Assembly (NCBI RefSeq): GCF_014839805.1
Contig: NC_051115.1
Location: 2,602,600-2,666,599 of the forward strand
Length of the DNA stretch: 64,000 bases
Direction: 5' to 3'
DNA from: Manduca sexta
Lineage: Eukaryota > Arthropoda > Insecta > Lepidoptera > Sphingidae
The notes beneath the pieces were generated by a model. The model searched no databases. It was not told the DNA's origin and saw only the letters and a program-made list of their open reading frames with translations. Shown one piece after another: positions 1-64,000 of the stretch. Both the position numbers and the translations under genes were made by a program. The stretch's first letter is position 1; every line of letters begins with the position of its first letter.

Positions 1-513
1 TATATTTTATAGGACAAATATTTTTTCACGTTATTCAGATAATTATCTCGATAATTAACAAAGGATATTTCGGTTTGTAATATAATTTTTTAAATTCGTC
101 AAATAAACATATTTTATACTTGCTACCGTATTAAGCTACCATCTACCAACATTACTGTAAGGAAACAATTTGGGCGTCTAGTCAAAAGGAACACACGAAA
201 AATCAGCTTGATAGTAATAAACGATGAAAAGTGTACCCGGGGAACCTGTACTATAATCGTTTATCGGAAACAGCCATTATGGCTGCCATACATGCTACGG
301 TCCATCGAGAAGGTCCACCGGTGTAGGTATGCCTACGCCGATAGACCGCGATTAGTGTGGGAATAGACCTGTGCAGATCTTTAAGCCTGTGCAGGCGACC
401 GGCGCAGGATCGAAAATCAATTCTTTCAACTGTGCAGGCATACCTGCACAGATGACCTCTCCCGTAGACCGTAGCGTGGATGGCTTACATTAGTTACATA
501 ATCTGTTCCGCAG
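1..513. other. AT-rich flank with two near-palindromes
   Basis: No gene is recognisable. Two imperfect palindromes of about 22 bp, near 317-339 and 430-451, share the core AGGTATGCCT or its reverse complement and lie about 110 bp apart. Short CTGTGCAGG-like words recur between them. They could be ends of a small inverted-repeat element or hairpin-forming sequence, but I cannot assign a family. Confidence 0.4.
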
Positions 514-704
514 CGACAGCCCGCGCCCGTCGCCGGCGCGCACTCCGCCGCGCGCAGCGCTCGCCCCCCGCCGCCAGCAGCGCCCCCGCGCGCGACCCTA
601 CGCCGCTGCTCCGGCCCGCGCAACTGGCGCGCTGCAAGCTCATACTGCAGGAGATCAACAGGAAAATGACGGCGGTCACGTGGCAACCGCCTGCACAGGC
701 TTGA
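514..704 (+). CDS. putative terminal coding exon of an upstream gene
   Basis: A 190 bp GC-rich island sits in AT-rich DNA. It is preceded by a good 3' splice site (TCTGTTCCGCAG, with AG at 512-513) and stays open to a TGA at 702-704. The frame encodes an Arg/Ala/Pro-rich stretch followed by a more protein-like tail containing LARCKLILQEINRKM. The composition jump and splice site suggest the last exon of a plus-strand gene that starts before the window. Other frames of this GC-rich block are also fairly open, so the frame and even its coding status are uncertain. I do not recognise the protein. Confidence 0.35.
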
Positions 705-1000
705 GCTGTTTGAATTTGGAATGTGATGTGACATTAAAGTGTTTGAATTTCGAACGTTGAGTAATGTGTAATGTATTTGAATTTCGAACGTTGGGTAATT
801 GAGTTGTGATGTATAGAGTAATGTTATTAGGGTGAATTTGAAATTCGAATGTTAGATATTTGTCGAAACCGGAATAAGTAAAGTTGAGATAATTCGAATT
901 TAGAATGTCAGAGCTTTTGAATTGCATATTTTGTACATTTAGTTAATTAGGATTTGAATTTCGAATGTTTGTTTGACATCGAAGTAAAACTGGTTTTCTA
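705..1000. repeat. degenerate short tandem motif and LINE target site
   Basis: The motif TTTGAATTTCGAACGTT recurs in variant forms about five times between 705 and 970. The segment ends in the LINE target site at 986-1000 (AAAACTGGTTTTCTA). It lies outside the LINE and may be the 3' UTR or downstream flank of the exon at 514-704. Confidence 0.5.
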
Positions 1001-1303
1001 GAAAAAAAGGGCGGGAAACGTTCGACTTGTAAGGCGCGCTTTTTTGATTTCTTATTTTAAAATATAATTTTAATAACTTATTCAAAGTGATCAGTGGTGT
1101 ATAAACTATTTTTAGATATATTTTAAGTTTAAGTATTATAATTTATTCTTTATTTGTTAATTTCTTTGTCACTGCTGGCCATCTGGTAAGTCCTTTTATC
1201 TTACTTGCTGGATGATGGCTGAGCCCCCGATCCTGGGGGGACAGTCCCTCCGGTGGGCTATAATGTAACAATTAATACTACTTGTAATGAATCTGAATCA
1301 GGA

Positions 1304-2750
1304 ATGGACACGGACAGTTCACTTTCTCAACGCCCACTTAAAAGAAGTCGTTTGAACAAAATTTGTAAACGATGTAATAAGCGTAGAAGGACACATGGTT
1401 CGGAAGACAACAAATCGATAAGTTGTCATTGCAATAATTCTGACGTAATGGAACTACCTGAAACTCGAATTAATTCTAATAACCCCGATACACAGACTAA
1501 ATTCGATCACAGCAATGACACATTAAATCCCCAGCATACCCCTACTTCTATCGGTAGAAAATTATACGAAAGTACTGATAGTGCTCCATATGTTATACAT
1601 GTACACAGAATACAATCATCCCCCAATGACGGCTCCACACTCCACCCTTTAGCTTTTGGCAAATTCCTAAAAAAACATGATTTTTAAAAATATTATAAAT
1701 GGCAGTATCAAAAGAATTGGCAGAAACAAAATTTCTATGTCATTTTCAAAATTCATTGATGCAAACAATTTCATTGAACACAACAGTCTATCCTCACAAA
1801 ATCTTAAAGCCTTTATTCCCACATTTAATATTACACGAATGGGACTGGTGCGGGGAGTCCCTATAGAATGGTCACCAGAAGAAGTTTTAGATAATGTTAC
1901 AGTGCCTATAGGATGTGGTAAAATTATAAAAATGAGACGGTTAAACTATAAAGTTTTAGTGGAAGGTTCTCCAACATGGAAACCATCCCAAACAATTGTA
2001 ATGACGTTTGATGGACAAGTGTTACCTAAACGTATATTTATGTGCTACAATGCTCTTCCTGTTGAGTTATATGTTTACCCAACTGTCCAATGCTTTGCAT
2101 GCTGTCGCTTTGGTCACACGAAAGTACAATGTAGATCAAAACCTCGATGTTTTAAATGTGGTCAAGGACACACAGGAGATTCTTGCAATGTGAAAGAGGA
2201 TTGCGGCTCATGTTGCTTATGTTCTGGTAATCATTTTGCTATTAATAAATGTTGCCCAGAATTTAACAGACAAAAAGATATTAAGCTGTACATGGCTGAG
2301 AATTGTATTTCTTATACCGAAGCTGCAAAAAATTTTCCATCAGTTAACAGATCTTTTGCTGATGTATTGATTAATAAACCTCTTAGTAATGAACCTTTAA
2401 ACTTTAAACAGCCAACCAATAAATCTACATCACACAAAAAAACAATCTTTTTAAAGCCACGCCCACCACCTACCGCTATAAGTGGTTATAATCAACATGC
2501 TCATAAGGAACTAATTAAGGATTACAATATGCCATCCCAATCTGGCAATGGTTGTGCTTTGCAGCATCCACACCAGCAACAAGAACAATCCTTATCTGAG
2601 ATTGTTCTAGCACTTATAAATTATTTATCTCAATATATAAATGAACCGTCCAACGTTGCCCCTGAATTATTAAACTCTCTCATTAACACACATAATAATG
2701 GATCAATTGGTCCAATGGAATTGCCGCAGTGTAATCAGCAAAAAAAGTGA
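1304..2750 (+). pseudogene. LINE ORF1, gag-like nucleic-acid-binding protein, frameshifted
   Basis: ORF1 packages element RNA into ribonucleoprotein particles in this LINE group. The first in-frame ATG is at 1304. The N-terminal part runs to a stop near 1687. The rest (357 codons) continues in another frame from about 1677, so one small indel near 1665-1690, in an A/T homopolymer-rich spot, breaks the gene. The second part holds three Cys-rich knuckles: CFACCRFGHTKVQC, CFKCGQGHTGDSC and a third irregular CX2C-type motif. It ends with a Pro/Gln-rich tail. The last 53 bp overlap the ORF2 start at 2698. Function is from family knowledge; the frameshift could also be a sequencing error. Confidence 0.85.
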
Positions 2751-5700
2751 CTTAGCTTACATCGTTAATAAATATGATCCCTTTGTGATAGCTCTTACTG
2801 AGACATGGCTTAAACCACATTCTATGTTTCGAATACCCAATTATATATGTCTTAGAGAAGACAGAGCAGATGGGTATGGTGGTGTAGCCATACTTATAGA
2901 AAAAATCCCAGACATACACTCCTTTAAGTCTTCCTCCACACAGTGATAATTATTCAATTATAGCCGTCATTATTAACAATATATGTTTTGTTTCCATCTA
3001 CATTCCTCATCCTTCTTCTCTCGTTTTCATTGAAATTAATAATATGCTTTCTTCTTTACCTCGGCCATTTATATTGCTAGGGGACTTCAATTCACATCAT
3101 AGATCATGGGGCAGTTCCATCTCTAACTCCAATGGAGAAGCTGTTTTGGAACTTTTAGATACTCATAATCTTTGCATCCTGAATACTGGTAGTCCAACAC
3201 ATCGCACTGGTCCTGATGGAATCTTAAGCGCTATTGATTTATCCATTTGCACTCCAAATTTAGCTTCCACTTTGTCCTGGAATACTATGGATTCCACCTT
3301 TGGAAGTGATCACTTCCCAATTTTAATTAAGTTTCCTCAGAAATATTTAAAAATCCCTCAACAAGGTCCAAGAATTAAATATAGGTTGAATGATGGAGAT
3401 TGGGGTAATTTTAAATCAATTGTTGAAAACAGTATATCCTCTCTTCCAAATGTTTCAATAAATGATCCGTGTGAATGTGCAGATGCCTTATGCACATTAT
3501 TAAATGAAGCAGCTGATAAAGTGTTCCCTGTAAAAAATACACCGAAAAATAAGATACCCTCTCCTCCTTGGTGGGACAAAGAGTGTACAGATGCCGTTAA
3601 TAAGAGAAAGGCAGCAGAAAAGATCTATGCTGATGACATGTCTAAAGAAAATTTTCAAATTTTATCTAATGTTATTTCTGATACTAAGAAGTTATTTAAA
3701 AAAAAGAAATTTGTCGGATGGCAGAATTTCTGTTCTTCTGTTTCCCCATATACACATTCTACAATAGTATGGCGAAATATTAAAAGATTTAGGCTTGCGT
3801 TTGAAAACAAAAATTATTCAAGCATTCCCCTTAATTTAGCTGATCAGTTCCTAGATACTGTAGCTCCTGCATCCGTACCACAAAAAGATTTGCTTGAAAG
3901 ATATTCAGCCATCTCTTCCGACAGGTCTGAACTCAACTCACTTTTTACTCTCCCTGAACTTAAAGGTATTTTAACAAATGTCAAAGATACTGCTCCTGGA
4001 AATGATGGCATAACATATTCATTCCTTGCTAATCTAGGAGACGGTGCTCTTTCCTATTATTTAGCTCTTATTAATTTAATTATTACTACAGGGAAAATGC
4101 CATTGTCATGGAAACATCAGTTAGTGTTGCCAATACTAAAACCCAATAAAAATCCATCTTATGTTTCCTCCTATCGTCCTATAGCGTTATCATCTGTGTT
4201 AGCAAAAATTGCTGAACATTTAGTTAAAAACCGACTAGAGTGGTATATTGAAAGCAGAGGCTTACTACCTGATAGTCAGTTCGGATTTAGAAAAGGTAGA
4301 AGTACTATGGATAGTATAAGTATATTTGTTACAGATATTCGTTTGGCCTTCTCTAACAAGGAATCAGTAGTTGGTGTTTTTTTAGACGTTGCTGCAGCAT
4401 ATGACAATGTTTGTTTGATTGCTCTTAAAAATAAGCTAAAAACAGTAGGAGTACCAGAAATGCTTACTAATTTTATAATGAATATTCTCTCTGATAGAAA
4501 AGTTTCATTAGATATTCCAAATTCTCCTAAAATGTCAAGGCGACTATGGCAAGGCCTTCCACAAGGTTCGGTTCTTAGTCCTCTGTTGTTCAATATATAT
4601 ACTTACGACTTAGGATCGTCAATTAATGATTCCGTTTCTATGCTTCAATACGCGGATGATCTACTTTTGTATACTTCTGACCAGTCAATAGACACTGCTT
4701 GTTTTAATATTTCTTCTTCACTAAATTTATTAAAAGGTTGGTTAAATTTAAATGGTTTACAACTGTCTGTTCCAAAAAGTACAGCCGTATTATTTACTAG
4801 ACATAGAATACCTCCCCTGATTAACATACAATATGACGGCGAATTTATACCGGTTAAAAGCCAAGTGAAGTTTTTGGGAATAATACTAGATTCCAAACTT
4901 ACAGGAGTACCTCACTGTGACTATGTAAGCGCTAAATGCGAGAGACATATAAATATGCTCAGGTGTCTCTCAGGAGTTTGGTGGGGTGCGCACCCATTAT
5001 CCCTAAAGCTCATATACAATGCAGTCATAAGAAGCGTCTTGGACTATGGAACCTTTGTCTTAGAACCTGGTAACATCGTTGGATTTAAGAAACTAGATGC
5101 CATACAATCAAGGGCTTTGAGAATCATATGTGGCGCTATGAAATCAAGCCCTATTAATGCCTTACAGCTTGAATGCGTTGAATCCCCATTAAGGCTTAGA
5201 CGGCAATATCTCTCCGACAAATTTTTATTACGTACTCTGCAATTTTCCAATCCTCCTCTTCTATCTAAACTGTGCCGCCTTAATGAACAGGTTAGATTGT
5301 CAAAATACTGGGTTCATAAGTCCTGGCCTTGTCTAGTTAAAAGTCTCCAAAAATTTCAAGCAATAGAAGCTCCTACACACAATTCACAATACCTACCTAT
5401 TTATTCCACCAACTTTGATTCCTTACTACTTTCACCGAATATATGCTTTAATTTGGGTATACAGGAACATGTAAACTATGCGAACAGCTATTTGAACTAT
5501 TTAATAGATAAGAACTGGCCCTGTTGGCATCAAATTTATACAGATGCATCAAAACATACAACTCCTGGCTGTGTTGGTGTAGGGGTATATCATGTTCAAT
5601 ACAAAATCGTCCAAAAAATTAAACTTCCCCCCGAATCTTCAGTGTTCACTGGAGAATGCTTTGGACTATTAAAAGCAATAGAATACATTTTAATGATGAA

Positions 5701-6397
5701 ATTAGCAAACACAGTCATCTTTACCGATTCTAAGAGTGCTTTACAAGCATTGGCCAGGTTCCCATTTAAACATAATTTTTTCACTCCTCTCATCATGCAA
5801 ATTAGGACAAAACTTCATCACTGTTACCTGAAAAAATATTCCGTGACCTTTGCTTGGGTACCGAGTCATTGTGGCGTTAAAGGAAATGAAAAGGCTGACG
5901 AACTGGCCAATCAAGCGGTGGACTGTGGAGATTTATTTCCGTATAAAAATTATAGCCATGACTTGGCCGCTTTGCCTAGAGTTCATCTTCGGGAATCCTG
6001 GAGTGAACTTTGGACATCTAGCGGTATGTCAAAGGGCAAATTTTATTATCTAATCCAGCCTACGATACCACTGCGGCCGTGGTTCTGCGGTTTGAAGCTT
6101 GGCAAGACGGCTACATCTGTTTTAATACGGATGCGTCTGGGGCACGTATGTACCCCAGCCCGTCTTGCGAGGCTTGGAATTGTGGAATCTTCGGCATGTA
6201 GTTGTGGGTGTGATGTTGGGGATCTAAATCACCTTATATTTTCTTGTCCTAACCATGATCATTCTTCCCTTTATTCCAGCCTGTCCTCACTTGGTGTTCC
6301 TTTTCCTACAAATATATGTACTTTACTCTGTAATTATAATATAGACATATATCGTATTTTATCTGTATATATAAGTATAAATAATATCAAAGTGTAA
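2698..6397 (+). pseudogene. LINE ORF2, endonuclease-reverse transcriptase-RNase H, one frameshift
   Basis: ORF2 supplies target nicking and target-primed reverse transcription. The first 82 codons (2698-2946) carry the start of an APE-type endonuclease (QWNCRS, LTETWL, YGGVAIL). A single-base shift near 2930-2945 then moves the frame, and the remaining 1,117+ codons are open. Visible motifs are GDFNSHHRSWGSS and SDHFPI (endonuclease), SSYRPIALSS, QFGFRKGRSTMDS, GLPQGSVLSP and the catalytic YADD (RT), then an RNase H domain with IYTDAS, TGECFGLLKAIE, FTDSKSAL and WVPSHCGVKGNEKAD. A CCHC-like C-terminus (CSCGCDVGDLNHLIFSCP) closes it. Except for the frameshift, all catalytic motifs I can check are present. 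Confidence 0.93.
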
Positions 6398-6719
6398 CAG
6401 TTTTTCCTATTTTTTATTTATTTTAAATATATTCCTCTGATCCTATCCCGTAATTCCCCGGTCTTCATTTTATTTCCTGTTGTTTCCCTAACTTTATTTT
6501 ACAAAGTGCAACTTACTTTATAAACTGTCTATCCAAAAACGTTGACATTGGCAGATGCGCAAACCGCGCCTTGCCAGAGAGAGAGAAAAAAAAAAAAAAA
6601 CTGGTTTTCTAATTTTTACGCGGGCTTTTGGCTGCCAGATATAAAGAATGCTCATTTTGCATAGATTGGACCGCGGTCTGATTTTTTTAATTGTTTAATT
6701 GTAAAATTTCGATGCTTTG

Positions 6720-6830
6720 TAACTGAATTTTCGGACGACCACCAGCTCCGCCTCGTGATCAGCAGTGCAGTCTTCAAAACGTCGGGAGAAAATTAAAATA
6801 TAAAAAGCTATAAAACCTTAAAACTAGTTT
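6720..6830. repeat. fragment of the CGTTTCGAAGAC interspersed family
   Basis: It shares the run TTTTCGGACGACCACC, the spacer and AAAACGTCGGGAGAAAATTA with longer copies near 17.2, 34.4, 49.2 and 62.5 kb. It is a short, diverged, non-coding piece. Confidence 0.45.
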
Positions 6831-6974
6831 TCAATGTTTACAATCGCGTGAACTAAACCTTATCCCCCTTATTCATAAACGTTTTTTATCTAAGGACGAA
6901 GTAAAGCTGCGATAACAAGCTTGTTATGACAGGTCTACGTCTAAGTAGTAAAACTTTTATTCGGGCGAATTAAA

Positions 6975-7116
6975 ATAGGACAGATGGACGGACGACCTGG
7001 CTAAGGTGGCAGGAAGTCGCTGGATGCAGGCCGCTTCCAACAGGTCGACGTGGAGATCGTTGGGCGAGGCCTATGTTCAGCAGTGGACTTCCTGTGGCTG
7101 AGATGATGATGATGAA
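6975..7116 (+). mobile_element. RTE-type LINE 3' end
   Basis: One frame reads DRWTDDLAKVAGSRWMQAA, continues to EAYVQQWTSCG and a stop, and is followed by GATGAT repeats. This is the usual C-terminus and tail of an RTE-clade LINE. Everything upstream of this last piece is missing, a normal 5' truncation. Confidence 0.75.
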
Positions 7117-7439
7117 AATAGAACATGTTGCCGATGTAAACGCTACATTTTAATTGCTTTTTGTTACACATTACAATGGTACAAATTGCAGGACAGTATG
7201 TGGGATTATTCTATGAATTGACAATTACAATAGTCAGCATCTCAACCTCGGAGCCTCGGAACGTTGTATAACTACGTTGTAAATAGGTAAATAAAAAATG
7301 ATTTCATTAAATACTTTTATTTATAAAAACAAAACATAAATATAGTATATAAGGTTAGTGAGAGACCTGTTCAAGCCATAGATTATGACTTAAAATTGCT
7401 TAACAAAAATGTTATTTATTTCATGCCCTTTGTCAAATG

Positions 7440-7840
7440 ATAGGTTAAGGTTATTCAGTGTTCGATTCCTGTCCAAAATAGATACTAGCTTTTGCTCGCG
7501 TGAGGAAGTTTGCCAGGACAATTTTTTTCCCACTTACTTCATATGTATCGTATTGTGACCAAATTACACAAAAGTTATTCTGATGTATAACCAATAATAC
7601 TGTAAAGTTTCATCCAAATACGTTCAGTAGTTTTTTCGTGAAAGAGGAACAAACGTACATACATAAATCCATACATCCATCCTCACAAACTTTCACATTT
7701 ATAATATTAGTAGGACTAATATATAAATCAATTTTGATTTTTTCACTAATAGGAAGCTACATTACTACGGAGTGCTATAGGCTATTTTTATCCCGGGAAA
7801 TGTAAAGCGGGACTTTTATCCTGGTGTTTCACGCGACGCA
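7440..7840 (-). repeat. Helitron-like or related interspersed repeat fragments
   Basis: At 7480-7720 the segment runs from ACTAGCTTTTGCTCGCG to TTTATAATATTAGTAGGA, the pattern of a common non-autonomous insect repeat that also has a piece at 41510-41610. A second small piece (ATAGGCTATTTTTATCCCGG) follows at 7765-7840. No coding potential. Confidence 0.5.
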
Positions 7841-7902
7841 TAGAGAAAAGGCCCCAGTTATGTACTCCATGGCGCCCATTTGTTGGTAAGTCGACCTGTG
7901 AT

Positions 7903-10900
7903 TTATAATTTACTTTGCACCGATAATAGACGAATGGCTTCTTTATAACCGGTCTCAGACGCCCCATGCACTGTAGAGAACTGCGTAAGATTGGTCGCCT
8001 CACCAGCGAACAGTACTCGAGGGTTGCCTGCAGAGTCGACCAGCGGTTCGCCCAGGTCGACTCTGGAGTTAGGGTACTGTACGGTCAGTAGGTTGTCGTA
8101 GGTGTAGCTGCCGCGGGTGTACGGATTTGAATACCAGTTGGATCTGAAATAAATACGAAATAGATAATTTCTTAAGTACTATATAAAAAATAGTGGGCAC
8201 ATAGCTCGTAAAACTGATGGCTGATGGGGCAAGAAGGTTCTGGAGTGGAGGCCACGAACTGGCAAGCGCAGCAGACGTGCACCGACGAGGACAGATGACC
8301 TCATAAAAGTCGGAGGTGGTCGCTGGATGCGGGCTTATAATAGGTCGATCTGAAAATCTTTGGGGGAAGGCAAATACTCAGCAGTGGACATGCTGCGGCT
8401 GATGATGTAACATTTATCAAAGTAACGTTTGTGAATATGAGGGTCAGTGCATAGTGAGTTTAGTATTATGAGACTGACATACCTTATGATGCCAATAGGC
8501 TCGGGTATGTCGATATTCTTTCCCATGAACCTCCTGAGGATTTCCATCACTTTGTTCTTCACCAAGTCTTCAGGCAGTGTCTCCACCTGTGAAATTGTTT
8601 TGATTAATACTCAAACTTTAAAATATGTTGTCGTTATAATAAATTTATAATTCAATATATATTGGATAATACGTCTAAACGTTACAATTAAAAGCTTCTT
8701 TATATAATTTCAGGATAATTTTGGATTTATTATTTTTTTACAAAACAAATGTTGTATGAATAATGTACCAAAAATTTATACTGCTCGTATTATACTTAAG
8801 GCTACCTTAGGAACGTCTAAGTAGTCACCATTGTAGAGAAACAGATAGGTGACATAATTATGCCTGGATATACACAGGCTGATCCCGGATCGCGACGCGT
8901 GGGCCACTATGGCGGGTTTTAACACCTTACGTACAGTTTATTTATTTATTTATTTACTATAATAGGAACATCAAAAGTACATATATTCAACAATCTAATA
9001 CACTTTGCACAGGCTTAATTACTAAGACATGCACCAATTAAAGATGTACACAACATTGCTTGAGAAAATTGCATACTTAGATTAACCGCGAGTAACTGAG
9101 GAATACAATATAATATAATATAAATGTTATAGCATGCCATTAAAAAGAACTTCTACATTTTTTCTATCTGGGCGGATATAAAATATATCCTACCATCAGC
9201 AACATAGGGACAATAGTTTTTTATTTTTATTTCTGTGAATGACGAGACGAATTTGCCGTTCGCCCGATTGTAAGCGATACGACCGCCCATAAACAGTAGA
9301 AATACCATCCAACACGTTGATTACAAAATATTGTGCGGTATTCCACTGCTCTCACCATCCTGAGACATGAGATGTTAAATAATTCCAGTAGTTACACTGG
9401 CTACAATGTCCTTCAAACCAGAACACAACAGTGACTAATCGCTTGACAGAAATAGACATTGCGGTGGTACCTACCCAGGACTCTCACATATGAGAAACCT
9501 ACCACCAGTAGCTTGAAATACTCACCAATATCCCGATATCTCCGGTAGTCCAAAGCGTCAGCGCCTTAAGGTTCCCGAGAGGACAACTCGCGGCATAAAT
9601 CTTCGTCACCCATTCATCTTTTTGGGGCACCTTTTCTCTGGTCTCCTTGTCCCACAGGAACCCGAAGAACGTAGCACCGGACGGCCACCATGCTCGATCG
9701 AATCGTAGGATTATTTTGTCCATCACTCCCATAGATAAATTGGTAATGGCCGACACTTTCTTCTCAGGCAATTTCGGAGAGAACAGGTTGGCGTGCCTAA
9801 AAATAAAACAATGTATTTGACGGGGTAGTTGGGTAATTTTTTACATCTATACATATAAAGCTGAAGAGTTTGTTTGTTTGGACGCTTTAATCTCAGTAAC
9901 TATTGAACCGAATTTGAAATGCTTTTCACTAGTAGGAAGCTACATCACTCCTGAGTGCAATATCAAATCAAATCAAATAGGCTATTTTCATCCCGGAAAA
10001 ACATTTTCACGCGGATGCCGTCGCAGGAAATTTAACAAATGCATTTCCTTAAAATCAAACTTAGAAAGTATTACGAGAGTTTGGTACTCTACGACGATTT
10101 TCTGGTCAAAATCTAAATAAAAAACACAAATCATAATTTTTTCTGATTTGCTAATATCAAATCTAAATTGAAAAAAAAATCCATTTCGCTGTAATTGTCA
10201 TTATGATAGTAAAAAAAAACTTATCCGCAGTATTAAATGCCAAAAAACTTAATACAAATTATTTTTCTAACCTAACCTAACCCAACCCACCTCTCCTTGA
10301 GCACGCCGAGCGAGACCGTCACAATAACACTCCGGGCTCTGTAGACGGAGCCGTCGGAGCAGGACACGACCACGTCCTCCGCCGGCTGTCGCGGCCACGT
10401 GATGCGAGACACCTCCTTGTTCAACAAGATGTCCAGGTTGGGGTAGCCGGGACCGTTATTGTATGTGTTCTGGAAACATTTCAACAGTTTATTCAGGCAC
10501 AGGACAACCCCACTACTCATAGCAAATGGTGTCTAGATAGTTCTTTATTGCTTTGAATGACGAGACGAGCTTGCCGTTCGCCTGATGGTAAGCGATACGA
10601 TCTATAAACAGTAGAAACACCAACACTTTGAATTACAAAGTATTTGGTATTCCACTGCGCTCGTCTGAGACATTAGATGTTAATTATTATGTCCAGTAGT
10701 TACACTGGCTACAATGTTCAAACCAGAACACAAGTGAATACACACTGCTGCTTGGCAATAGACATTGCGGTGGTACCTACCCAGACGGACTCTCGGATAT
10801 GAGAGATCTACCACCAGATATTGTACACGAGAGATGGACATTCCCCAGTCGTCATCATTATGCCGAACTGTGTGAAACAGGATATACACAGACTGATTAT

Positions 10901-13900
10901 AGATCACGATACACTTGGGCAACTCGGTTTTAGGCTATTCTGCTGCTAAGCACTAGCTTCCTCAGCTACGGAGACTACAGTAAGCTAGGTACCAAGCTGG
11001 GCTAGTGCGGTTTGGGCGTATAATTACTTTCATTTTAATCATCACATGGAGTATATTTTCCCCAGCTCGACCGGGGCATTACCACTTTCTAACAAAAACC
11101 GACATGAAGCAAGGGCTTTGTAGTTGCGTTTCTAACTTAAAAAGGTCGTTTCCGCAAGTGGTATCACCTCGGTCTTGTAGTGGTATCACCCCAGTTTTAC
11201 ACATAAAATAGCTAAAACAATTATCATGATAAAACTCACCAATAATATTTCAAAGAAAGTTTTATATCCGAGCTTATGCCAGCTTATATGTTGGTGACCC
11301 TCCAGTTTAGTGTACCTCGAGGCCGTCGATACATCATTCCAATTGTTAGAAGACTCATAACTGTTCACTACTAAATCCATATAGAATAGTAATGAATCTA
11401 AGAATTTCGTGTTTTTCGATAAATGCGGGTATTTTTCGTTCATGTAGTCTAGCATTCTGGAAAAGATTTTATACAATGTGTTGTATTACCAGCTTTAGGT
11501 AATTGAACTGTGGCTAGGGTTGCCAGCAATTCCGTGAAATATAGTATTTTTCAAAATAAGGTTTAAAAATATAGTACACACACATCACGGATTTATCACC
11601 GAAGGGGTATGCAGAGGCGCAACTAGGGCACCCACTTTTCGCCAAGTATGTTCTGTCCCATGATGTGATAGGGGGCGAGCCTATCGCCATATCGGGCACA
11701 AATTCCAGACTCCGGGCTGATACTGAGCAGAAAAACTCAAATATCATTGAAATTAAACTAATTTTACGGATTTTATCGCGGTTTTTAATAAAAAAAAATC
11801 TCCCGACGTTTCGAAGACTTTGCAGCCTTCATGGTCAGTCCCCCCCGTGACCATGAAGGCTGCAAAGTAGCTGCAAAAAAACCGCGATAGATCCGGAAAA
11901 TTAGTTTAATTTCAATGTCTAACATTCGCGTAAACATAAGAAATCATTATGCAACCCAAATATCACTTTGCCCGACCCGGGATTCGAACCCATGACCTTA
12001 GAACGCTGAGGAACCGCGCATGCAGTACAACTACGCCACCGAGACAGTTACTAACTTTCGCATTTAAAATTAATAAATAAGAGAAGATTATATCATTCCA
12101 TTGCGACGTTTTTAATGACATCATTTATGGAATCACCAACACAATGATATACTGTTTTTTGAAGGAGTTTCCTTATATCCTTTCTTGTATAATAATAAAT
12201 TACAATATCAGCCCTGTATTATATACTGTCCCACTGCACGGGCCTTCTCTACTGAGAGTTAGGCCCTAGTCTACCACGCTGTAGTGCGGGCAGACTTCAC
12301 ACACCCTCGAAATTCCTATAGAGAACTTCTCTGGTATGCAGATTACCTCACAATGTTCTCCTTCACCGTTAAAGTAAGCGATAATTGACAAATACACACA
12401 TCTGTATATATGAAAGAAAGTGGTGTTAGTTACACTATTTATAACTCAAGAACGGAGGAACCGAATTTGGGTGAAAATTGGTGGAGAGGTAGCTTAGAAC
12501 CAGGGGACGGACATAGGATACTTTTTATGCCGTTCCCACGGGAACGGGACGTTGTATAAGAAAGCAAAATTTGGTATGGAGATAGTATAAGACCTTGGGA
12601 AGGTTATAGGCTACTATCCCGGGAAAATATATAGTGGGACTTTTATCCCGGAAAACTCCTTCACGCGGGCGAAGTCGCGAGCAAAAGCTAGTGATTTTAT
12701 AAAAGTCAGAAGTGTATGCCTTTTGGAATTTGAACTTGCAGACATTCGCCCGGTTTCCTCATGTTTTCCTCAAAGCATTAAAAAAGACACTGGACTTACT
12801 TCCTCCATATATACTGGCCCATAGGCTCAGGCACAGCTGGCGGGTGGTCGGCCGCGTCCAACCCATACTCCATAAGGTCTTGAATCACACGATCGTCAGC
12901 TGACGAGCCGTCGGAGTTGTAAATCTTGAAGTCCAACGATTGGGTGAGGAGTGGTATGTTTGTTTTGACGGCCGCGTCGAACACTCGACTTGGGTATGTG
13001 CCGTGCATCCTGGTGAGATTTGAAATGAAATGATTTATTAGAATCCGTAAAATGTTATACATTATTTAGATTCCGTCAATATCTCTACCACCAGTTCGTG
13101 CAGTTCTCACCAGGGAACGGGCAAGAAACTCTGGTGTTGCTCTTTTCAAAGTCAGTTTAAGACACAAGTTTCAAACAAACACACATCATGCATCTATCCC
13201 TGAAGGGGTATGCAGACGTGCAACTAGGTAACAACTCCCACTTTTCGCCAAGTGTGTTCCGTCTCATGATAGGGGGCGAGTCTATCGCCATATCGGGCAC
13301 AAATTCCAGATTCCGGACTGATACTGAGCAGAAAAACCCAAATATCACTTTGCCTGACCCGGGATTCGAACCCAGGACCTCAGAGCGCTGCCGTACCACG
13401 CATGCAGTACAACTAGGCCACCGATACATTCTGGTGAGAATTGACAACATTTCATTTTTTCAACACACTCAAATGTTTATATTTTATGAAACTAGATCTA
13501 AAATTATGAGACCCATATTTTATCTTTTTTCAAAATTTAGATATTTTAATTCATGATTTTCACTTTGAATTCTGTTTTATTTTAAAACGACGTAAGCACC
13601 ACATGACGTCATATATACGGCTCAAGACGTAATAACCTTTGCTTTGCAGTAAAAAAGAAATGAAGTGACAGTTTTTTGTTTCTCTCCCTCTCTTTGACAG
13701 TTGTGACGTAACTATTGTAATACTTACATTTGACATTGACAAATAATGGTGTCTTAGTTTTTTTAAATAAATAATAAGGTGGACCACAGAACTACTTCAT
13801 TGAACCGTATGTATGACGTCATCAAGCACTTTTCGGTATTTAATTTTTTTCTTCGAAATTAAGTGTTAAAAAAATATTAAAAATACATAATTGAACTCAG

Positions 13901-14969
13901 AGTAGAAAAATTAAGAAACGGTATTTTTGTTTAAAGGACTTTATATTTTGAAATGTTGTCAATTATATTTTTTATATCATCATTAGCCGTAGCATGTCCA
14001 CTGCTGAACATGGGTCTCTCCCAAAGATTTCCAGATCAACCTATAGTAATCCCGCATCCAGCCTTCTATATTTATATACAGGGCATTTTGACATTGCGTT
14101 ACTAAATGGAACCACATACTCGTCTTCACCTTTGCTGACATTGTGCCAAAAATCATACATTAAGGTTATAGCTTAAGGTCCATTTTTCATACATTTAATA
14201 CGACGAAATTTTAAAGGCCGAAATATCCATGCATATTAATTATTTTTACGTTTTTCTTTCAACTTCAAGAACTAATCACTAACTAGACGTGAATTTAAAT
14301 TCTTTACTTGTCAATACTTGTTTAGTTACCCAGATTAAAGGTGAAACAAAATGTATGAAAAATGGACCTTAAGCTATAACCTTAATAACGAATATTTTCA
14401 CCAAAAATCCTGGTTTTAGTATTCGGATTTTTTTATCATTTTGTAGTTTAATGCGAATATGGCGTGTGTGTGAATGTATTTCTGACTGAAACTATGATGT
14501 TGCTGCGACGAATTCTCTTAGAGTAGAAGTAGTGGCGAAAAATACTCTTTATTCATATTTATTTTGTTTGAAACTTACACTTTTTTATTTTACATCTACG
14601 GCTGAAGTAACTTATTCTAGAGTTATTTCCAAGTAGATAAGTATGTGGTTTCATTTAGTAACGCAATATCAAAATGACCCTGTATAGAGACTGATTCAAA
14701 ACTTGACTCACATCGGCCACTATGACGAGTTTTATACTTCGTGTACGCTACCACATTAACAATTTTATACAAATATCACCAGTAAATATTTGTACTCACC
14801 ACTCAGCCCCGAGCTCGACGAGTCCATCTCCGAAGGGCACGGTGTTGACTCGTCCGCCGACCCTGTCCATCGCCTCCAGCGCCAGGACCTTCTTCCCGGC
14901 CTTGGCGAGGGTCGACGCGGCCGTCGCACCAGCTGACCCTAGGCCTACCACGATCGTGTCGTAACTCAT
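7903..14969 (-). CDS. flavin amine (polyamine) oxidase AO1, predicted peroxisomal
   Basis: FAD-dependent amine oxidases of this family oxidise polyamines or acetyl-polyamines, giving an aldehyde, an amine and H2O2. Coding exons are 14969-14800 (exon begins at 14973), 13009-12800, 11456-11240, 10469-10291, 9796-9526, 8586-8483 and 8143-7903; phases join to 463 residues. Visible are the Rossmann motif GLGSAG (9-14), ribose-binding E32, GGR (38-40), AEWMHG, the conserved FAD-proximal Lys (K286, in MDKIILRF) and the C-terminal FAD motif LFAGEATN...TVHGASETGY. It ends in SKL, a canonical PTS1, and has no N-terminal signal, so I infer a peroxisomal acetyl-polyamine oxidase-like enzyme. Substrate is not proven. 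A leader exon ending at 20181 joins in phase and would add Met-Lys-Ala-Ile before Met1. Confidence 0.88.
8215..8412 (+). mobile_element. RTE LINE 3' fragment in AO1 intron
   Basis: The plus strand reads TRTDDLIKVGGGRWMRA then GEGKYSAVD-type residues and ends in GCTGATGATG. It is a decayed copy of the same RTE C-terminus seen at 6975, between AO1 exons 8 and 7. Confidence 0.65.
8865..9205. repeat. interspersed repeat, ACACAGGCTGATCCCGGATC family
   Basis: Related pieces occur near 10870-10935, 14690-14745 and 44838-44950; all contain a variant of GGCCACTATGGCGGGTTTT, and two continue to ATATATCCTACCA. The copy here is split by about 200 bp of AT-rich DNA. Family class unknown. Confidence 0.45.
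9215..9510 (+). repeat. interspersed repeat family Z
   Basis: The consensus starts at TGAATGACGAGACGA, passes GTAAGCGATACGACCGCC and GACATTGCGGTGGTACC and ends at CTACCACCAGTA. At least eight copies occur in this window. It has no ORF; one copy (34074) shows a short target duplication, which suggests a SINE-like element. Confidence 0.7.
9846..10030 (+). mobile_element. decayed Helitron fragment
   Basis: It begins TCTATACATATAAAGCTGAA followed by GAGTTTGTTTGTTTG and an AATCTCAGTAACTA-type motif, the 5' end of the Helitron family seen complete at 17477. It lies in AO1 intron between exons 6 and 5. Confidence 0.6.
10530..10820 (+). repeat. interspersed repeat family Z, second copy in AO1
   Basis: Same start (TGAATGACGAGACGAGCTTG) and end (GATCTACCACCAG) as the copy at 9215, with small deletions. 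Confidence 0.65.
11583..12052 (-). mobile_element. tRNA-derived SINE S2, split by a palindromic insertion
   Basis: Read on the minus strand, the element has a tRNA-like head with B box GGTTCGAATCC and a body containing GCCCGATATGGCGATAGGC. It is split at 11746-11936 by a hairpin element, with the word CAAATATCA present on both sides as the duplicated target. The SINE lies in the AO1 intron between exons 4 and 3. Confidence 0.75.
11746..11936. mobile_element. palindromic MITE-like element nested in SINE S2
   Basis: The left part (ATTGAAATTAAACTAATTTT, then ATCGCGGTTTTT) and the right part (AAAAACCGCGAT, then AAAATTAGTTTAATTTCAAT) are inverted copies. The inner arms GCAGCCTTCATGGTCA and TGACCATGAAGGCTGC meet at a C-run, so the core could fold into one long hairpin. 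It belongs to the CGTTTCGAAGAC family found at five other places here. Confidence 0.7.
12203..12745 (-). mobile_element. tRNA-derived SINE S1 split by a Helitron
   Basis: The 3' part (12203-12400) and 5' part (12692-12745) match one S1 element on the minus strand. The Helitron at 12401-12691 separates them exactly between A and T of the S1 consensus ACACACATGATTTT. Confidence 0.75.
12401..12691 (+). mobile_element. short non-autonomous Helitron
   Basis: It starts TCTGTATATATGAAAG, ends GCGAGCAAAAGCTAG after the GC-rich dyad GCGGGCGAAGTCGCG, and is flanked by A on the left and T on the right without target duplication. These are the defining end features of Helitrons. There is no Rep/helicase ORF; it is 291 bp. 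Confidence 0.78.
13188..13432 (-). mobile_element. tRNA-derived SINE S2, nearly complete
   Basis: On the minus strand the head reads GGCCTAGTTGTACTGCATG and the B box GGTTCGAATCC, followed by the S2 body. This is the cleanest S2 copy in the window and lies upstream of AO1 exon 3. Confidence 0.78.
14079..14682. mobile_element. DNA transposon or MITE with CAGGG inverted ends, TSD TATA
   Basis: The left end CAGGGCATTTTGACATTGCG and the right end are inverted copies over about 45 bp, flanked on both sides by TATA. There is no transposase ORF. A second element (14160-14385) is nested inside. It lies in AO1 intron between exons 3 and 2. Confidence 0.72.
14160..14385. mobile_element. MITE family Y, nested copy
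   Basis: The terminal inverted repeat is TTAAGGTTATAGCTTAAGG, continuing into TCCATTTTTCATACATT. The core ACTAGACGTGAATTTAAATT is shared with the copy at 15637. Confidence 0.72.
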
Positions 14970-14973
14970 GATG
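14800..14973 (-). other. AO1 exon 2 (first certain coding exon)
   Basis: The exon starts after TTTGTTTCAG and ends at GAGTG before GTGAGT. It encodes the FAD-binding N-terminus. The start codon ATG is at 14969-14967, four bases into the exon, so any upstream leader must end in phase 2 to extend the protein. At the DNA level it is nearly identical to AO2 and AO3 exon 2. Confidence 0.85.
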
Positions 14974-15046
14974 CTGAAACAAAAGGTTGCGGTGGTGAAA
15001 TTTCATGAAGCAAATTTTTAGTTCAGTTAACATATATTAATAATAA

Positions 15047-15315
15047 ATCAGCCCTGTTTTATATACTGTTCCACTGTTGGACACGGGCCTCCTCTACTAC
15101 TGAGAGGTTAGGCCTCAGTCCACCACGCTGTAGTGCGAACAGACTTCACACACCCTCAAAATTCCTATAGAGAACTTCTCAGGTTCACCGTTAAAGCAAG
15201 CGATAATTCACAAAGAATACACACAAAACTTTATAAAAATCAGAGGTGGTTGGGTTTTGAACATGCGGACATTCGTCTCGGTAGTCCGTTCCACAACTAA
15301 CTAGGCCATCGCCGC
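15047..15315 (-). mobile_element. tRNA-derived SINE S1
   Basis: The 3' end at left reads ATCAGCCCTG, the head at right reads (minus strand) AGCGGCGATGGCCTAGTTAG with a degenerate B box. It lies just upstream of AO1 exon 2. Confidence 0.75.
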
Positions 15316-15636
15316 TATTACATATTGACGAGAAACAAAAACTAAGCGGATTAGTCTTAATCCTAAATCATGTGCGGAGTGGACCTCATACTTGGAGTTT
15401 CAATGTTCCTGTGCCGGAAGGGTCTATGCATTAATAAAAAAAAACATCATCAAAAGTGAGATCACGTATAGAAGCAAACGTACGGAGCTACATAGACGTG
15501 GGACAACGACCAAGCTCTTAATTAAAATAAAAAAAAAAAGTTCTAAATCAACAATCATTTACACATCTACCAAAGTTATTATGCGTAGGTAATTCAAATA
15601 GCTATATAATCGAAATCGCAAATGTAAAGTCAGCGC

Positions 15637-15850
15637 CTTATGGCGATACCTCAAGGTCCATTTTATATGACGAAATTTTAAAGGCAGAAATATCCATGAT
15701 TATTAATTATTTTTACATTTTTCTTTCAACTGCGAGAACTTATCACTAACTAGACGTGAATTTAAATTCTTTACTTGCCAATACTTGTTTAGTTACCCAG
15801 ATTAAAGCCGAAACAAAATGTATGAAAATGGACCTTGAGGTATCGCCTTA
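15637..15850. mobile_element. MITE family Y, second copy
   Basis: Inverted ends GGCGATACCTCAAGGTCC and their complement flank the same core as the copy at 14160. The outer part of the inverted repeat differs from that copy on both ends in a matching way. Confidence 0.72.
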
Positions 15851-16382
15851 TTCCGTCTACGAAGGTATGCCCGTCTTTTTGCAATCACGGATGTTCTAAT
15901 CGAAGGACAGCTTTAATAGTCGTGTAAGGGACTTTTGACTCTCTTACTTATACCGCTATCGAAGTTGTCCTTTGAATAGAACGCCTGTCCTTACAAAAAG
16001 ACGGATTTACCCTTATAGACGGAATAAGCGCCCTGACCTTATACCTAAGAGCAACGATAATATTAAAATTATAATCACAATTATATTTGTCCCTGTGAAT
16101 GTGTTCACAATAGTAATAACTATAATTCACTCACTACTACAGTTGCAAGCGCAAGCGCATGTTTTCAACCCAACCGTCTGACGGCGGGGGGTGAGCTACG
16201 TATCAAATAGCGGAAACTCGCCCCCCCCCCCCCCCCCTACATCCTAAGCGAACCACATAAGTTCCTACTAGTTTTCTTTTAATTTTAATATTGTGAAACA
16301 CAGAAAAAAATAAAAACCGACTGACGGCTGCCTATGATTGACGACCACTTCTACCGGAGTATGAGACAATGTATATATTAAA
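15851..16382. other. unannotated AT-rich stretch with a C17 run
   Basis: No gene is supported. A run of 17 C occurs at 16221-16237 and is likely length-variable. Confidence 0.5.
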
Positions 16383-16745
16383 CTAGCTTTTGCTCGCGGC
16401 TTCGCTTGCGTGAATGAGTTTTCCGGGATAAAAGTCCCGCTATATATTTTCCCGGGATACCCTATAACCTTCCCAGGGTCCTAAACTAACCCTCTTATTC
16501 ATAGACGTTATTTATCTAAGGACGGAGCATTGTGATAACAAGTCTGTTTCTCAGTGCTGACGGCATGGCAGCCTTCGCAGTGCGTAGACATAGGGCCGTT
16601 ATGATTGGCTAATATTGTTGCATCTCAATATTAGATATAAGTCTATACCAAATTTCATAAAAATCCGCTCAGTACATTTTAAAAAAATCGATAACATACA
16701 GACAGAAATGGTGGCTTTGTTTTATAGTATGTATATATAAATAGA
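16383..16745 (-). mobile_element. non-autonomous Helitron, minus strand
   Basis: On the minus strand it starts TCTATTTATATATACATAC and ends in GCAAAAGCTAG, with flanking A on the left and T on the right of the plus strand. It carries the AAAATCCGCTCAGTACATTT-type internal region. No ORF. Confidence 0.68.
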
Positions 16746-16839
16746 TAACACACTATAATAATGCATATCTATAAGATTATCCTCAAAACATTTTGTAAAC
16801 GTAATTTCCCAAGGAAATAGGTATCTTAATGATTTATTA

Positions 16840-17290
16840 TGTTTACGCGAATGTTAGACTTTGAAGAAAAAAAAAAATCGGATTATATTGCAGTTTTTAT
16901 ATTATGCTAGCGTCCCGCCCCGGCTTCCCACGGGTGCAATGCTGATACTAAATACACTACAGAAAAACTGTGAACGTTGTATATAAAAACATAGCGGCCC
17001 GCTCTGGCTTCGCACGGGTGTAACAAACAAAATAACAGTATTTCTCCACTATTTAATGGATGTTATTATACATATAAACCTTCCTCTTGAATCACTCTAT
17101 CTATTAAAAAAAAACCGCATCAAAATCCGTTGCGTAGTTTTAAAGATTTAAGCACACATAGGGACAGAGAAAGCGACTTTGTTTTATACTATGTAGTGAT
17201 TTTCTACCGACGTTTCGAAGACCGCAGTGTTCGCGGCCACGAAGCAGACTAGGTGTTGGTCATCCGAAAAGTCAAAATTATAATATCGGC
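16840..17290. repeat. CGTTTCGAAGAC family copy holding a Helitron
   Basis: The outer parts (AATCGGATTATATTGCAG at left, ACCGACGTTTCGAAGACC and ATCCGAAAAGTCAAAATTAT at right) are one repeat copy. The Helitron at 16907-17199 lies between them. Confidence 0.55.
16907..17199 (-). mobile_element. Helitron of the TCACTACATAG family
   Basis: On the minus strand it starts TCACTACATAGTATAAAAC and ends in CTAG. Copies of the same family lie at 57443-57746 and 58717-58933. No ORF. Confidence 0.65.
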
Positions 17291-17299
17291 CTACGTTTT

Positions 17300-17476
17300 T
17301 ATTTATTTTACACTTTGTACATGTGGTATACAGGCCATGAACGAACTTAATGCCATGGCCATTCTCCCCCAGTCAACCTTGGGTTTGTATGAGGACGGAG
17401 GCAGGTGTATAAGAATGAAAAGTGAAAAACACATAAAAAGAGTAATAATAAACAAATGTAGTAACATACTTGCATA
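17300..17476. other. no gene seen
   Basis: AT-rich sequence before the tandem Helitrons. Its open frame is short and shows no recognised protein. Confidence 0.5.
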
Positions 17477-18364
17477 TCTATACTATTATATAAAGCTGAA
17501 GAGTTTGTTTGTTTGTTTGTTTGTTTGAACGCGCTAATCTCAGGAACTACTGGTCCAAACTGAAAAATTCTTTTTGCGTTGGATAGCCCTTTGTTCGTGG
17601 AGTGCTATAGGCTATATATCATCACGCTATACCCAATAGGAGCGGAGCAGTAATGCCTAATCTCAGGAACTATCGGTCCGAACTGAAAAATTCTTTTTGC
17701 GTTGGATAGCCCTTTGTTCGTGGAGTGCTATAGGCTATATATCATCACGCTATACCGAATAGGAGCGGAGCAGTAATGGCTAATCTCAGGAAATACCGGT
17801 CCAACCTGAAAAATTCTTTTTGCGTTGGATAGCCCTTTGTTCGTGGAGTGCTATAGGCTATAATTATATCATCACGCTATACCCATTAGGAGCGGAGCAG
17901 TAAAAGCTAATCTCAGGAACTACCGGTCCAAATTGAAAAAATATTTTTGCGTTGGATAGCCCTTTGTTTGTGGAGTGCTTTTAGTTATATATCATCACGC
18001 TATGACCAATAGGAGCGGAGCAGTAATGAAACATGTTGCAAAAACGGGGACAATTTATTAGTTTTGAGAGTGGCCTTTGCGTGCGCTGCGTAAACGGTTA
18101 AAGTTATGCAACAATAATGTATGACGGGATTGTTCCTCTTAAAAAGTTCTAAAAAATATATTATAAAACAAAGTCCCCCGCTGCATCCGTCTGCCTAAAC
18201 GTGTTAAACTCAAAAACTACCCAACGTATTAAGATGAAATTTGGTATGGAGACAGTTTGAGACCCTGGGAAGAACATAGGCTCCCGGGAAACTACTACTT
18301 TTATAACGGAAATCTTTAGCCTGAAAAACTTTATAACGCGGGCGGAGCCGCGGGCAAAAGCTAG
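17477..18364 (+). mobile_element. Helitron, first of a head-to-tail pair
   Basis: It starts TCTATACTATTATATAAAG after an A and ends GAGCCGCGGGCAAAAGCTAG with the GC-rich 3' dyad. Inside are four tandem units of about 123 bp, each starting near AATCTCAGGAACTA and containing GCGTTGGATAGCCCTTTGTT and TAGGAGCGGAGCAGTAATG. Non-autonomous; no Rep/helicase. Confidence 0.8.
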
Positions 18365-19120
18365 TACTATTATATAAAGCTGAAGAGTTTGTTTGTTTGT
18401 TTGTTTGTTTGAACGCGCTAATCTCAGGAACTACCGGTCCAAACCGAAAAATTCTTTTTGCGTTGGATAGCCCTTTGTTCGTGGAGTGCTATAGGCTATA
18501 TATCATCACGCTATACCCAATAGGAGCGGAGCAGTAATGGCTAATCTCAGGAACTACCGGTCCAAACTGAAAAAATCTTTTTGCGTTGGATAGCCCTTTA
18601 TTCGTGGAGTGCTATAGGCTATATATCATCACGCTATACCCAATAGGAGCGGAGCAGTAATGGCTAATCTCAGGAACTACCGATTCGAACTAAAAATATA
18701 TTTTTTTGTTGAATAGCCCTTTGTTTTGGAGTGCTCTAAGTTATATATCATCACGCTATGACCAATAGGAGCGGAGCAGTAATGAAACATGTTGCAAAAA
18801 CGGGGACAATTTATTAGTTTTGAGAGCGTCCGTTGAGTGCGCTGCGTAAACGGTTAAAGATATATAACAATGATGTATGACGGGATTGTTCCTCTTAAAA
18901 AGTTCTAAAAAATATATTATAAAACAAAGTCCCCCGCTGCATCTATCTGCCTTAACGTGTTAAACTCAAAAACTACCCAACGTATTAAGATGAAATTTGG
19001 TATGGAGACAGTTTGAGACCCTGGGAAGAACATAGGCTCCCGGGAAACTACTACTTTTATAACGGAAAACTTTAACCTGAAAAACTTTATAACGCGGGCG
19101 GAGCCGCGGGCAAAAGCTAG
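18365..19120 (+). mobile_element. Helitron, second of a head-to-tail pair
   Basis: It follows the first copy without spacer: CTAG of copy one joins TACTATTATATAAAGCTG of copy two, so the first TCTA is missing. It carries three internal units of about 123 bp rather than four and ends in AAAAGCTAG followed by T. Confidence 0.8.
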
Positions 19121-19654
19121 TATATAAATATATAGATATATCAAAAAAAATACATATATATTTACAATTACCCAAAAAATTCCTGTTGGTGGTTTGATGC
19201 AGAATGAGCTCACAGTGTCTTAAAGTCTGTCCGTTTTTTGGGTTCCGATTTCATTAAATGTAGAACAGTATCCCAAGCTTGAGCAAGCTTTTAAATAATT
19301 ATCTTATTTGTCAAACAGACCAACAGTTTGTGCACTTTTCTACGTAAATTACTTGGAATATTATCAATTTAAACAATCAACAAACGTTGTTCATTAAATT
19401 TTACTTTATCATAGTCATCTTAAAAGGACTTTCCTGTACCTACACCAAAAAGAAAAACACCATCCTCGCCTAGAATATTCTAACACAAACACAGCACGAA
19501 GGGAATCCTTTGATTCTGATTGGTCGAAACACCAATGATTAAGTTATGTGTCAATTGTTCGATCAACCATGGACATGGGTAATTTTTCCCACTACAAAAT
19601 GGTGGGGGAGTGCGCAGCTAGTCGTATAGGAAATATTTTATTAAATGATCATTA
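19121..19654. other. no gene seen
   Basis: AT-rich sequence with no supported coding or repeat structure. Confidence 0.5.
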
Positions 19655-19855
19655 AAGTGACATCTTTTTCAACTGGAAATGAAATAAATTTTCTAATGTT
19701 CCGCTCAACTTCCTTAATTTTTTCTTTCATAAGTACCTTCTTCTGACAATAACAAACACAACAAAAAAGGAAATAGTGAAATCGGTCCAGCCATTCAAGC
19801 ATGATGATGTGACCAAGGGAAATAGGGATTCATTTTTATATATATATAGATGTGT
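19655..19855 (+). repeat. interspersed repeat family W, partial
   Basis: It shares TTTTTTCTTTCATAAG, GACAATAACAAACACAAC, GTGAAATCGGTCCAGCC and GGGATTCATTTTTATATATA with copies at 30905-31770 and 45204-45490. Only the 3' half is present here. Confidence 0.6.
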
Positions 19856-20180
19856 GAGAATAGTGTAGTATATAGTAACACCACACTGGCCAGCAAATAA
19901 TCTTGAAGAAAAGAATGTTTGAATATGGAACACATTCTTTTATAAATCAAAATATGGTATATATATTGCATTGTAATACATAACTGTAATTCATTCTACT
20001 AAATTCCTTTCCCTTGAACGTATATCTGGTGCTCAAATTATTACGTCTGTTCAATATAGAATTATAGTTTAACAATGTGCGAAATAAGTCATTATCTTAG
20101 CGCGCAATGCGCACACTGAGTTGTATACTATATTGAACCGTAGCTAGTATCTAAAATAAATGAAAAAAAAATAAACTTAC

Positions 20181-20345
20181 GCTTTCATTACTTTATAGCC
20201 TTTTCGCGGGAAACCCAAATACATCAATCACATTTAATTAAAATCTGATAAAGATATTTATTACTTTGTTTACAATAACTAACCTTTCTTTAAGATTTCT
20301 AGAATGTGGAATGATACCGCAAACCAACAGCTACGATTATATACG
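20181..20345 (-). promoter_or_regulatory. candidate promoter and leader exon A of AO1
   Basis: On the minus strand a TATA-like box (GTATATAATC, about 20345-20335) is followed by about 150 bp ending ATGAAAGC before the donor GTAAGT. The region matches copies B (23.6 kb) and C (45.6 kb), including the donor and an upstream TAAAATAGAATAGAT word. The ATG at 20188 would join AO1 exon 2 in phase (Met-Lys-Ala-Ile-Met). B and C lack this ATG, so the exon may instead be untranslated. Transcription is inferred. Confidence 0.5.
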
Positions 20346-20639
20346 ATAGGTAATGATAAAAACGTTACATCACTTACGATCTGTAGGTATCTATTCTATT
20401 TTAATAAGTAAATTCTTATTTATGATTTGTAAACAAATATTCATTATGAGTTATGACTGCCGACTGTCAACTGTCAAGTGTTTTTTTTTATTTATTTATT
20501 ACGGCTCTGGATACAAGTCCATTGAGCTCGTCTTCCTTATAATGCAAGTCAAGTGTCATTTGCAGTGTTGCCAACTCTTTATCGAACCCGAAAATGACTT
20601 GATGATTAAATTAGTTTATTATGACATCGTTAAGTCTCA

Positions 20640-20776
20640 TTATGTCCAGAAGTTACACTGGATACAATATCTTTCAAACCGGAACAACAGTGACTACACA
20701 CGGCTTGACAGAAATAGACATTGCAGTGGTACCTATCCAGGCGGACTCTCACATATGAGAGATCTACCACCAGTAA
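20640..20776 (+). repeat. interspersed repeat family Z, 3' part
   Basis: It matches the family from TATGTCCAGAAGTTACACTGG to GAGAGATCTACCACCAGTA. Confidence 0.6.
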
Positions 20777-21117
20777 AAAAAATAATATAGGTCACACTAT
20801 CTATTGTTTTAGATCGACCTTTGTAGTTTCTGCACACTTTAAATACATAAACCGCCATTTTTAAACAATGTAAATTCGGGTAGCAACAGATGTGAACACA
20901 GTGACAGCTCGAAGCGCACTGAGCGCGGGAATTGGATATAGAGGTGAAAAGTTCACCTTTATTTTTTTCGACGCGTTTGAAGTTTTCTGTCTTGTAATTA
21001 ATTTGTCTAAAGTTCCAACAATGTGGGATATAAGTTCCAGACTTAGTGCGCATCAAGAGACGATGGCCCAAGGGGGGGGGGGGGTGCAAGTTGATATGGA
21101 GAATGAGAAAAGTGTGA

Positions 21118-21513
21118 ATAGGGTACCGGACTCATTTTTGTTTTTTACTAAGTATTATGAAATATTTACGTTATATAAATTATAACACAAAAGGAAATAA
21201 TAAAATGCAGTAAAAAATCAACAAGTTATAAGTCTTTGAATGTCGGTGGAAGGGGTAAGTAACAAAAAACAGAAAAGAGACAAAATACCCACATTTGACG
21301 TCATCGGGAATTACGACGCGTGCGAAAGAAAGAGATGAAGCGATATCTCCACAACGCGCCCACTTCTGCACATTACAATATTTGAAATATGAGTTACTAG
21401 CCCATTCATTAAACAATTTTTATGCAGTTTTCGCAGGAGGGTTTCTTTTTCGTATTATTGACCATTACATATAGAATAATTAACAAAATCAAACATAGGC
21501 CGGTCCCCTATTG
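21118..21513. mobile_element. MITE family V, first copy
   Basis: Ends are ATAGGGTACCGGACTCATTT at left and GGCCGGTCCCCTATT at right, inverted. The same element lies in opposite orientation at 44436-44827, including the internal TGACGTCATCGGG block. A G13 run lies just to the left. Confidence 0.65.
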
Positions 21514-21629
21514 TAGGTAAAGTCGAGAGCACATGTTCATCTGCCACTCCCGCTTTAATAATAACATACAGCAGAGCGTAATTATGTACCGAATTAGGAT
21601 TGGAGTTGGTGAATTCATTCATGTTTTAG

Positions 21630-21880
21630 AAACTATGGGGGACAGTGACGGCCCTGAATGACGCGTGGTCCCAGGCGAAAGAAAAAAGTAACAGACGCGA
21701 GGCCCCGGGCAGAGTAAAAAAAACGTGCCCCTGCAACAGTTTCGTCGGTAAGATCGTAGAAAAAGGTCCTGCCAGGCACTGCGCGAGGCCCCAGGCGGTT
21801 ACCCGATTCGACTCCCCTAAAGGCCGCCTCTGATGGGAAGGGGGGGGTCAGCTGCCCCCCTGCCCCCGACGCCTTTGGTG
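21630..21880. other. GC-rich block of unknown nature
   Basis: Composition rises sharply over this stretch, with GCGAGGCCCCGGGC and GCGCGAGGCCCCAGGCGG as related words. Short frames are open in several directions, as expected for GC-rich DNA. I recognise neither a protein nor a repeat family. Confidence 0.3.
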
Positions 21881-23600
21881 CGTATATCGTGTTGTACAAT
21901 GACGTTTTACAAATAGACACGTCATACACTAACAAAATTACACATAAAAACAGCGCAGTATTTACTATAGTCACAACCCTAGCGTTTCGCATTGATACGA
22001 CCCGAGTGGGCCCGAGTACGCCCGAATGAGCCCGAGTGTCGACCGCCCCGTCGCCATGACAGTCGAATAAAATGCATTTATTAGTTAAAAAATAAGTTAA
22101 ATAGTGTATACCTATTACTAACGTATGAAATTAAACGTTTTTTTCATTCAAAGTTGGAGTATAATGTGTACATCGTCTAAAAACACAGGAAGGCATTTTA
22201 TTTATAAAAATACAAAAGTTAGTAAGCCGGCTAGCGGCGACAGTGGTTGGAGGTTGACTACATAGAGTAAGTAATATACTACGTAAGAAGAGGCGGCACT
22301 TAGTACATTGAATTTGAGCTCACGCAAACATACGTGAGCCCAGTAGAATTACATTTTGTACCAACATTACGCAGAAAAAATGATACGCAAGGCTGCCAAC
22401 TTACTATAAATCTGCTCGTTTCTAGGAACGTTCCTTATTAAATCGATATTATCGATAATTTTGTATCGACAGCTTTATATCGATAAAAATTGCTGACCAT
22501 AAATCTTACACTGGTATAAATTATGATTGAATTTAGAATATTAAAAATAAAACGTCCACAATTTTTAATAATTCCCTTTATTTAATTAGAAAATACACAA
22601 TATTATCACGTGAATTTCTTATGTATTAATTGTATAATGTTTAGGTCTCCTACTTAAAAATTCATAACACTCCAGTTTTCCGTTATTTATTTCCAATTTT
22701 ATATGGAAATTGAAAAATTTTATACCTTACAGATATGATCTTTTTCCGTCTAATCAACAATTACTATGATACAATTATTGCAAGGGCAAATTCATAGATT
22801 TCACACGTGCCTTTTTTTGATTAGGTTACTAAGCATAGAATTGAAACTCCATAATCTAGAGTATTCTCTTCAACGACTACCTGAGGTTGTAAATTTGAAT
22901 TAAATATACATCACTTTTTATGTAATGTTTTAAATCATAATATAAATTTTCTGTTACCGGTGTAGATCAAGTGGATACTTAGCCATAAATATGTTTGACT
23001 TTGGGTACTTTTGTATGCCACAAACCTCACATTTTTATACACATTAATTCTTTTCCCCATTCTCGCACACAAAATCAATAAACTACACAAATGTAAACAG
23101 AATTAGAGTCAATATCTCGGAATAATAAGAATCACTATCTTGTAACACACACTACACAAATTCCTTCAAGAAGAAATATACACGAAACGGAAAAGCTGGC
23201 TCAACTCAACGTATTCGGCATAAAACATAACTTATTATTGAACATAATCGCAATAATACAATTTTTTTGCAAATAAACTTCAACAATGACAAATCTACCG
23301 TCAATAATGGCGGCAAATTATCAACTATCATGGTAGCCAACATACTTTCAAAATTTATTGGATTATTATGTTGGTACAAGATGTTACGATGAGACATCCT
23401 TTTGTCAACCAAAACTAAACTCTATTTAACGGCATTAAGATATATAATCATTCATCATAACACAAAATGTTCTAAGTGTCCACCCCCTGGTTGACTAAGT
23501 GAATGTCGGGCAATTACCTTACTTTCGTCTTGCCAGTATTGAGCTCGGACAACGTATCTATGTAATAAAACATCTGAGGTGTTGTATACCTAACCGTACA
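21881..23600. other. AT-rich intergenic DNA, no gene seen
   Basis: No coding signal. Around 22440-22490 several ATCGATA-type words cluster, which in insects can be DRE or insulator-related sites, but nothing else supports a regulatory role. A degraded gene copy could be hidden here, because leader exon B lies upstream of it. Confidence 0.4.
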
Positions 23601-23625
23601 ATCTAATATAAATAAACAAACTTAC

Positions 23626-23850
23626 GCTTTAATAAATGTAATGCCTTTTCGCGGGAAAATTTAAAACATAGACCACAAAATATGACACATTTAATTCGAT
23701 TTTATCACTTTGTTTACAATAATTAACCTTAGACTGAGATTTGTAGAATGTGGAAATTGGAATGATAGTGCACACCAACAGCGCCGATTATATATAAGAG
23801 ATTATGATAAATGCGTCAGTCTTCAGTTATCTATTCTATTTTATGTAATT
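23626..23850 (-). promoter_or_regulatory. leader exon and promoter copy B
   Basis: It is homologous to copies A and C. On the minus strand it has a TATA-like TTATATATAATC (23797-23786), GTAAACAAAGTG and TTTTCCCGCGAAAAGGCAT, and ends TTAAAGC before GTAAGT. No ATG precedes the donor. Similarity to copy C continues upstream to about 23985, through AATTAATTAGAAGTATT. No oxidase exons lie between B and A, so B is either an alternative promoter of AO1 or a relic of a lost gene copy. Confidence 0.45.
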
Positions 23851-24224
23851 TGTAATGGTTGTGCAATTTGAAAACGAGGAGGAAAAAAATCAACAAAATT
23901 AATTGCGCAATATTATTTCAAGTAATACTCATAATTAATTAGAAGTATTAATAAATAAATATAGTTGCCGGTGAATAAACAATAAGATCTCACGTGTACA
24001 ATTTTTTTTTATTTTATGTTATTCAGGCAAAGCTACAGAGTATAAATTATAATTATATTAAAATTATATTTAATAATGTTAACAGTGCTAAATTTAAAAG
24101 TACCTATATTTATTATATTTCAAACATTACTGTTTATGTTGAGGGTGCATAGGGAAACACAACGGCCCTTTCTATTATATGAACTGGTAATATAATATTA
24201 TTTGAATTACTGTTTTTTTTTTTG

Positions 24225-24660
24225 GAGATCTGCCATGATTATCACCGGGGGTACCCTGCGAACGGTGTACAAGTGATCCCTCGGCTTTGCAACCACGGCA
24301 GTCCCTGTGAGGATTTGGTATGCCCTATCGTTATCACCGAGGGTGCCAGCGGACGGTACGCTGGCGACCCACGGCTATCCGGTGTAAGGGCCTGGGAGGA
24401 AGAAGGGAGGGGATAGAGGGAAGGAAGAGAAAAGGAAGGAGAAGGCGCTTTCATAGGATGGAAGGGAGAGGGAGGGGAAATGTTCGCGAACCCTTATAGG
24501 CCTCAGTGTGTATTTAGCAACCATGAGGTATACACACTGAACTGTGTGCCTAGGGTCGTGGCAAATGTTCCCCCGTGCATGAGCGTGCATTTGGTGTGGA
24601 TACCAAGCGCACAAGAATTGCCTTGGGGGGTGAATTATTGTAATTAGCATGATTAAAAAT
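24225..24660 (-). repeat. interspersed repeat family G
   Basis: It matches, in opposite orientation, the copies at 35370-35705 and 51620-52350 through GTTCGCGAACCCTTATAGGC, CAACCATGAGGTATACACAC and GTGTGCCTAGGGTCGTGGC. No ORF; class unknown. Confidence 0.6.
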
Positions 24661-25023
24661 TTCGAGTTCTTCTTTAATGTCATGGCTGCCACCGTTTATT
24701 TATCAGTGATTGTGCCAATGTCGAGTAATAATAGTAGATACAAAGCAAAATGCCTAATATTGAGTTGTTACTAAGTATTTGCTATCTTATTATGATTGTG
24801 TTGTGACTTGCAATATATTACAAATATATATTTTTTTATTATACTGAAAATTAAGTTTGTTTTCACTTTATTATTAATTCTGCTGTGCAACTCTGCCAGG
24901 TCGGCTCGAAGCCCAAGAATTTATTTATATAAAAAAGTGGCTTAACTATAATATACTTTTTGTTACTATGGGATATATGACTTCATAGCAGACATTAAAC
25001 AATATAGTTAGTTAAAGACCGAA

Positions 25024-25628
25024 CATCAGGGCCAAATTTTTGCTCTAAAAGTTATTAGCAATAGGTAATAAGTCGCGTCTTATTTGAAATGTCCGTGTGA
25101 CAAGATGTTGGCGTCCTTAGATATTAATAGAAAAATTATATATTTACAGAAAATATGTTAATACTCGCTTTAAAACGTGCAAATCATGATATGGAAAAAA
25201 TATGAAGTATTTTACATTGATGTCTTGCTATTACTGTAGATTGAGTAACCATCATATTAGCGCAAAATGTTTGTATGACAATCTTCCCAATGTCCGTTCT
25301 ATATGATCTTAGAACTCTTTGTTTCATAGGTATTGTAGTTGAACATTTTATTTTTAGACTGAAGAGTGAAGAGAATTATATTATGATGCATTTGTAATAA
25401 ATTCAAAGCCTGAAATATCGCAGCGACGTTGCAGAACTTTAATATTTGCTACTAGTTTGCAAAGCACCCGTTTCCTTAGATCTTCTATTAGAGCAAAGAC
25501 TCTATAGAGTTCTAAAATAATATAGAGCGGTCATTGTAGTACGAGATCCCACTGCAGAATTAGTGCACTCATCGAGTACATGTTAAAAACTACATTCTTA
25601 CACATATTTATGCTTAGAAGAATATATA
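25024..25628. repeat. left arm of a large inverted repeat (family X)
   Basis: It pairs with 29944-30305 read in reverse: TGCAAATCATGATATGGAA, TACTGTAGATTGAGTAACC, ACACATATTTATGCTTAG and GAAGAATATA all recur inverted. The left arm holds about 250 bp (25292-25545) that the right arm lacks. A third partial copy is at 58640-59010. Confidence 0.75.
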
Positions 25629-26095
25629 TCTACTAGGTTGCCTATTAAAACTTGGCCGCAAATATTTTTAATTAAATTATTGTTAATTGATTTTTCGGAA
25701 AACATTTCATTCATTTGTTTTTCAAATAAAATAACGTCCACTTCATGACAATACACATAAAGACTCTGAAAAACCACGGTTGCCGTTGCGCACTTGGCCG
25801 CACCTCTTCGCAGCCAGGTGTAAGCAGGTATGACTATGATACATTTACTCGTTCATAATGTATATTTATTAGCTATACATCAAATTAAAGCTGAATTTTT
25901 TCTGTTGATCATGATACACGGTTGCCTAATTAAATCTGGCCGCAAATAAGGGTTGCCGACTCTTAAAAATGATAAATATTGAAGGTAGAGTGAAAGAGAG
26001 CTAGCGCGTTATATTACCAGTCAGAAAAGGATAACATACATAGCATGTAGTACATAATAAGGTTATATTCCCGTGACACACGTCATGTAGCTGTC

Positions 26096-26413
26096 ATGTT
26101 TGCCGGCAAACATTCCGATGCTAAATGGGTTAATAAACTTCGAATAAAATTCATGAAGATGAAGGCGTGTTTTCTGTGTGAGAAAAAATGCAATGTACTT
26201 GACTTTGATGATGCATCATTCAAAAAGTGTTTGCTAATGTTATTATTTCGTCGTAAAAAAAAATATAAATACAATGATATTATATTAACAATTGAATCTA
26301 CCTATGACTTTGGATATCATACAGCGTGTCTTAAAAAAATTACAGTTTTAAAGCATAAAGATACAGAAGAATTCTACATGGTTTCTGAGAGATTCAGCTC
26401 CAATGCAAGTTGA
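26096..26413 (+). CDS. small Cys/His-motif protein carried by the long-TIR element
   Basis: This is a 105-codon ORF with ATG start, rich in Lys. It has CFLCEKKC near residues 27-34 and YHTAC near residues 80-84, a CX2C...HX2C arrangement that could bind zinc. The spacing and the YHTACLKK ending resemble zinc-binding modules seen in uncharacterised arthropod transposon proteins, but I cannot name a family. The next ORF starts inside its last codons in another frame, so the two may be one protein broken by a frameshift. Function unknown. Confidence 0.5.
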   Translation: MFAGKHSDAKWVNKLRIKFMKMKACFLCEKKCNVLDFDDASFKKCLLMLLFRRKKKYKYNDIILTIESTYDFGYHTACLKKITVLKHKDTEEFYMVSERFSSNAS

Positions 26414-26546
26414 AAATGTTCTCTGTGATTCCACGAACAAATCTTCCGATAATGACGATGATTATGATATTTCTAGCGATGAAAGTTATGAAAGTGATAG
26501 CTTCTATGATAGTGAAAATGAAAGCTCTGATGGTTCAGATTTTTAA
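26403..26546 (+). CDS. acidic Ser/Asp/Glu-rich ORF, probable tail of the preceding protein
   Basis: This 47-codon frame starts at ATG 26403 and contains SDNDDDYDISSDESYESDS, ending DGSDF and TAA at 26544-26546. AATAAA overlaps the stop. Such acidic tails are usually C-terminal. Its position one frame off the upstream ORF suggests either a frameshift mutation or programmed shift. Confidence 0.4.
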   Translation: MQVENVLCDSTNKSSDNDDDYDISSDESYESDSFYDSENESSDGSDF

Positions 26547-27709
26547 ATAAAATTTACGGATAGATAAGATACGTTTGTTTAATTTTTGAGTTACTTAAAT
26601 GCTTCATTTATATGTAATAAGTTATTGAATACTTGAATAAAATATAATATTTACTCAAACAGTACTTGCACAATAAAATTTTATTTTACGTGAGTAACCC
26701 TAATTTTATTTTTAATGGATAGTAATTTATTGTGGTAATTTTTACATTTATCATTTTGAGAAGACTTTTTTGGAGTATTTATTAAGTTGTATCTACTATT
26801 GTTTTAACTGGTGGTTGAGAACACGATCATCAGGCGTATGCGCAATGGCTCAAAAGTGTCGTACAGCTAGTACTCGCTATCCTTTTCTGACTGGTAATAT
26901 AACGCGCTAGCTCTTTTTCACTCTACCTTCAATATTTATCATTTTTAAGAGTCGGCAACCCTTATTTGCGGCCAGATTTAATTAGGCAACCGTGTATCAT
27001 GATCAACAGAAAAAATTCAGCTTTAATTTGATGTATAGCTAATAAATATACATTATGAACGAGTAAATGTATCATAGTCATACCTGCTTACACCTGGCTG
27101 CGAAGAGGTGCGGCCAAGTGCGCAACGGCAATCGTGGTTTTTCAGAGTCTTTATGTGTATTGTCATGAAGTGGACGTTATTTTATGTGAAAAACAAATGA
27201 ATGAAATGTTTTCCGAAAAATAAATTAACAATAATTTAATTAAAAATATTTGCGGCCAAGTTTTAATAGGCAACCTAGTAGATATACAGGGTCATTTTGT
27301 GACCCTAGACTTAAATGTAACTGCGAGAAAGTCATCTTGAAAGAAGCAGTTTACTATAAGTTACTCTAACCTAAGGTCAAAAACAAAAAAGTAAAATTTT
27401 CAAACAAAATAAATATTCAAATAGTCATTTCATTTTTAAACACCCTTTTGCCACTATTACTATACTAGAATTCGTCGGAGCGGCAACATCGCACACAGTC
27501 ATTGATAATATTATGCTCACGCACACGAACAAGTGATGCACACTCGGAGCGCAAGGGTAGTTCGTCGCACCGCGCGCGCCGCGCCGCAACCGAACAGCTG
27601 ATGTCGGCGCTTTAACTACCTAGGGTTTTGTGTCGTGCCACATCACTCAATCAACAATTAGACCAGCAGCGACAACGCTACGCCGAGGTTACAAAAAGAC
27701 ACATACCTA

Positions 27710-27870
27710 AACATCATCATCATCATCAGCCACATAAAGTCCACTGTTGAACATAGGCCTCCCCTAAAGATTTCCAGACGGACCTGTCGAAAGCTGCCTG
27801 CATCCAATGTGTTCCCGCGACGTTTATCAAGTCGTCTCTCCACCTTGCAGGTGGACATCCAACGCCAACA
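27710..27870 (-). mobile_element. RTE LINE 3' fragment
   Basis: On the plus strand it begins with CATCATCATCATCAGCC and continues GTCCACTGTTGAACATAGGC and GATTTCCAGACGGACCTGTC, the reverse of an RTE ORF2 end and tail. Confidence 0.7.
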
Positions 27871-28402
27871 TAAACATCACGCACTAATCATCACATTTCT
27901 TAGAACAATATTTTCTATGCTCAAACTATCATCATAAGCAAACAACACTAATCAAACAACCACAACTGCATAAGTTAGGTACACATAACACATGATTACC
28001 GTAATTTTAAAGTTATTTTATTCTTTTAAATCAAAACACACACATTCTAATGTAGGTAGTTCATCCTTTTTAGTAGATAAGTAGGTATAATAAATACGTT
28101 CAACGATTAGTTTTATAACACTCATAACAATAAAATATCATTCTGCAAGTCTGGCAATTCACACGAACAACTAATAACGAAGTTACAATGTTGATGATAA
28201 TTAGGTAATGTGATAGTTTGAGGTAAAAATGTCGAGCGACGGGATGCGTCACGGCGCGGCGCGGCGTCCCAATAGGTATCTAAACATGTTTTCAAAATAG
28301 TAAATGCGTTTACCAATACCTAATGATGATTTGTAGATTGCTTGTTCCTTTAAAAGTTGTTTCATACTTCAAAGTACTTTTAATACAGTTAATTTGTGAC
28401 TA

Positions 28403-28500
28403 GCTCGGTGCCGCAGTTGTATTATAGTACGGATGCTTTGCTAAGGTCACGGAATCGAATCCCGGGTCGGACAGAATGATATTGGATTTTTCCATTCAGT
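28403..28500 (+). mobile_element. tRNA-derived SINE S2 head fragment
   Basis: A tRNA-like block GCTCGGTGCCGCAGTTGTA is followed by the B-box variant GAATCGAATCC and CCGGGTCGGACA. The body is lost. It is not a functional tRNA gene: no acceptor or anticodon arms pair convincingly. Confidence 0.55.
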
Positions 28501-29943
28501 ACCTATCGCAAATTCATAAATCCACATTAAAATCGTAATGACAGCCTCCGATAGAAACATAATCAATAGATTGTGATTAGTTCAGTTTCGCGTACGCGTC
28601 AACGATGCAACTTCGCGATCGTAAAATATTCAAAATGCTAAAAATATTTCTAAATATAGACTCTATTTTATACCTGTTAAGGTCGCATTTAGGGGACTAC
28701 TTTAAATTTCTTTGTACCTGACCGACCAACACGCGACACACGAGTTTAGCGAATTCCACAAAGTAGCGGCAAGAGTAGTGTTGCCTGATGTCCCAATTTG
28801 CGCGGGATGTCCCGATTTTCAGAGTTCTGGGGACGTGACCCGTTTTGCACCAAAAAAATGATTAAAACCATTAAGTATTATGAAAAAATAAACTACGCAT
28901 TCATCACTGTGTTGAGTGCGACAATGCAACCAAAATAGCACGTATCATCTCACTAGCGCTGAAGGTACAGTTTTGTTTATTGTGCAATATCTTGTTTATT
29001 TTATATCCTGTATGCCTATTGAAAATGAATGACTGAATCCAAAATCCCTATTATACTTTATAACTTATTTTTTTTTTCAAAAATGCTAAAATATTGCTGT
29101 GTATTATTTTTAATTAGGTAGACTTTTCATTAATCTTTTCATCATAAATCATTACTTATTTTATTTTGTAATACAATTGTGTGTTAAATCTGTTAGAACA
29201 TCATGTAATAAAATAAATCTAATATCAGAATTTTTGAAATGCTGTGTCGTTTTTGCAAGCTTTTGGTAAAAAGTTTATACTGACAACACTGCGAGTTTAG
29301 GCGAGAAAGAGTACGACTATTGTATTGAATAATCGCGCGCTTTTCGGACTCGGTCAAAGGCTCGGACGCATTGCCATAGTGTACCTATCTAGCAAAAGAA
29401 ATGGTACAGAAAGTATAATATGACGTTCGGTAATGTCTACGTAGTCTTCTTTTAGATATTATGACAAACCGAAATGTTAATGTTGGAATTAAAATAAATG
29501 TCGGAATATCATGTAGAATCTAAAAAAAAATACGATACCAATAGATTTAAATCTTGTAACTTTAGTAATTATGTAGGTAACTTTTTTGGTAAGAAAACTA
29601 TTTTAATAACGAAAATAACGTTTATAATTGACGAAATATTTTTTGTAGTAATTAATTATTGACTCAATGAACTGCTGCAACCAAGTCAGTGAACGTATTG
29701 GGAGTTCATTTGTGAGCTGACCTTCTGAACCCTATAGGTTCGGTAATAATATGATCAGCTGTGACGTAGTTCATTCACTTCAGTTAAGCGCGCTAAGAGA
29801 CAGCGTGATCAAAAAACCATAAATCTAAAATCGGGATTATTGACGTAAATATTCGTTACTTATGAATAATCTTTTGCACGGTGTTAGCAGAGGTCACCAC
29901 GAACCTGTGGTTTCATTTAGTAACGCAATGTCGAAATGACCCT

Positions 29944-30305
29944 GTATATTCTTCTAAGCATAAATATGTGTAAGAATGTAGTTTTTAACATATACTCGAT
30001 GAGCGCACTAATTCTACAGCGGGATCTTAGACTATTGGGAAGATTGTCATATAAAAATGTTGCGCTTATGTGATGGTTACTCAATCTACAGTAATAGCAA
30101 AACATCAATGTAAAATATATATTTTTTCCATATCATGATTTGCACATTTTTAATGCAAATATTAGCACATTTTCTGTAAATATATTATTTTCGTATTAAT
30201 ATCTAAGGACGCTGTGACATCTTGTCACACATTTCAAATAAGACAGCGACTTATTACCAATAATTGGTAACAAATTATGGAGCACAAATTCGGCCGTGAT
30301 GTCTG
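29944..30305. repeat. right arm of the large inverted repeat (family X)
   Basis: This is the reverse complement of the left arm at 25024-25628, starting TATATTCTTCTAAGCATAAA. If the two nested elements are removed, the arms meet at the palindrome GAAGAATATATTCTTC. Confidence 0.72.
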
Positions 30306-30394
30306 ATCTATAACTAAAGATATAGTTTAATATTTTTGTGTTGGAGTCGATTTTATTAGTGTTGACAAGTCACAGAGGACTATGGCTTGTTAGT

Positions 30395-30682
30395 TTTTTT
30401 TTGGTGCTTGAATGAGACGAGCTTGCCGTTCGCCTGATCGTAAGCGATACGACCGCCCATAAACACCATCCAACACCTTGAATTATAAAGTATTGTTTGG
30501 TATTCGCTCGCCATCCTGAGACGAGTTAAGTCTTATTATGTCCAGTAGTTACACTGGCTACAATGTCCTTCAAACCGGAACACAACAGTGACTACACACT
30601 GCTGCTTGGCGGCCAAAATAGACATTGCGGTGGTACCTATCCAGGTGGACTCTTACATATGAGAGACCTACCACCAGTAATC
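30395..30682 (+). repeat. interspersed repeat family Z
   Basis: From GAATGACGAGA-type start (here GAATGAGACGAGCTTGCCG) to GAGAGACCTACCACCAGTA. Confidence 0.65.
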
Positions 30683-30904
30683 TACGTTCTTTTATATATA
30701 AAAAAACTTAATAGTTATTTTTACCGAATAAAGACATATTATATGCGTAGCGACTAACAGTACGAAACAATAATATTTTAGCATCAATGCTACATTGCTG
30801 CAATCTACCAATCATCAATTTTCCATATAACTTTTTTAATGCTAGAGATATGACAGTATCGATTTAAGTAATATCGATAAATAAAGTTCTGAAACATCTC
30901 ATAG

Positions 30905-31770
30905 ATTATTAAATGACCCGACAGACGTTGTCCCGTCTTAACTATGAATTTGCAGCGCGTATTCTGTCGATCGCTGACAGTTATTTCAAACAATTGACAG
31001 TTATATAAAACTAGCTTTTGCCCGCGGCTCCGCCCGCGTTATAAAGTTTTTCAGGCTAAAGTTTTCCGTTATAAAAGTAGTAGATTCCCGGGAGCCTATG
31101 TTCTTCCCAGGGTCTCAAACTGTCTCCATACCAAATTTCATCTTAATACGTTGGGTAGTTTTTGAATTTAACACGTTCAGGCAGACAACTGCAGTGGAGG
31201 ACTTTGTTTTATAATATATTTTTTAGAACTTTTTAAGAGGAACAATCCCGTCATACATCATTGTTGCATAACTCTAACCGTTTACGCAGCGCACGCAACG
31301 GAAGCTCTCAAAACTAATAAATTGTCCCCGTTTTTGCAACTTGTTTCATTACTGCTCCGCTCCTATTGGTCATAGCGTGATGATATACAGCCTATAGTAC
31401 TCCACAAATAAAGGGCTATCCAACACAAAACGAATTTTTCAGTTCAAACTGATAGTTCCTGAGTTTAGCCATTACTGCTCCGCTCTTATTAGGTATAGCG
31501 TGATGATATATAGCCTATAGCACTCCACGAACAAAGGGCTATCCAACGCAAAAATATTTTTTCAGTTTGGACTGGTAGTTCCTGAGATTAGCGCGTTCAA
31601 ACAAACAAACAAACAAACTCTTCAGCTTTATATAATAGTATAGATTAAAATTTTCTTTATGTTTTCTTAAATTTTCTAACGTTTCGCTCAACTTCCTTAT
31701 TTTTTTCTTTCATAAGATTCTTCTCCTGACAATAAAAAACACAACAAAAAAATAATTAAATCTGCGGACA
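30905..31770 (+). repeat. interspersed repeat family W, split by a Helitron
   Basis: Left part 30905-31010 and right part 31645-31770 together match the uninterrupted copy at 45204-45490. The join in that copy (TATATAAAATTAATATTTTC) shows the empty site. Confidence 0.72.
31011..31644 (-). mobile_element. complete non-autonomous Helitron, minus strand
   Basis: On the minus strand it starts TCTATACTATTATATAAAG and ends GCGGGCAAAAGCTAG. It is flanked by A and T and has two internal units of the 123 bp type. It is the same family as the tandem pair at 17477-19120. Confidence 0.8.
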
Positions 31771-31870
31771 CTTGTGGGTTTTTTTTATAAAAGGCAAACT
31801 AGATTCACCTGATAGTAAGTGTTCACCGCCCATGGACATCTGCATTACCAGAGGTCGTAGGGATGCGTAA

Positions 31871-32212
31871 AAAAAGCGGCGATAGCCTAGTTGGGTGTGG
31901 AACGGTCTGCCGAGACGACTGTCCGCAGGTTCAAATCCCAAGGGCACACACTAAAATAATACTACTCTGACTTTACTAAAAAATTATGCGTGTATTATTT
32001 GTGAATTATCGCTTGCTTTAACCGTGAAGGAAAACATCCTGAGGAAACCTGCATACCTTAGAAGTTTTTTTATAGGAATTTCGAGGGTGTGTGAAGTCTA
32101 CCAATCCGCACTACAGCGTGGTGGACTAAGGCCTAATCCCTCTCAGTAGTAGATGAGGCCCGTGCCCAACAATGGGACAGTATATATTACAGGGCTGATA
32201 TTATTATTATTA
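31871..32212 (+). mobile_element. tRNA-derived SINE S1, complete
   Basis: The head has A box TAGCCTAGTTGG and B box GGTTCAAATCC, followed by the body and a 3' end GGGCTGATATTATTATTAT. This is a reference-quality copy for the window. Confidence 0.8.
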
Positions 32213-32219
32213 TAGAGAT

Positions 32220-32535
32220 ACGTTGCCGGCCTTTTAGGTGGAAAGACGCTGTCTTCTGAAGATCGCCAGGTCGTGCTGTCTGAAAACGCTGCTGGCAGCA
32301 AATGGATCCATATTTTTGTAGTACGTGGTAAAAAATGGCGGCAGAAACGTATTGTGATGGATTGACAATCTCCGAGGTATGTGTTCTCCGAACTTATGTA
32401 AGTGGGATATCAAGTCTAAGAATAGCTTGAGGATAACATAATGACTTGGCAAAAAACACAAACACCTTGTCATTATGAATGGTAGATTTGGATCATTCTC
32501 AAGAAGTCTAAAACAATTAATATTTACCCGCAATA
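32220..32535. repeat. unclassified repeat-like segment
   Basis: It holds words such as CCGAGGTATGTGTTCTCCG and ATGACTTGGC. It may be a LINE remnant. No reading frame is convincing. Confidence 0.25.
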
Positions 32536-33274
32536 GTTAGTCATATATTTTTAAGTTACACTTATACTACTTTCTTGTTTCAATGTTTTAACTACACACA
32601 GTACTCAATAGTCTTAATTTATTTTAGTCCGCACTTTAAGTAATTAACTAGTATAAGGGCGCAATGTTTAGGAATAAAATCTAGTTTTTATGCTTGTATA
32701 TTTTATAATTAGCTTTAATTTTGATTGTAATCTGTTTTGAGTCTTAATTTTAATAACATAAAATAAAACAAACATAACCCTTGTTTGTTTAACACGTGAA
32801 ATTATTATCAACAATAATATGTTTTTCACTAATATAAACATCATAGGATTAGCTTTATTTTAGGTAAAGAAAAACATATTTCCATTGTAGTAAAAGTGTA
32901 GAAGCATTTTGAAGGTGTTAATTTGTTTTAATAAAAGGTTTTTATTCATATTTATTTTTCCAAATTGCTTTTTGTTTTATAATCAGCAGTAATTTCTGGT
33001 TATTTTGATGTAAAAATACACAATATAAAACATTTAAAAAATATTTAATAAAATATTTGTTTTTAGGTAACATAGTTCAATATACTAGAATGTACTTCGA
33101 GTGTCTTTACCCCATTCCTAAAAAATCTTGAAATACCCCATTACACTAAAAATGTAATAGGACCTTGTTATAGTGAACCAGCGGACTAACTTATATCCAT
33201 TCAAATAGTTTCACAATATTTCCTTTTAAGACAACTCGATATACATCTACGTTTACCCCAAACGAGACAAACAT
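32536..33274. other. 3' flank of AO2, duplicated at AO3
   Basis: From about 32800 it matches the AO3 flank at 47215-48361, for example CACTAATATAAACAT, CATAGTTCAATATACTAGAA and GAGTGTCTTTACCCCATTCC. No gene. TTTATT words near 32940-32955 give possible minus-strand poly-A signals about 320 bp past the AO2 stop. Confidence 0.6.
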
Positions 33275-36200
33275 TTAAATCTTCTTTGAATTATTTAGTA
33301 GCCTCATCGCTTCTCTATATCCGGTCTCTGAGGCGCCATGGACTGTTGAATAGTGTTGAGGGTTCGTCGCCTCGCCTGCGAACAGTACGCGTGGGTTGCC
33401 AGCGGAGTCCAGTAAGGGTTTACCCAGATCCTCTCGTGCGTTGGGGTACTGTGGGGTGAGGATGTTGTCGTATGTGTAACTACCCCGCGTGTAGGGGTTT
33501 TTGTACCAATTGGATCTGGAAAATGGAAAAAAAAGTTTAGGTTTATCTGTATTAAGGCGAGACTTTAAGTCATTGGCTCACTACTACAAGGCCCATTGTA
33601 ATTTTCATTTATATGCTCGCGGCTTCGCCCGCACGAAGGTATTTTCCAGGATAAAAGTCCCGCTTTGTATTTTCCCGGGATAGAAAGAAGCCTATAACCT
33701 TCCCAGGGTCTTAAACTATCTCCATACCAAATTTCATAAAAATCCGTTCAGTAGATTTTGAGAAAATCGATAAGATACCGACAGATAGCTTTTAGGGACT
33801 TTGTTTTATAATATTTATAGATGTACTAGCATGAAAATTCTTGTGTAGAATAAAGCATACGTATAAAAAATGTACCTCAACATGGCAGTAGGCTCTGGTA
33901 TGTCGGTGTCCCTTCCCATGAACCTCCTCAGGATTTCCATTGACTTGGTTTTCACCACGTCTTCAGGCAACGTCTCTACCTGGTAACGTCGCATACATTA
34001 GCTTGGATGAACAAGAGGTGCATGATTTCTTATGTTTATGCAAATGTAAGACTTGGAAACATAACTAGATACAGGTGGTAGGTCTTTCATATGTGAGAGT
34101 CCACCTGTGTGTACCACTGCAATGTTTATTTTTTCCGCCAAGCAGCAGTGTGTCGTCACTGTTGTGTTCCGGTTTGAAGGACATTGTAGCCAGTCCAACT
34201 ACTGGATATAGTGAGACTTACGGATGATGTTTCTGCTTTTTAATGGCGGTCGTATCGCTTACTATCAGGCGAATGACAAGCTCGTCTCGTCATTCAAAGC
34301 AATAAAAAAAAACTAGATTTCGGATTTTATCACTGTTCCTTGTATTTATTTTTACTCCTAACGTTTCGTAGACTTTGCAGCCTTCATGATCACGAGGTGT
34401 TATTCGTCCGAAAAGTTACTGTTTTCAATGTAGATTTTGTATAATGATTGATTTAGATTCTGACAAAGAGGAGGCGAATGTGGATGGAAAAGTTGGTAGG
34501 GATCGATACCACTAAACCTTCGAACGTCCAATATCTAACAATCTTAGTAATCGCCAGGTCAAAAGTACCCTAAACTGGTAAAACATGAAAAGATTGATGA
34601 AGGTGGAGGAAGTGATAGAAGTATTAGAATCGTGCAAAGTCGTAATCCATAGCCTCTGCCTACCCCTATGGGATAGAGGTGTGATGCTATGTATGTTAAT
34701 TTTTAGATTACCAGCACTCAAGACAATAAAAGCCTTCAAAATGTTGGGAGTTGTATAAACTAAAAACCATGATACAGTATATTTATTTCGAAGAGTTTTA
34801 CACACACGTCCTTTATCCCGAAAGGGGTGGGCAGCAGTTGCGTAGCGTCCATACAACCCGATTCCTATCGACCTTCCCTTTTAAGTTCATTTACGTTTGT
34901 CTTAGTTCTTGGTTTTTGTTGAATTGAGCGCGATGTGTCGACTATGGCAATTTTTTTGGCCTCGGGTTACCTTTTGCAAAAATTACCCCTTCGCTACTAG
35001 TGGGCAGCCAACTAGTGCACCTAATTTGGCCATGACTGTTTCAAGTGTGGGCTAATGCCATATCGACTACAAATATCAGACTCCGTGCTGATACTCAGCA
35101 AAAAACCAACCTGGGGCTCGAACCCGAGATCTCAGCAGTCGTAAGCAAACTACACCACCGAGGAGACAAAGTAGAATATTATGTGCATACATGAGTTTTA
35201 GTTCAGTATATTTGTTATTAAAATTCAGTCCTAATATCCTTAAAAAATATTTCGCGCCAAATTCTCATCTCCAAAATTATTCAAGCAGATCAAAAAAAAA
35301 TTATCCGAAGACCAAATTTACCCCGATTTATTGTTGCCCAAAATTTTTAACTTTTTTCACATTCAATAACTACTTTCATCCATGCACGCGGGGATATTTG
35401 TCGCGGCCCTAGGCACACAGCTAAGTGTGTATACCCCATGGTTGCCAATTCACATTGAGGCATAAGGGCTCGCGAACATTTCCTAGCCTTCTCTACTCCC
35501 ATCCTAAGAGGTCTCTTTCTCCCACACTTTCTTCCCAGCTATCCCCTCCTAACTTTCCTCCAGGGCCCTTCAGTCGCTAAGCCAGGGTCTCCAGTATACC
35601 ATTCGCAGGCTTCCTCCAGTGTTGACTGCGGGGTCCGATACCCAACAAAACAGTTTCACCCAATGACCAAAATCATTCAACCTATTATACATCACACCTA
35701 AAAACCAATATTTTGACTGGTAAATCAAGGCCGTAGCTAGGGGGGGCCGTACCTACCTTAAAATACTAATGCCTTTTCTTAATAATCAACTAAATTTTAC
35801 GTTAATACTCAATCAAAATATATGGAGTAGCGGGTTTTTTATTTCACGATTTGGAAGTTGGTCCCATAGTAAGAGTTGTTCGTATTGATGGATGGAATAA
35901 CCCTCTTTCGAGATTCAAGGGAATTTTGTTACAATCTATATATTACCTTAACAATTACTTAATAATCTGACTCACTCATGTTCACAAGTAAAGAAAGCCA
36001 AAAATCGATCGACCAGATCAGATTTAGTAACATTTTTACTTCCGCCCTAGTTGTAAAAACAGCTGCCCTACCTTAAATTCAAGTCTAGCTACGGCCCTGT
36101 ACTAAATACTAATACTGACCAATTTAGCCGCCTCGCTGCACAACCAAAGGGTCAACGTATTACTGGTCCCCATGGCAACACTGGCGCCACTCATCATGGA

Positions 36201-39200
36201 GGTCCAGATGTCTTCTTTCGGGATACTCTTTCTGTCCTCAGCTTTCCATATAAAAGTGCTACCTGTCATATTCTTTGGCCACCAGGGTTTTTCAAAAGAC
36301 AGTATTATTTTACCGATCACACCCATGGACATTATCTCTATAGCCGTAGTTTTTTCGCTTGGTAAGGCAGCGGAAAATAACGTGTTGTGCCTGGAAATAT
36401 AATTGTCTGTGGTCTTCTGTCTGACTAAATTCAGGTTTTTAGTCAGTGCTGTGACTAAAAATAGATTTGTTAAATCGTTTTTATAGTGACATGTTAATTT
36501 AACATTGCTTTCTAATATCAAAATTGTAACCTTTAGATATACTTCGTTGACTCAATATTACAAGGTGCTATGTTATATTTGATGTGTAAATTGAATTATA
36601 ATATATAACATTACTCTAAGTTTTTTTCAGTGAGATTTTCCAATCCCAAAAGATAAATAAAGGAGGAACCATGAATTTACTCTCTTTCCTAATTTTATAA
36701 ACAGCAGTATTTTTTTTCATTTGTATTTTTAAATTTAAATTAACATAAGACCTTATAATACTAAGCCCGTTCCTAGGTATAAAATGACGCATGTGAGCAA
36801 CATTTTTCTATTATTAAAAATATTGCGAGCTGTTGAACTCTATATCTCTGGCTTCGAAACTTATTGTAATAAATTTTTTTTCGATGTATAATAATATTAA
36901 AGAATCAAATTTCCTTTGCATAATATAAAAAAATAATCTGTATTAATATTAAATAAATATTCTACTATTTATTGAAAATAATAAATATTTTCAATCAATT
37001 TTCTAACCTAACCTAACCCAACCCACCTCTCCTTGAGCACGCCGAGCGAGACCGTCACGATAACACTCCGGGCTCTGTAGACGGAGCCGTCGGAGCAGGA
37101 CACGACCGCGTCCTCCGCCGGCTGTCGCGGCCACGTGATGCGAGACACCTCCTTGTTCAGCGCGATGTCCAGGTTGGGGTAGCCGGGACCGTTATTGTAT
37201 GTGTTCTGGAACACAAGTTTAGATAGGTTAAGCATTTGTGTAGCAGTTGTTTTGTCAAGCAGCGGTATGTAGTCACTGTTGTGTTCCGGTTTGAAGGACT
37301 TTGTAGCCAGTGTAACTACTGGACATAATAATTAACATCTCGTGTTAGGATGGCGAACAATACCAAACAATACTTTGTAATTCATTGTGTTGAATGATGT
37401 TTCTACAATATGGGCGGTCGTATCACTTACCATCAGGTGAATGGCAAGCTGATCTCGTAAAACATAGCAATAAAAAAAAATGAATGGCAGAGTATAGTAT
37501 TAGAAACTTACCAACATGAGCTCAAAAAACGTCTTGTACCCGTATCTGTGCCAGCTGGCGTGCTGATGCCCATCCAACTCCTCGTATTGAGAGAACGTTG
37601 TGAGATCATTCCAATTATCAGACGACTCATAGCCTTCCGTGCCTAATTTCATACAATATAGAAACGATTCGATGAAATGAGTATCGTTCGCTATTTGCGG
37701 GTACTTCTCTTTAATGTGTTCGTTCACTCTGGAAGGAAACAGGTGGGTAAGTATATCAAGTTAGATGTTTGACTACTGCCTCACATGTAATTTGTAATAT
37801 ACTTTTTACTAGAAATAAGTTAAGTGAGTTTACATTAGATTTTTAAGTGTTGTTGCTGTGCCCAGGTCGCCTGGAATTACATTGTATTGTCCGTTTTTAC
37901 CTTAATTTATTTTTTATGTTTGTATTTTTTGCATTCTGTATTTGCTTGTATTTTTTTTGTGTTTTTGCTTGTGCTACTTATCCTAGCCTAGCGTGTAAGT
38001 TTTATATTTTTTGTAAGATTGTTACAACTGTAAGCAAACCTAAATAAATAAAATAAATGTAAGTTGTAAAACCGGTTGTGAATATTACGTTATAATTTTA
38101 TTGCTTTTGAATGAGAGGAGCATGCAGCTCAACATCATCATCATCAGCCATATAAGGTCCACTGTTGAACATAGGCCTCCCCTAAAGACTTCCAGACGGA
38201 CCTGTCGAAAGCGGCCTGCTTCAGCGTGTTCCTGCGACCTTTATCAAGTCTGTTGCTGGCGGACGTCTAACACTGCACTTGCTGGTACGTGGTCTCCACT
38301 CGAGAACTTTTTTGCCCCATCTGCCGTCACTTCTGAGAACTATGCTCTACCCACTACCACTTTAGCTTGCTAATCCGCTGGGCTTTCGGTGATTCGTTGA
38401 TAGTAGTACGATTACCCATAACCGTAATATCATACAGAGCTTTGCATATTCAAGGGTGTCGCTAAAGGAGGCAGGGAGTGGCAGCTGCCTTCCCCTCTGG
38501 AGGTTCGAAAACTTTAATGAATTTACTAATTCTATTCCTAATATTCCATACACTCAATTACGATTTGCTCTATGTTATTTCTAAAGCCGGTGAGGGGGGG
38601 GGGGGACCTAGAATGCATACTTTTATCATTCTCCGTATTAGCTTGCCCCCCCCTGAGATTTCGGCTGGCGACGCTCTTGTTTGTATTACAAACTGCGCGT
38701 CATTGCGCTCCTCACTGAGACATTAAAGTCTCATAATGCCTAGTAATTCAGACTACAATTTACGATACTGTTTGGAAAAAATAAACATTGTATTCAAGCT
38801 CGTCGTTAATAAAAACACTTATCAGTAATTTGGCTTTGATATTTAACACATGGATCGATATCGCTAATCGATATTTTTGACATTAAACGATTTTAGCGGC
38901 CCGATTATCAAACGGATATTTCACTTCGATGCTTTATATTCTAACGATTATAATAACATTGAAATTTTGAGAAAATGTAGCTGTCAAAATAACAGAAATA
39001 GCAAATTGTGACGTCATCGAGTCTCACCGGCCATAACGCTGCGTGCGTAAGAAAGAGTTGGCGCGATAACCCCACAACGCTCTTAATACTTTTCATGTTA
39101 TTTCTGTATATAAAATAACTTATAAAATTGAACTAAGAAAAGTACTATTGGGATCAATACATAATATTGTCTAATAATATCTGTATTACTGACATGAGCA

Positions 39201-41186
39201 TTGTTAGCTTTGAACCATATTTATTTTGATTCAAATCGTTATATTAATTTCATTAAACAACATATCGTAAACATTGATACCATCAAATCGGTAATTAGAT
39301 ATATCTATATTAAAGACTAACAAACGATAACATAAAATCTACAGTAATATATGTCACCAGCAATTAACATTTTAACGGTGAAGGAAAACATCGTGAGGAA
39401 ACCTGCATACCTGAGAAGTTCTCTATAGGAATTTCGAGGGCGTGTGAAGTCTACCAATCCGCACTAGGCCAGCGTGGTGGACTAAAGCCTAATCCCTCTC
39501 AGTAGTAGAGGAGGCCCGTGCTCAGCAGTGGGCAAGTATATACAGGGCTGATATTATTATTAATTAACATTTCATATTTATTACAATCAATCAATCTCAC
39601 CTCCTAGTAACATACTGGCCTAAAGGTTCCGGCACTGGTGGCGGGTCGTCTATCACTTGAAAGGCGAATTCCATGAGCTCACTTATCAACTTGGTGTCTG
39701 CTGGAGAGCCATCCGACACTAAGAATTGGAAGTCCAAAGTCTGATTGACGATATCTATGTTGTTGGCTATCGCTGTTTCGTACACACGACTGTTTATGGT
39801 ACCGTGGATCCTGGCGAAGAGGAATTAAATTTATTGAATTAACGTACCAACCCCTGCTGTTAAAACTGGATAGTCCCACGCATGGCCGCCAAGATTAGCT
39901 TGGCGGTGCATCTGCTACATAATATCATAAAGTTTTAATTTTACTGTCTCGGTGGCGTAGTTGTACTGCATACGCGGTACGACAGCAGTCGAGGTCCTGG
40001 GTTCGAATCCCGGGTCGGGCAAAGTGATATTTGGGTTTTTATGTCAGTATCAGCCCGCAGTCTGGAATAGGCATGATGACAGATTTTTAAAAACTATTTT
40101 ATAATGTTTGGAAATATTTATTAATTACAACGAATATCATATTATTGCTAAAAATAAAGATTTTAGTATACAAAAAAAATATTTTATTTTATAAGTTTAA
40201 AATTCGCGCTAAACGCATTAAAGCGTCATGGCGTTGCCTGTGACGTCACGTTCGAGTAATCGAGGTGTAAACACTATACGTTTTTAATATAATTTAGTTA
40301 TTTAGTGAGAAGAAAAATGAATTCCAAAACGTACTGGTTATGTGCGGTTCCTCAATGTACTAACATATCAATAAAAACAACTAACAAGTTATTTATTTTC
40401 ATTCCATACAATAAAACAACACGATATAAGTGGCTTAAACTTGCAAAGCGTGATTTAAAAGGAATATTACCCAGTACTCAGCTTTATTTTTGTGATGATC
40501 ACTTTGACGTAAGTATTTACTTAAATCTTTATTTGAAGCGAGAAACTCTCCAAGCTTCAATAAGTCGATTCTAGGCAAATTGGTGCTGTTTGCTTTTGTA
40601 AATCATTAATTATATTAAGAGTTAGTGCTACAAGCGAAACAAATCGTGGTATATATCGATGGGTAATGATAATCATATGTTTACACAAACGTGACGTCAT
40701 TTGCTCCGATTGGTGTTCAGAATGTCATGGCGGCTTGCATTATTTTGTAATTTCATTTTAACAAAATAATTATTAATCTCGCTCATAATAAAATAAATAC
40801 GAGTTTTGTAATCCCCTATTTAGGTTTCATTAAACAGATGTAAAACTTTTGTTTAGTGTCATCATGCCTATTTGCCCGATATGGCGATAGGCTCGCCCCC
40901 TCACTCTCACTCTCGCTCTCGCTCTCGCTCTCGCTCTCGCTCTCGCTCTCGCTCTCGCTCTCGCTCTCGCTCTCGCTCTCGCTCGCTCTCGCTCTCGCTC
41001 GCCTCGCCTCGCCTCGCTCGCCTCGCTCGCCTCGCTCGCTCTCGCCTCGCCTCGCTCTCGCTCTCGCTCTCGCTCTCGCTCTCGCTCTCGCTCTCGCTCT
41101 CGCTCTCGCTCTCGCTCTCGCTCTCGCTCTCGCTCTCGCTCTCGCTCTCGCTCTCGCTCTCGCTCTCGCTCTCGCTCTCGCTCTCG

Positions 41187-41217
<31 letters not shown>

Positions 41218-42313
41218 AAATATCACCAGCAGATATTTGTACTCACCACTCAGCACCGAGCTCGACGAGTCCATCTCCGAAGGGCACGGTGTTGACTCGT
41301 CCGCCGACCCTGTCCATCGCCTCCAGCGCCAGGACCTTCTTCCCGGCCTGGGCGAGGGTCGACGCGGCCGTCGTACCAGCTGACCCTAGGCCTACGACGA
41401 TCGTGTCGTAGACCATGGCGCTGTGGAACATAGAATAGATAAAAAAAAACCGGCCAAGCGCGAGTCGGACTCGCACCGACGGTTCCGTACTAACCTGTAT
41501 ATAAGCAAAAGTTCAATTTCATCTAAATCCGTTCAGTAGTTTTATCGTTAAAGAGGAACAAACATACATTCGTCCTCACAAACTTTCGCATTTATAATAT
41601 TAGTAGGAAGTAGGAAATGCTCGATCCTAATGGTACAACATTAGATAGCGTGAAAAATACAAAAAATATATTTATCAAACAAATTAAATAATGGAGTGAT
41701 ATGCAATCACCATTTATAAATATTGTCATTGACCTACGTATCGATTGGCATCGTCGCAAATATTGTCTTTGAGTTGTTATCTCGCCGCGGGGGAGCGCCG
41801 GGGAGTGCGCGGGCGCGGGGGGCGCGGCGTCGCTCGGGCTGAACGGAACGTGATTGTTTACATGTACTTATGTATGTACGTAGATAAATTTTTATGGTAG
41901 AGACTAGGGATGGCAATTAAGGGGCCGTTCAAGTATTACGTAACGCAATTTGGAGGGGAACAGAGGCTTGTAAAACGTTACGGTGCGTAACAAGCTCAGG
42001 AGGGGGGGCTTGTACAACGCGTTATGTAACTGGATTTTTATTTTAAATCAATAACAAAGGTACTTTAGCGATTATCCGGTATTTAGCGAAAAAATTGTAA
42101 TTATATAGTTACATAGTTTTGAGAGGGGGGGTGTACAGAAAATCGTTACGGCGCGTTATATGGGAGGGGGGGGGGGTGGTCAAAAATCTTCAAAAATTGC
42201 GTTACGTAATACTTGAATGACTCCTAAACTACATAATTGGAATTAAAAGTCGTTACTTACTGGCTCCCGGCAACACATAGAAACAGTAGCACTGACCAAG
42301 GAATCATGTTCAT
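33275..42313 (-). CDS. flavin amine (polyamine) oxidase AO2, predicted secretory
   Basis: Exons: 42313-42261, 41420-41247, 39810-39601, 37728-37512, 37205-37027, 36390-36120, 33979-33876, 33515-33275; all phases join to 482 residues. The N-terminus MNMIPWSVLLFLCVAGSHA is a signal peptide with likely cleavage after A19, just before Met20, which aligns with AO1 Met1. The mature part keeps GLGSAG, the GGR motif, GAEWIHG, the conserved Lys (K305 in IGKIILSF) and AGEATN...TVHGASETGY. It ends SKKI, so no PTS1. Exon 7 to 8 flanks, introns and 3' flank are shared with AO3. Catalysis should produce H2O2 in the secretory path or outside the cell; the substrate is unknown. A TATA box precedes exon 1 and leader exon C lies 3.3 kb upstream. 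Confidence 0.88.
33608..33826 (-). mobile_element. Helitron-like insertion in AO2 intron 7
   Basis: It contains TGCTCGCGGCTTCGCCCGC, TTTTCCCGGGATAGAAAG and AATCCGTTCAGTAGATTTTG, ending near TTATAATATTTATAGATG. The same insertion occurs at the same place in AO3 (48712-48925), so it predates the AO2/AO3 duplication. Confidence 0.65.
34074..34315 (-). repeat. family Z insertion present in AO2 only
   Basis: It lies between AO2 exon 7 and the shared hairpin-family repeat. AACTAGAT is present on both sides (ATAACTAGATA and AAACTAGATTTC). AO3 at 49150 has a single uninterrupted site. Confidence 0.65.
34318..34445 (+). repeat. CGTTTCGAAGAC family copy shared with AO3
   Basis: ACTAGATTTCGGATTTTATC, ACTTTGCAGCCTTCATGATC and TCCGAAAAGTTACTG match 49160-49293 in the paralogous intron. 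Confidence 0.65.
34803..35170 (-). mobile_element. diverged tRNA-derived SINE S2 shared with AO3
   Basis: CTTTATCCCGAAAGGGGTGG at left and a B-box relative near 35110-35125 at right (GGGCTCGAACCCGAGATC) define it. The paralogue is at 49425-49615. Confidence 0.6.
35370..35705 (+). repeat. interspersed repeat family G
   Basis: TATTTGTCGCGGCCCTAGGC, AAGGGCTCGCGAACATTTCC and GTTGACTGCGGGGTCCGATA are shared with the copy at 51620-52350. It lies in AO2 intron 6. Confidence 0.65.
37240..37478 (-). repeat. interspersed repeat family Z
   Basis: Reverse-oriented copy, with GAAGGACTTTGTAGCCAGTG and GGCGGTCGTATCACTTACC, in AO2 intron 4. Confidence 0.65.
37850..38062 (+). mobile_element. possible LINE 3' UTR fragment
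   Basis: It is T-rich and ends with GCAAACCTAAATAAATAAAA followed by TAAATG, the look of a Jockey-type LINE 3' UTR. No coding part remains. Confidence 0.35.
38130..38375 (-). mobile_element. RTE LINE 3' fragment in AO2 intron 3
   Basis: It opens with CATCATCATCATCAGCC and continues AAGGTCCACTGTTGAACAT and TTCCAGACGGACCTGTCG. A similar fragment is at 56150-56400 in the paralogous AO3 intron, so it may also predate the duplication. Confidence 0.7.
39364..39556 (+). mobile_element. SINE S1, 5'-truncated
   Basis: Starts at TTTTAACGGTGAAGGAAAAC and runs to CAGGGCTGATATTATTATTA. Confidence 0.7.
40070..40873. mobile_element. non-autonomous DNA transposon with a THAP exon
   Basis: The ends AGGCATGATGACA and TGTCATCATGCCT are a 13 bp inverted repeat. 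Subterminal inverted words TGACGTCACGTTCG (left) and, inverted, TGACGTCACGTTTG (right) lie 170-200 bp inside. It is inserted in SINE S2 with a 2 bp duplication (AT or TA). The THAP-like exon and absence of any catalytic domain suggest an internally deleted copy of a THAP-containing transposon. Confidence 0.7.
40305..40510 (+). CDS. THAP-like zinc-finger exon fragment of a transposase-type gene
   Basis: The ORF has the C2CH layout of THAP DNA-binding domains: CAVPQC, then LFIFIP, a Trp (YKWLKLAKR) and CDDHF. The likely starts are ATG at 40305 or 40317. The frame should leave at the splice donor GACGTAAGT (GT near 40510), since codons after it look random. THAP domains open P-element-like transposases and many host proteins. 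No later exons follow before the element ends, so this is a remnant. Confidence 0.6.
40896..41216. repeat. (CGCTCT)n hexanucleotide array with a CGCCT-rich middle
   Basis: About 320 bp of near-perfect CTCTCG units, interrupted at about 41000-41060 by CTCGCCTCG variants and ending in four CTCTCA units. It lies in AO2 intron 2, about 30 bp past the exon 2 donor. All long frames across it (Arg-Ala, Ser-Leu) are artefacts of the repeat. Confidence 0.95.
41441..41620. repeat. interspersed repeat fragments in AO2 intron 1
   Basis: ACCGGCCAAGCGCGAGTCGG at 41450 and TTTATAATATTAGTAGGA at 41590 are ends of common non-coding insect repeats. Confidence 0.45.
41921..42224. mobile_element. MITE with TAA target duplication in AO2 intron 1
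   Basis: Inverted ends: GTTCAAGTATTACGTAACGC at left and its inverse (near 42197-42217) at right. TAA flanks both sides (41918-41920, 42225-42227), which fits PIF/Harbinger-type MITEs. Several G-runs are inside. It ends 36 bp from the exon 1 splice donor. Confidence 0.75.
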
Positions 42314-42347
42314 TGTGCCAAGCGTCTTCGCGGACTCCGTTATATAG
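42261..42347 (-). promoter_or_regulatory. TATA promoter and signal-peptide exon 1 of AO2
   Basis: The minus strand has CTATATAACGG (42347-42337), then GGCACAATGAACATGATTCC and the donor GTAAGT after 42261. The TATA-to-ATG distance of about 30 bp leaves almost no 5' UTR. The same arrangement is present at AO3 (60328-60415), and the upstream AGATCTATGTAGATAATG is also conserved. Confidence 0.75.
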
Positions 42348-42399
42348 CATTATCTACATAGATCTCGTCACGGGTCATTGTTACTTAATTATACCGCCC

Positions 42400-44435
42400 A
42401 ACCATTTATTTTACTTGACACATGCACGCCTATGAAATTCTATAATTATGTATTGAGTATTGCCAAGGAATGGAAAAAAAAATTGGGTACTTTATGAGCG
42501 CCGTTTTTTCTTTTCCATAGTGAAGCGATTTGCTCCACAGTTCCGATATATCGATTGATATTCATTGAGCCCACTGATCGAGTAACAAAGATAATTCAAA
42601 ACTTTGAAAAATAAAATGTGTTAGTGTGATTTAAATATTTTCTTTTTATTTAATCTTTACTTAAGATTGGTCGTAATTTAACAATATGTCGCTCCGGACG
42701 TCCGTTTTCACCGGTGTTCACTCACTTCACGATATCAAAATATTTTTTTAAGAAAACCCTAGCCTCTTCCGACGCAGGAACCGACAAAAACCTATTTATA
42801 CTGCCCACATAGTCTTCTCTGATTCCACAATCTGAGCAATTTCGAATCTGTATAGGTAAATAGGGGAATATTTGCCTCTTTTACTGATATGGTTAACAAA
42901 GCTGTCCTTCGATTAGCATACTCGTAATTGCAAAAACCTATATGCTCTCTTAGGCTCGGGCTACACAGAAAAGACATGGGGCGAGGATGGGGCGCAGACA
43001 GGACGCGGACGGGGCGCCTTCGCTATTTTTTAAGACGTATAGAAGGAACGAGGTATGTTCGTGACTTATGACGCTGGGCGCCGCGAGCGATGATGGTTTT
43101 CAGCTGTCCGATTTTGACACGATAACATGTCTTCTTCCTTGAAGATGTGTTAGCACTGGTGTATTTCGCTTTACAAAGGGGTTATTGCAATATTCTTATC
43201 TATTATAATTATAGAGAACTGGATGATTTTCAATTGAAGTACAAAATTGAACGTTGAATATAGTCGTTCCGCACTTTCACTTAATATACACTTAGGGATG
43301 CCATATTTTTTGTCAGTTTCTAAGATACAAATGCTTTAATAGACAAAACATACGGGACTCCAGTTTTTTATCCGGGACAAATAAGAAATAAAATTATTTT
43401 GTGACATTTTTATTTTTTTTCCGAGCATCGAATCAGTTTCAACATATTCTTATTAGTTTTAACGTATTTGTCATAATCCATACAATTATAATCACAATTA
43501 AAAAAAGGTATCAACTCGCTTTTTATTAAATTAAAAACCGAGTCGTATTGATATGTTTTCAAAAATGTGAAGGTTGCGTGCTTAAGTACTTGTCAATCGT
43601 AGATCGATCGATTTACGAGACAGAGTCTGTCCCTCCGGTACATTTTAAAATGTGCCTAAAATACAGGACGTCCCGGTAAATACGGGACATCTGGCAAGAC
43701 TATATTGAAGAAATGAAAGCACAACAAATGTTTCAACTTCGAAAGACTTTTATTTTAAACGTGAGAGAATGTTTTACACTGCACAGCGCACACTAGAACC
43801 ACCATGACAGCAGTGTTGCCAACATAGCACAAATATAATTACTTAATGTATAGTTTTTTTACATTGCTACCAACATATATACAATGATCTTCCTTCTCTA
43901 AACACGTCGCAACTACTCAAAGATGCAGGTAATTTTGTGTGACAGCGACGAGTGTAGGCACTCGCGCCCCACCCCGCCCGCACCCCCTTCAATCGTCGCT
44001 CGCGTCCGTGCTCCGTCCTTTTTGTATGTTTTACAATAGGGCGCAGGCGAGTCCACGTCGCGTCCTCGCCCTGTCTCTTCTGTATGTTTCGCGTCGCGAC
44101 GTTTCTATACATTTTGTATGGAAGGGACGCGGAAGAGACATATGTCCGTGCCCGTGTCTTACGTCTCTTCTGTCTGTCCAGCGCATTAGACGGAATATGG
44201 CTTGACTATAGTATAGAAATAAACAACCAAGTATGAAATTAATTGTACAAGTTCTTGCTCGGGGAGGGGCCGCTAAATCGTGTTAGTTGACTTGTAGTAA
44301 TAAATCGATATTAATATATAATTATTGTGTACATTTCTTTGATACGCGTACAGCAAACTGACGCCACTACACCTGATGTAAGGAGTGGGGTTCAATAGAA
44401 TGTCGACTGAGTGATGATTAACCCTCAGTCGACAC
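42400..44435. other. intergenic DNA, no gene seen
   Basis: AT-rich with GC-rich patches at 42955-43085 and 43960-44190. Open frames in the patches show no recognisable protein. A 34 bp hairpin (TGTCGACTGAG ... CTCAGTCGACA) lies at 44401-44434. Confidence 0.45.
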
Positions 44436-44827
44436 AATAGGGGACCGTCCTGTGTTTGATTTTGTACATTATTCTATATGTAATGGTTAATAATAGGAAA
44501 AAGAAACCCTTCTACGAAAACTGCATTAAAATTGATTAAAAAATGAGCTAGTAATTCATATTTCAAATATTACTATGTGCCGAAGTGGGCGCGAAGTGGG
44601 GATATCGCTTCATTTCTTTCTTTCACACGCGTCGTAATGCCCGATGACGTCACACGTGGTTATTGCGCCTCTTTTCTGTTTCTTGTTACTTACCCCTTCT
44701 ACCGAAATTGAAAGACTTATAACTTGTTGATTTTTTACCGGATTTAAATAGTTCTTTCTCTGTTATAATTTATATAACGTATATATTTGATAATAATAAA
44801 GAACAAAAATGAGTCCGGTCCCCTATT
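44436..44827. mobile_element. MITE family V, second copy
   Basis: AATAGGGGACCG at left and CGGTCCCCTATT at right are inverted. Internal blocks GGGGATATCGCTTCATTTC and TGACGTCACACG match the copy at 21118 in opposite orientation. Confidence 0.7.
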
Positions 44828-45203
44828 ATGTCTGTTGGAATATACACAGGCTGGTCTCGGAACGCGACACGTGTGCCACTATGGCGGGTTTTGACACCTT
44901 GTGTACGGACGCTGTCCGGGCGAATATAATATATATCCTACCACCAGGAAACTTAGGCGTTGCTTATAAAATGAATGCGTAGCTAAGTGTGGCAGTCTCG
45001 CAGTTAAAGGGGCCTCACGCGACCAACGCGATTAGATACAATGACACAAGATTTAAAATCCCCGTTTATTGTATTTAACAAAAAACATATAAAAGTATTG
45101 GACGCACTCGTCGCTTTCTGAACTTGAAATAAAAACAAAACTCCTAGTTTTACGCTTTATAAAGAACGCTCTGGACATTTATATTTTTAATTTTATCACA
45201 GAC

Positions 45204-45490
45204 TAGCTGACCCGACAGACGTTGTCCCGTCTTAACTATGAATTTGCAGCGCGCATTCTGTCAATCGCTGCCAGTTATTTCAAACAATTGACAGTTATAT
45301 AAAATTAATATTTTCGTTAAGTTTTCTTAAATTTTCTAATTTTCCGCGCAATTTCTTGATTTTTTTCTTTCATAAGAACCTTCTCCTGACAATAACAAAC
45401 ACAACAACAACAAAAAATAGTGAAATCGGTCCAGCCGTTCACGCGTGATGGCGTGACCAAGGGAAATAGGGATTCATTTTTATATATATA
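45204..45490 (+). repeat. interspersed repeat family W, uninterrupted copy
   Basis: Starts CTAGCTGACCCGACAGACG and ends GGGATTCATTTTTATATATA. It shows the empty site for the Helitron at 31011-31644. Confidence 0.7.
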
Positions 45491-45648
45491 CATAGAAAAT
45501 TATGTTGTGTCAAAGCATATTTGGTAAGATACATTTATTGGGTAATTCTTGGAAACGAAAATAAAGGGCCTTTGCTGGTACGACTTCTCCCACATTTATA
45601 TTAGTCAACGCTACGCCACTGATAAAATGAATAAAAAAATAAACTTAC

Positions 45649-45995
45649 GCTTTGATAACCGTATAACTTCTTCGGCAAAATTAAAAATATAGATCACAAA
45701 CTATATCACATATAATTAAAATCTAATTTTATTAGTTTGTTTACAATAACTAACTTTAAACTGAGGTGTGTAGAAAACGAATGGTCCGGCAAACCAACAA
45801 CTATGACTGTTTGTAAGAGATTATGATAATAACGTCACTATCTCCAGTTATCTATTCTATTTTACACGATTTGTAATATTGATTGCGCAATTTTAAAAAA
45901 GAGAAAATAAACACAATATATTGCGCAATATTATCTTAACAATACTTCTCGTAATTAATTATAAGTATTAATAAATAAATATAGTAGTAGCCCGT
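45649..45995 (-). promoter_or_regulatory. leader exon and promoter copy C, upstream of AO2
   Basis: It is homologous to copies A and B, with the conserved donor (AAAGC before GTAAGT, exon end 45649). The TATA-like word of A and B is not conserved here. Homology with B extends to 45995. No ATG precedes the donor, so a transcript joined to AO2 exon 2 would start at the exon 2 ATG, whose context GCCATGG is a strong Kozak, and give a protein without signal peptide. Confidence 0.42.
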
Positions 45996-46009
45996 GAACA
46001 AACTGAAAT

Positions 46010-46175
46010 GGTTACTGGTGGTAGATCTCATATCAGTGTCCGCCTGGGTAGGTACCACCGCAATGTCTATTTCTGTCAAGCAGCAGTGTAGTCACTTGTG
46101 TTCCGATTTGAGTATTGTAGACAGCGTAACTACTAGACATAATAATTAACACTTCATGTCTCACGATCAGGGATG
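46010..46175 (-). repeat. interspersed repeat family Z, partial
   Basis: TACTGGTGGTAGATCTCATA at left through GTAGTCACTTGTGTTCCG. Confidence 0.6.
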
Positions 46176-46179
46176 TTAT

Positions 46180-46345
46180 GGATATGTAATTTCGGATATG
46201 GATACGGATGGATATCTGAATAAAATTATATCGGTCTCGGATACGGTTACGGATAAGTAATTATTTCGGATTATCCGCTAGTTTCGGATAGTTTCGGTTA
46301 CGGATATAAGATTAAAGTAAAATAAAAATATTATGTAATACAGTA
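46180..46345. repeat. cryptic GGATAYGGATA-type simple repeat
   Basis: Variants of GGATATGGATACGGAT and TTTCGGATAGTTTCGG recur for about 160 bp. Such tracts are often transposon internal sequence. Confidence 0.5.
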
Positions 46346-46599
46346 GGGCGACGATTAATAACTATCGTTCGTCGTCATAGTCGATTATTCATTATCGATG
46401 AACTAATTGGGGGACAGGGGTGTTCGGAAAACCTCTGTGTTTTAATTTGAGATTAAGTTTCATTGAAGTAGTGCCACCTCCTTTCCGTGAAAAGTTTTTA
46501 TCACACTGTTTACATTTTGCAAAATAACCTTTAACTTGATGGACGCATTTTGTTCTTATAAATCAAATTAATACGTAACACAACACTTTTCCTTAACTT

Positions 46600-47170
46600 T
46601 ATTAAATTCAGTACTTGTCTGTACTATAAGATGTTGCTTCATGCGAAATTTCAAGATTCTAGGTCGACTGGAAGTACCCTTTATATTTTGATTCCCTTGC
46701 GACTAGTTGCGAGTTTGTAAATATGCGGCCTAAATTGCTGTTTCTTTTGATTGCGTTGACATAGAAGTTTGATTTTGTTACAGCTTAAAGGTATTATAGA
46801 GCTGAGTTTTTGATTTTAATTTTAATACCTCTACGCGTTATCTCTCTCATTGGCATATTTAGGGAGTTGAGGCGACTAATAAGAGCCATCAGGGGGTCCT
46901 CGGCGGGCAGCAGGGGGCTGTCCACGCTTGGTGTACGTTTTATGCACCTTTTGCACATTGTAGTGACCCTCGGGATGGACGGCAGTGTGGAAGGCAGGCC
47001 TCATGCTGTCGTTGACGCTGAGAGCGTTCTTCAGTAGCGTGGAGGCTTCTTAACCTCCCTTCCTCTCATAGGATACGGGCCGAAATAGGCGGCACCGCGC
47101 AAGGTCCGCTTCAGACGAAGACTTAAACACTTCTGTCAGAGGAAGCCCTCAGCCCGCAGGCAAACATAGT
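46600..47170. repeat. interspersed repeat related to 61846-62400
   Basis: TTTTGATTGCGTTGACATAG, AAGTTTGATTTTGTTACAGC and GGTATTATAGAGCTGAGT are shared. The GC-richer end (46860-47170) has no match within the window. Confidence 0.5.
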
Positions 47171-47214
47171 TACACATGTGAAAGAACTCATGATAATAAT
47201 TTTAAGGGACATTA

Positions 47215-47449
47215 AAAAAAACAACAATTATTTTCTTCACTAATATAAACATAGGGTTTGCTTTATTTTAGGTAAAGGAAAAAAGGAGTACTTCGATTGT
47301 AGTAAAACTATAAATGCATTTTGAAGGTTTTGATTCGTATATTAGCTTATTATAAATAGATGTTATTAATATAATTTATCTAATTTTTTATTCAGCAGTA
47401 ATTTGTGGATTTGATGTAAAAATAAACAATATATGTGAAATATATATGA
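47215..47449. other. AO3 3' flank, outer part
   Basis: It matches the AO2 flank at about 32800-33030. The similarity is interrupted by the LINE fragment that follows and resumes at about 48118. Confidence 0.6.
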
Positions 47450-48117
47450 AAATCGTATGGCCCATTTCGAAATGGACAGTTTGTATATTCGTCGAAAGCT
47501 TCTGGACTTGTCATTCCTATATAAGTTAGTTAATAATAAAATTTCATGCAGTGAACTCCTCGAAAACATCAGTATAGCAGTTCCTTACAACAAACCCAGA
47601 CGCCCAATAACTAGTATTTTTAAAACACCTTCTTACAGAACTAACTTAGGTCTAAATGCTCCAATAACTAGATTATGTGCTCTATATAATAAAGTTGGCA
47701 CTAAAATGGATATTAATATATTTAATGATTCTGTAAAAGTGTTCAAAGAAAGACTGCTGGAATATCTCAAAAATTAACATGTAACTTTTTTATAAATTTT
47801 GTCAACTAGATATTCTCAATAACCTTTTCTGTTGCCAATTATATGACGTTGTTTACAATAGTTTTTATAGACAAATTATTTAGTATATAATTGTTACTCA
47901 TTGATTTAATATTTTTTTGTACTGTATAATTTTCTACTTCCTATTATTATGTTTTAGATTTTAATTCAACATGTTGTTAGTGGTAAATGCTGTGTTCACC
48001 TATTAGTAGCACACATATCAGATGCTGTACCTTATAGTTTTTTATAATATTGATTGATGTAATATGTAGTGCTGTTGGTGTACCTTATTACAAATAAATA
48101 AATAAATAAATAAATAT
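47450..48117 (+). mobile_element. 5'-truncated LINE (Jockey/CR1-like), C-terminal ORF2 and tail
   Basis: The frame 47457-47777 reads RRKLLDLSFLYKLVNNKISC and ends VFKERLLEYLKN, the usual end of Jockey or CR1-type ORF2 after the RT domain. It is followed by a 3' UTR and an AAATA repeat tail (about 48090-48117). It interrupts the AO2/AO3-duplicated flank, so it entered after the duplication. Confidence 0.75.
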
Positions 48118-48361
48118 ATAACACATATAAAATCTTTAATAAAATAATTGATCTTAGATAACATAGTTCAATATACTAGAATGTATGTCGAGTGTCTTTA
48201 CCCCATTCCTAAAAAAATTATAAATACCCCATTACGCTAAAAATGTAATAGGACCATGTTATAGTGAACCAGTGGATTAATTTATGTTCATTTAAATAGT
48301 TTCACAATATTTCCTTATCAACTCAATATACATCTACGTTTACCCCAAACGAGACAAACAC

Positions 48362-51300
48362 TTAAATCTTGTTAGAAATATTTAGGAGCCTCATTGCTTC
48401 TCTATATCCGGTCTCTGAGGCGCCATGGACTGTTGCGTAGTGTTGAGGGTTCGTCGCCTCGCCTGCGAACAGTACGCGTGGGTTGCCAGCGGAGTCCAGT
48501 AAGGGTTTACCCAGATCCTCTCGTGCGTTGGGGTACTGTGGGGTGAGGATGTTATCGTATGTGTAACTACCCCGCGTGTAGGGGTTCTTGTGCCAACTTG
48601 ATCTGGAAAATAGAAAAATAATTTAACTGTATTAAGAAGGCGAGATACGGGGTAGCCAGAGACACTAGCCCAGTATTAAAAGGCCCTATGTTAATTTTTA
48701 TTTATAACCTTATTAACCTTGCTTGCGGCTTCGCCGCGACTTTTCCGGGATAAAACTCCCGTTATCTATTTTCCCGGGATAGAAAAGTAGCCTATAACCT
48801 TTCCAGGGTCTTAAACTATCTTCATACTAAATTTCATAAAAATACGTTCAGTAGATTTTAAGAAAATCGATATCATACAGACAGACAGCTTTTGAAGACT
48901 TTGTTTTATAATAAGTATAGATGTACCAGCATGAACATTTTTGTGTAGAATAAAACATACAAATAAATGTACCTCAACATGGCAGTAGGCTCTGGTATGT
49001 CGGTGTGCCTTCCCATGAACCTCCTCAGGATTTCCATTGACTTGGCTTTCACCACGTCTTCAGGCAACGTCTCTACCTGGTAACGTCGCATACATTAGCT
49101 TGGATGAACAAGGGTTTCATGATTTCTTATGTTTACACGAATGTAAGACATTAGCAACTAGATTTCGGATTTTATCAGGGTTCCTTGTTGTTATTTTACT
49201 GACGTTTCGCAGACTTTGCAGCCTTCATGGTGACGAGGCGGAGGTGTCGTTCCTCCGAAAAGTCACTGTTATGAATGTAGATTTTGTAAAATGAACTTTA
49301 GAGATTACCAACTCTTCGTGACAATAGAAGCCTTCACAACGTTGGGAGTATTATAATCTACTATAAACCACGATAAAAACCTAAAGTATTTTTATTTTAA
49401 AAAGTATTACACATTCGTCCTTTATAACCGAAGGGGTGGGCAGCCAACTAGTGCATCTAATTTGGCCATAACTGTTCCATCCAAAAGAGGAGGCTGACGC
49501 CATATCGGCGATCAGACTCTGTGCCGATATTTAGGAGAACCATCCTGGGAATCGAACCCTAGATTCCAGCATGGCAGTCGTATGCAAACACCACTGACGC
49601 AAACAAAGTATAATACTATGTAAAAATAGTAGATGATTTTCAGTACATTATATTCGAAAATGTCAACACCAAATTAGATGCAGATTATAGAAAATACAGA
49701 TTTACCAGTCTGGCAATCGAACCTTAGACCTTATCAGCGTTATTTGTAATACTCTATGGTAATTATTAAAGTTAAATATTAAAACTTATTTATTTATTAA
49801 CTTCAGGTAACAAAGGACCCATAACAAAACTTACATCAATATAATATTTATTTATTTTTTTTAGATTTAGACAATACAATATTAATACTTTTTTTTTATT
49901 TACTGATAACATGCAAACCATAATAAAAGTAATAAATAAATCTCTCGCGATCAGAGTGGGATTCGACCTTTCAAAACTGACCTGTCGGTAGCGTCGGTAA
50001 ACTCGCTCTGATGCTCGAGATATACAAACAAATAAATATGCAATGATTTAAGGATTTGTATACAGATAATAATTGCATGCAACAAATATACGTATTTCTT
50101 ATACATGCAGACGAATAGCAAATCTGCCAAAGTCACCATTTTGGTTGTAAAAAATAATTAAAAAAAAAAAGAATTTGAAGAATCAGCTCGAGAATTGTCT
50201 GTTTAGATTTATTTAGAAACGGTTCCATCCCGTTCTCACTGCGCGATGATTGTATCTAGTTTTTCCACTCGTACTTTATAATAAAATATTGTACGTTATT
50301 TCGGGTAAGTGTACTCTATATTTTATGAGAACAATAAATTACGCGAAAATACTTTATTTGCCATGATTTGACTCCTCTTGGATTGCTCGTAAGAATTTTT
50401 GCTTAAAACACCAGTAAGTAATGATACAAAAATGACAGTAAGTATTTGATAAGCCTAATATTGTATTTTTTAAACTGTACGCATTAATTGTATTTTTATA
50501 GTCGATTTCTTTCACGGCAGTATTTACATAGATTTTAAATTTTATGATGTAGAATACCAAATGGCTAAACGAAACAAATAATTCGTGTTTGCATCTGATA
50601 ATTTGATTTGTTAAAAGTTGAAAATAATAAATTAGAATACATTTTTGTGTTGTGGCGTATGACGCAACACAGCATTATGCTGAGCTGGCCACCGAATTGT
50701 CACATCGAAGGCGTGTAACGTTCCATTAATTTGTTTAATGATTAATGATTAAGCATGTTTTATGTTTAATCTTATACACTTTTTATGTATTGCATGATTC
50801 AGTTGTGACAATAAAAACTTTTTTTCTTTCTTTCTTTCTATTTGTCGTTTGCGCAAAAAAGGTGGCAAACCTAATTGTACCCCGTTATGCACTTTGATAT
50901 TATGTATATCGCCAAGGCTAATCGAGTTATTTTCATGCATATTGGAAAGATTTAGAAAAGAAGTCAATGAGAGCGGTCATTCGATAAATCTTCTAAATTA
51001 TTTCCACTCTAAAATCCTAGTCGGAAAATAACAACGTAGTCAGATAAGAGATTGGAAAAAATACTGACTTAGTAAATGAAGTCATTCAATTCGGCTAATT
51101 TGTATGTTTTCCTTTCCATTCTAGCATTTGTAAGCAAATAGCGAACGTTTTGGAACGAATTTTAAACACGCTACAAGACAGATGCAAACATGATGAACAT
51201 CTCAAACATTTTTGATGACTAGATAGTTAAACTAAAATATTATTGTTTATCCCATGACAAATTTTGTCCCAGTATTCTTAGAAAATTAATCCGCAATAAA

Positions 51301-54300
51301 AAATACCGCTCCAAATTTACCCCATACATTCTGTACACCAAAATTATTTGAGACATATATATATAATAAAATCAGACCTGTATTATATACTTGCCCACTG
51401 CTGAGCACGGACCTCCTCTACTACTGAGATGTGATGTGTGTATTCTTTGTGAATTTATCGTTCGCTTTAACGGTGAAGGAAAACAACGTGAGGAAACCTG
51501 CACACCTGAGAAGTTCTCTATAGAAATTTCGAAGGTGTGTGAAGTCTACCAATCCGCACTACAGCGTGGTGGACTAAGGCCTAATCCCTCTCAGTAGTAG
51601 AGACATATATATCAAACAAAATTATGTGGTGATCAAATTTACCTCGATTAATTGTTGCCCAAATTTTTTTTACTCTCGGCCAAATTATTCACATTCACTA
51701 ACCAGTTTCACCCATGCATTTGGACATTTGTCGCGGCGTAGGCACACAGTAAAGTGTGTATGCCATGGTTGCCGATTCACATTGAGGCCTATAAGGGCTC
51801 GCGAACATTAATAATGATAATAATAATAACAGCCCTGTATTATACACTTGCCCACTGTTGAGCATGGGCCTCCTCTACTTCTGAGAGGGATTAGGCCTTA
51901 GTCCAGTCTTAGTAGACTTCACACACCCTCGAAATTCCTATAGAGAATTTGTCAGGTATGCAGGTTTCCTCACGATGTTTTCCTTCCCCGTTAAAGCAAG
52001 CGATAATTCACCAAGAATACACACATTTTTTTTAGAAAAATCATACGTGTGTGCCCTTGGGATTTGAACCTGCGGACATTCGTCTCGGCAGTCCGTTCCA
52101 CAACCAACTAGGCTATCGCCGCTTTTTTTCGCGAACATTCCTTGGCCCTTCTCCGTCCTCCCATGCTAAGAATTTTCCGTATCCTTCCCCACACTTCCTT
52201 CCCAGCTATCTTCTCCTGACTTTCCTCCAGGCCCCTGCAGTCGCTAAGACGGGGGATTCCAGTACCCCATTAACAGATTTCCCCAGGCGTTGACTGCGGG
52301 GCCCGATACCGCAAAAAACATTTCACCCAATAATTAAAATCATTCAACCTATTTCACCTCAGAAGATTGATCCGTTTGAAATGTGGTGACGGAGGCGAAT
52401 ATTGAGAATACCGTGGACCGTCAAACGCATAAACGAGTCGATCCTCTCACAGCTTAAAGTGGAGACACGTAGCCACCATATTTCGCCAACGCATCCTTGC
52501 ATACCTCGAACAGATATGCAGTTCTTTTCCAGTGTTTTTAAAAAATAAAATTCGGGAATAAATTTTAAAAGACAGCCGTCTAGCGTGAATGATAGGAGAA
52601 GACTAACGGGGAGCAAAGGGAGCCTGTATATATTATGTATGGGAAGGACGAAACGATAGGAAAGAGCGAGGTAGGCAGGATAGTGTGAACAGAACATGTT
52701 AAACGGAAAGGCGACGAAAATCTGGAGAGACTTGACATCGTTGGCAATATCGAAGGCAAACGTTTTCGAGGCAACCGATGGACAGACCAGATTAAAGACT
52801 CGTCTACCACCAATTACCACAAATTAGTTGGACATGCGATGAACAGAAACTGGTGGAGATAAATAATCCGCTCTAAATGCGATACATCCAATGCTGACTA
52901 CGATCCTTAGTCATGAAGGACCGACTACAGAGAGAGATGTTACCTCATGCCTAATTATCCATATTTTAAATGCTAAATACCAGTACTGACCAATTTAGCC
53001 GCGTCGCCGCACAACCAAAGGGTTAACGTATTACTGGTCCCCAAACCAAAACTGGGGCCATATATCATTGAGGTCCAAATGTCTTCTTTCGGGATACTCT
53101 TCCTGTCCTCAGCTTTCCACATAAAAGTGCTGGATGTCATATTCTTTGGCCACCAGCCTTTTTCAAAAGACAATATTATTTTACCGATCACACCTATGGA
53201 CATTTTCTCTATAGCCGTAGTTTTTTCGCTCGGTAATGCAGCGGAAAATAACGTGTTGTGCCTGGAAATATAATTGTCTGGTCTTTTATCTGACTAAATT
53301 CAGGGTTTTAGTCAGTTCTGTGACTAAAAATAGCTTATTAAATCGTTTTCATAGAGTTACATGATTATTTATAATCGATTACTATCTAAATTGTAATCAA
53401 AACTAGATGTAGACATACTTCGCTATGTTATATTTGATGTGCAAATTGAATTATATTATATAAGACATTATTCTGTCATTTTCAGTAAAAATTATTAGTC
53501 ATCCAGAAAGATAAATAAAGGAGGAACCATGCACTACTCTGTTTTTTAATTAATAGCATGATTTTTTAAAATTTTTGCAAATTAAATAAAAATTTACATT
53601 ACACTTTGTAAAAGTAAGCTAGCAACTTGGTAGTGTATTAAACGCCTAATGTGGGCAATATGTTTCTATTGTTAAAAATATTGTGACCTGTTGAATATAT
53701 ATTTTTTTATTGCTTTGAATGACGAGACGAGCTTGCCGTTCGCCTGATGGTAAGCGATACGATCCATAAACAGTAGAAACACCAACACCTTGAATTACAA
53801 AGTATTGTTTGGTATTCCACTGCGCTCGCCATACTGAGACATGAGATGTTAAGTCTTATTATGTCCAGTTACACTGGCTACAATGTCCTTCACACCGGAA
53901 CACAAGTGACTACACAGCTGCTTAACTACCCAGGCGAACACTGATATGAGGTGACCTACCTCCAGTGCTCCATATATATCTCTCGCTTCGAAATTAAGAA
54001 AGAAACTAATTGTAAAAAAATATATCAACGGTTGAAGGCTAATTGACTTAAACGACATTTTTTTGTGACACAAGTTAAAATCAGCACTTTTTTCAATGTC
54101 TTTTTTTTCCTAGTTAAAAATTTAAAAAAAATGTCCCTTAGGTCTATTATATATTTTTTTGTGTTTATGCAACTTAGGAATTAGAAAAAAAAATCTTTGC
54201 CTTGAAAAAAATATTCAAATCTCCTTTATATAATATTGCCTAATATAGACTGCCTCGGTGTAGTTGTACTGCATGCGCGGTACGGCAGCGCTCCGAGGTC

Positions 54301-57300
54301 CTGAGTTAGAATCCCATACTGAGTTGGGCAAAGTGTTTTTGCCCGCCCGGGCATTTGAGTTTTTGCCTGGAGTCTGGAATTTGTGCCCGATATGGCGATA
54401 GGCTCGCTCTCCATCATGGGACGGAACACACATGTCGAAAAGAAGGTACCCTGGTCTGCCCTTTGCATACCCCTTCGGGGATAAATGCGGGATGATGTAT
54501 TGCGTGTTGTGTTCATTAAATACTACAAAAAAATAATCTGTATTTATATCAAATAAATATTATACTACTTATTGCAAAAAAAAAAATATTTTTCTAACCT
54601 AACCTAACCCAACTCACCTGTCCTTGAGCACGCCGAGCGAGACCGTCACGATAACACTCCGGGCTCTGTAGACGGAGCCGTCGGAGCAGGACACGACCGC
54701 GTCCTCCGCCGGCTGTCGCGGCCACGTGATGCGAGACACCTCCTTGTTCAGCGCGATCTCCAGGTTGGGGTAGCCGGGACCGTTATTGTAAGTGTTCTAA
54801 AAGAAGGGTAAAGATAAGTTAATTAAGCTCTAATACATTTTTATTGACTAAGTGAGTCGACCAAGCTTGATTTATTGTAATTTCTCTTAAATAATAATAT
54901 CAGCCCTGTATCTATCACACTGCAGCACAGGCCTCCTCTCTGACGTGAGGCGCACATGTCATTGTAAATCAGCAACCATAATATTGCGAATGGTCGTGTA
55001 ATTGTGCATTTTTTGGAATATTAATGTTTGATTTCACGTTCCATTGTTAATTTGAATTGGTTATTTCTTTCAATTTAATTCTTAATTCATCGATTTGGCG
55101 CCGACTCAAAATTATTTAGGGATTCATTAGATTAATTTAAGAAGTTAGTTATTAAAGTTAATAGAAGTATTTTATTTTATGCTTTTCGGTTTTTTCTTCG
55201 GTTTAATTTTATTGTTAAAAAGCTATTTCCTGTTTTTCTACCTTTAGAGTTAGTATTTTTATATTTTTTTATGGGACCAACTTCGGAGTATACAGTACCC
55301 AAAAAAAAAAAATCAAATTTGGTCTACTTTGTAAAAAGTTATGCGTGGCCTTACATAAAAAAATACGTGTCGAATTGAGAAGATCCTCAATTTTTTTCAT
55401 CGATTAAAAAGTTTTTTTTAACAATCGAAATTCAAGGCCCCCTGTAACAAAAAGCCAGCTTTAACGATTAAGGAAAACATCGCAAGGAATCCTTCATACC
55501 TACGAACATATCACCCTTGGTACTCTTTATAATATTATGAATGCAAAAGTTTGTAATAATATTTGGATGATTGTTAGAAATAAAAACAGTAACCGCTGAA
55601 CGAATTTAGATGGAATTTGGCACTAAGGTAGACCATGTCTTAGAATATATAACTCATTTTTGTACCAGTAATTTACGCCCTTAGAACTTTTAAAATTTTT
55701 AATCAGTTTTTCGAAGCCGTCATAAAGACTGAGTTAGTGATTTAGGATTATCTGCAGCAAAAAGGGTTCTCAAGCAGAAGAAGTTGCGAGCAAAACATAG
55801 TATTTTATAATTAATCAATAACACAGAGTTTAGTATGAGAAACTTACCAACAATAGCTCAAAGAACGTCTTGTACCCATATCTGTGCCAACTGACGGCCT
55901 GATGGCCCTTCAGGTCCTTGAAATGAGAGGACGTTGTGAGCTCATTCCAACTATTAGACGACTCATGACTTCCTGCGTCCAAATCCATCATAAATAGAAA
56001 CGATTCTATGAAATCAGTATCGTTTGCTATTTGTGGGTACTTCTCGTTTATGTATTCGTTCACTCTGGAAGAAAACAAGTAGGTTAATTGTAAAACCGAT
56101 TGTAAATATATGATTTTTTTTATTATATTTGAATGAGAGGAGCATGTAGTTCATCAACATCATCATCAGCCACATAAAGTCCACTGCTGAACATAGGTCT
56201 GGCCTAAAGATTTCCAGACGGACCTGTCGAAAGCGGCCTCCAACAGCGTGTTCCTACTGCCTTTATCAAGTCGTCTGTTGCAGGTGGACTTCTAATACTG
56301 CGCTTGTCGGAACGTAGTCTCCACTCGAGAACTGTTTTGCTCCATCGGCCGTCAGTTCTGCGAACTATGTCCTACCTATTGTCTCTTTAGCTTGCTAATC
56401 CGCTGGGTTATATCGGTGACTTTCTTTGATGATAATACGATTACTCATAACAGTAGCACCTTACAGAACTATGAATTACCTACTGCGAGGTACTCTATAT
56501 TCCTCACTGAGACATTAAAGTCTCGTAATGCCCTGTAGTTCCGGCTACAATGTACGATACGGCTAGGTAAAAATAAACATTGCTTCCAAGCCTGAGGTTA
56601 ATAAAAACATTTATCGGTATTGTCGCTTTAATATTTAACACCTGAATCGATATTGCTAATCGATTTTCTTGATATTAAGAATTGCTTAAATAGCTGTCAA
56701 AAACATCACCAGTTCCTAGTTTAATGATTAAGAGGCAAGATGGCGGGTTTGACCAACAGCTGATCGAGTAAATTTGTGTTTTAACTAAGCATAGCTTTGC
56801 GAAACTATTATGAGTAAAACTGATAATCTTCCGTAATAGTGTGTCATAAAATGTTATCTTTAATAATCAATTAATAAGATTTCCAGCAATTGACATTTGT
56901 TATTGATATATATAACTATCAATCAATCTCACCTCCTAGTAATATACTGGCCCAAAGGTTCCGGCACTGGTGGCGGGTCTTCTATCACTTCATTGGCGAA
57001 GTCCATCAGCTCCCTTATCAACGGGGTGTCTGCTGGAGAGCCATCCGACATAAAGATTTGGAAGTCCCACATGTCGTCGTTAACGATATCTATATTGTTG
57101 GCTATCGCTATCTCGTACACGCGGCTGTTTGCAGTGCCGTGAATCCTGGTGAAGTGAAACAAAATTTATTAAATTTACGCGATTCTACGCAAGCTATTAA
57201 AACTGGATTACCACATACAATGGCCGTCAAACATCTTGATCACACTAGGACGTGGTGTGGGATTTTGTGTACGTATGTGTAGCTACATTTATGTGTAATC

Positions 57301-60300
57301 GACGTTTGAAATGGAATCATATCTAAGCGACAAATATACCGAAAATGAATTATATAAAAATTTAGAGTTGCCAAATTTGTATCCGTCATTTGACCTAGGT
57401 TTTGTATTTCTAGGACAATTTTAAAATCATTAGACTATATCTTCACTACATAGTATAAAACAAAGTCGCTTTCTCTGTCCCTGTGTCCCTTTGTATGCTT
57501 AAATCTTTAAAACTACGCAACGGATTTTGATGCGGTTTTTTTTAATAGATAGAGTGATTCAAGAGAAAGGTTTATATGTATAATAATAACATCCATTAAA
57601 TAGTGGAGAAATACTGTTATTTTGTTATGTTATACCCGTGCGAAGCCAGAGCGGGCCGCTATGTTTTTATATACAACGTTTACAGTTTTTCTGTAGTGTA
57701 TTTAGTATCACCATTGCACCCGTGCGAAGCCGGGGCGGGTCGCTAGTATCTTTATGGAATAAAAAATTTAATAGTTATGAATTTTCATTAATATCATAAC
57801 TTTAAATCACTCTACTCAAAAATTTACTGATTGTCGCTTAGATATTATTGCCTTTCAAGCGTATGAAATTCCCCGACCCCGCGGAATCTACTCTCTCTCT
57901 CTATCTACTCACCACTCAGCTCCGACCTCGACGAGTCCATCTCCGAAGGGCACGGTGTTGACTCGTCCGCCGACCCTGTCCATCGCCTCCAGCGCCAGGA
58001 CCTTCTTCCCGGCCTTGGCGAGGGTCGACGCGGCCGTCGTACCAGCTGACCCTAGGCCTACGACGATCGTGTCGTAGACCATGGCGCTGTGGAGCATAGA
58101 AAAAATAAAAAACCTGACTGACGAAAATTTTACTAGGAGCCACAAAAAATAATAATAAAAAAGCAGCGATAGCCTGGGTGTGGAACGGACTGCCAAGACG
58201 AATGTCCGCAGGTTTAAATCCCAAGGGCTCACACCTCTAACTTTTCTAAAAAATCATGTGTGTGTTCTTTGTGAATTTATCGTCGCTTTAACGGTGAAGG
58301 AAAACATCGTGAGGAAACCTGCACATCTGAGACGTTGTCTATAGGAATTTCGAAGGTGCGTGAAGTCTACCAATCCTTACTAGGCCAGCGTGGTGGATTA
58401 AGGCCTAAACCCTCTCAGTAGTAGAAGAGGCCCGTGCTCAGCAGTGGCCAAGTATATAATACAGGACTGATATTATTTAATTAAATCATTTGATAAGTTA
58501 TTATTTATCAACTTTAGGAAAAATTCATGCAATAGTTTGAGAGCATAAAAAGGTAAAAAGGCCAATTTCTGATCAAGGATCACTTCTAAATATTCAAGGT
58601 CCAAGGAATTATTTGACCAGACATACTAATTGATGCTGTTATTTTTCTTTTTATATCTAATGACGTTGTGACATCTTGTCATACGGACATTTCAAATAAG
58701 AACGACTTATTATCAACTAGCGGCCCGCTCTGGCTTCGCATGGGTATAACATAACAAAATAACAATATTTCTCCACTATTTAATGGATGTTATTATACAT
58801 ATAAACCTTCCTCTTGAATCACTCTATCTATTAAAAAAAACCGCATCAAAATCCGTTGCGTAGTTTTAAAGACTTAAGCATACAAAGGGATATAGGGACA
58901 GAGAAAGCGACTTTGTTTTATACTATGTAGTGATGGTTAATAACTTTTGGAGCAAAAATTAGGTCTCAATATCCGATAACTAACTAACTATATTCTTTAA
59001 TGTCTGATTGTAGTATCTGTTAAATCCGTTTAATTGGATTTTCCCCCCGTTTAAACGGTGATGTGCGTGCATAAGCTTTTATAATTAATCTTTTTATACA
59101 AAAGACTTGGAACAAAAATTAAAAAGATTCAATGGACAATTGAATATGACAAAAACCCGGAGTTTCTTTCTGTATTTCTTCTTCGGGTAGTCATCGCTTA
59201 GGTAGCTAGTGGAAGGCTGGTAGGTTAGCTAGGTTAGGACCTTTATCGGACTCACCGGTGAGGATCGCGACGCGTTCCTACCTTTATGTTTATTAAGATT
59301 ATGTACATCTTTTTTATTTATTTTTTCCTGCCAGCCCGAGCTGGCTACTTTGTTTACTTTGTAGTTTTTCAACTTCTTTATGTCTGTATATAAGCGACTT
59401 AATTTGAGTTACAATTAAATATTCTCATGTACACATACAAGGTGTTGCTTTGCATCCCCGCCATGTTTAAAGAGTATTGTAATGTAAGTCCTACCTCAAA
59501 CTGAAATCCCAATATTTGATTAAAATATTTTACGATGATTTTGAATTAACCCCCATGTATATGTCAGAATAAGCCGCACAACAACGCGAATAGCCCACAC
59601 ACATGGACGGCACTCTCTGCTTAATAATAATAATAATAATATCAGCCCTGTATTCTCTGCTTGCAGTCGATAAATCAAAGCAATTTGTGTTTGTGTCAGC
59701 TGTGTACCATTACACGTGTGGTTTAATATAATCTTAATTATTTTATAAAGAGTAATTTTCGGTACTTATTTTTTCATTGATTCGTGTTCTATAAGTAGAG
59801 TGTACCAACTTCCGTAAATATGGCGGGGATGCAAATCCACAACTTTTATGTAAAGCAATAAAAAAAATCTTGATTTATCGTAAGTACAACTATGTTCGCC
59901 TACGTGATTTATAAAGCATTTTATTATTTATTTTATTTATTGCAGCATATTTTAATAACCTCATAAAATGTTTCGCTCTAGATTTTTTTTTACATTTTTA
60001 TTTATATACATATATTATAACACCATAACAATTGAAACTAATGCGATGTTATACAGATTTAATTTTAACAATTTATTTCAATACACTTATGAGCCATTTC
60101 ACTGAATTCCGACAGGTTACATATAAATATATCCAAGTTCTGAGATATAGTATTAAGCAGTCGTATGGCCCGTGACAAGGGCGCAAACCTTAGAATATTT
60201 GTTCGCGGTGGTTGATGTTAGATGCCACTGGCGTACTACGTTAATGTTATTTTATTTGTCAGGCGACCCCATCAGTGAATTAAATTAAAGTTAAACTACA

Positions 60301-60374
60301 TAACAATAATAAAAAGAAGTTACTTACCGGCTCCCGGCAACACAGAGAACTAGTAACACTGACCACGGCGTCAT
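48362..60374 (-). CDS. flavin amine (polyamine) oxidase AO3, predicted secretory
   Basis: Exons: 60374-60328, 58086-57913, 57145-56933, 56064-55848, 54796-54618, 53261-52991, 49076-48973, 48602-48362; all phases join to 481 residues. The N-terminus MTPWSVLLVLCVAGSRA is a signal peptide with likely cleavage after A17, before Met18. An in-frame upstream ATG (60392) would add MFGTIK but lies too close to the TATA box to be in most transcripts. GLGSAG, the GGR motif, GAEWIHG, K304 (IGKIILSF) and AGEATN...TVHGASETGY are intact. One extra codon relative to AO2 lies in exon 3. The C-terminus is SNKI, not PTS1. It is closest to AO2; exon 8 differs by only a few residues. Substrate unknown. Confidence 0.88.
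48712..48925 (-). mobile_element. Helitron-like insertion in AO3 intron 7
   Basis: Paralogous to 33608-33826 and inserted at the same place in the intron. Confidence 0.62.
49155..49293 (+). repeat. CGTTTCGAAGAC family copy shared with AO2
   Basis: Contains ACTGACGTTTCGCAGACTTT, TTCATGGTGACGAGG and TCCGAAAAGTCACTG; no family Z insertion precedes it, unlike AO2. Confidence 0.65.
49425..49615 (-). mobile_element. diverged SINE S2 shared with AO2
   Basis: TATAACCGAAGGGGTGGGC at left and the B-box relative GGGAATCGAACCCTAGATTC at right. Confidence 0.6.
49616..51365. other. AO3 intron 6 DNA without recognised features
   Basis: AT-rich; no gene. A short CTTTCTTTCTTTCT tract at 50822-50838 follows ACAATAAAAACTTTTTT and may be the tail of an old retroelement. 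Confidence 0.5.
51367..51604. mobile_element. fold-back SINE S1 insertion
   Basis: The 3' end is in minus orientation (ATCAGACCTGTATTATATAC to TCTACTACTGAGA), followed by a longer S1 piece in plus orientation that ends CTCTCAGTAGTAGAG. GAGACATATATAT flanks both sides. This inverted arrangement with one target duplication resembles twin-primed insertion. Confidence 0.7.
51605..52350 (+). repeat. interspersed repeat family G, split by SINE S1
   Basis: GTATGCCATGGTTGCCGATTC and TATAAGGGCTCGCGAACATT at left, CGCGAACATTCCTTGGCCC and GTTGACTGCGGGGCCCG at right match the copy at 35370-35705. Confidence 0.68.
51821..52128 (-). mobile_element. tRNA-derived SINE S1 with clear target duplication
   Basis: On the minus strand the head (GCGGCGATAGCCTAGTTGG, B box GGTTCAAATCC) is at right and the AATAATAATAAT-type tail at left. 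TCGCGAACATT flanks both sides. Confidence 0.82.
52355..52935 (+). mobile_element. decayed LINE ORF2 C-terminal fragment in AO3 intron 6
   Basis: With several stops and shifts the plus strand reads FEMWWRRRILRIPWTVKRIN, ESILSQLKVETR and later GKRFRGNRWTDQIKD. This is the known C-terminal region of RTE-like LINE ORF2. Confidence 0.72.
53705..53968 (+). repeat. interspersed repeat family Z
   Basis: From TGCTTTGAATGACGAGACGA to TGACCTACCTCCAG, with small deletions, in AO3 intron 5. Confidence 0.65.
54248..54495 (+). mobile_element. tRNA-derived SINE S2
   Basis: Head GCCTCGGTGTAGTTGTACTG, a mutated B box (GAGTTAGAATCCC) and the body ending ACCCCTTCGGGGATAAATG. Confidence 0.72.
54896..54962 (-). 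mobile_element. SINE S1 3' fragment
   Basis: ATAATATCAGCCCTGTATCT and GGCCTCCTCTCTGACG only. Confidence 0.5.
54963..55829. other. AO3 intron 4 DNA, no gene seen
   Basis: AT-rich; a short S1-like word (AACGATTAAGGAAAACATCG) occurs at about 55463. Confidence 0.45.
56150..56402 (-). mobile_element. RTE LINE 3' fragment in AO3 intron 3
   Basis: CATCATCATCAGCCACATAA, AGTCCACTGCTGAACATAGG and TTTCCAGACGGACCTGTCG. Flanks (GAATGAGAGGAGCATG at left, CTTGCTAATCCGCTGGG at right) also match 38110-38390, so it is shared with AO2. Confidence 0.7.
57443..57746 (+). mobile_element. Helitron of the TCACTACATAG family in AO3 intron 2
   Basis: Begins TCACTACATAGTATAAAAC and ends GCGGGTCGCTAG. No ORF. AO2 intron 2 lacks it. 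Confidence 0.68.
58163..58478 (+). mobile_element. tRNA-derived SINE S1
   Basis: Head AGCGATAGCCTGGGTGTGGA, B-box GGTTTAAATCC, end ACAGGACTGATATTAT. It is in AO3 intron 1. Confidence 0.75.
58640..59010. repeat. family X arm fragment split by a Helitron
   Basis: TCTAATGACGTTGTGACATC and GACATTTCAAATAAGAACGAC at left, TAACTTTTGGAGCAAAAATT at right match the outer arms at 25024 and 30305. The Helitron at 58717-58933 separates them. Confidence 0.62.
58717..58933 (-). mobile_element. Helitron of the TCACTACATAG family
   Basis: On the minus strand it starts TCACTACATAGTATAAAAC and ends CGGGCCGCTAG; flanks A and T; inserted in a family X fragment. Confidence 0.7.
59011..60320. other. AO3 intron 1 DNA, no gene seen
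   Basis: AT-rich without supported features beyond a short ATAATAATAATATCAGCCCTG S1 tail at about 59625-59650. Confidence 0.5.
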
Positions 60375-60415
60375 TTTTATTGTGCCAAACATCTCCCGCG
60401 GACTCCGTTATATAG
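60328..60415 (-). promoter_or_regulatory. TATA promoter and signal-peptide exon 1 of AO3
   Basis: CTATATAACGG on the minus strand (60415-60405) lies about 40 bp before ATG 60374. The donor GTAAGT follows 60328. The block from AACAATGACCCGTG to GTAAGTAAC is strongly conserved with AO2. Confidence 0.75.
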
Positions 60416-60495
60416 CATCATTATCTACATAGATCTCGCCACGGGTCATTGTTATTTAATAATAGAATTCTGGATTGTTCGACTATTATAAAAAC

Positions 60496-60702
60496 GAGAT
60501 TAATAATATAATAATATCAGCCCTGTATTATATACTTGCCCACTGCTGAGCACGGGCCTCCTCTACTACTGAGAGGGATTAGGCCTTAGTCCACCACGCT
60601 GGCCTAGTGCGGATTGGTAGACTACACACACCCTCGAAATTCCTATAGAGAATTTCTCAGATGTGCAGGTTTCCTCACGATGTTTTCCTTCACCGTAAAA
60701 CC
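60496..60702 (-). mobile_element. SINE S1, head missing
   Basis: ATATCAGCCCTGTATTATAT at left to TTTCCTTCACCGT at right. Confidence 0.7.
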
Positions 60703-60704
60703 GA

Positions 60705-61890
60705 ACGATATCTTATCACTTTGGTGGTAGCAGAGAACAAGTATCTCTACATACAGGAGTATTACAAAGATGTAAATGCAAACAAGGTTGTGGCTAGATC
60801 TTTTTGTACAATGAGTAACTACCTAAAACATAACGCAGGGCTCATCTATTTCTTGTTTTAAAGATCGCTCAAGATTTGGTTAACTATCGAATAGCATAGA
60901 GTCAGTATCGCAACAAATACATTTTTATGTGATAACAAAATTAAAAGATATGAATCCTAACATCATACGTGTCACCTGGAACTTCCAGGAATCAGGGCAT
61001 GGTAATGGAGCTCCAGACGGTATTGGTGCGGTGGTTAAACATATAACAAATAACTTTGTCAAATATAGAGGAGATATAAGTTCTTTTGAAGACTTTACTG
61101 CTGTGGTTTCTAATACAATAAAAAACACATTTTGATATATAGTGCTTGAAAACGATATTGCAGATAAAAAAGTTCCCATCTGGTATTCCAGAATTTAACG
61201 GAACAATGAACGTCCATCAATTAGTGTTACGGAGTAATGATTATAATAAAATTATAACTTTTCGAAATCTTAGCTGTTTCGAATGTCAAGATAATCTTAC
61301 TCCATGCAAACATAATAAATATTTAGGTACTTTGTATTTTAATAACTATGGTAAAGCAGTGGAACAGCAGCCTATCCCGTCTAATCAAAACGAAGAAACT
61401 TATGACATTGAAGACGAAAGATCTACATTTAAAATTGACACACTAACAATTTCAAATAACATTAATGGCTCTCAGTAGTAGAGGAGGCCCGTGCTCAGCA
61501 GTGGGCAAGTATATAATAGAGGGCTGATACTATTATTATTATTATCAATGACTCAGGTGTTTTAGAAAAATTGCATATTTTAGACGATCCAACTTCATTA
61601 TTGGCGTCATGTTCAGCAAACGCAACTACGTATTCAGCACATAGTGCTGGTAAGGCTAAATCAAATAAGGTCACAATTTTTACAGACGTACGCCTAAATT
61701 GGGATAACATGGCCTTTAATTTGTACCAAAATATAAAAAGGGTTTCTCAGGACACGTCACGTCACCAACAAGAATTTGAATCGTTCATTCGATCAGATGA
61801 AAAAGAAATATCACAGCAATTATTTCTCAAAGATTCCTTTGTGAGTAGTTGCGAGTTTGAAAATATGCGGTTAACTTGCTGTGTCTTTTG
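60705..61890 (+). pseudogene. broken transposon-type protein gene
   Basis: Three adjacent open stretches in shifting frames look like one degraded protein. 60915-61135 has VTWNFQESGHGNGAPDGIGA, 61146-61478 has FNGTMNVHQL and FRNLSCFECQDNLTPCKH, and 61550-61891 has SAGKAKSNKVTIFTDVRLNW. The GHGxGAPDGxGAxxK block followed by FxGTMxVHQ and LSCFxC is a layout I have seen in uncharacterised, repeated insect proteins of probable transposon origin. I cannot name the family. A SINE piece sits inside at 61470-61548, and at least two frameshifts are present. Confidence 0.5.
61470..61548 (+). mobile_element. SINE S1 3' fragment inside the broken gene
   Basis: CTCTCAGTAGTAGAGGAGGC to GGGCTGATACTATTATTATT; the protein-like sequence resumes on the other side. 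AATG may be the target duplication. Confidence 0.65.
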
Positions 61891-62412
61891 ATTGCGTTGA
61901 CATAGAAGTTTGATTTTGTTATAGCTTAAAGGTATTATAGAGCTGAGTATTTGATATGAATTTCAATTTAATACCTCTGCGCATTCATGAGGAAAGGAGT
62001 AGTAACTTTAAAATTATTAAAAAAAAAATTTTTTTTTTTATTATAAATTTTTTATTATATGATGTCACTAAAAAATTACGGTGTCCGCAATTTTTCCTTT
62101 ATCTGTACTACAAGACGTTGCTTTGTACCAAATTTCAAGATTCTGAGTTCACGGGAAGCACGATGTAGGTTTTGATTCGCTTGCGAGTTTCGAAAATTTG
62201 CGAAACGGCTGTATCTTTTGATTGCGTTGGCTCAGAAGTTTGTTTTTTATCACAGCTCCAAGGGACAGTAGACCTGAGTATTTGATATAAATTTCAGCTT
62301 AATATCTCCACGCGTTCCTGAGAAAAAGGGTCTTGACAGACCGACGGACGACAAAGTGATCCTATAAGGATTCCGTTTTTTCCTTTTGAGGTGCAGAACC
62401 CTAAAAATTATA
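61846..62412. repeat. interspersed repeat ending in GGTGCAGAACCCTAAAAA
   Basis: TTTTGATTGCGTTGACATAG, TTAAAGGTATTATAGAGCTG and the end GATTCCGTTTTTTCCTTTTG are a common non-coding insect repeat; partial copy at 46600-46860. Confidence 0.55.
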
Positions 62413-62414
62413 TA

Positions 62415-62590
62415 ATTGTAAAAGGTAGATATTGTAACTTTGACTTTTCGGATGACCAACACCTCAGTTCGCCACGTGACAACGAAGAAGAAGAAGAGAA
62501 AATTAAAATATAAAACCGTGATAAAATCCATAAATTTTAATGTCCAACATTCGCGTAAACATAAGAATCATTAATCTATAAAATAATTAG
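62415..62590 (-). repeat. CGTTTCGAAGAC family copy
   Basis: TTGACTTTTCGGATGACCAAC, AGAGAAAATTAAAATATAAAA and AACATTCGCGTAAACATAAG are shared with the copies near 17.2 and 11.9 kb. Confidence 0.55.
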
Positions 62591-63380
62591 TATTAATGTG
62601 ACGGAATACTTATTAGCTGTGGAATCAGTTGACAATTAAAACACAATGTTCATTAGAATGTCTTTTGTAACAAAGTATGACATTGATAATCATTATCGTA
62701 AACATAATGTTTCCTAAACTCATAATAATGTAAGACACAATTATGTAACATAATGAAATAGATTAATAACAAAATATATTATGTAAAATCTATTGTAAAG
62801 GTGAAGTTCCGAAGAACGCAACTGCAGATAAATAAAACTACTTGCTTGGAGACAGAAATGTCACTTAATTTTAATGATCGATACCCATTTTTTTAGAAAT
62901 TTATTTCTCCATATATACAGTGAATTTTACTATCAAAAGTCTCTTTTTTATATTGTTCCTTTATTTAGTAAAAATATTACGCGGTAATTCGCTTTGTATA
63001 TGTAAATAACTGAATTCAAGAAACTGCAATGGATTTAAAATAAGTTGATTGACATCTGAGAGCTCCGGTCAAGCATTCAAGACGATTCTATAGGTTATAA
63101 TCTGCAATAAGTATCCAAGGACAAACGTAGCGGTAGGAAGAACGGGGGTATGAGTCAGTGGGAGGCAGCTACCCTGAAGAATTATAGGTAGTTATGCCGT
63201 TTGTCTCCAGTCAAAGATTTGCATGTCTCATTTGTTCTATAATTTTTAATGTTGAATTTACTAAAAAATAAAACAAACAAGTAATTCCTTAGTCACATAG
63301 ACAAACATAGCTGCACTTTTGACAGGATTCATGTTAGTAATAATTATTATAATTAAGAGTTACCTACTTTAAGAGTGTTA
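62591..63380. other. no gene seen
   Basis: AT-rich, no supported feature. A leader-exon copy for AO3 was looked for here and not found. Confidence 0.5.
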
Positions 63381-63384
63381 CTAC

Positions 63385-63440
63385 AAGCGATAGCCTAGCT
63401 GGGTTTGGAACGAACTGCTGGGACGAATGTCCGCGCTGCC
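63385..63440 (+). mobile_element. SINE S1 head fragment
   Basis: AGCGATAGCCTAGCTGGGTT and GACGAATGTCCGCG only. Confidence 0.55.
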
Positions 63441-63835
63441 GGCCGTGGTTACTTCCATGGTCGGCAAACTACAAAAACATTGATAGTGTAAAAATAATAA
63501 TAATTCAGCCATCTTTAAAAATATGAGTATTCACAACGTCACACGGTAGCCACTTGTACAAAATGGCCACAAATCTGCATCTGTGTGTTCCGAAATGCAC
63601 CTTAACTCTATTTAAAATAGACGTTTTTTTCAAATACGACCAGTCATGTTTCGCACGGTGTCACGTGGTCTTTTCTACACATACACACAAAATAGTGTCT
63701 TTTGTAATAGAAATATTAGTCGGTGTTACCAACTACGGTATTGTAATAATTATATATTTTGACTAACGCTTTATTTATCTAACAATGTATTGGGAATGTG
63801 TACAATGAAGTTTTGACTTAATTTTATAAGGAAGA

Positions 63836-64000
63836 CTAGCGATAGCATAGTTGGATGTGGAACGGACTGCCGAGACGAATGTCCGCAGGTTCAAAACCCA
63901 AGGGCACACATATCTGACTTTTCTAAAATTATGTGTGTATTCTTTGTGAATTATCGCTCGATTTAACGGTAAAGGAAAACATCGTGAGGAAACCTGCACA
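63836..64000 (+). mobile_element. SINE S1 running off the window end
   Basis: Head AGCGATAGCATAGTTGGATG, B box GGTTCAAAACCC, body to GAGGAAACCTGCACA. Confidence 0.72.

Follow-up and report, generated by a model that had tools for sequence, protein, structure and literature searches.

The common ancestor of a group of neighbouring amine oxidase genes in Manduca sexta probably had two addresses, which its copies divided among themselves (a probability of roughly 0.6), AO1 being predicted to be peroxisomal and AO2 and AO3 to be secreted. The window, i.e., the whole stretch of 64,000 nucleotides of contig NC_051115.1 that was analysed, holds three intact FAD amine oxidase genes, AO1-AO3, each with an open frame from exon 2 to the stop, GT/AG junctions and matching phases. 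In the ancestral type, a first exon (E1) would supply the signal peptide for secretion, and translation from a second start, either in another first exon or at the ATG of exon 2, would leave this signal out; both forms would end in a common PTS1-like tripeptide, relevant solely to a cytosolic form able to meet PEX5. Once duplicated, AO1 would have dropped E1 while keeping SKL (or sharpening it from SKI), AO2 and AO3 would have kept E1 and lost the serine at −3, and each duplicate would likely have fixed one exon 6 (E6), D-type in AO1 and G-type in AO2 and AO3. We infer the import and secretion of the copies from sequence. The features are as follows.

14973-14800, 13009-12800, 11456-11240, 10469-10291, 9796-9526, 8586-8483, 8143-7903, minus strand: AO1 coding exons E2-E8 (splice sites, open frame, P0001, PF01593)
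20224-20181, minus strand: leader exon matching the annotated AO1 N-terminus, MYLGFPRKGYKVMKA, within a dispersed repeat
14967-14969, minus strand: AO1 exon 2 ATG (ATC ATG AGT), predicted start of the signal-less form
9526-9796, minus strand: AO1 exon 6, D-type (GVMDKI), closest to AO5 cassette 6c
7914-7906 (codons) and 7905-7903 (stop), minus strand: AO1 C-terminal SKL, a canonical PTS1, read from the sequence
14769-14976, minus strand: homogenised tract over AO1 exon 2, matching AO2 41423-41216 at 95%
10257-10475, minus strand: homogenised tract over AO1 exon 5, matching AO2 37211-36993 at 97%
42313-42261, 41420-41247, 39810-39601, 37728-37512, 37205-37027, 36390-36120, 33979-33876, 33515-33275, minus strand: AO2, 8 exons, 482 aa
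42313-42261, minus strand: AO2 exon 1, signal-peptide-like, MNMIPWSVLLFLCVAGS, phase-2 donor
41414-41416, minus strand: AO2 internal ATG opening exon 2, GCCATGG
36120-36390, minus strand: AO2 exon 6, G-type (GVIGKI), closest to AO5 cassette 6a
33278-33286, minus strand: AO2 C-terminal KKI, −3 Ser replaced (tail NNSKKI)
60374-60328, 58086-57913, 57145-56933, 56064-55848, 54796-54618, 53261-52991, 49076-48973, 48602-48362, minus strand: AO3, 8 exons, 481 aa
60374-60328, minus strand: AO3 exon 1, signal-peptide-like, MTPWSVLLVLCVAGS, phase-2 donor
58080-58082, minus strand: AO3 internal ATG opening exon 2, GCCATGG
52991-53261, minus strand: AO3 exon 6, G-type (GVIGKI), closest to AO5 cassette 6a
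48365-48373, minus strand: AO3 C-terminal NKI, −3 Ser replaced (tail NISNKI)

The genes encode a PAOX/SMOX-like flavin amine oxidase domain and may oxidise polyamines or acetylpolyamines. PF01593 scored above its cut-off on seven of the nine exon pieces scanned, falling on E2, E5, E6 and E8 (in AO1 on E6 and E8) and not on the two E4 pieces. The glycines of the FAD motif GxGxxG are invariant in an alignment of 58 proteins, and the exon 6 lysine, which we take to be the active-site lysine near flavin N5, is present in all 143 aligned rows and is aligned with the ...DKI of SMOX. The best solved matches by sequence (query P0003) were 7oxl and 5lae, and the best fold matches of a predicted model of P0001 were 7oy0 and 5mbx, at 28-29% identity. 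In databases, the moth proteins go by names as different as lysine-specific histone demethylase and spermine oxidase. Among annotated M. sexta proteins, AO1 corresponds to P0001 (98%) and AO2 to P0007 (98% over the tree columns).

The last exon of AO1 (8143-7903, minus strand) encodes the tail RLLSVQSKL followed by the stop, and this SKL fits the PTS1 consensus, C-terminal (S/A/C)-(K/R/H)-(L/A), as given in the accessible part of PMC3781343. The ends of AO2 (KKI) and AO3 (NKI) fall outside this consensus, with Lys (AO2) or Asn (AO3) in place of the −3 Ser. At the other end, AO2 and AO3 open with a hydrophobic stretch predicted by hydropathy to be a signal peptide, the exon 1 peptides having best 8-residue values of 3.36 (AO2) and 3.54 (AO3) and no charged residue. 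The N-terminus of AO2 is that of P0007; none of the M. sexta proteins listed has the N-terminus of AO3. An earlier, sequence-only reading of this DNA had described the SKL before the AO1 stop, the lack of a signal peptide in AO1, and the SKKI and SNKI ends with a hydrophobic N-terminal exon in AO2 and AO3, all of which we could confirm, the lack of a signal peptide in AO1 within the limits of the scans described below. That reading did not touch on AO4, AO5 or the ATG inside exon 2.

The exon 2 acceptor of AO1 (TTTCAG/C ATC ATG) has the position and phase seen in AO2 and AO3, and AO1 therefore needs some upstream exon; the exon 2 ATG stands at the position of the Met of relatives. On the minus strand of 14974-33274, the 18.3 kb upstream of AO1, a search for first exons that are hydrophobic, end in phase 2 and have a fair donor gave no candidate. 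This held for the first scan, which recovered the first exons of AO2 and AO3 as positive controls, and for two scans with relaxed settings; on the plus strand of this interval, the three scans yielded 1, 1 and 2 chance matches. An overlooked ordinary signal exon is disfavoured by the zero fair-donor candidates, yet some leader exists, and the scans leave room for a signal exon that is weak, distant or has a weak donor. Scanning without a donor threshold gives many matches, e.g., 16 rows in the 22 kb before AO5. The annotated protein P0001 begins with a non-hydrophobic leader, MYLVFPRKGYKVMKA, of which residues 1-15 have pLDDT <50 in the predicted model, and the matching exon at 20181-20224 is doubtful as the first exon of AO1. 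For AO1, loss of the signal exon is the preferable reading.

Two further copies, AO4 and AO5, lie outside the window. AO5, located on the same contig 15-40 kb past the window, carries the same signal exon as AO2 and AO3 (79293-79339, with coordinates continued past the window), an in-frame ATG that opens exon 2, and the C-terminus SSKI, whose PTS1-like SKI fits the first two positions of the consensus with Ile outside it; P0003 and P0014 of M. sexta begin with the AO5 N-terminus. In AO4, the internal Met is changed to Val and no E1 homologue was found, leaving both known starts missing. The Manduca copies form one group in the tree (support 97). Because AO5 belongs to this same recent group and ends SSKI, the PTS1-like end was likely lost in AO2 and AO3; and since AO5 has both the signal exon and a tag-like end, whereas AO1 has the tag and AO2/AO3 have the signal exon, a dual address has likely been partitioned.

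Similar combinations are seen among lepidopteran relatives. The end [SAC][KRH][LMIV] occurs in 90 of 140 relatives, where 0.4% is expected from composition, and in only 0-11 of 140 when the motif is read 1-12 residues further in. Among 120 predicted proteins, pairs of forms with and without the signal and with identical cores were found in eight genes (in M. sexta, S. frugiperda, Bombyx, Galleria, Anticarsia, Ostrinia, Epargyreus and Danaus), the isoforms being database predictions; seven of these genes have a PTS1-like end, and in six both forms come from contigs of equal size. P0004, P0023, P0033, P0051 and P0068 (source 'lgn') all start at the exon 2 Met, and their contigs of 1,690-2,025 bases are too short for these introns and thus presumably derive from transcripts.

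The PTS1-like end also goes with the capacity for a second start. Rows stand for isoforms rather than genes, apart from analyses with identical tips pruned. Of 68 signal-bearing rows, 44 have a Met immediately ahead of the mature start, and 40 of these carry this end, against 1 of the other 24; where the RLL anchor is kept, it is found in 82 of 94 start-capable rows and 1 of 19 signal-obligate rows. A Pagel-type tree test, covering 112 of 143 rows with identical tips pruned and with P0049, P0131, P0103, P0136, P0137, P0120 and P0117 (odd or missing N-termini) set aside, gave LR 24.8 and p = 5.5e-5 for the relaxed motif (p = 8e-5 in the first fit), and LR 28.0 and p = 1.2e-5 with the RLL anchor kept. 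The test was not significant for the strict PTS1 [SAC][KRH][LM] (p = 0.14), nor were independent pairs on well supported branches, of which 3-5 ran in the expected direction, 0 against and 7-9 showed no difference. The published consensus fits only 19 of the 44 rows with an internal Met, and a signal-obligate row other than the one counted above, P0107 (SKA), fits it as well; signal-capable genes may end GKL and signal-less ones SHL, and SKV ends also occur, these ends and SKI being candidate import signals in insects. Signal-obligate rows sit on longer end branches, and general decay may contribute to their tag loss. Among the open-access literature matches listed, none concerned isoforms or targeting of these genes.

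Four other readings of the two ends were weighed. The sequence-only reading had envisaged a one-way relocalisation to a new compartment, in which an ancestor that was peroxisomal only gave rise to AO2 and AO3 by gain of the signal peptide and loss of PTS1 after duplication. Such a course would suit copies that differ at both ends, and PMC3517346 places the acetyl-polyamine oxidase of vertebrates in the peroxisome; however, AO5 joins the same signal exon to an SKI end, many other genes across lepidopteran species show signal-bearing forms with PTS1-like ends, and AO1 exon 2 retains the phase-2 acceptor where the signal exon joins, which makes this course very unlikely. The loss of the PTS1-like end is likely in view of the SSKI of AO5, whereas a signal peptide gained by AO2 and AO3 is rejected, AO5 carrying the same exon, and partition of an existing dual address is the likelier event. 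Alternatively, the tripeptide may be no address at all, with every copy secreted or every copy cytosolic, the end maintained through folding needs or chance, and a signal exon of AO1 unseen. The upstream exon that AO1 requires and that was not found, the GKL, SHL and SKV ends, the nonsignificant strict-motif test and the narrow fit of the published consensus are all consistent with this, but the relaxed motif is concentrated at exactly the last three residues and is missing in 18 of the 19 signal-obligate rows that still keep RLL, and the scans upstream of AO1 yielded no signal exon; we regard this reading as unlikely.

It is also conceivable, although rather unlikely, that one mRNA gives both forms, the first ATG being skipped after a very short leader and the GCCATGG of exon 2 being used, such that AO2 and AO3 would still make a cytosolic form. 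A TATA-like box lies in a conserved block only 33 nt (AO2) and 40 nt (AO3) upstream of the signal ATG, and the context of the internal ATG is strong, but databases give the forms without a signal as predicted isoforms in their own right. This is a variant on the origin of the two forms and is compatible with the partition of a dual address. Finally, neutral decay with no change of role appears doubtful: AO4, without both known starts, would on this reading show random loss of ends, and the end branches of obligate-signal rows are longer, but the frames and the conserved lysine of AO1-AO3 are intact, and the losses in AO1 are complementary to those in AO2 and AO3.

The copies differ in exon 6 as well. 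In AO5, three tandem homologous E6 cassettes of lengths 271, 265 and 271 lie in the DNA between E5 and E7; they share the same phase, all seven E6 cassettes in the cluster have a length of 1 mod 3, and the frame breaks with zero or two of them. The AO5 isoforms P0005, P0014 and P0003 contain exactly one cassette each, whereas P0002, P0010 and P0012 from other species contain 3, 2 and 2 cassette-like stretches in one protein, which are either prediction errors or real counterexamples to strict exclusivity. An alternative exon 6 in AO1-AO3 was rejected, each gene having one E6. An E6 tree of 140 of the 143 rows (the same three proteins left out for length), with weak deep forks, suggests that 6b and 6c were lost rather than gained. 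Signal-bearing forms make up 23 of 71 D-type rows vs. 45 of 69 rows with another E6 (Fisher p = 2e-4, kinship ignored). This link does not hold for the AO5 isoforms of M. sexta, in which the D-type is not tied to the signal-less form (P0003 is signal-bearing with 6c and P0005 signal-less with 6a). Between AO1 and AO2, dS is 0.07 in exon 2 and 0.04 in exon 5 vs. 0.6 to 3.7 elsewhere, and gene conversion is the most likely cause of the likeness of these two exons.

A wider reading, which we advance tentatively and at somewhat less than even odds, is that of a combinatorial lepidopteran amine oxidase gene in which the start sets the compartment and E6 the active site, the C-terminal PTS1 idling in the secreted form. 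The Manduca duplicates would then have hard-wired certain combinations (AO1 as peroxisomal with D-type, AO2 and AO3 as secreted with G-type), conversion having kept exons 2 and 5 common. If true, the cluster would be a worked example of duplication resolving a conflict of addresses and alternative exons, with the two-address gene still adjacent. It would become testable whether selection retains PTS1 solely as long as a cytosolic start is available, whether the secreted oxidases of moths generate H2O2 in the gut, in saliva or in haemolymph, and whether substrate choice depends on the E6 cassette, and a PTS1 idling on signal-bearing isoforms would mislead location predictors.

Vertebrate SMOX and PAOX, the latter being the peroxisomal one, share the FAD amine oxidase fold and the exon 6 lysine with the moth enzymes, and we know of no secretory form or tandem exon 6 array in either. 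Mutually exclusive exon arrays occur in insect Dscam and Mhc, which the E6 of AO5 resembles in its tandem, homologous, same-phase exons, the frame admitting only one of them; in contrast to those genes, each AO5 cassette encodes the portion of a metabolic enzyme that holds the lysine, and cassettes are joined in three database proteins. In alanine:glyoxylate aminotransferase (AGT), the choice of start includes or omits an N-terminal signal, and the C-terminal PTS1 is constant. The eight genes whose predicted proteins come with and without the signal are AGT-like in their optional N-terminal signal, and the moth system would resemble AGT also in a constant C-terminal PTS1 and in the repeated loss of one address; the mitochondrial/peroxisomal distribution of AGT varies in mammals according to the accessible part of PMC3798809. 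The two systems are not homologous; unlike in AGT, the N-terminal address of the moth enzymes is secretory rather than mitochondrial, and the loss of an address is spread over tandem duplicates. Relocalised or sublocalised duplicate genes likewise differ in predicted address after duplication (PMC2790464, PMC3879971, as far as the accessible parts go). Compared with the cases in those parts, the moth cluster is distinguished by complementary losses at opposite ends of the protein, by an adjoining copy with two addresses, and by an alternative exon that has been partitioned too.

The tandem FAD amine oxidase genes AO1, AO2 and AO3 lie on the minus strand of the window and are modelled as exons 2–8 (AO1) or exons 1–8 (AO2 and AO3), with GT/AG splice sites, agreeing phases and frames that run uninterrupted to the stop codon. 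Their family assignment follows from PF01593, which matches seven of the nine exon pieces scanned, and among solved proteins spermine oxidase and N1-acetylpolyamine oxidase come nearest, both by sequence (query P0003) and by fold (structure modelled for P0001, the AO1 protein; mean pLDDT 93). The sequence-only reading that AO1 differs from AO2 and AO3 at both protein ends was borne out: the C-terminal tripeptides are SKL in AO1, KKI in AO2 and NKI in AO3, and a hydrophobic first exon opens AO2 and AO3. Exon 2 of AO1 is preceded by the same phase-2 acceptor as in AO2 and AO3. Scans of the interval between AO1 exon 2 and AO2 at three settings yielded no signal exon whose donor was fair, and the first of these scans recovered the AO2 and AO3 signal exons as positive controls; scans without a donor threshold were noisy, so that the absence is supported, short of proof. 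The P0001 leader is non-hydrophobic, lies inside a dispersed repeat (20152–20232) and falls in a low-confidence region of the structure model. In AO2 and AO3, a TATA-like box in a conserved block stands 33 nt (window 42346, minus strand) and 40 nt (60414, minus strand), respectively, before the signal-exon ATG, which predicts a very short leader and makes leaky scanning possible. A long GAGAGC/GAGCGA simple repeat lies immediately behind AO2 exon 2 (window about 40870–41215). At window 1223–6397 (plus strand) there are also non-LTR retrotransposon-like open frames, namely, a zinc-knuckle protein and an endonuclease/reverse transcriptase/RNase H-like frame of 1165 aa, both assigned from their motifs.

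Two additional copies, AO4 and AO5, were located to the right of the window, on the plus strand, and the M. sexta proteins P0003, P0005, P0014 and P0049 are 100% identical to DNA adjoining the window over most exons. The features, in coordinates continued past 64,000, are as follows:

65330–71722, plus strand, AO4, with a single exon 6 and C-terminal KKI
79293–79339, plus strand, AO5 signal exon
96739–97009, plus strand, AO5 exon 6 cassette 6a, tandem and alternative
98285–98549, plus strand, AO5 exon 6 cassette 6b, tandem and alternative
100167–100437, plus strand, AO5 exon 6 cassette 6c, tandem and alternative

AO5 also has the internal ATG that opens exon 2, ends in NISSKI, and is represented by a signal-plus isoform with 6c (P0003), a signal-plus isoform with 6b (P0014) and a signal-less isoform with 6a (P0005). 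For AO4, no signal-exon homologue was found and the internal Met is replaced by Val; a loose scan upstream returned three rows, including a hydrophobic one whose donor is GTAAGA (window 62677–62729, plus strand). AO4 may be dying, its start possibly lost, or may use an unrelated first exon.

A tree of 143 rows was built from exons 3, 4, 7 and 8 (quick search, root not inferred, Lepidoptera only), in which the Manduca copies form one group (support 97) with a recent subgroup (99) of AO2, AO3, AO4 (P0049) and AO5 (P0003/5/14), AO1 and P0001 standing apart. The proposal that AO2 and AO3 gained their signal after duplication did not hold, as AO5 and many outside genes already carry both addresses; for the same reason, losses (of the signal exon, E1, by AO1 and of the tag's serine by AO2 and AO3) take fewer steps than gains. 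From sequence, the duplicates likely partitioned a dual-addressed, alternatively spliced gene, with secretion and peroxisomal import as predicted destinations.

The relatives comprise 140 distinct listed proteins from three protein searches (best 120 of 857, 518 and 380 hits), and every one with a species named is lepidopteran. Among the best 120 of the first search, at least eight genes have identical-core pairs with the signal peptide present or absent, and in six of eight pairs both forms are listed on an equal-sized contig, the exceptions being Bombyx (P0023 is listed without a species) and Danaus (no contig is given for P0093). Five 'lgn'-source proteins, presumably transcript-derived (contigs of 1,690–2,025 bases), all begin at the exon 2 Met, a picture that 5′ truncation could also give.

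Signal-bearing rows make up 68 of the 140 relatives, with multiple isoforms counted for some genes, and 44 of the 68 have a Met no more than 10 residues before the YDTI start. The relaxed PTS1-like end [SAC][KRH][LMIV] occurs in 40 of these 44 (the four exceptions being KKI in the AO2 protein P0007 and three GKL), in 1 of the 24 signal-bearing rows without the internal Met (P0116, SKM) and in 49/72 rows without a signal. The published consensus (S/A/C)-(K/R/H)-(L/A) is found in 19/44 versus 1/24 (P0107, SKA). The relaxed motif is focused at the exact C-terminus (90/140, versus 0–11/140 read further in). Among the 113 of 133 rows examined that retain the RLL anchor, the relaxed end is present in 82/94 start-capable versus 1/19 signal-obligate rows (signal-bearing, no nearby internal Met), showing that the tag has gone without the tail as a whole being lost.

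With kinship taken into account on the same tree, the two-trait dependent model outperformed the independent model for the relaxed motif (LR 23.9 in a first fit; 24.8, p 5.5e-5, in a later one), as it did with the RLL anchor kept (93 tips, LR 28.0, p 1.2e-5); single rates are unreliable because a signal-obligate state and a relaxed PTS1-like end coincide in just one tip. For the strict motif [SAC][KRH][LM] the dependent model was no better (p 0.14), and an independent-pairs test on supported branches gave 12 pairs, 3–5 in the expected direction, 0 opposite and 7–9 undifferentiated, which is not significant. End branches are longer in signal-obligate rows (median 0.12 vs 0.02, a gap inflated by identical isoforms).

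The alternative exon 6 extends beyond Manduca. When 16 one-gene-like isoform groups, picked by identical or near-identical tree columns, were compared, at least one pair in every group (16/16) differed in exon 6 (12–83% identity), exons 3–5, 7 and 8 being 97–100% identical, with the qualifications that the Bombyx group mixes species, that Danaus P0093, P0094 and P0097 have a common exon 6, and that low exon 2 identities of signal-less rows are an artefact of first-residue alignment placement. Exon 6 encodes an invariant lysine (143/143 rows), and the cluster's seven cassettes are all 1 mod 3 in length, so that zero or two would disrupt the frame. Contrary to strict exclusivity, P0012, P0010 and P0002 contain two or three cassette-like stretches, which are either prediction errors or real double inclusion. 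At the DNA level, the AO1 D-type cassette (GVMDKI) matches just one exon of the AO5 array, 6c (67.6% over 145 nt), and the one cassette that AO2, AO3 and AO4 each contain matches 6a at 88–89%, with a weaker, partial match to 6b. These three genes retain intron pieces from both array flanks, but 6b and 6c were not found there; an AO3 intron piece (window about 52119–51820) is a dispersed repeat that occurs elsewhere and was not counted as evidence.

Exons 2 and 5 look as if they were homogenised by exon-sized gene conversion, AO1 having diverged elsewhere to synonymous saturation. The tracts, near-identical in all copies, are as follows:

14769–14976, minus strand, AO1 exon 2
41216–41423, minus strand, AO2 exon 2
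57906–58112, minus strand, AO3 exon 2
10257–10475, minus strand, AO1 exon 5
36993–37211, minus strand, AO2 exon 5
54583–54798, minus strand, AO3 exon 5

Between AO1 and AO2, identity is 95% in exon 2 (dS 0.07) and 97% in exon 5 (dS 0.04), and 53–80% in the remaining shared exons (dS 0.6 to 3.7, upper values saturated), i.e., 14/353 differences versus 382/1043 (Fisher 7e-40). The similarity ends 3–6 bases upstream and about 31–34 bases downstream of both exons. AO1 and AO5 give a like pattern (dS 0.07 and 0.07 vs 0.6 to 3.0 elsewhere). Third-position GC is 0.79–0.87 in exons 2 and 5 versus 0.46–0.66 in other exons, which is what biased conversion would leave. Purifying selection on the protein alone does not account for so low a dS. 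The intron start after exon 5 is GGGTTAGGTTAGGTTAG-like in AO1–AO3 (window 10290–10257, 37026–36993 and 54617–54583), and its first bases are present in AO4/AO5 as well. This sequence resembles the insect telomere repeat TTAGG and might promote the conversion.

In the available portions of the literature, insect polyamine oxidases form a clade with a function needing study (PMC3517346), the polyamine genes of silkworm are described (PMC8306941), and spermine oxidase is among the host-plant-regulated genes of Spodoptera frugiperda and P. c-album (PMC6219076, PMC12696725). A PTS1 consensus is given, and PTS2 is described as absent from Drosophila (PMC3781343). The present pattern is undescribed in those portions of these five papers and of PMC3798809 and PMC9549241. 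As far as the accessible text of PMC3798809 extends, the mechanisms of peroxisomal dual targeting that it covers, with no secretory example among them, include alternative splicing and alternative start codons, and sharing between the ER and peroxisomes is treated in PMC9549241.
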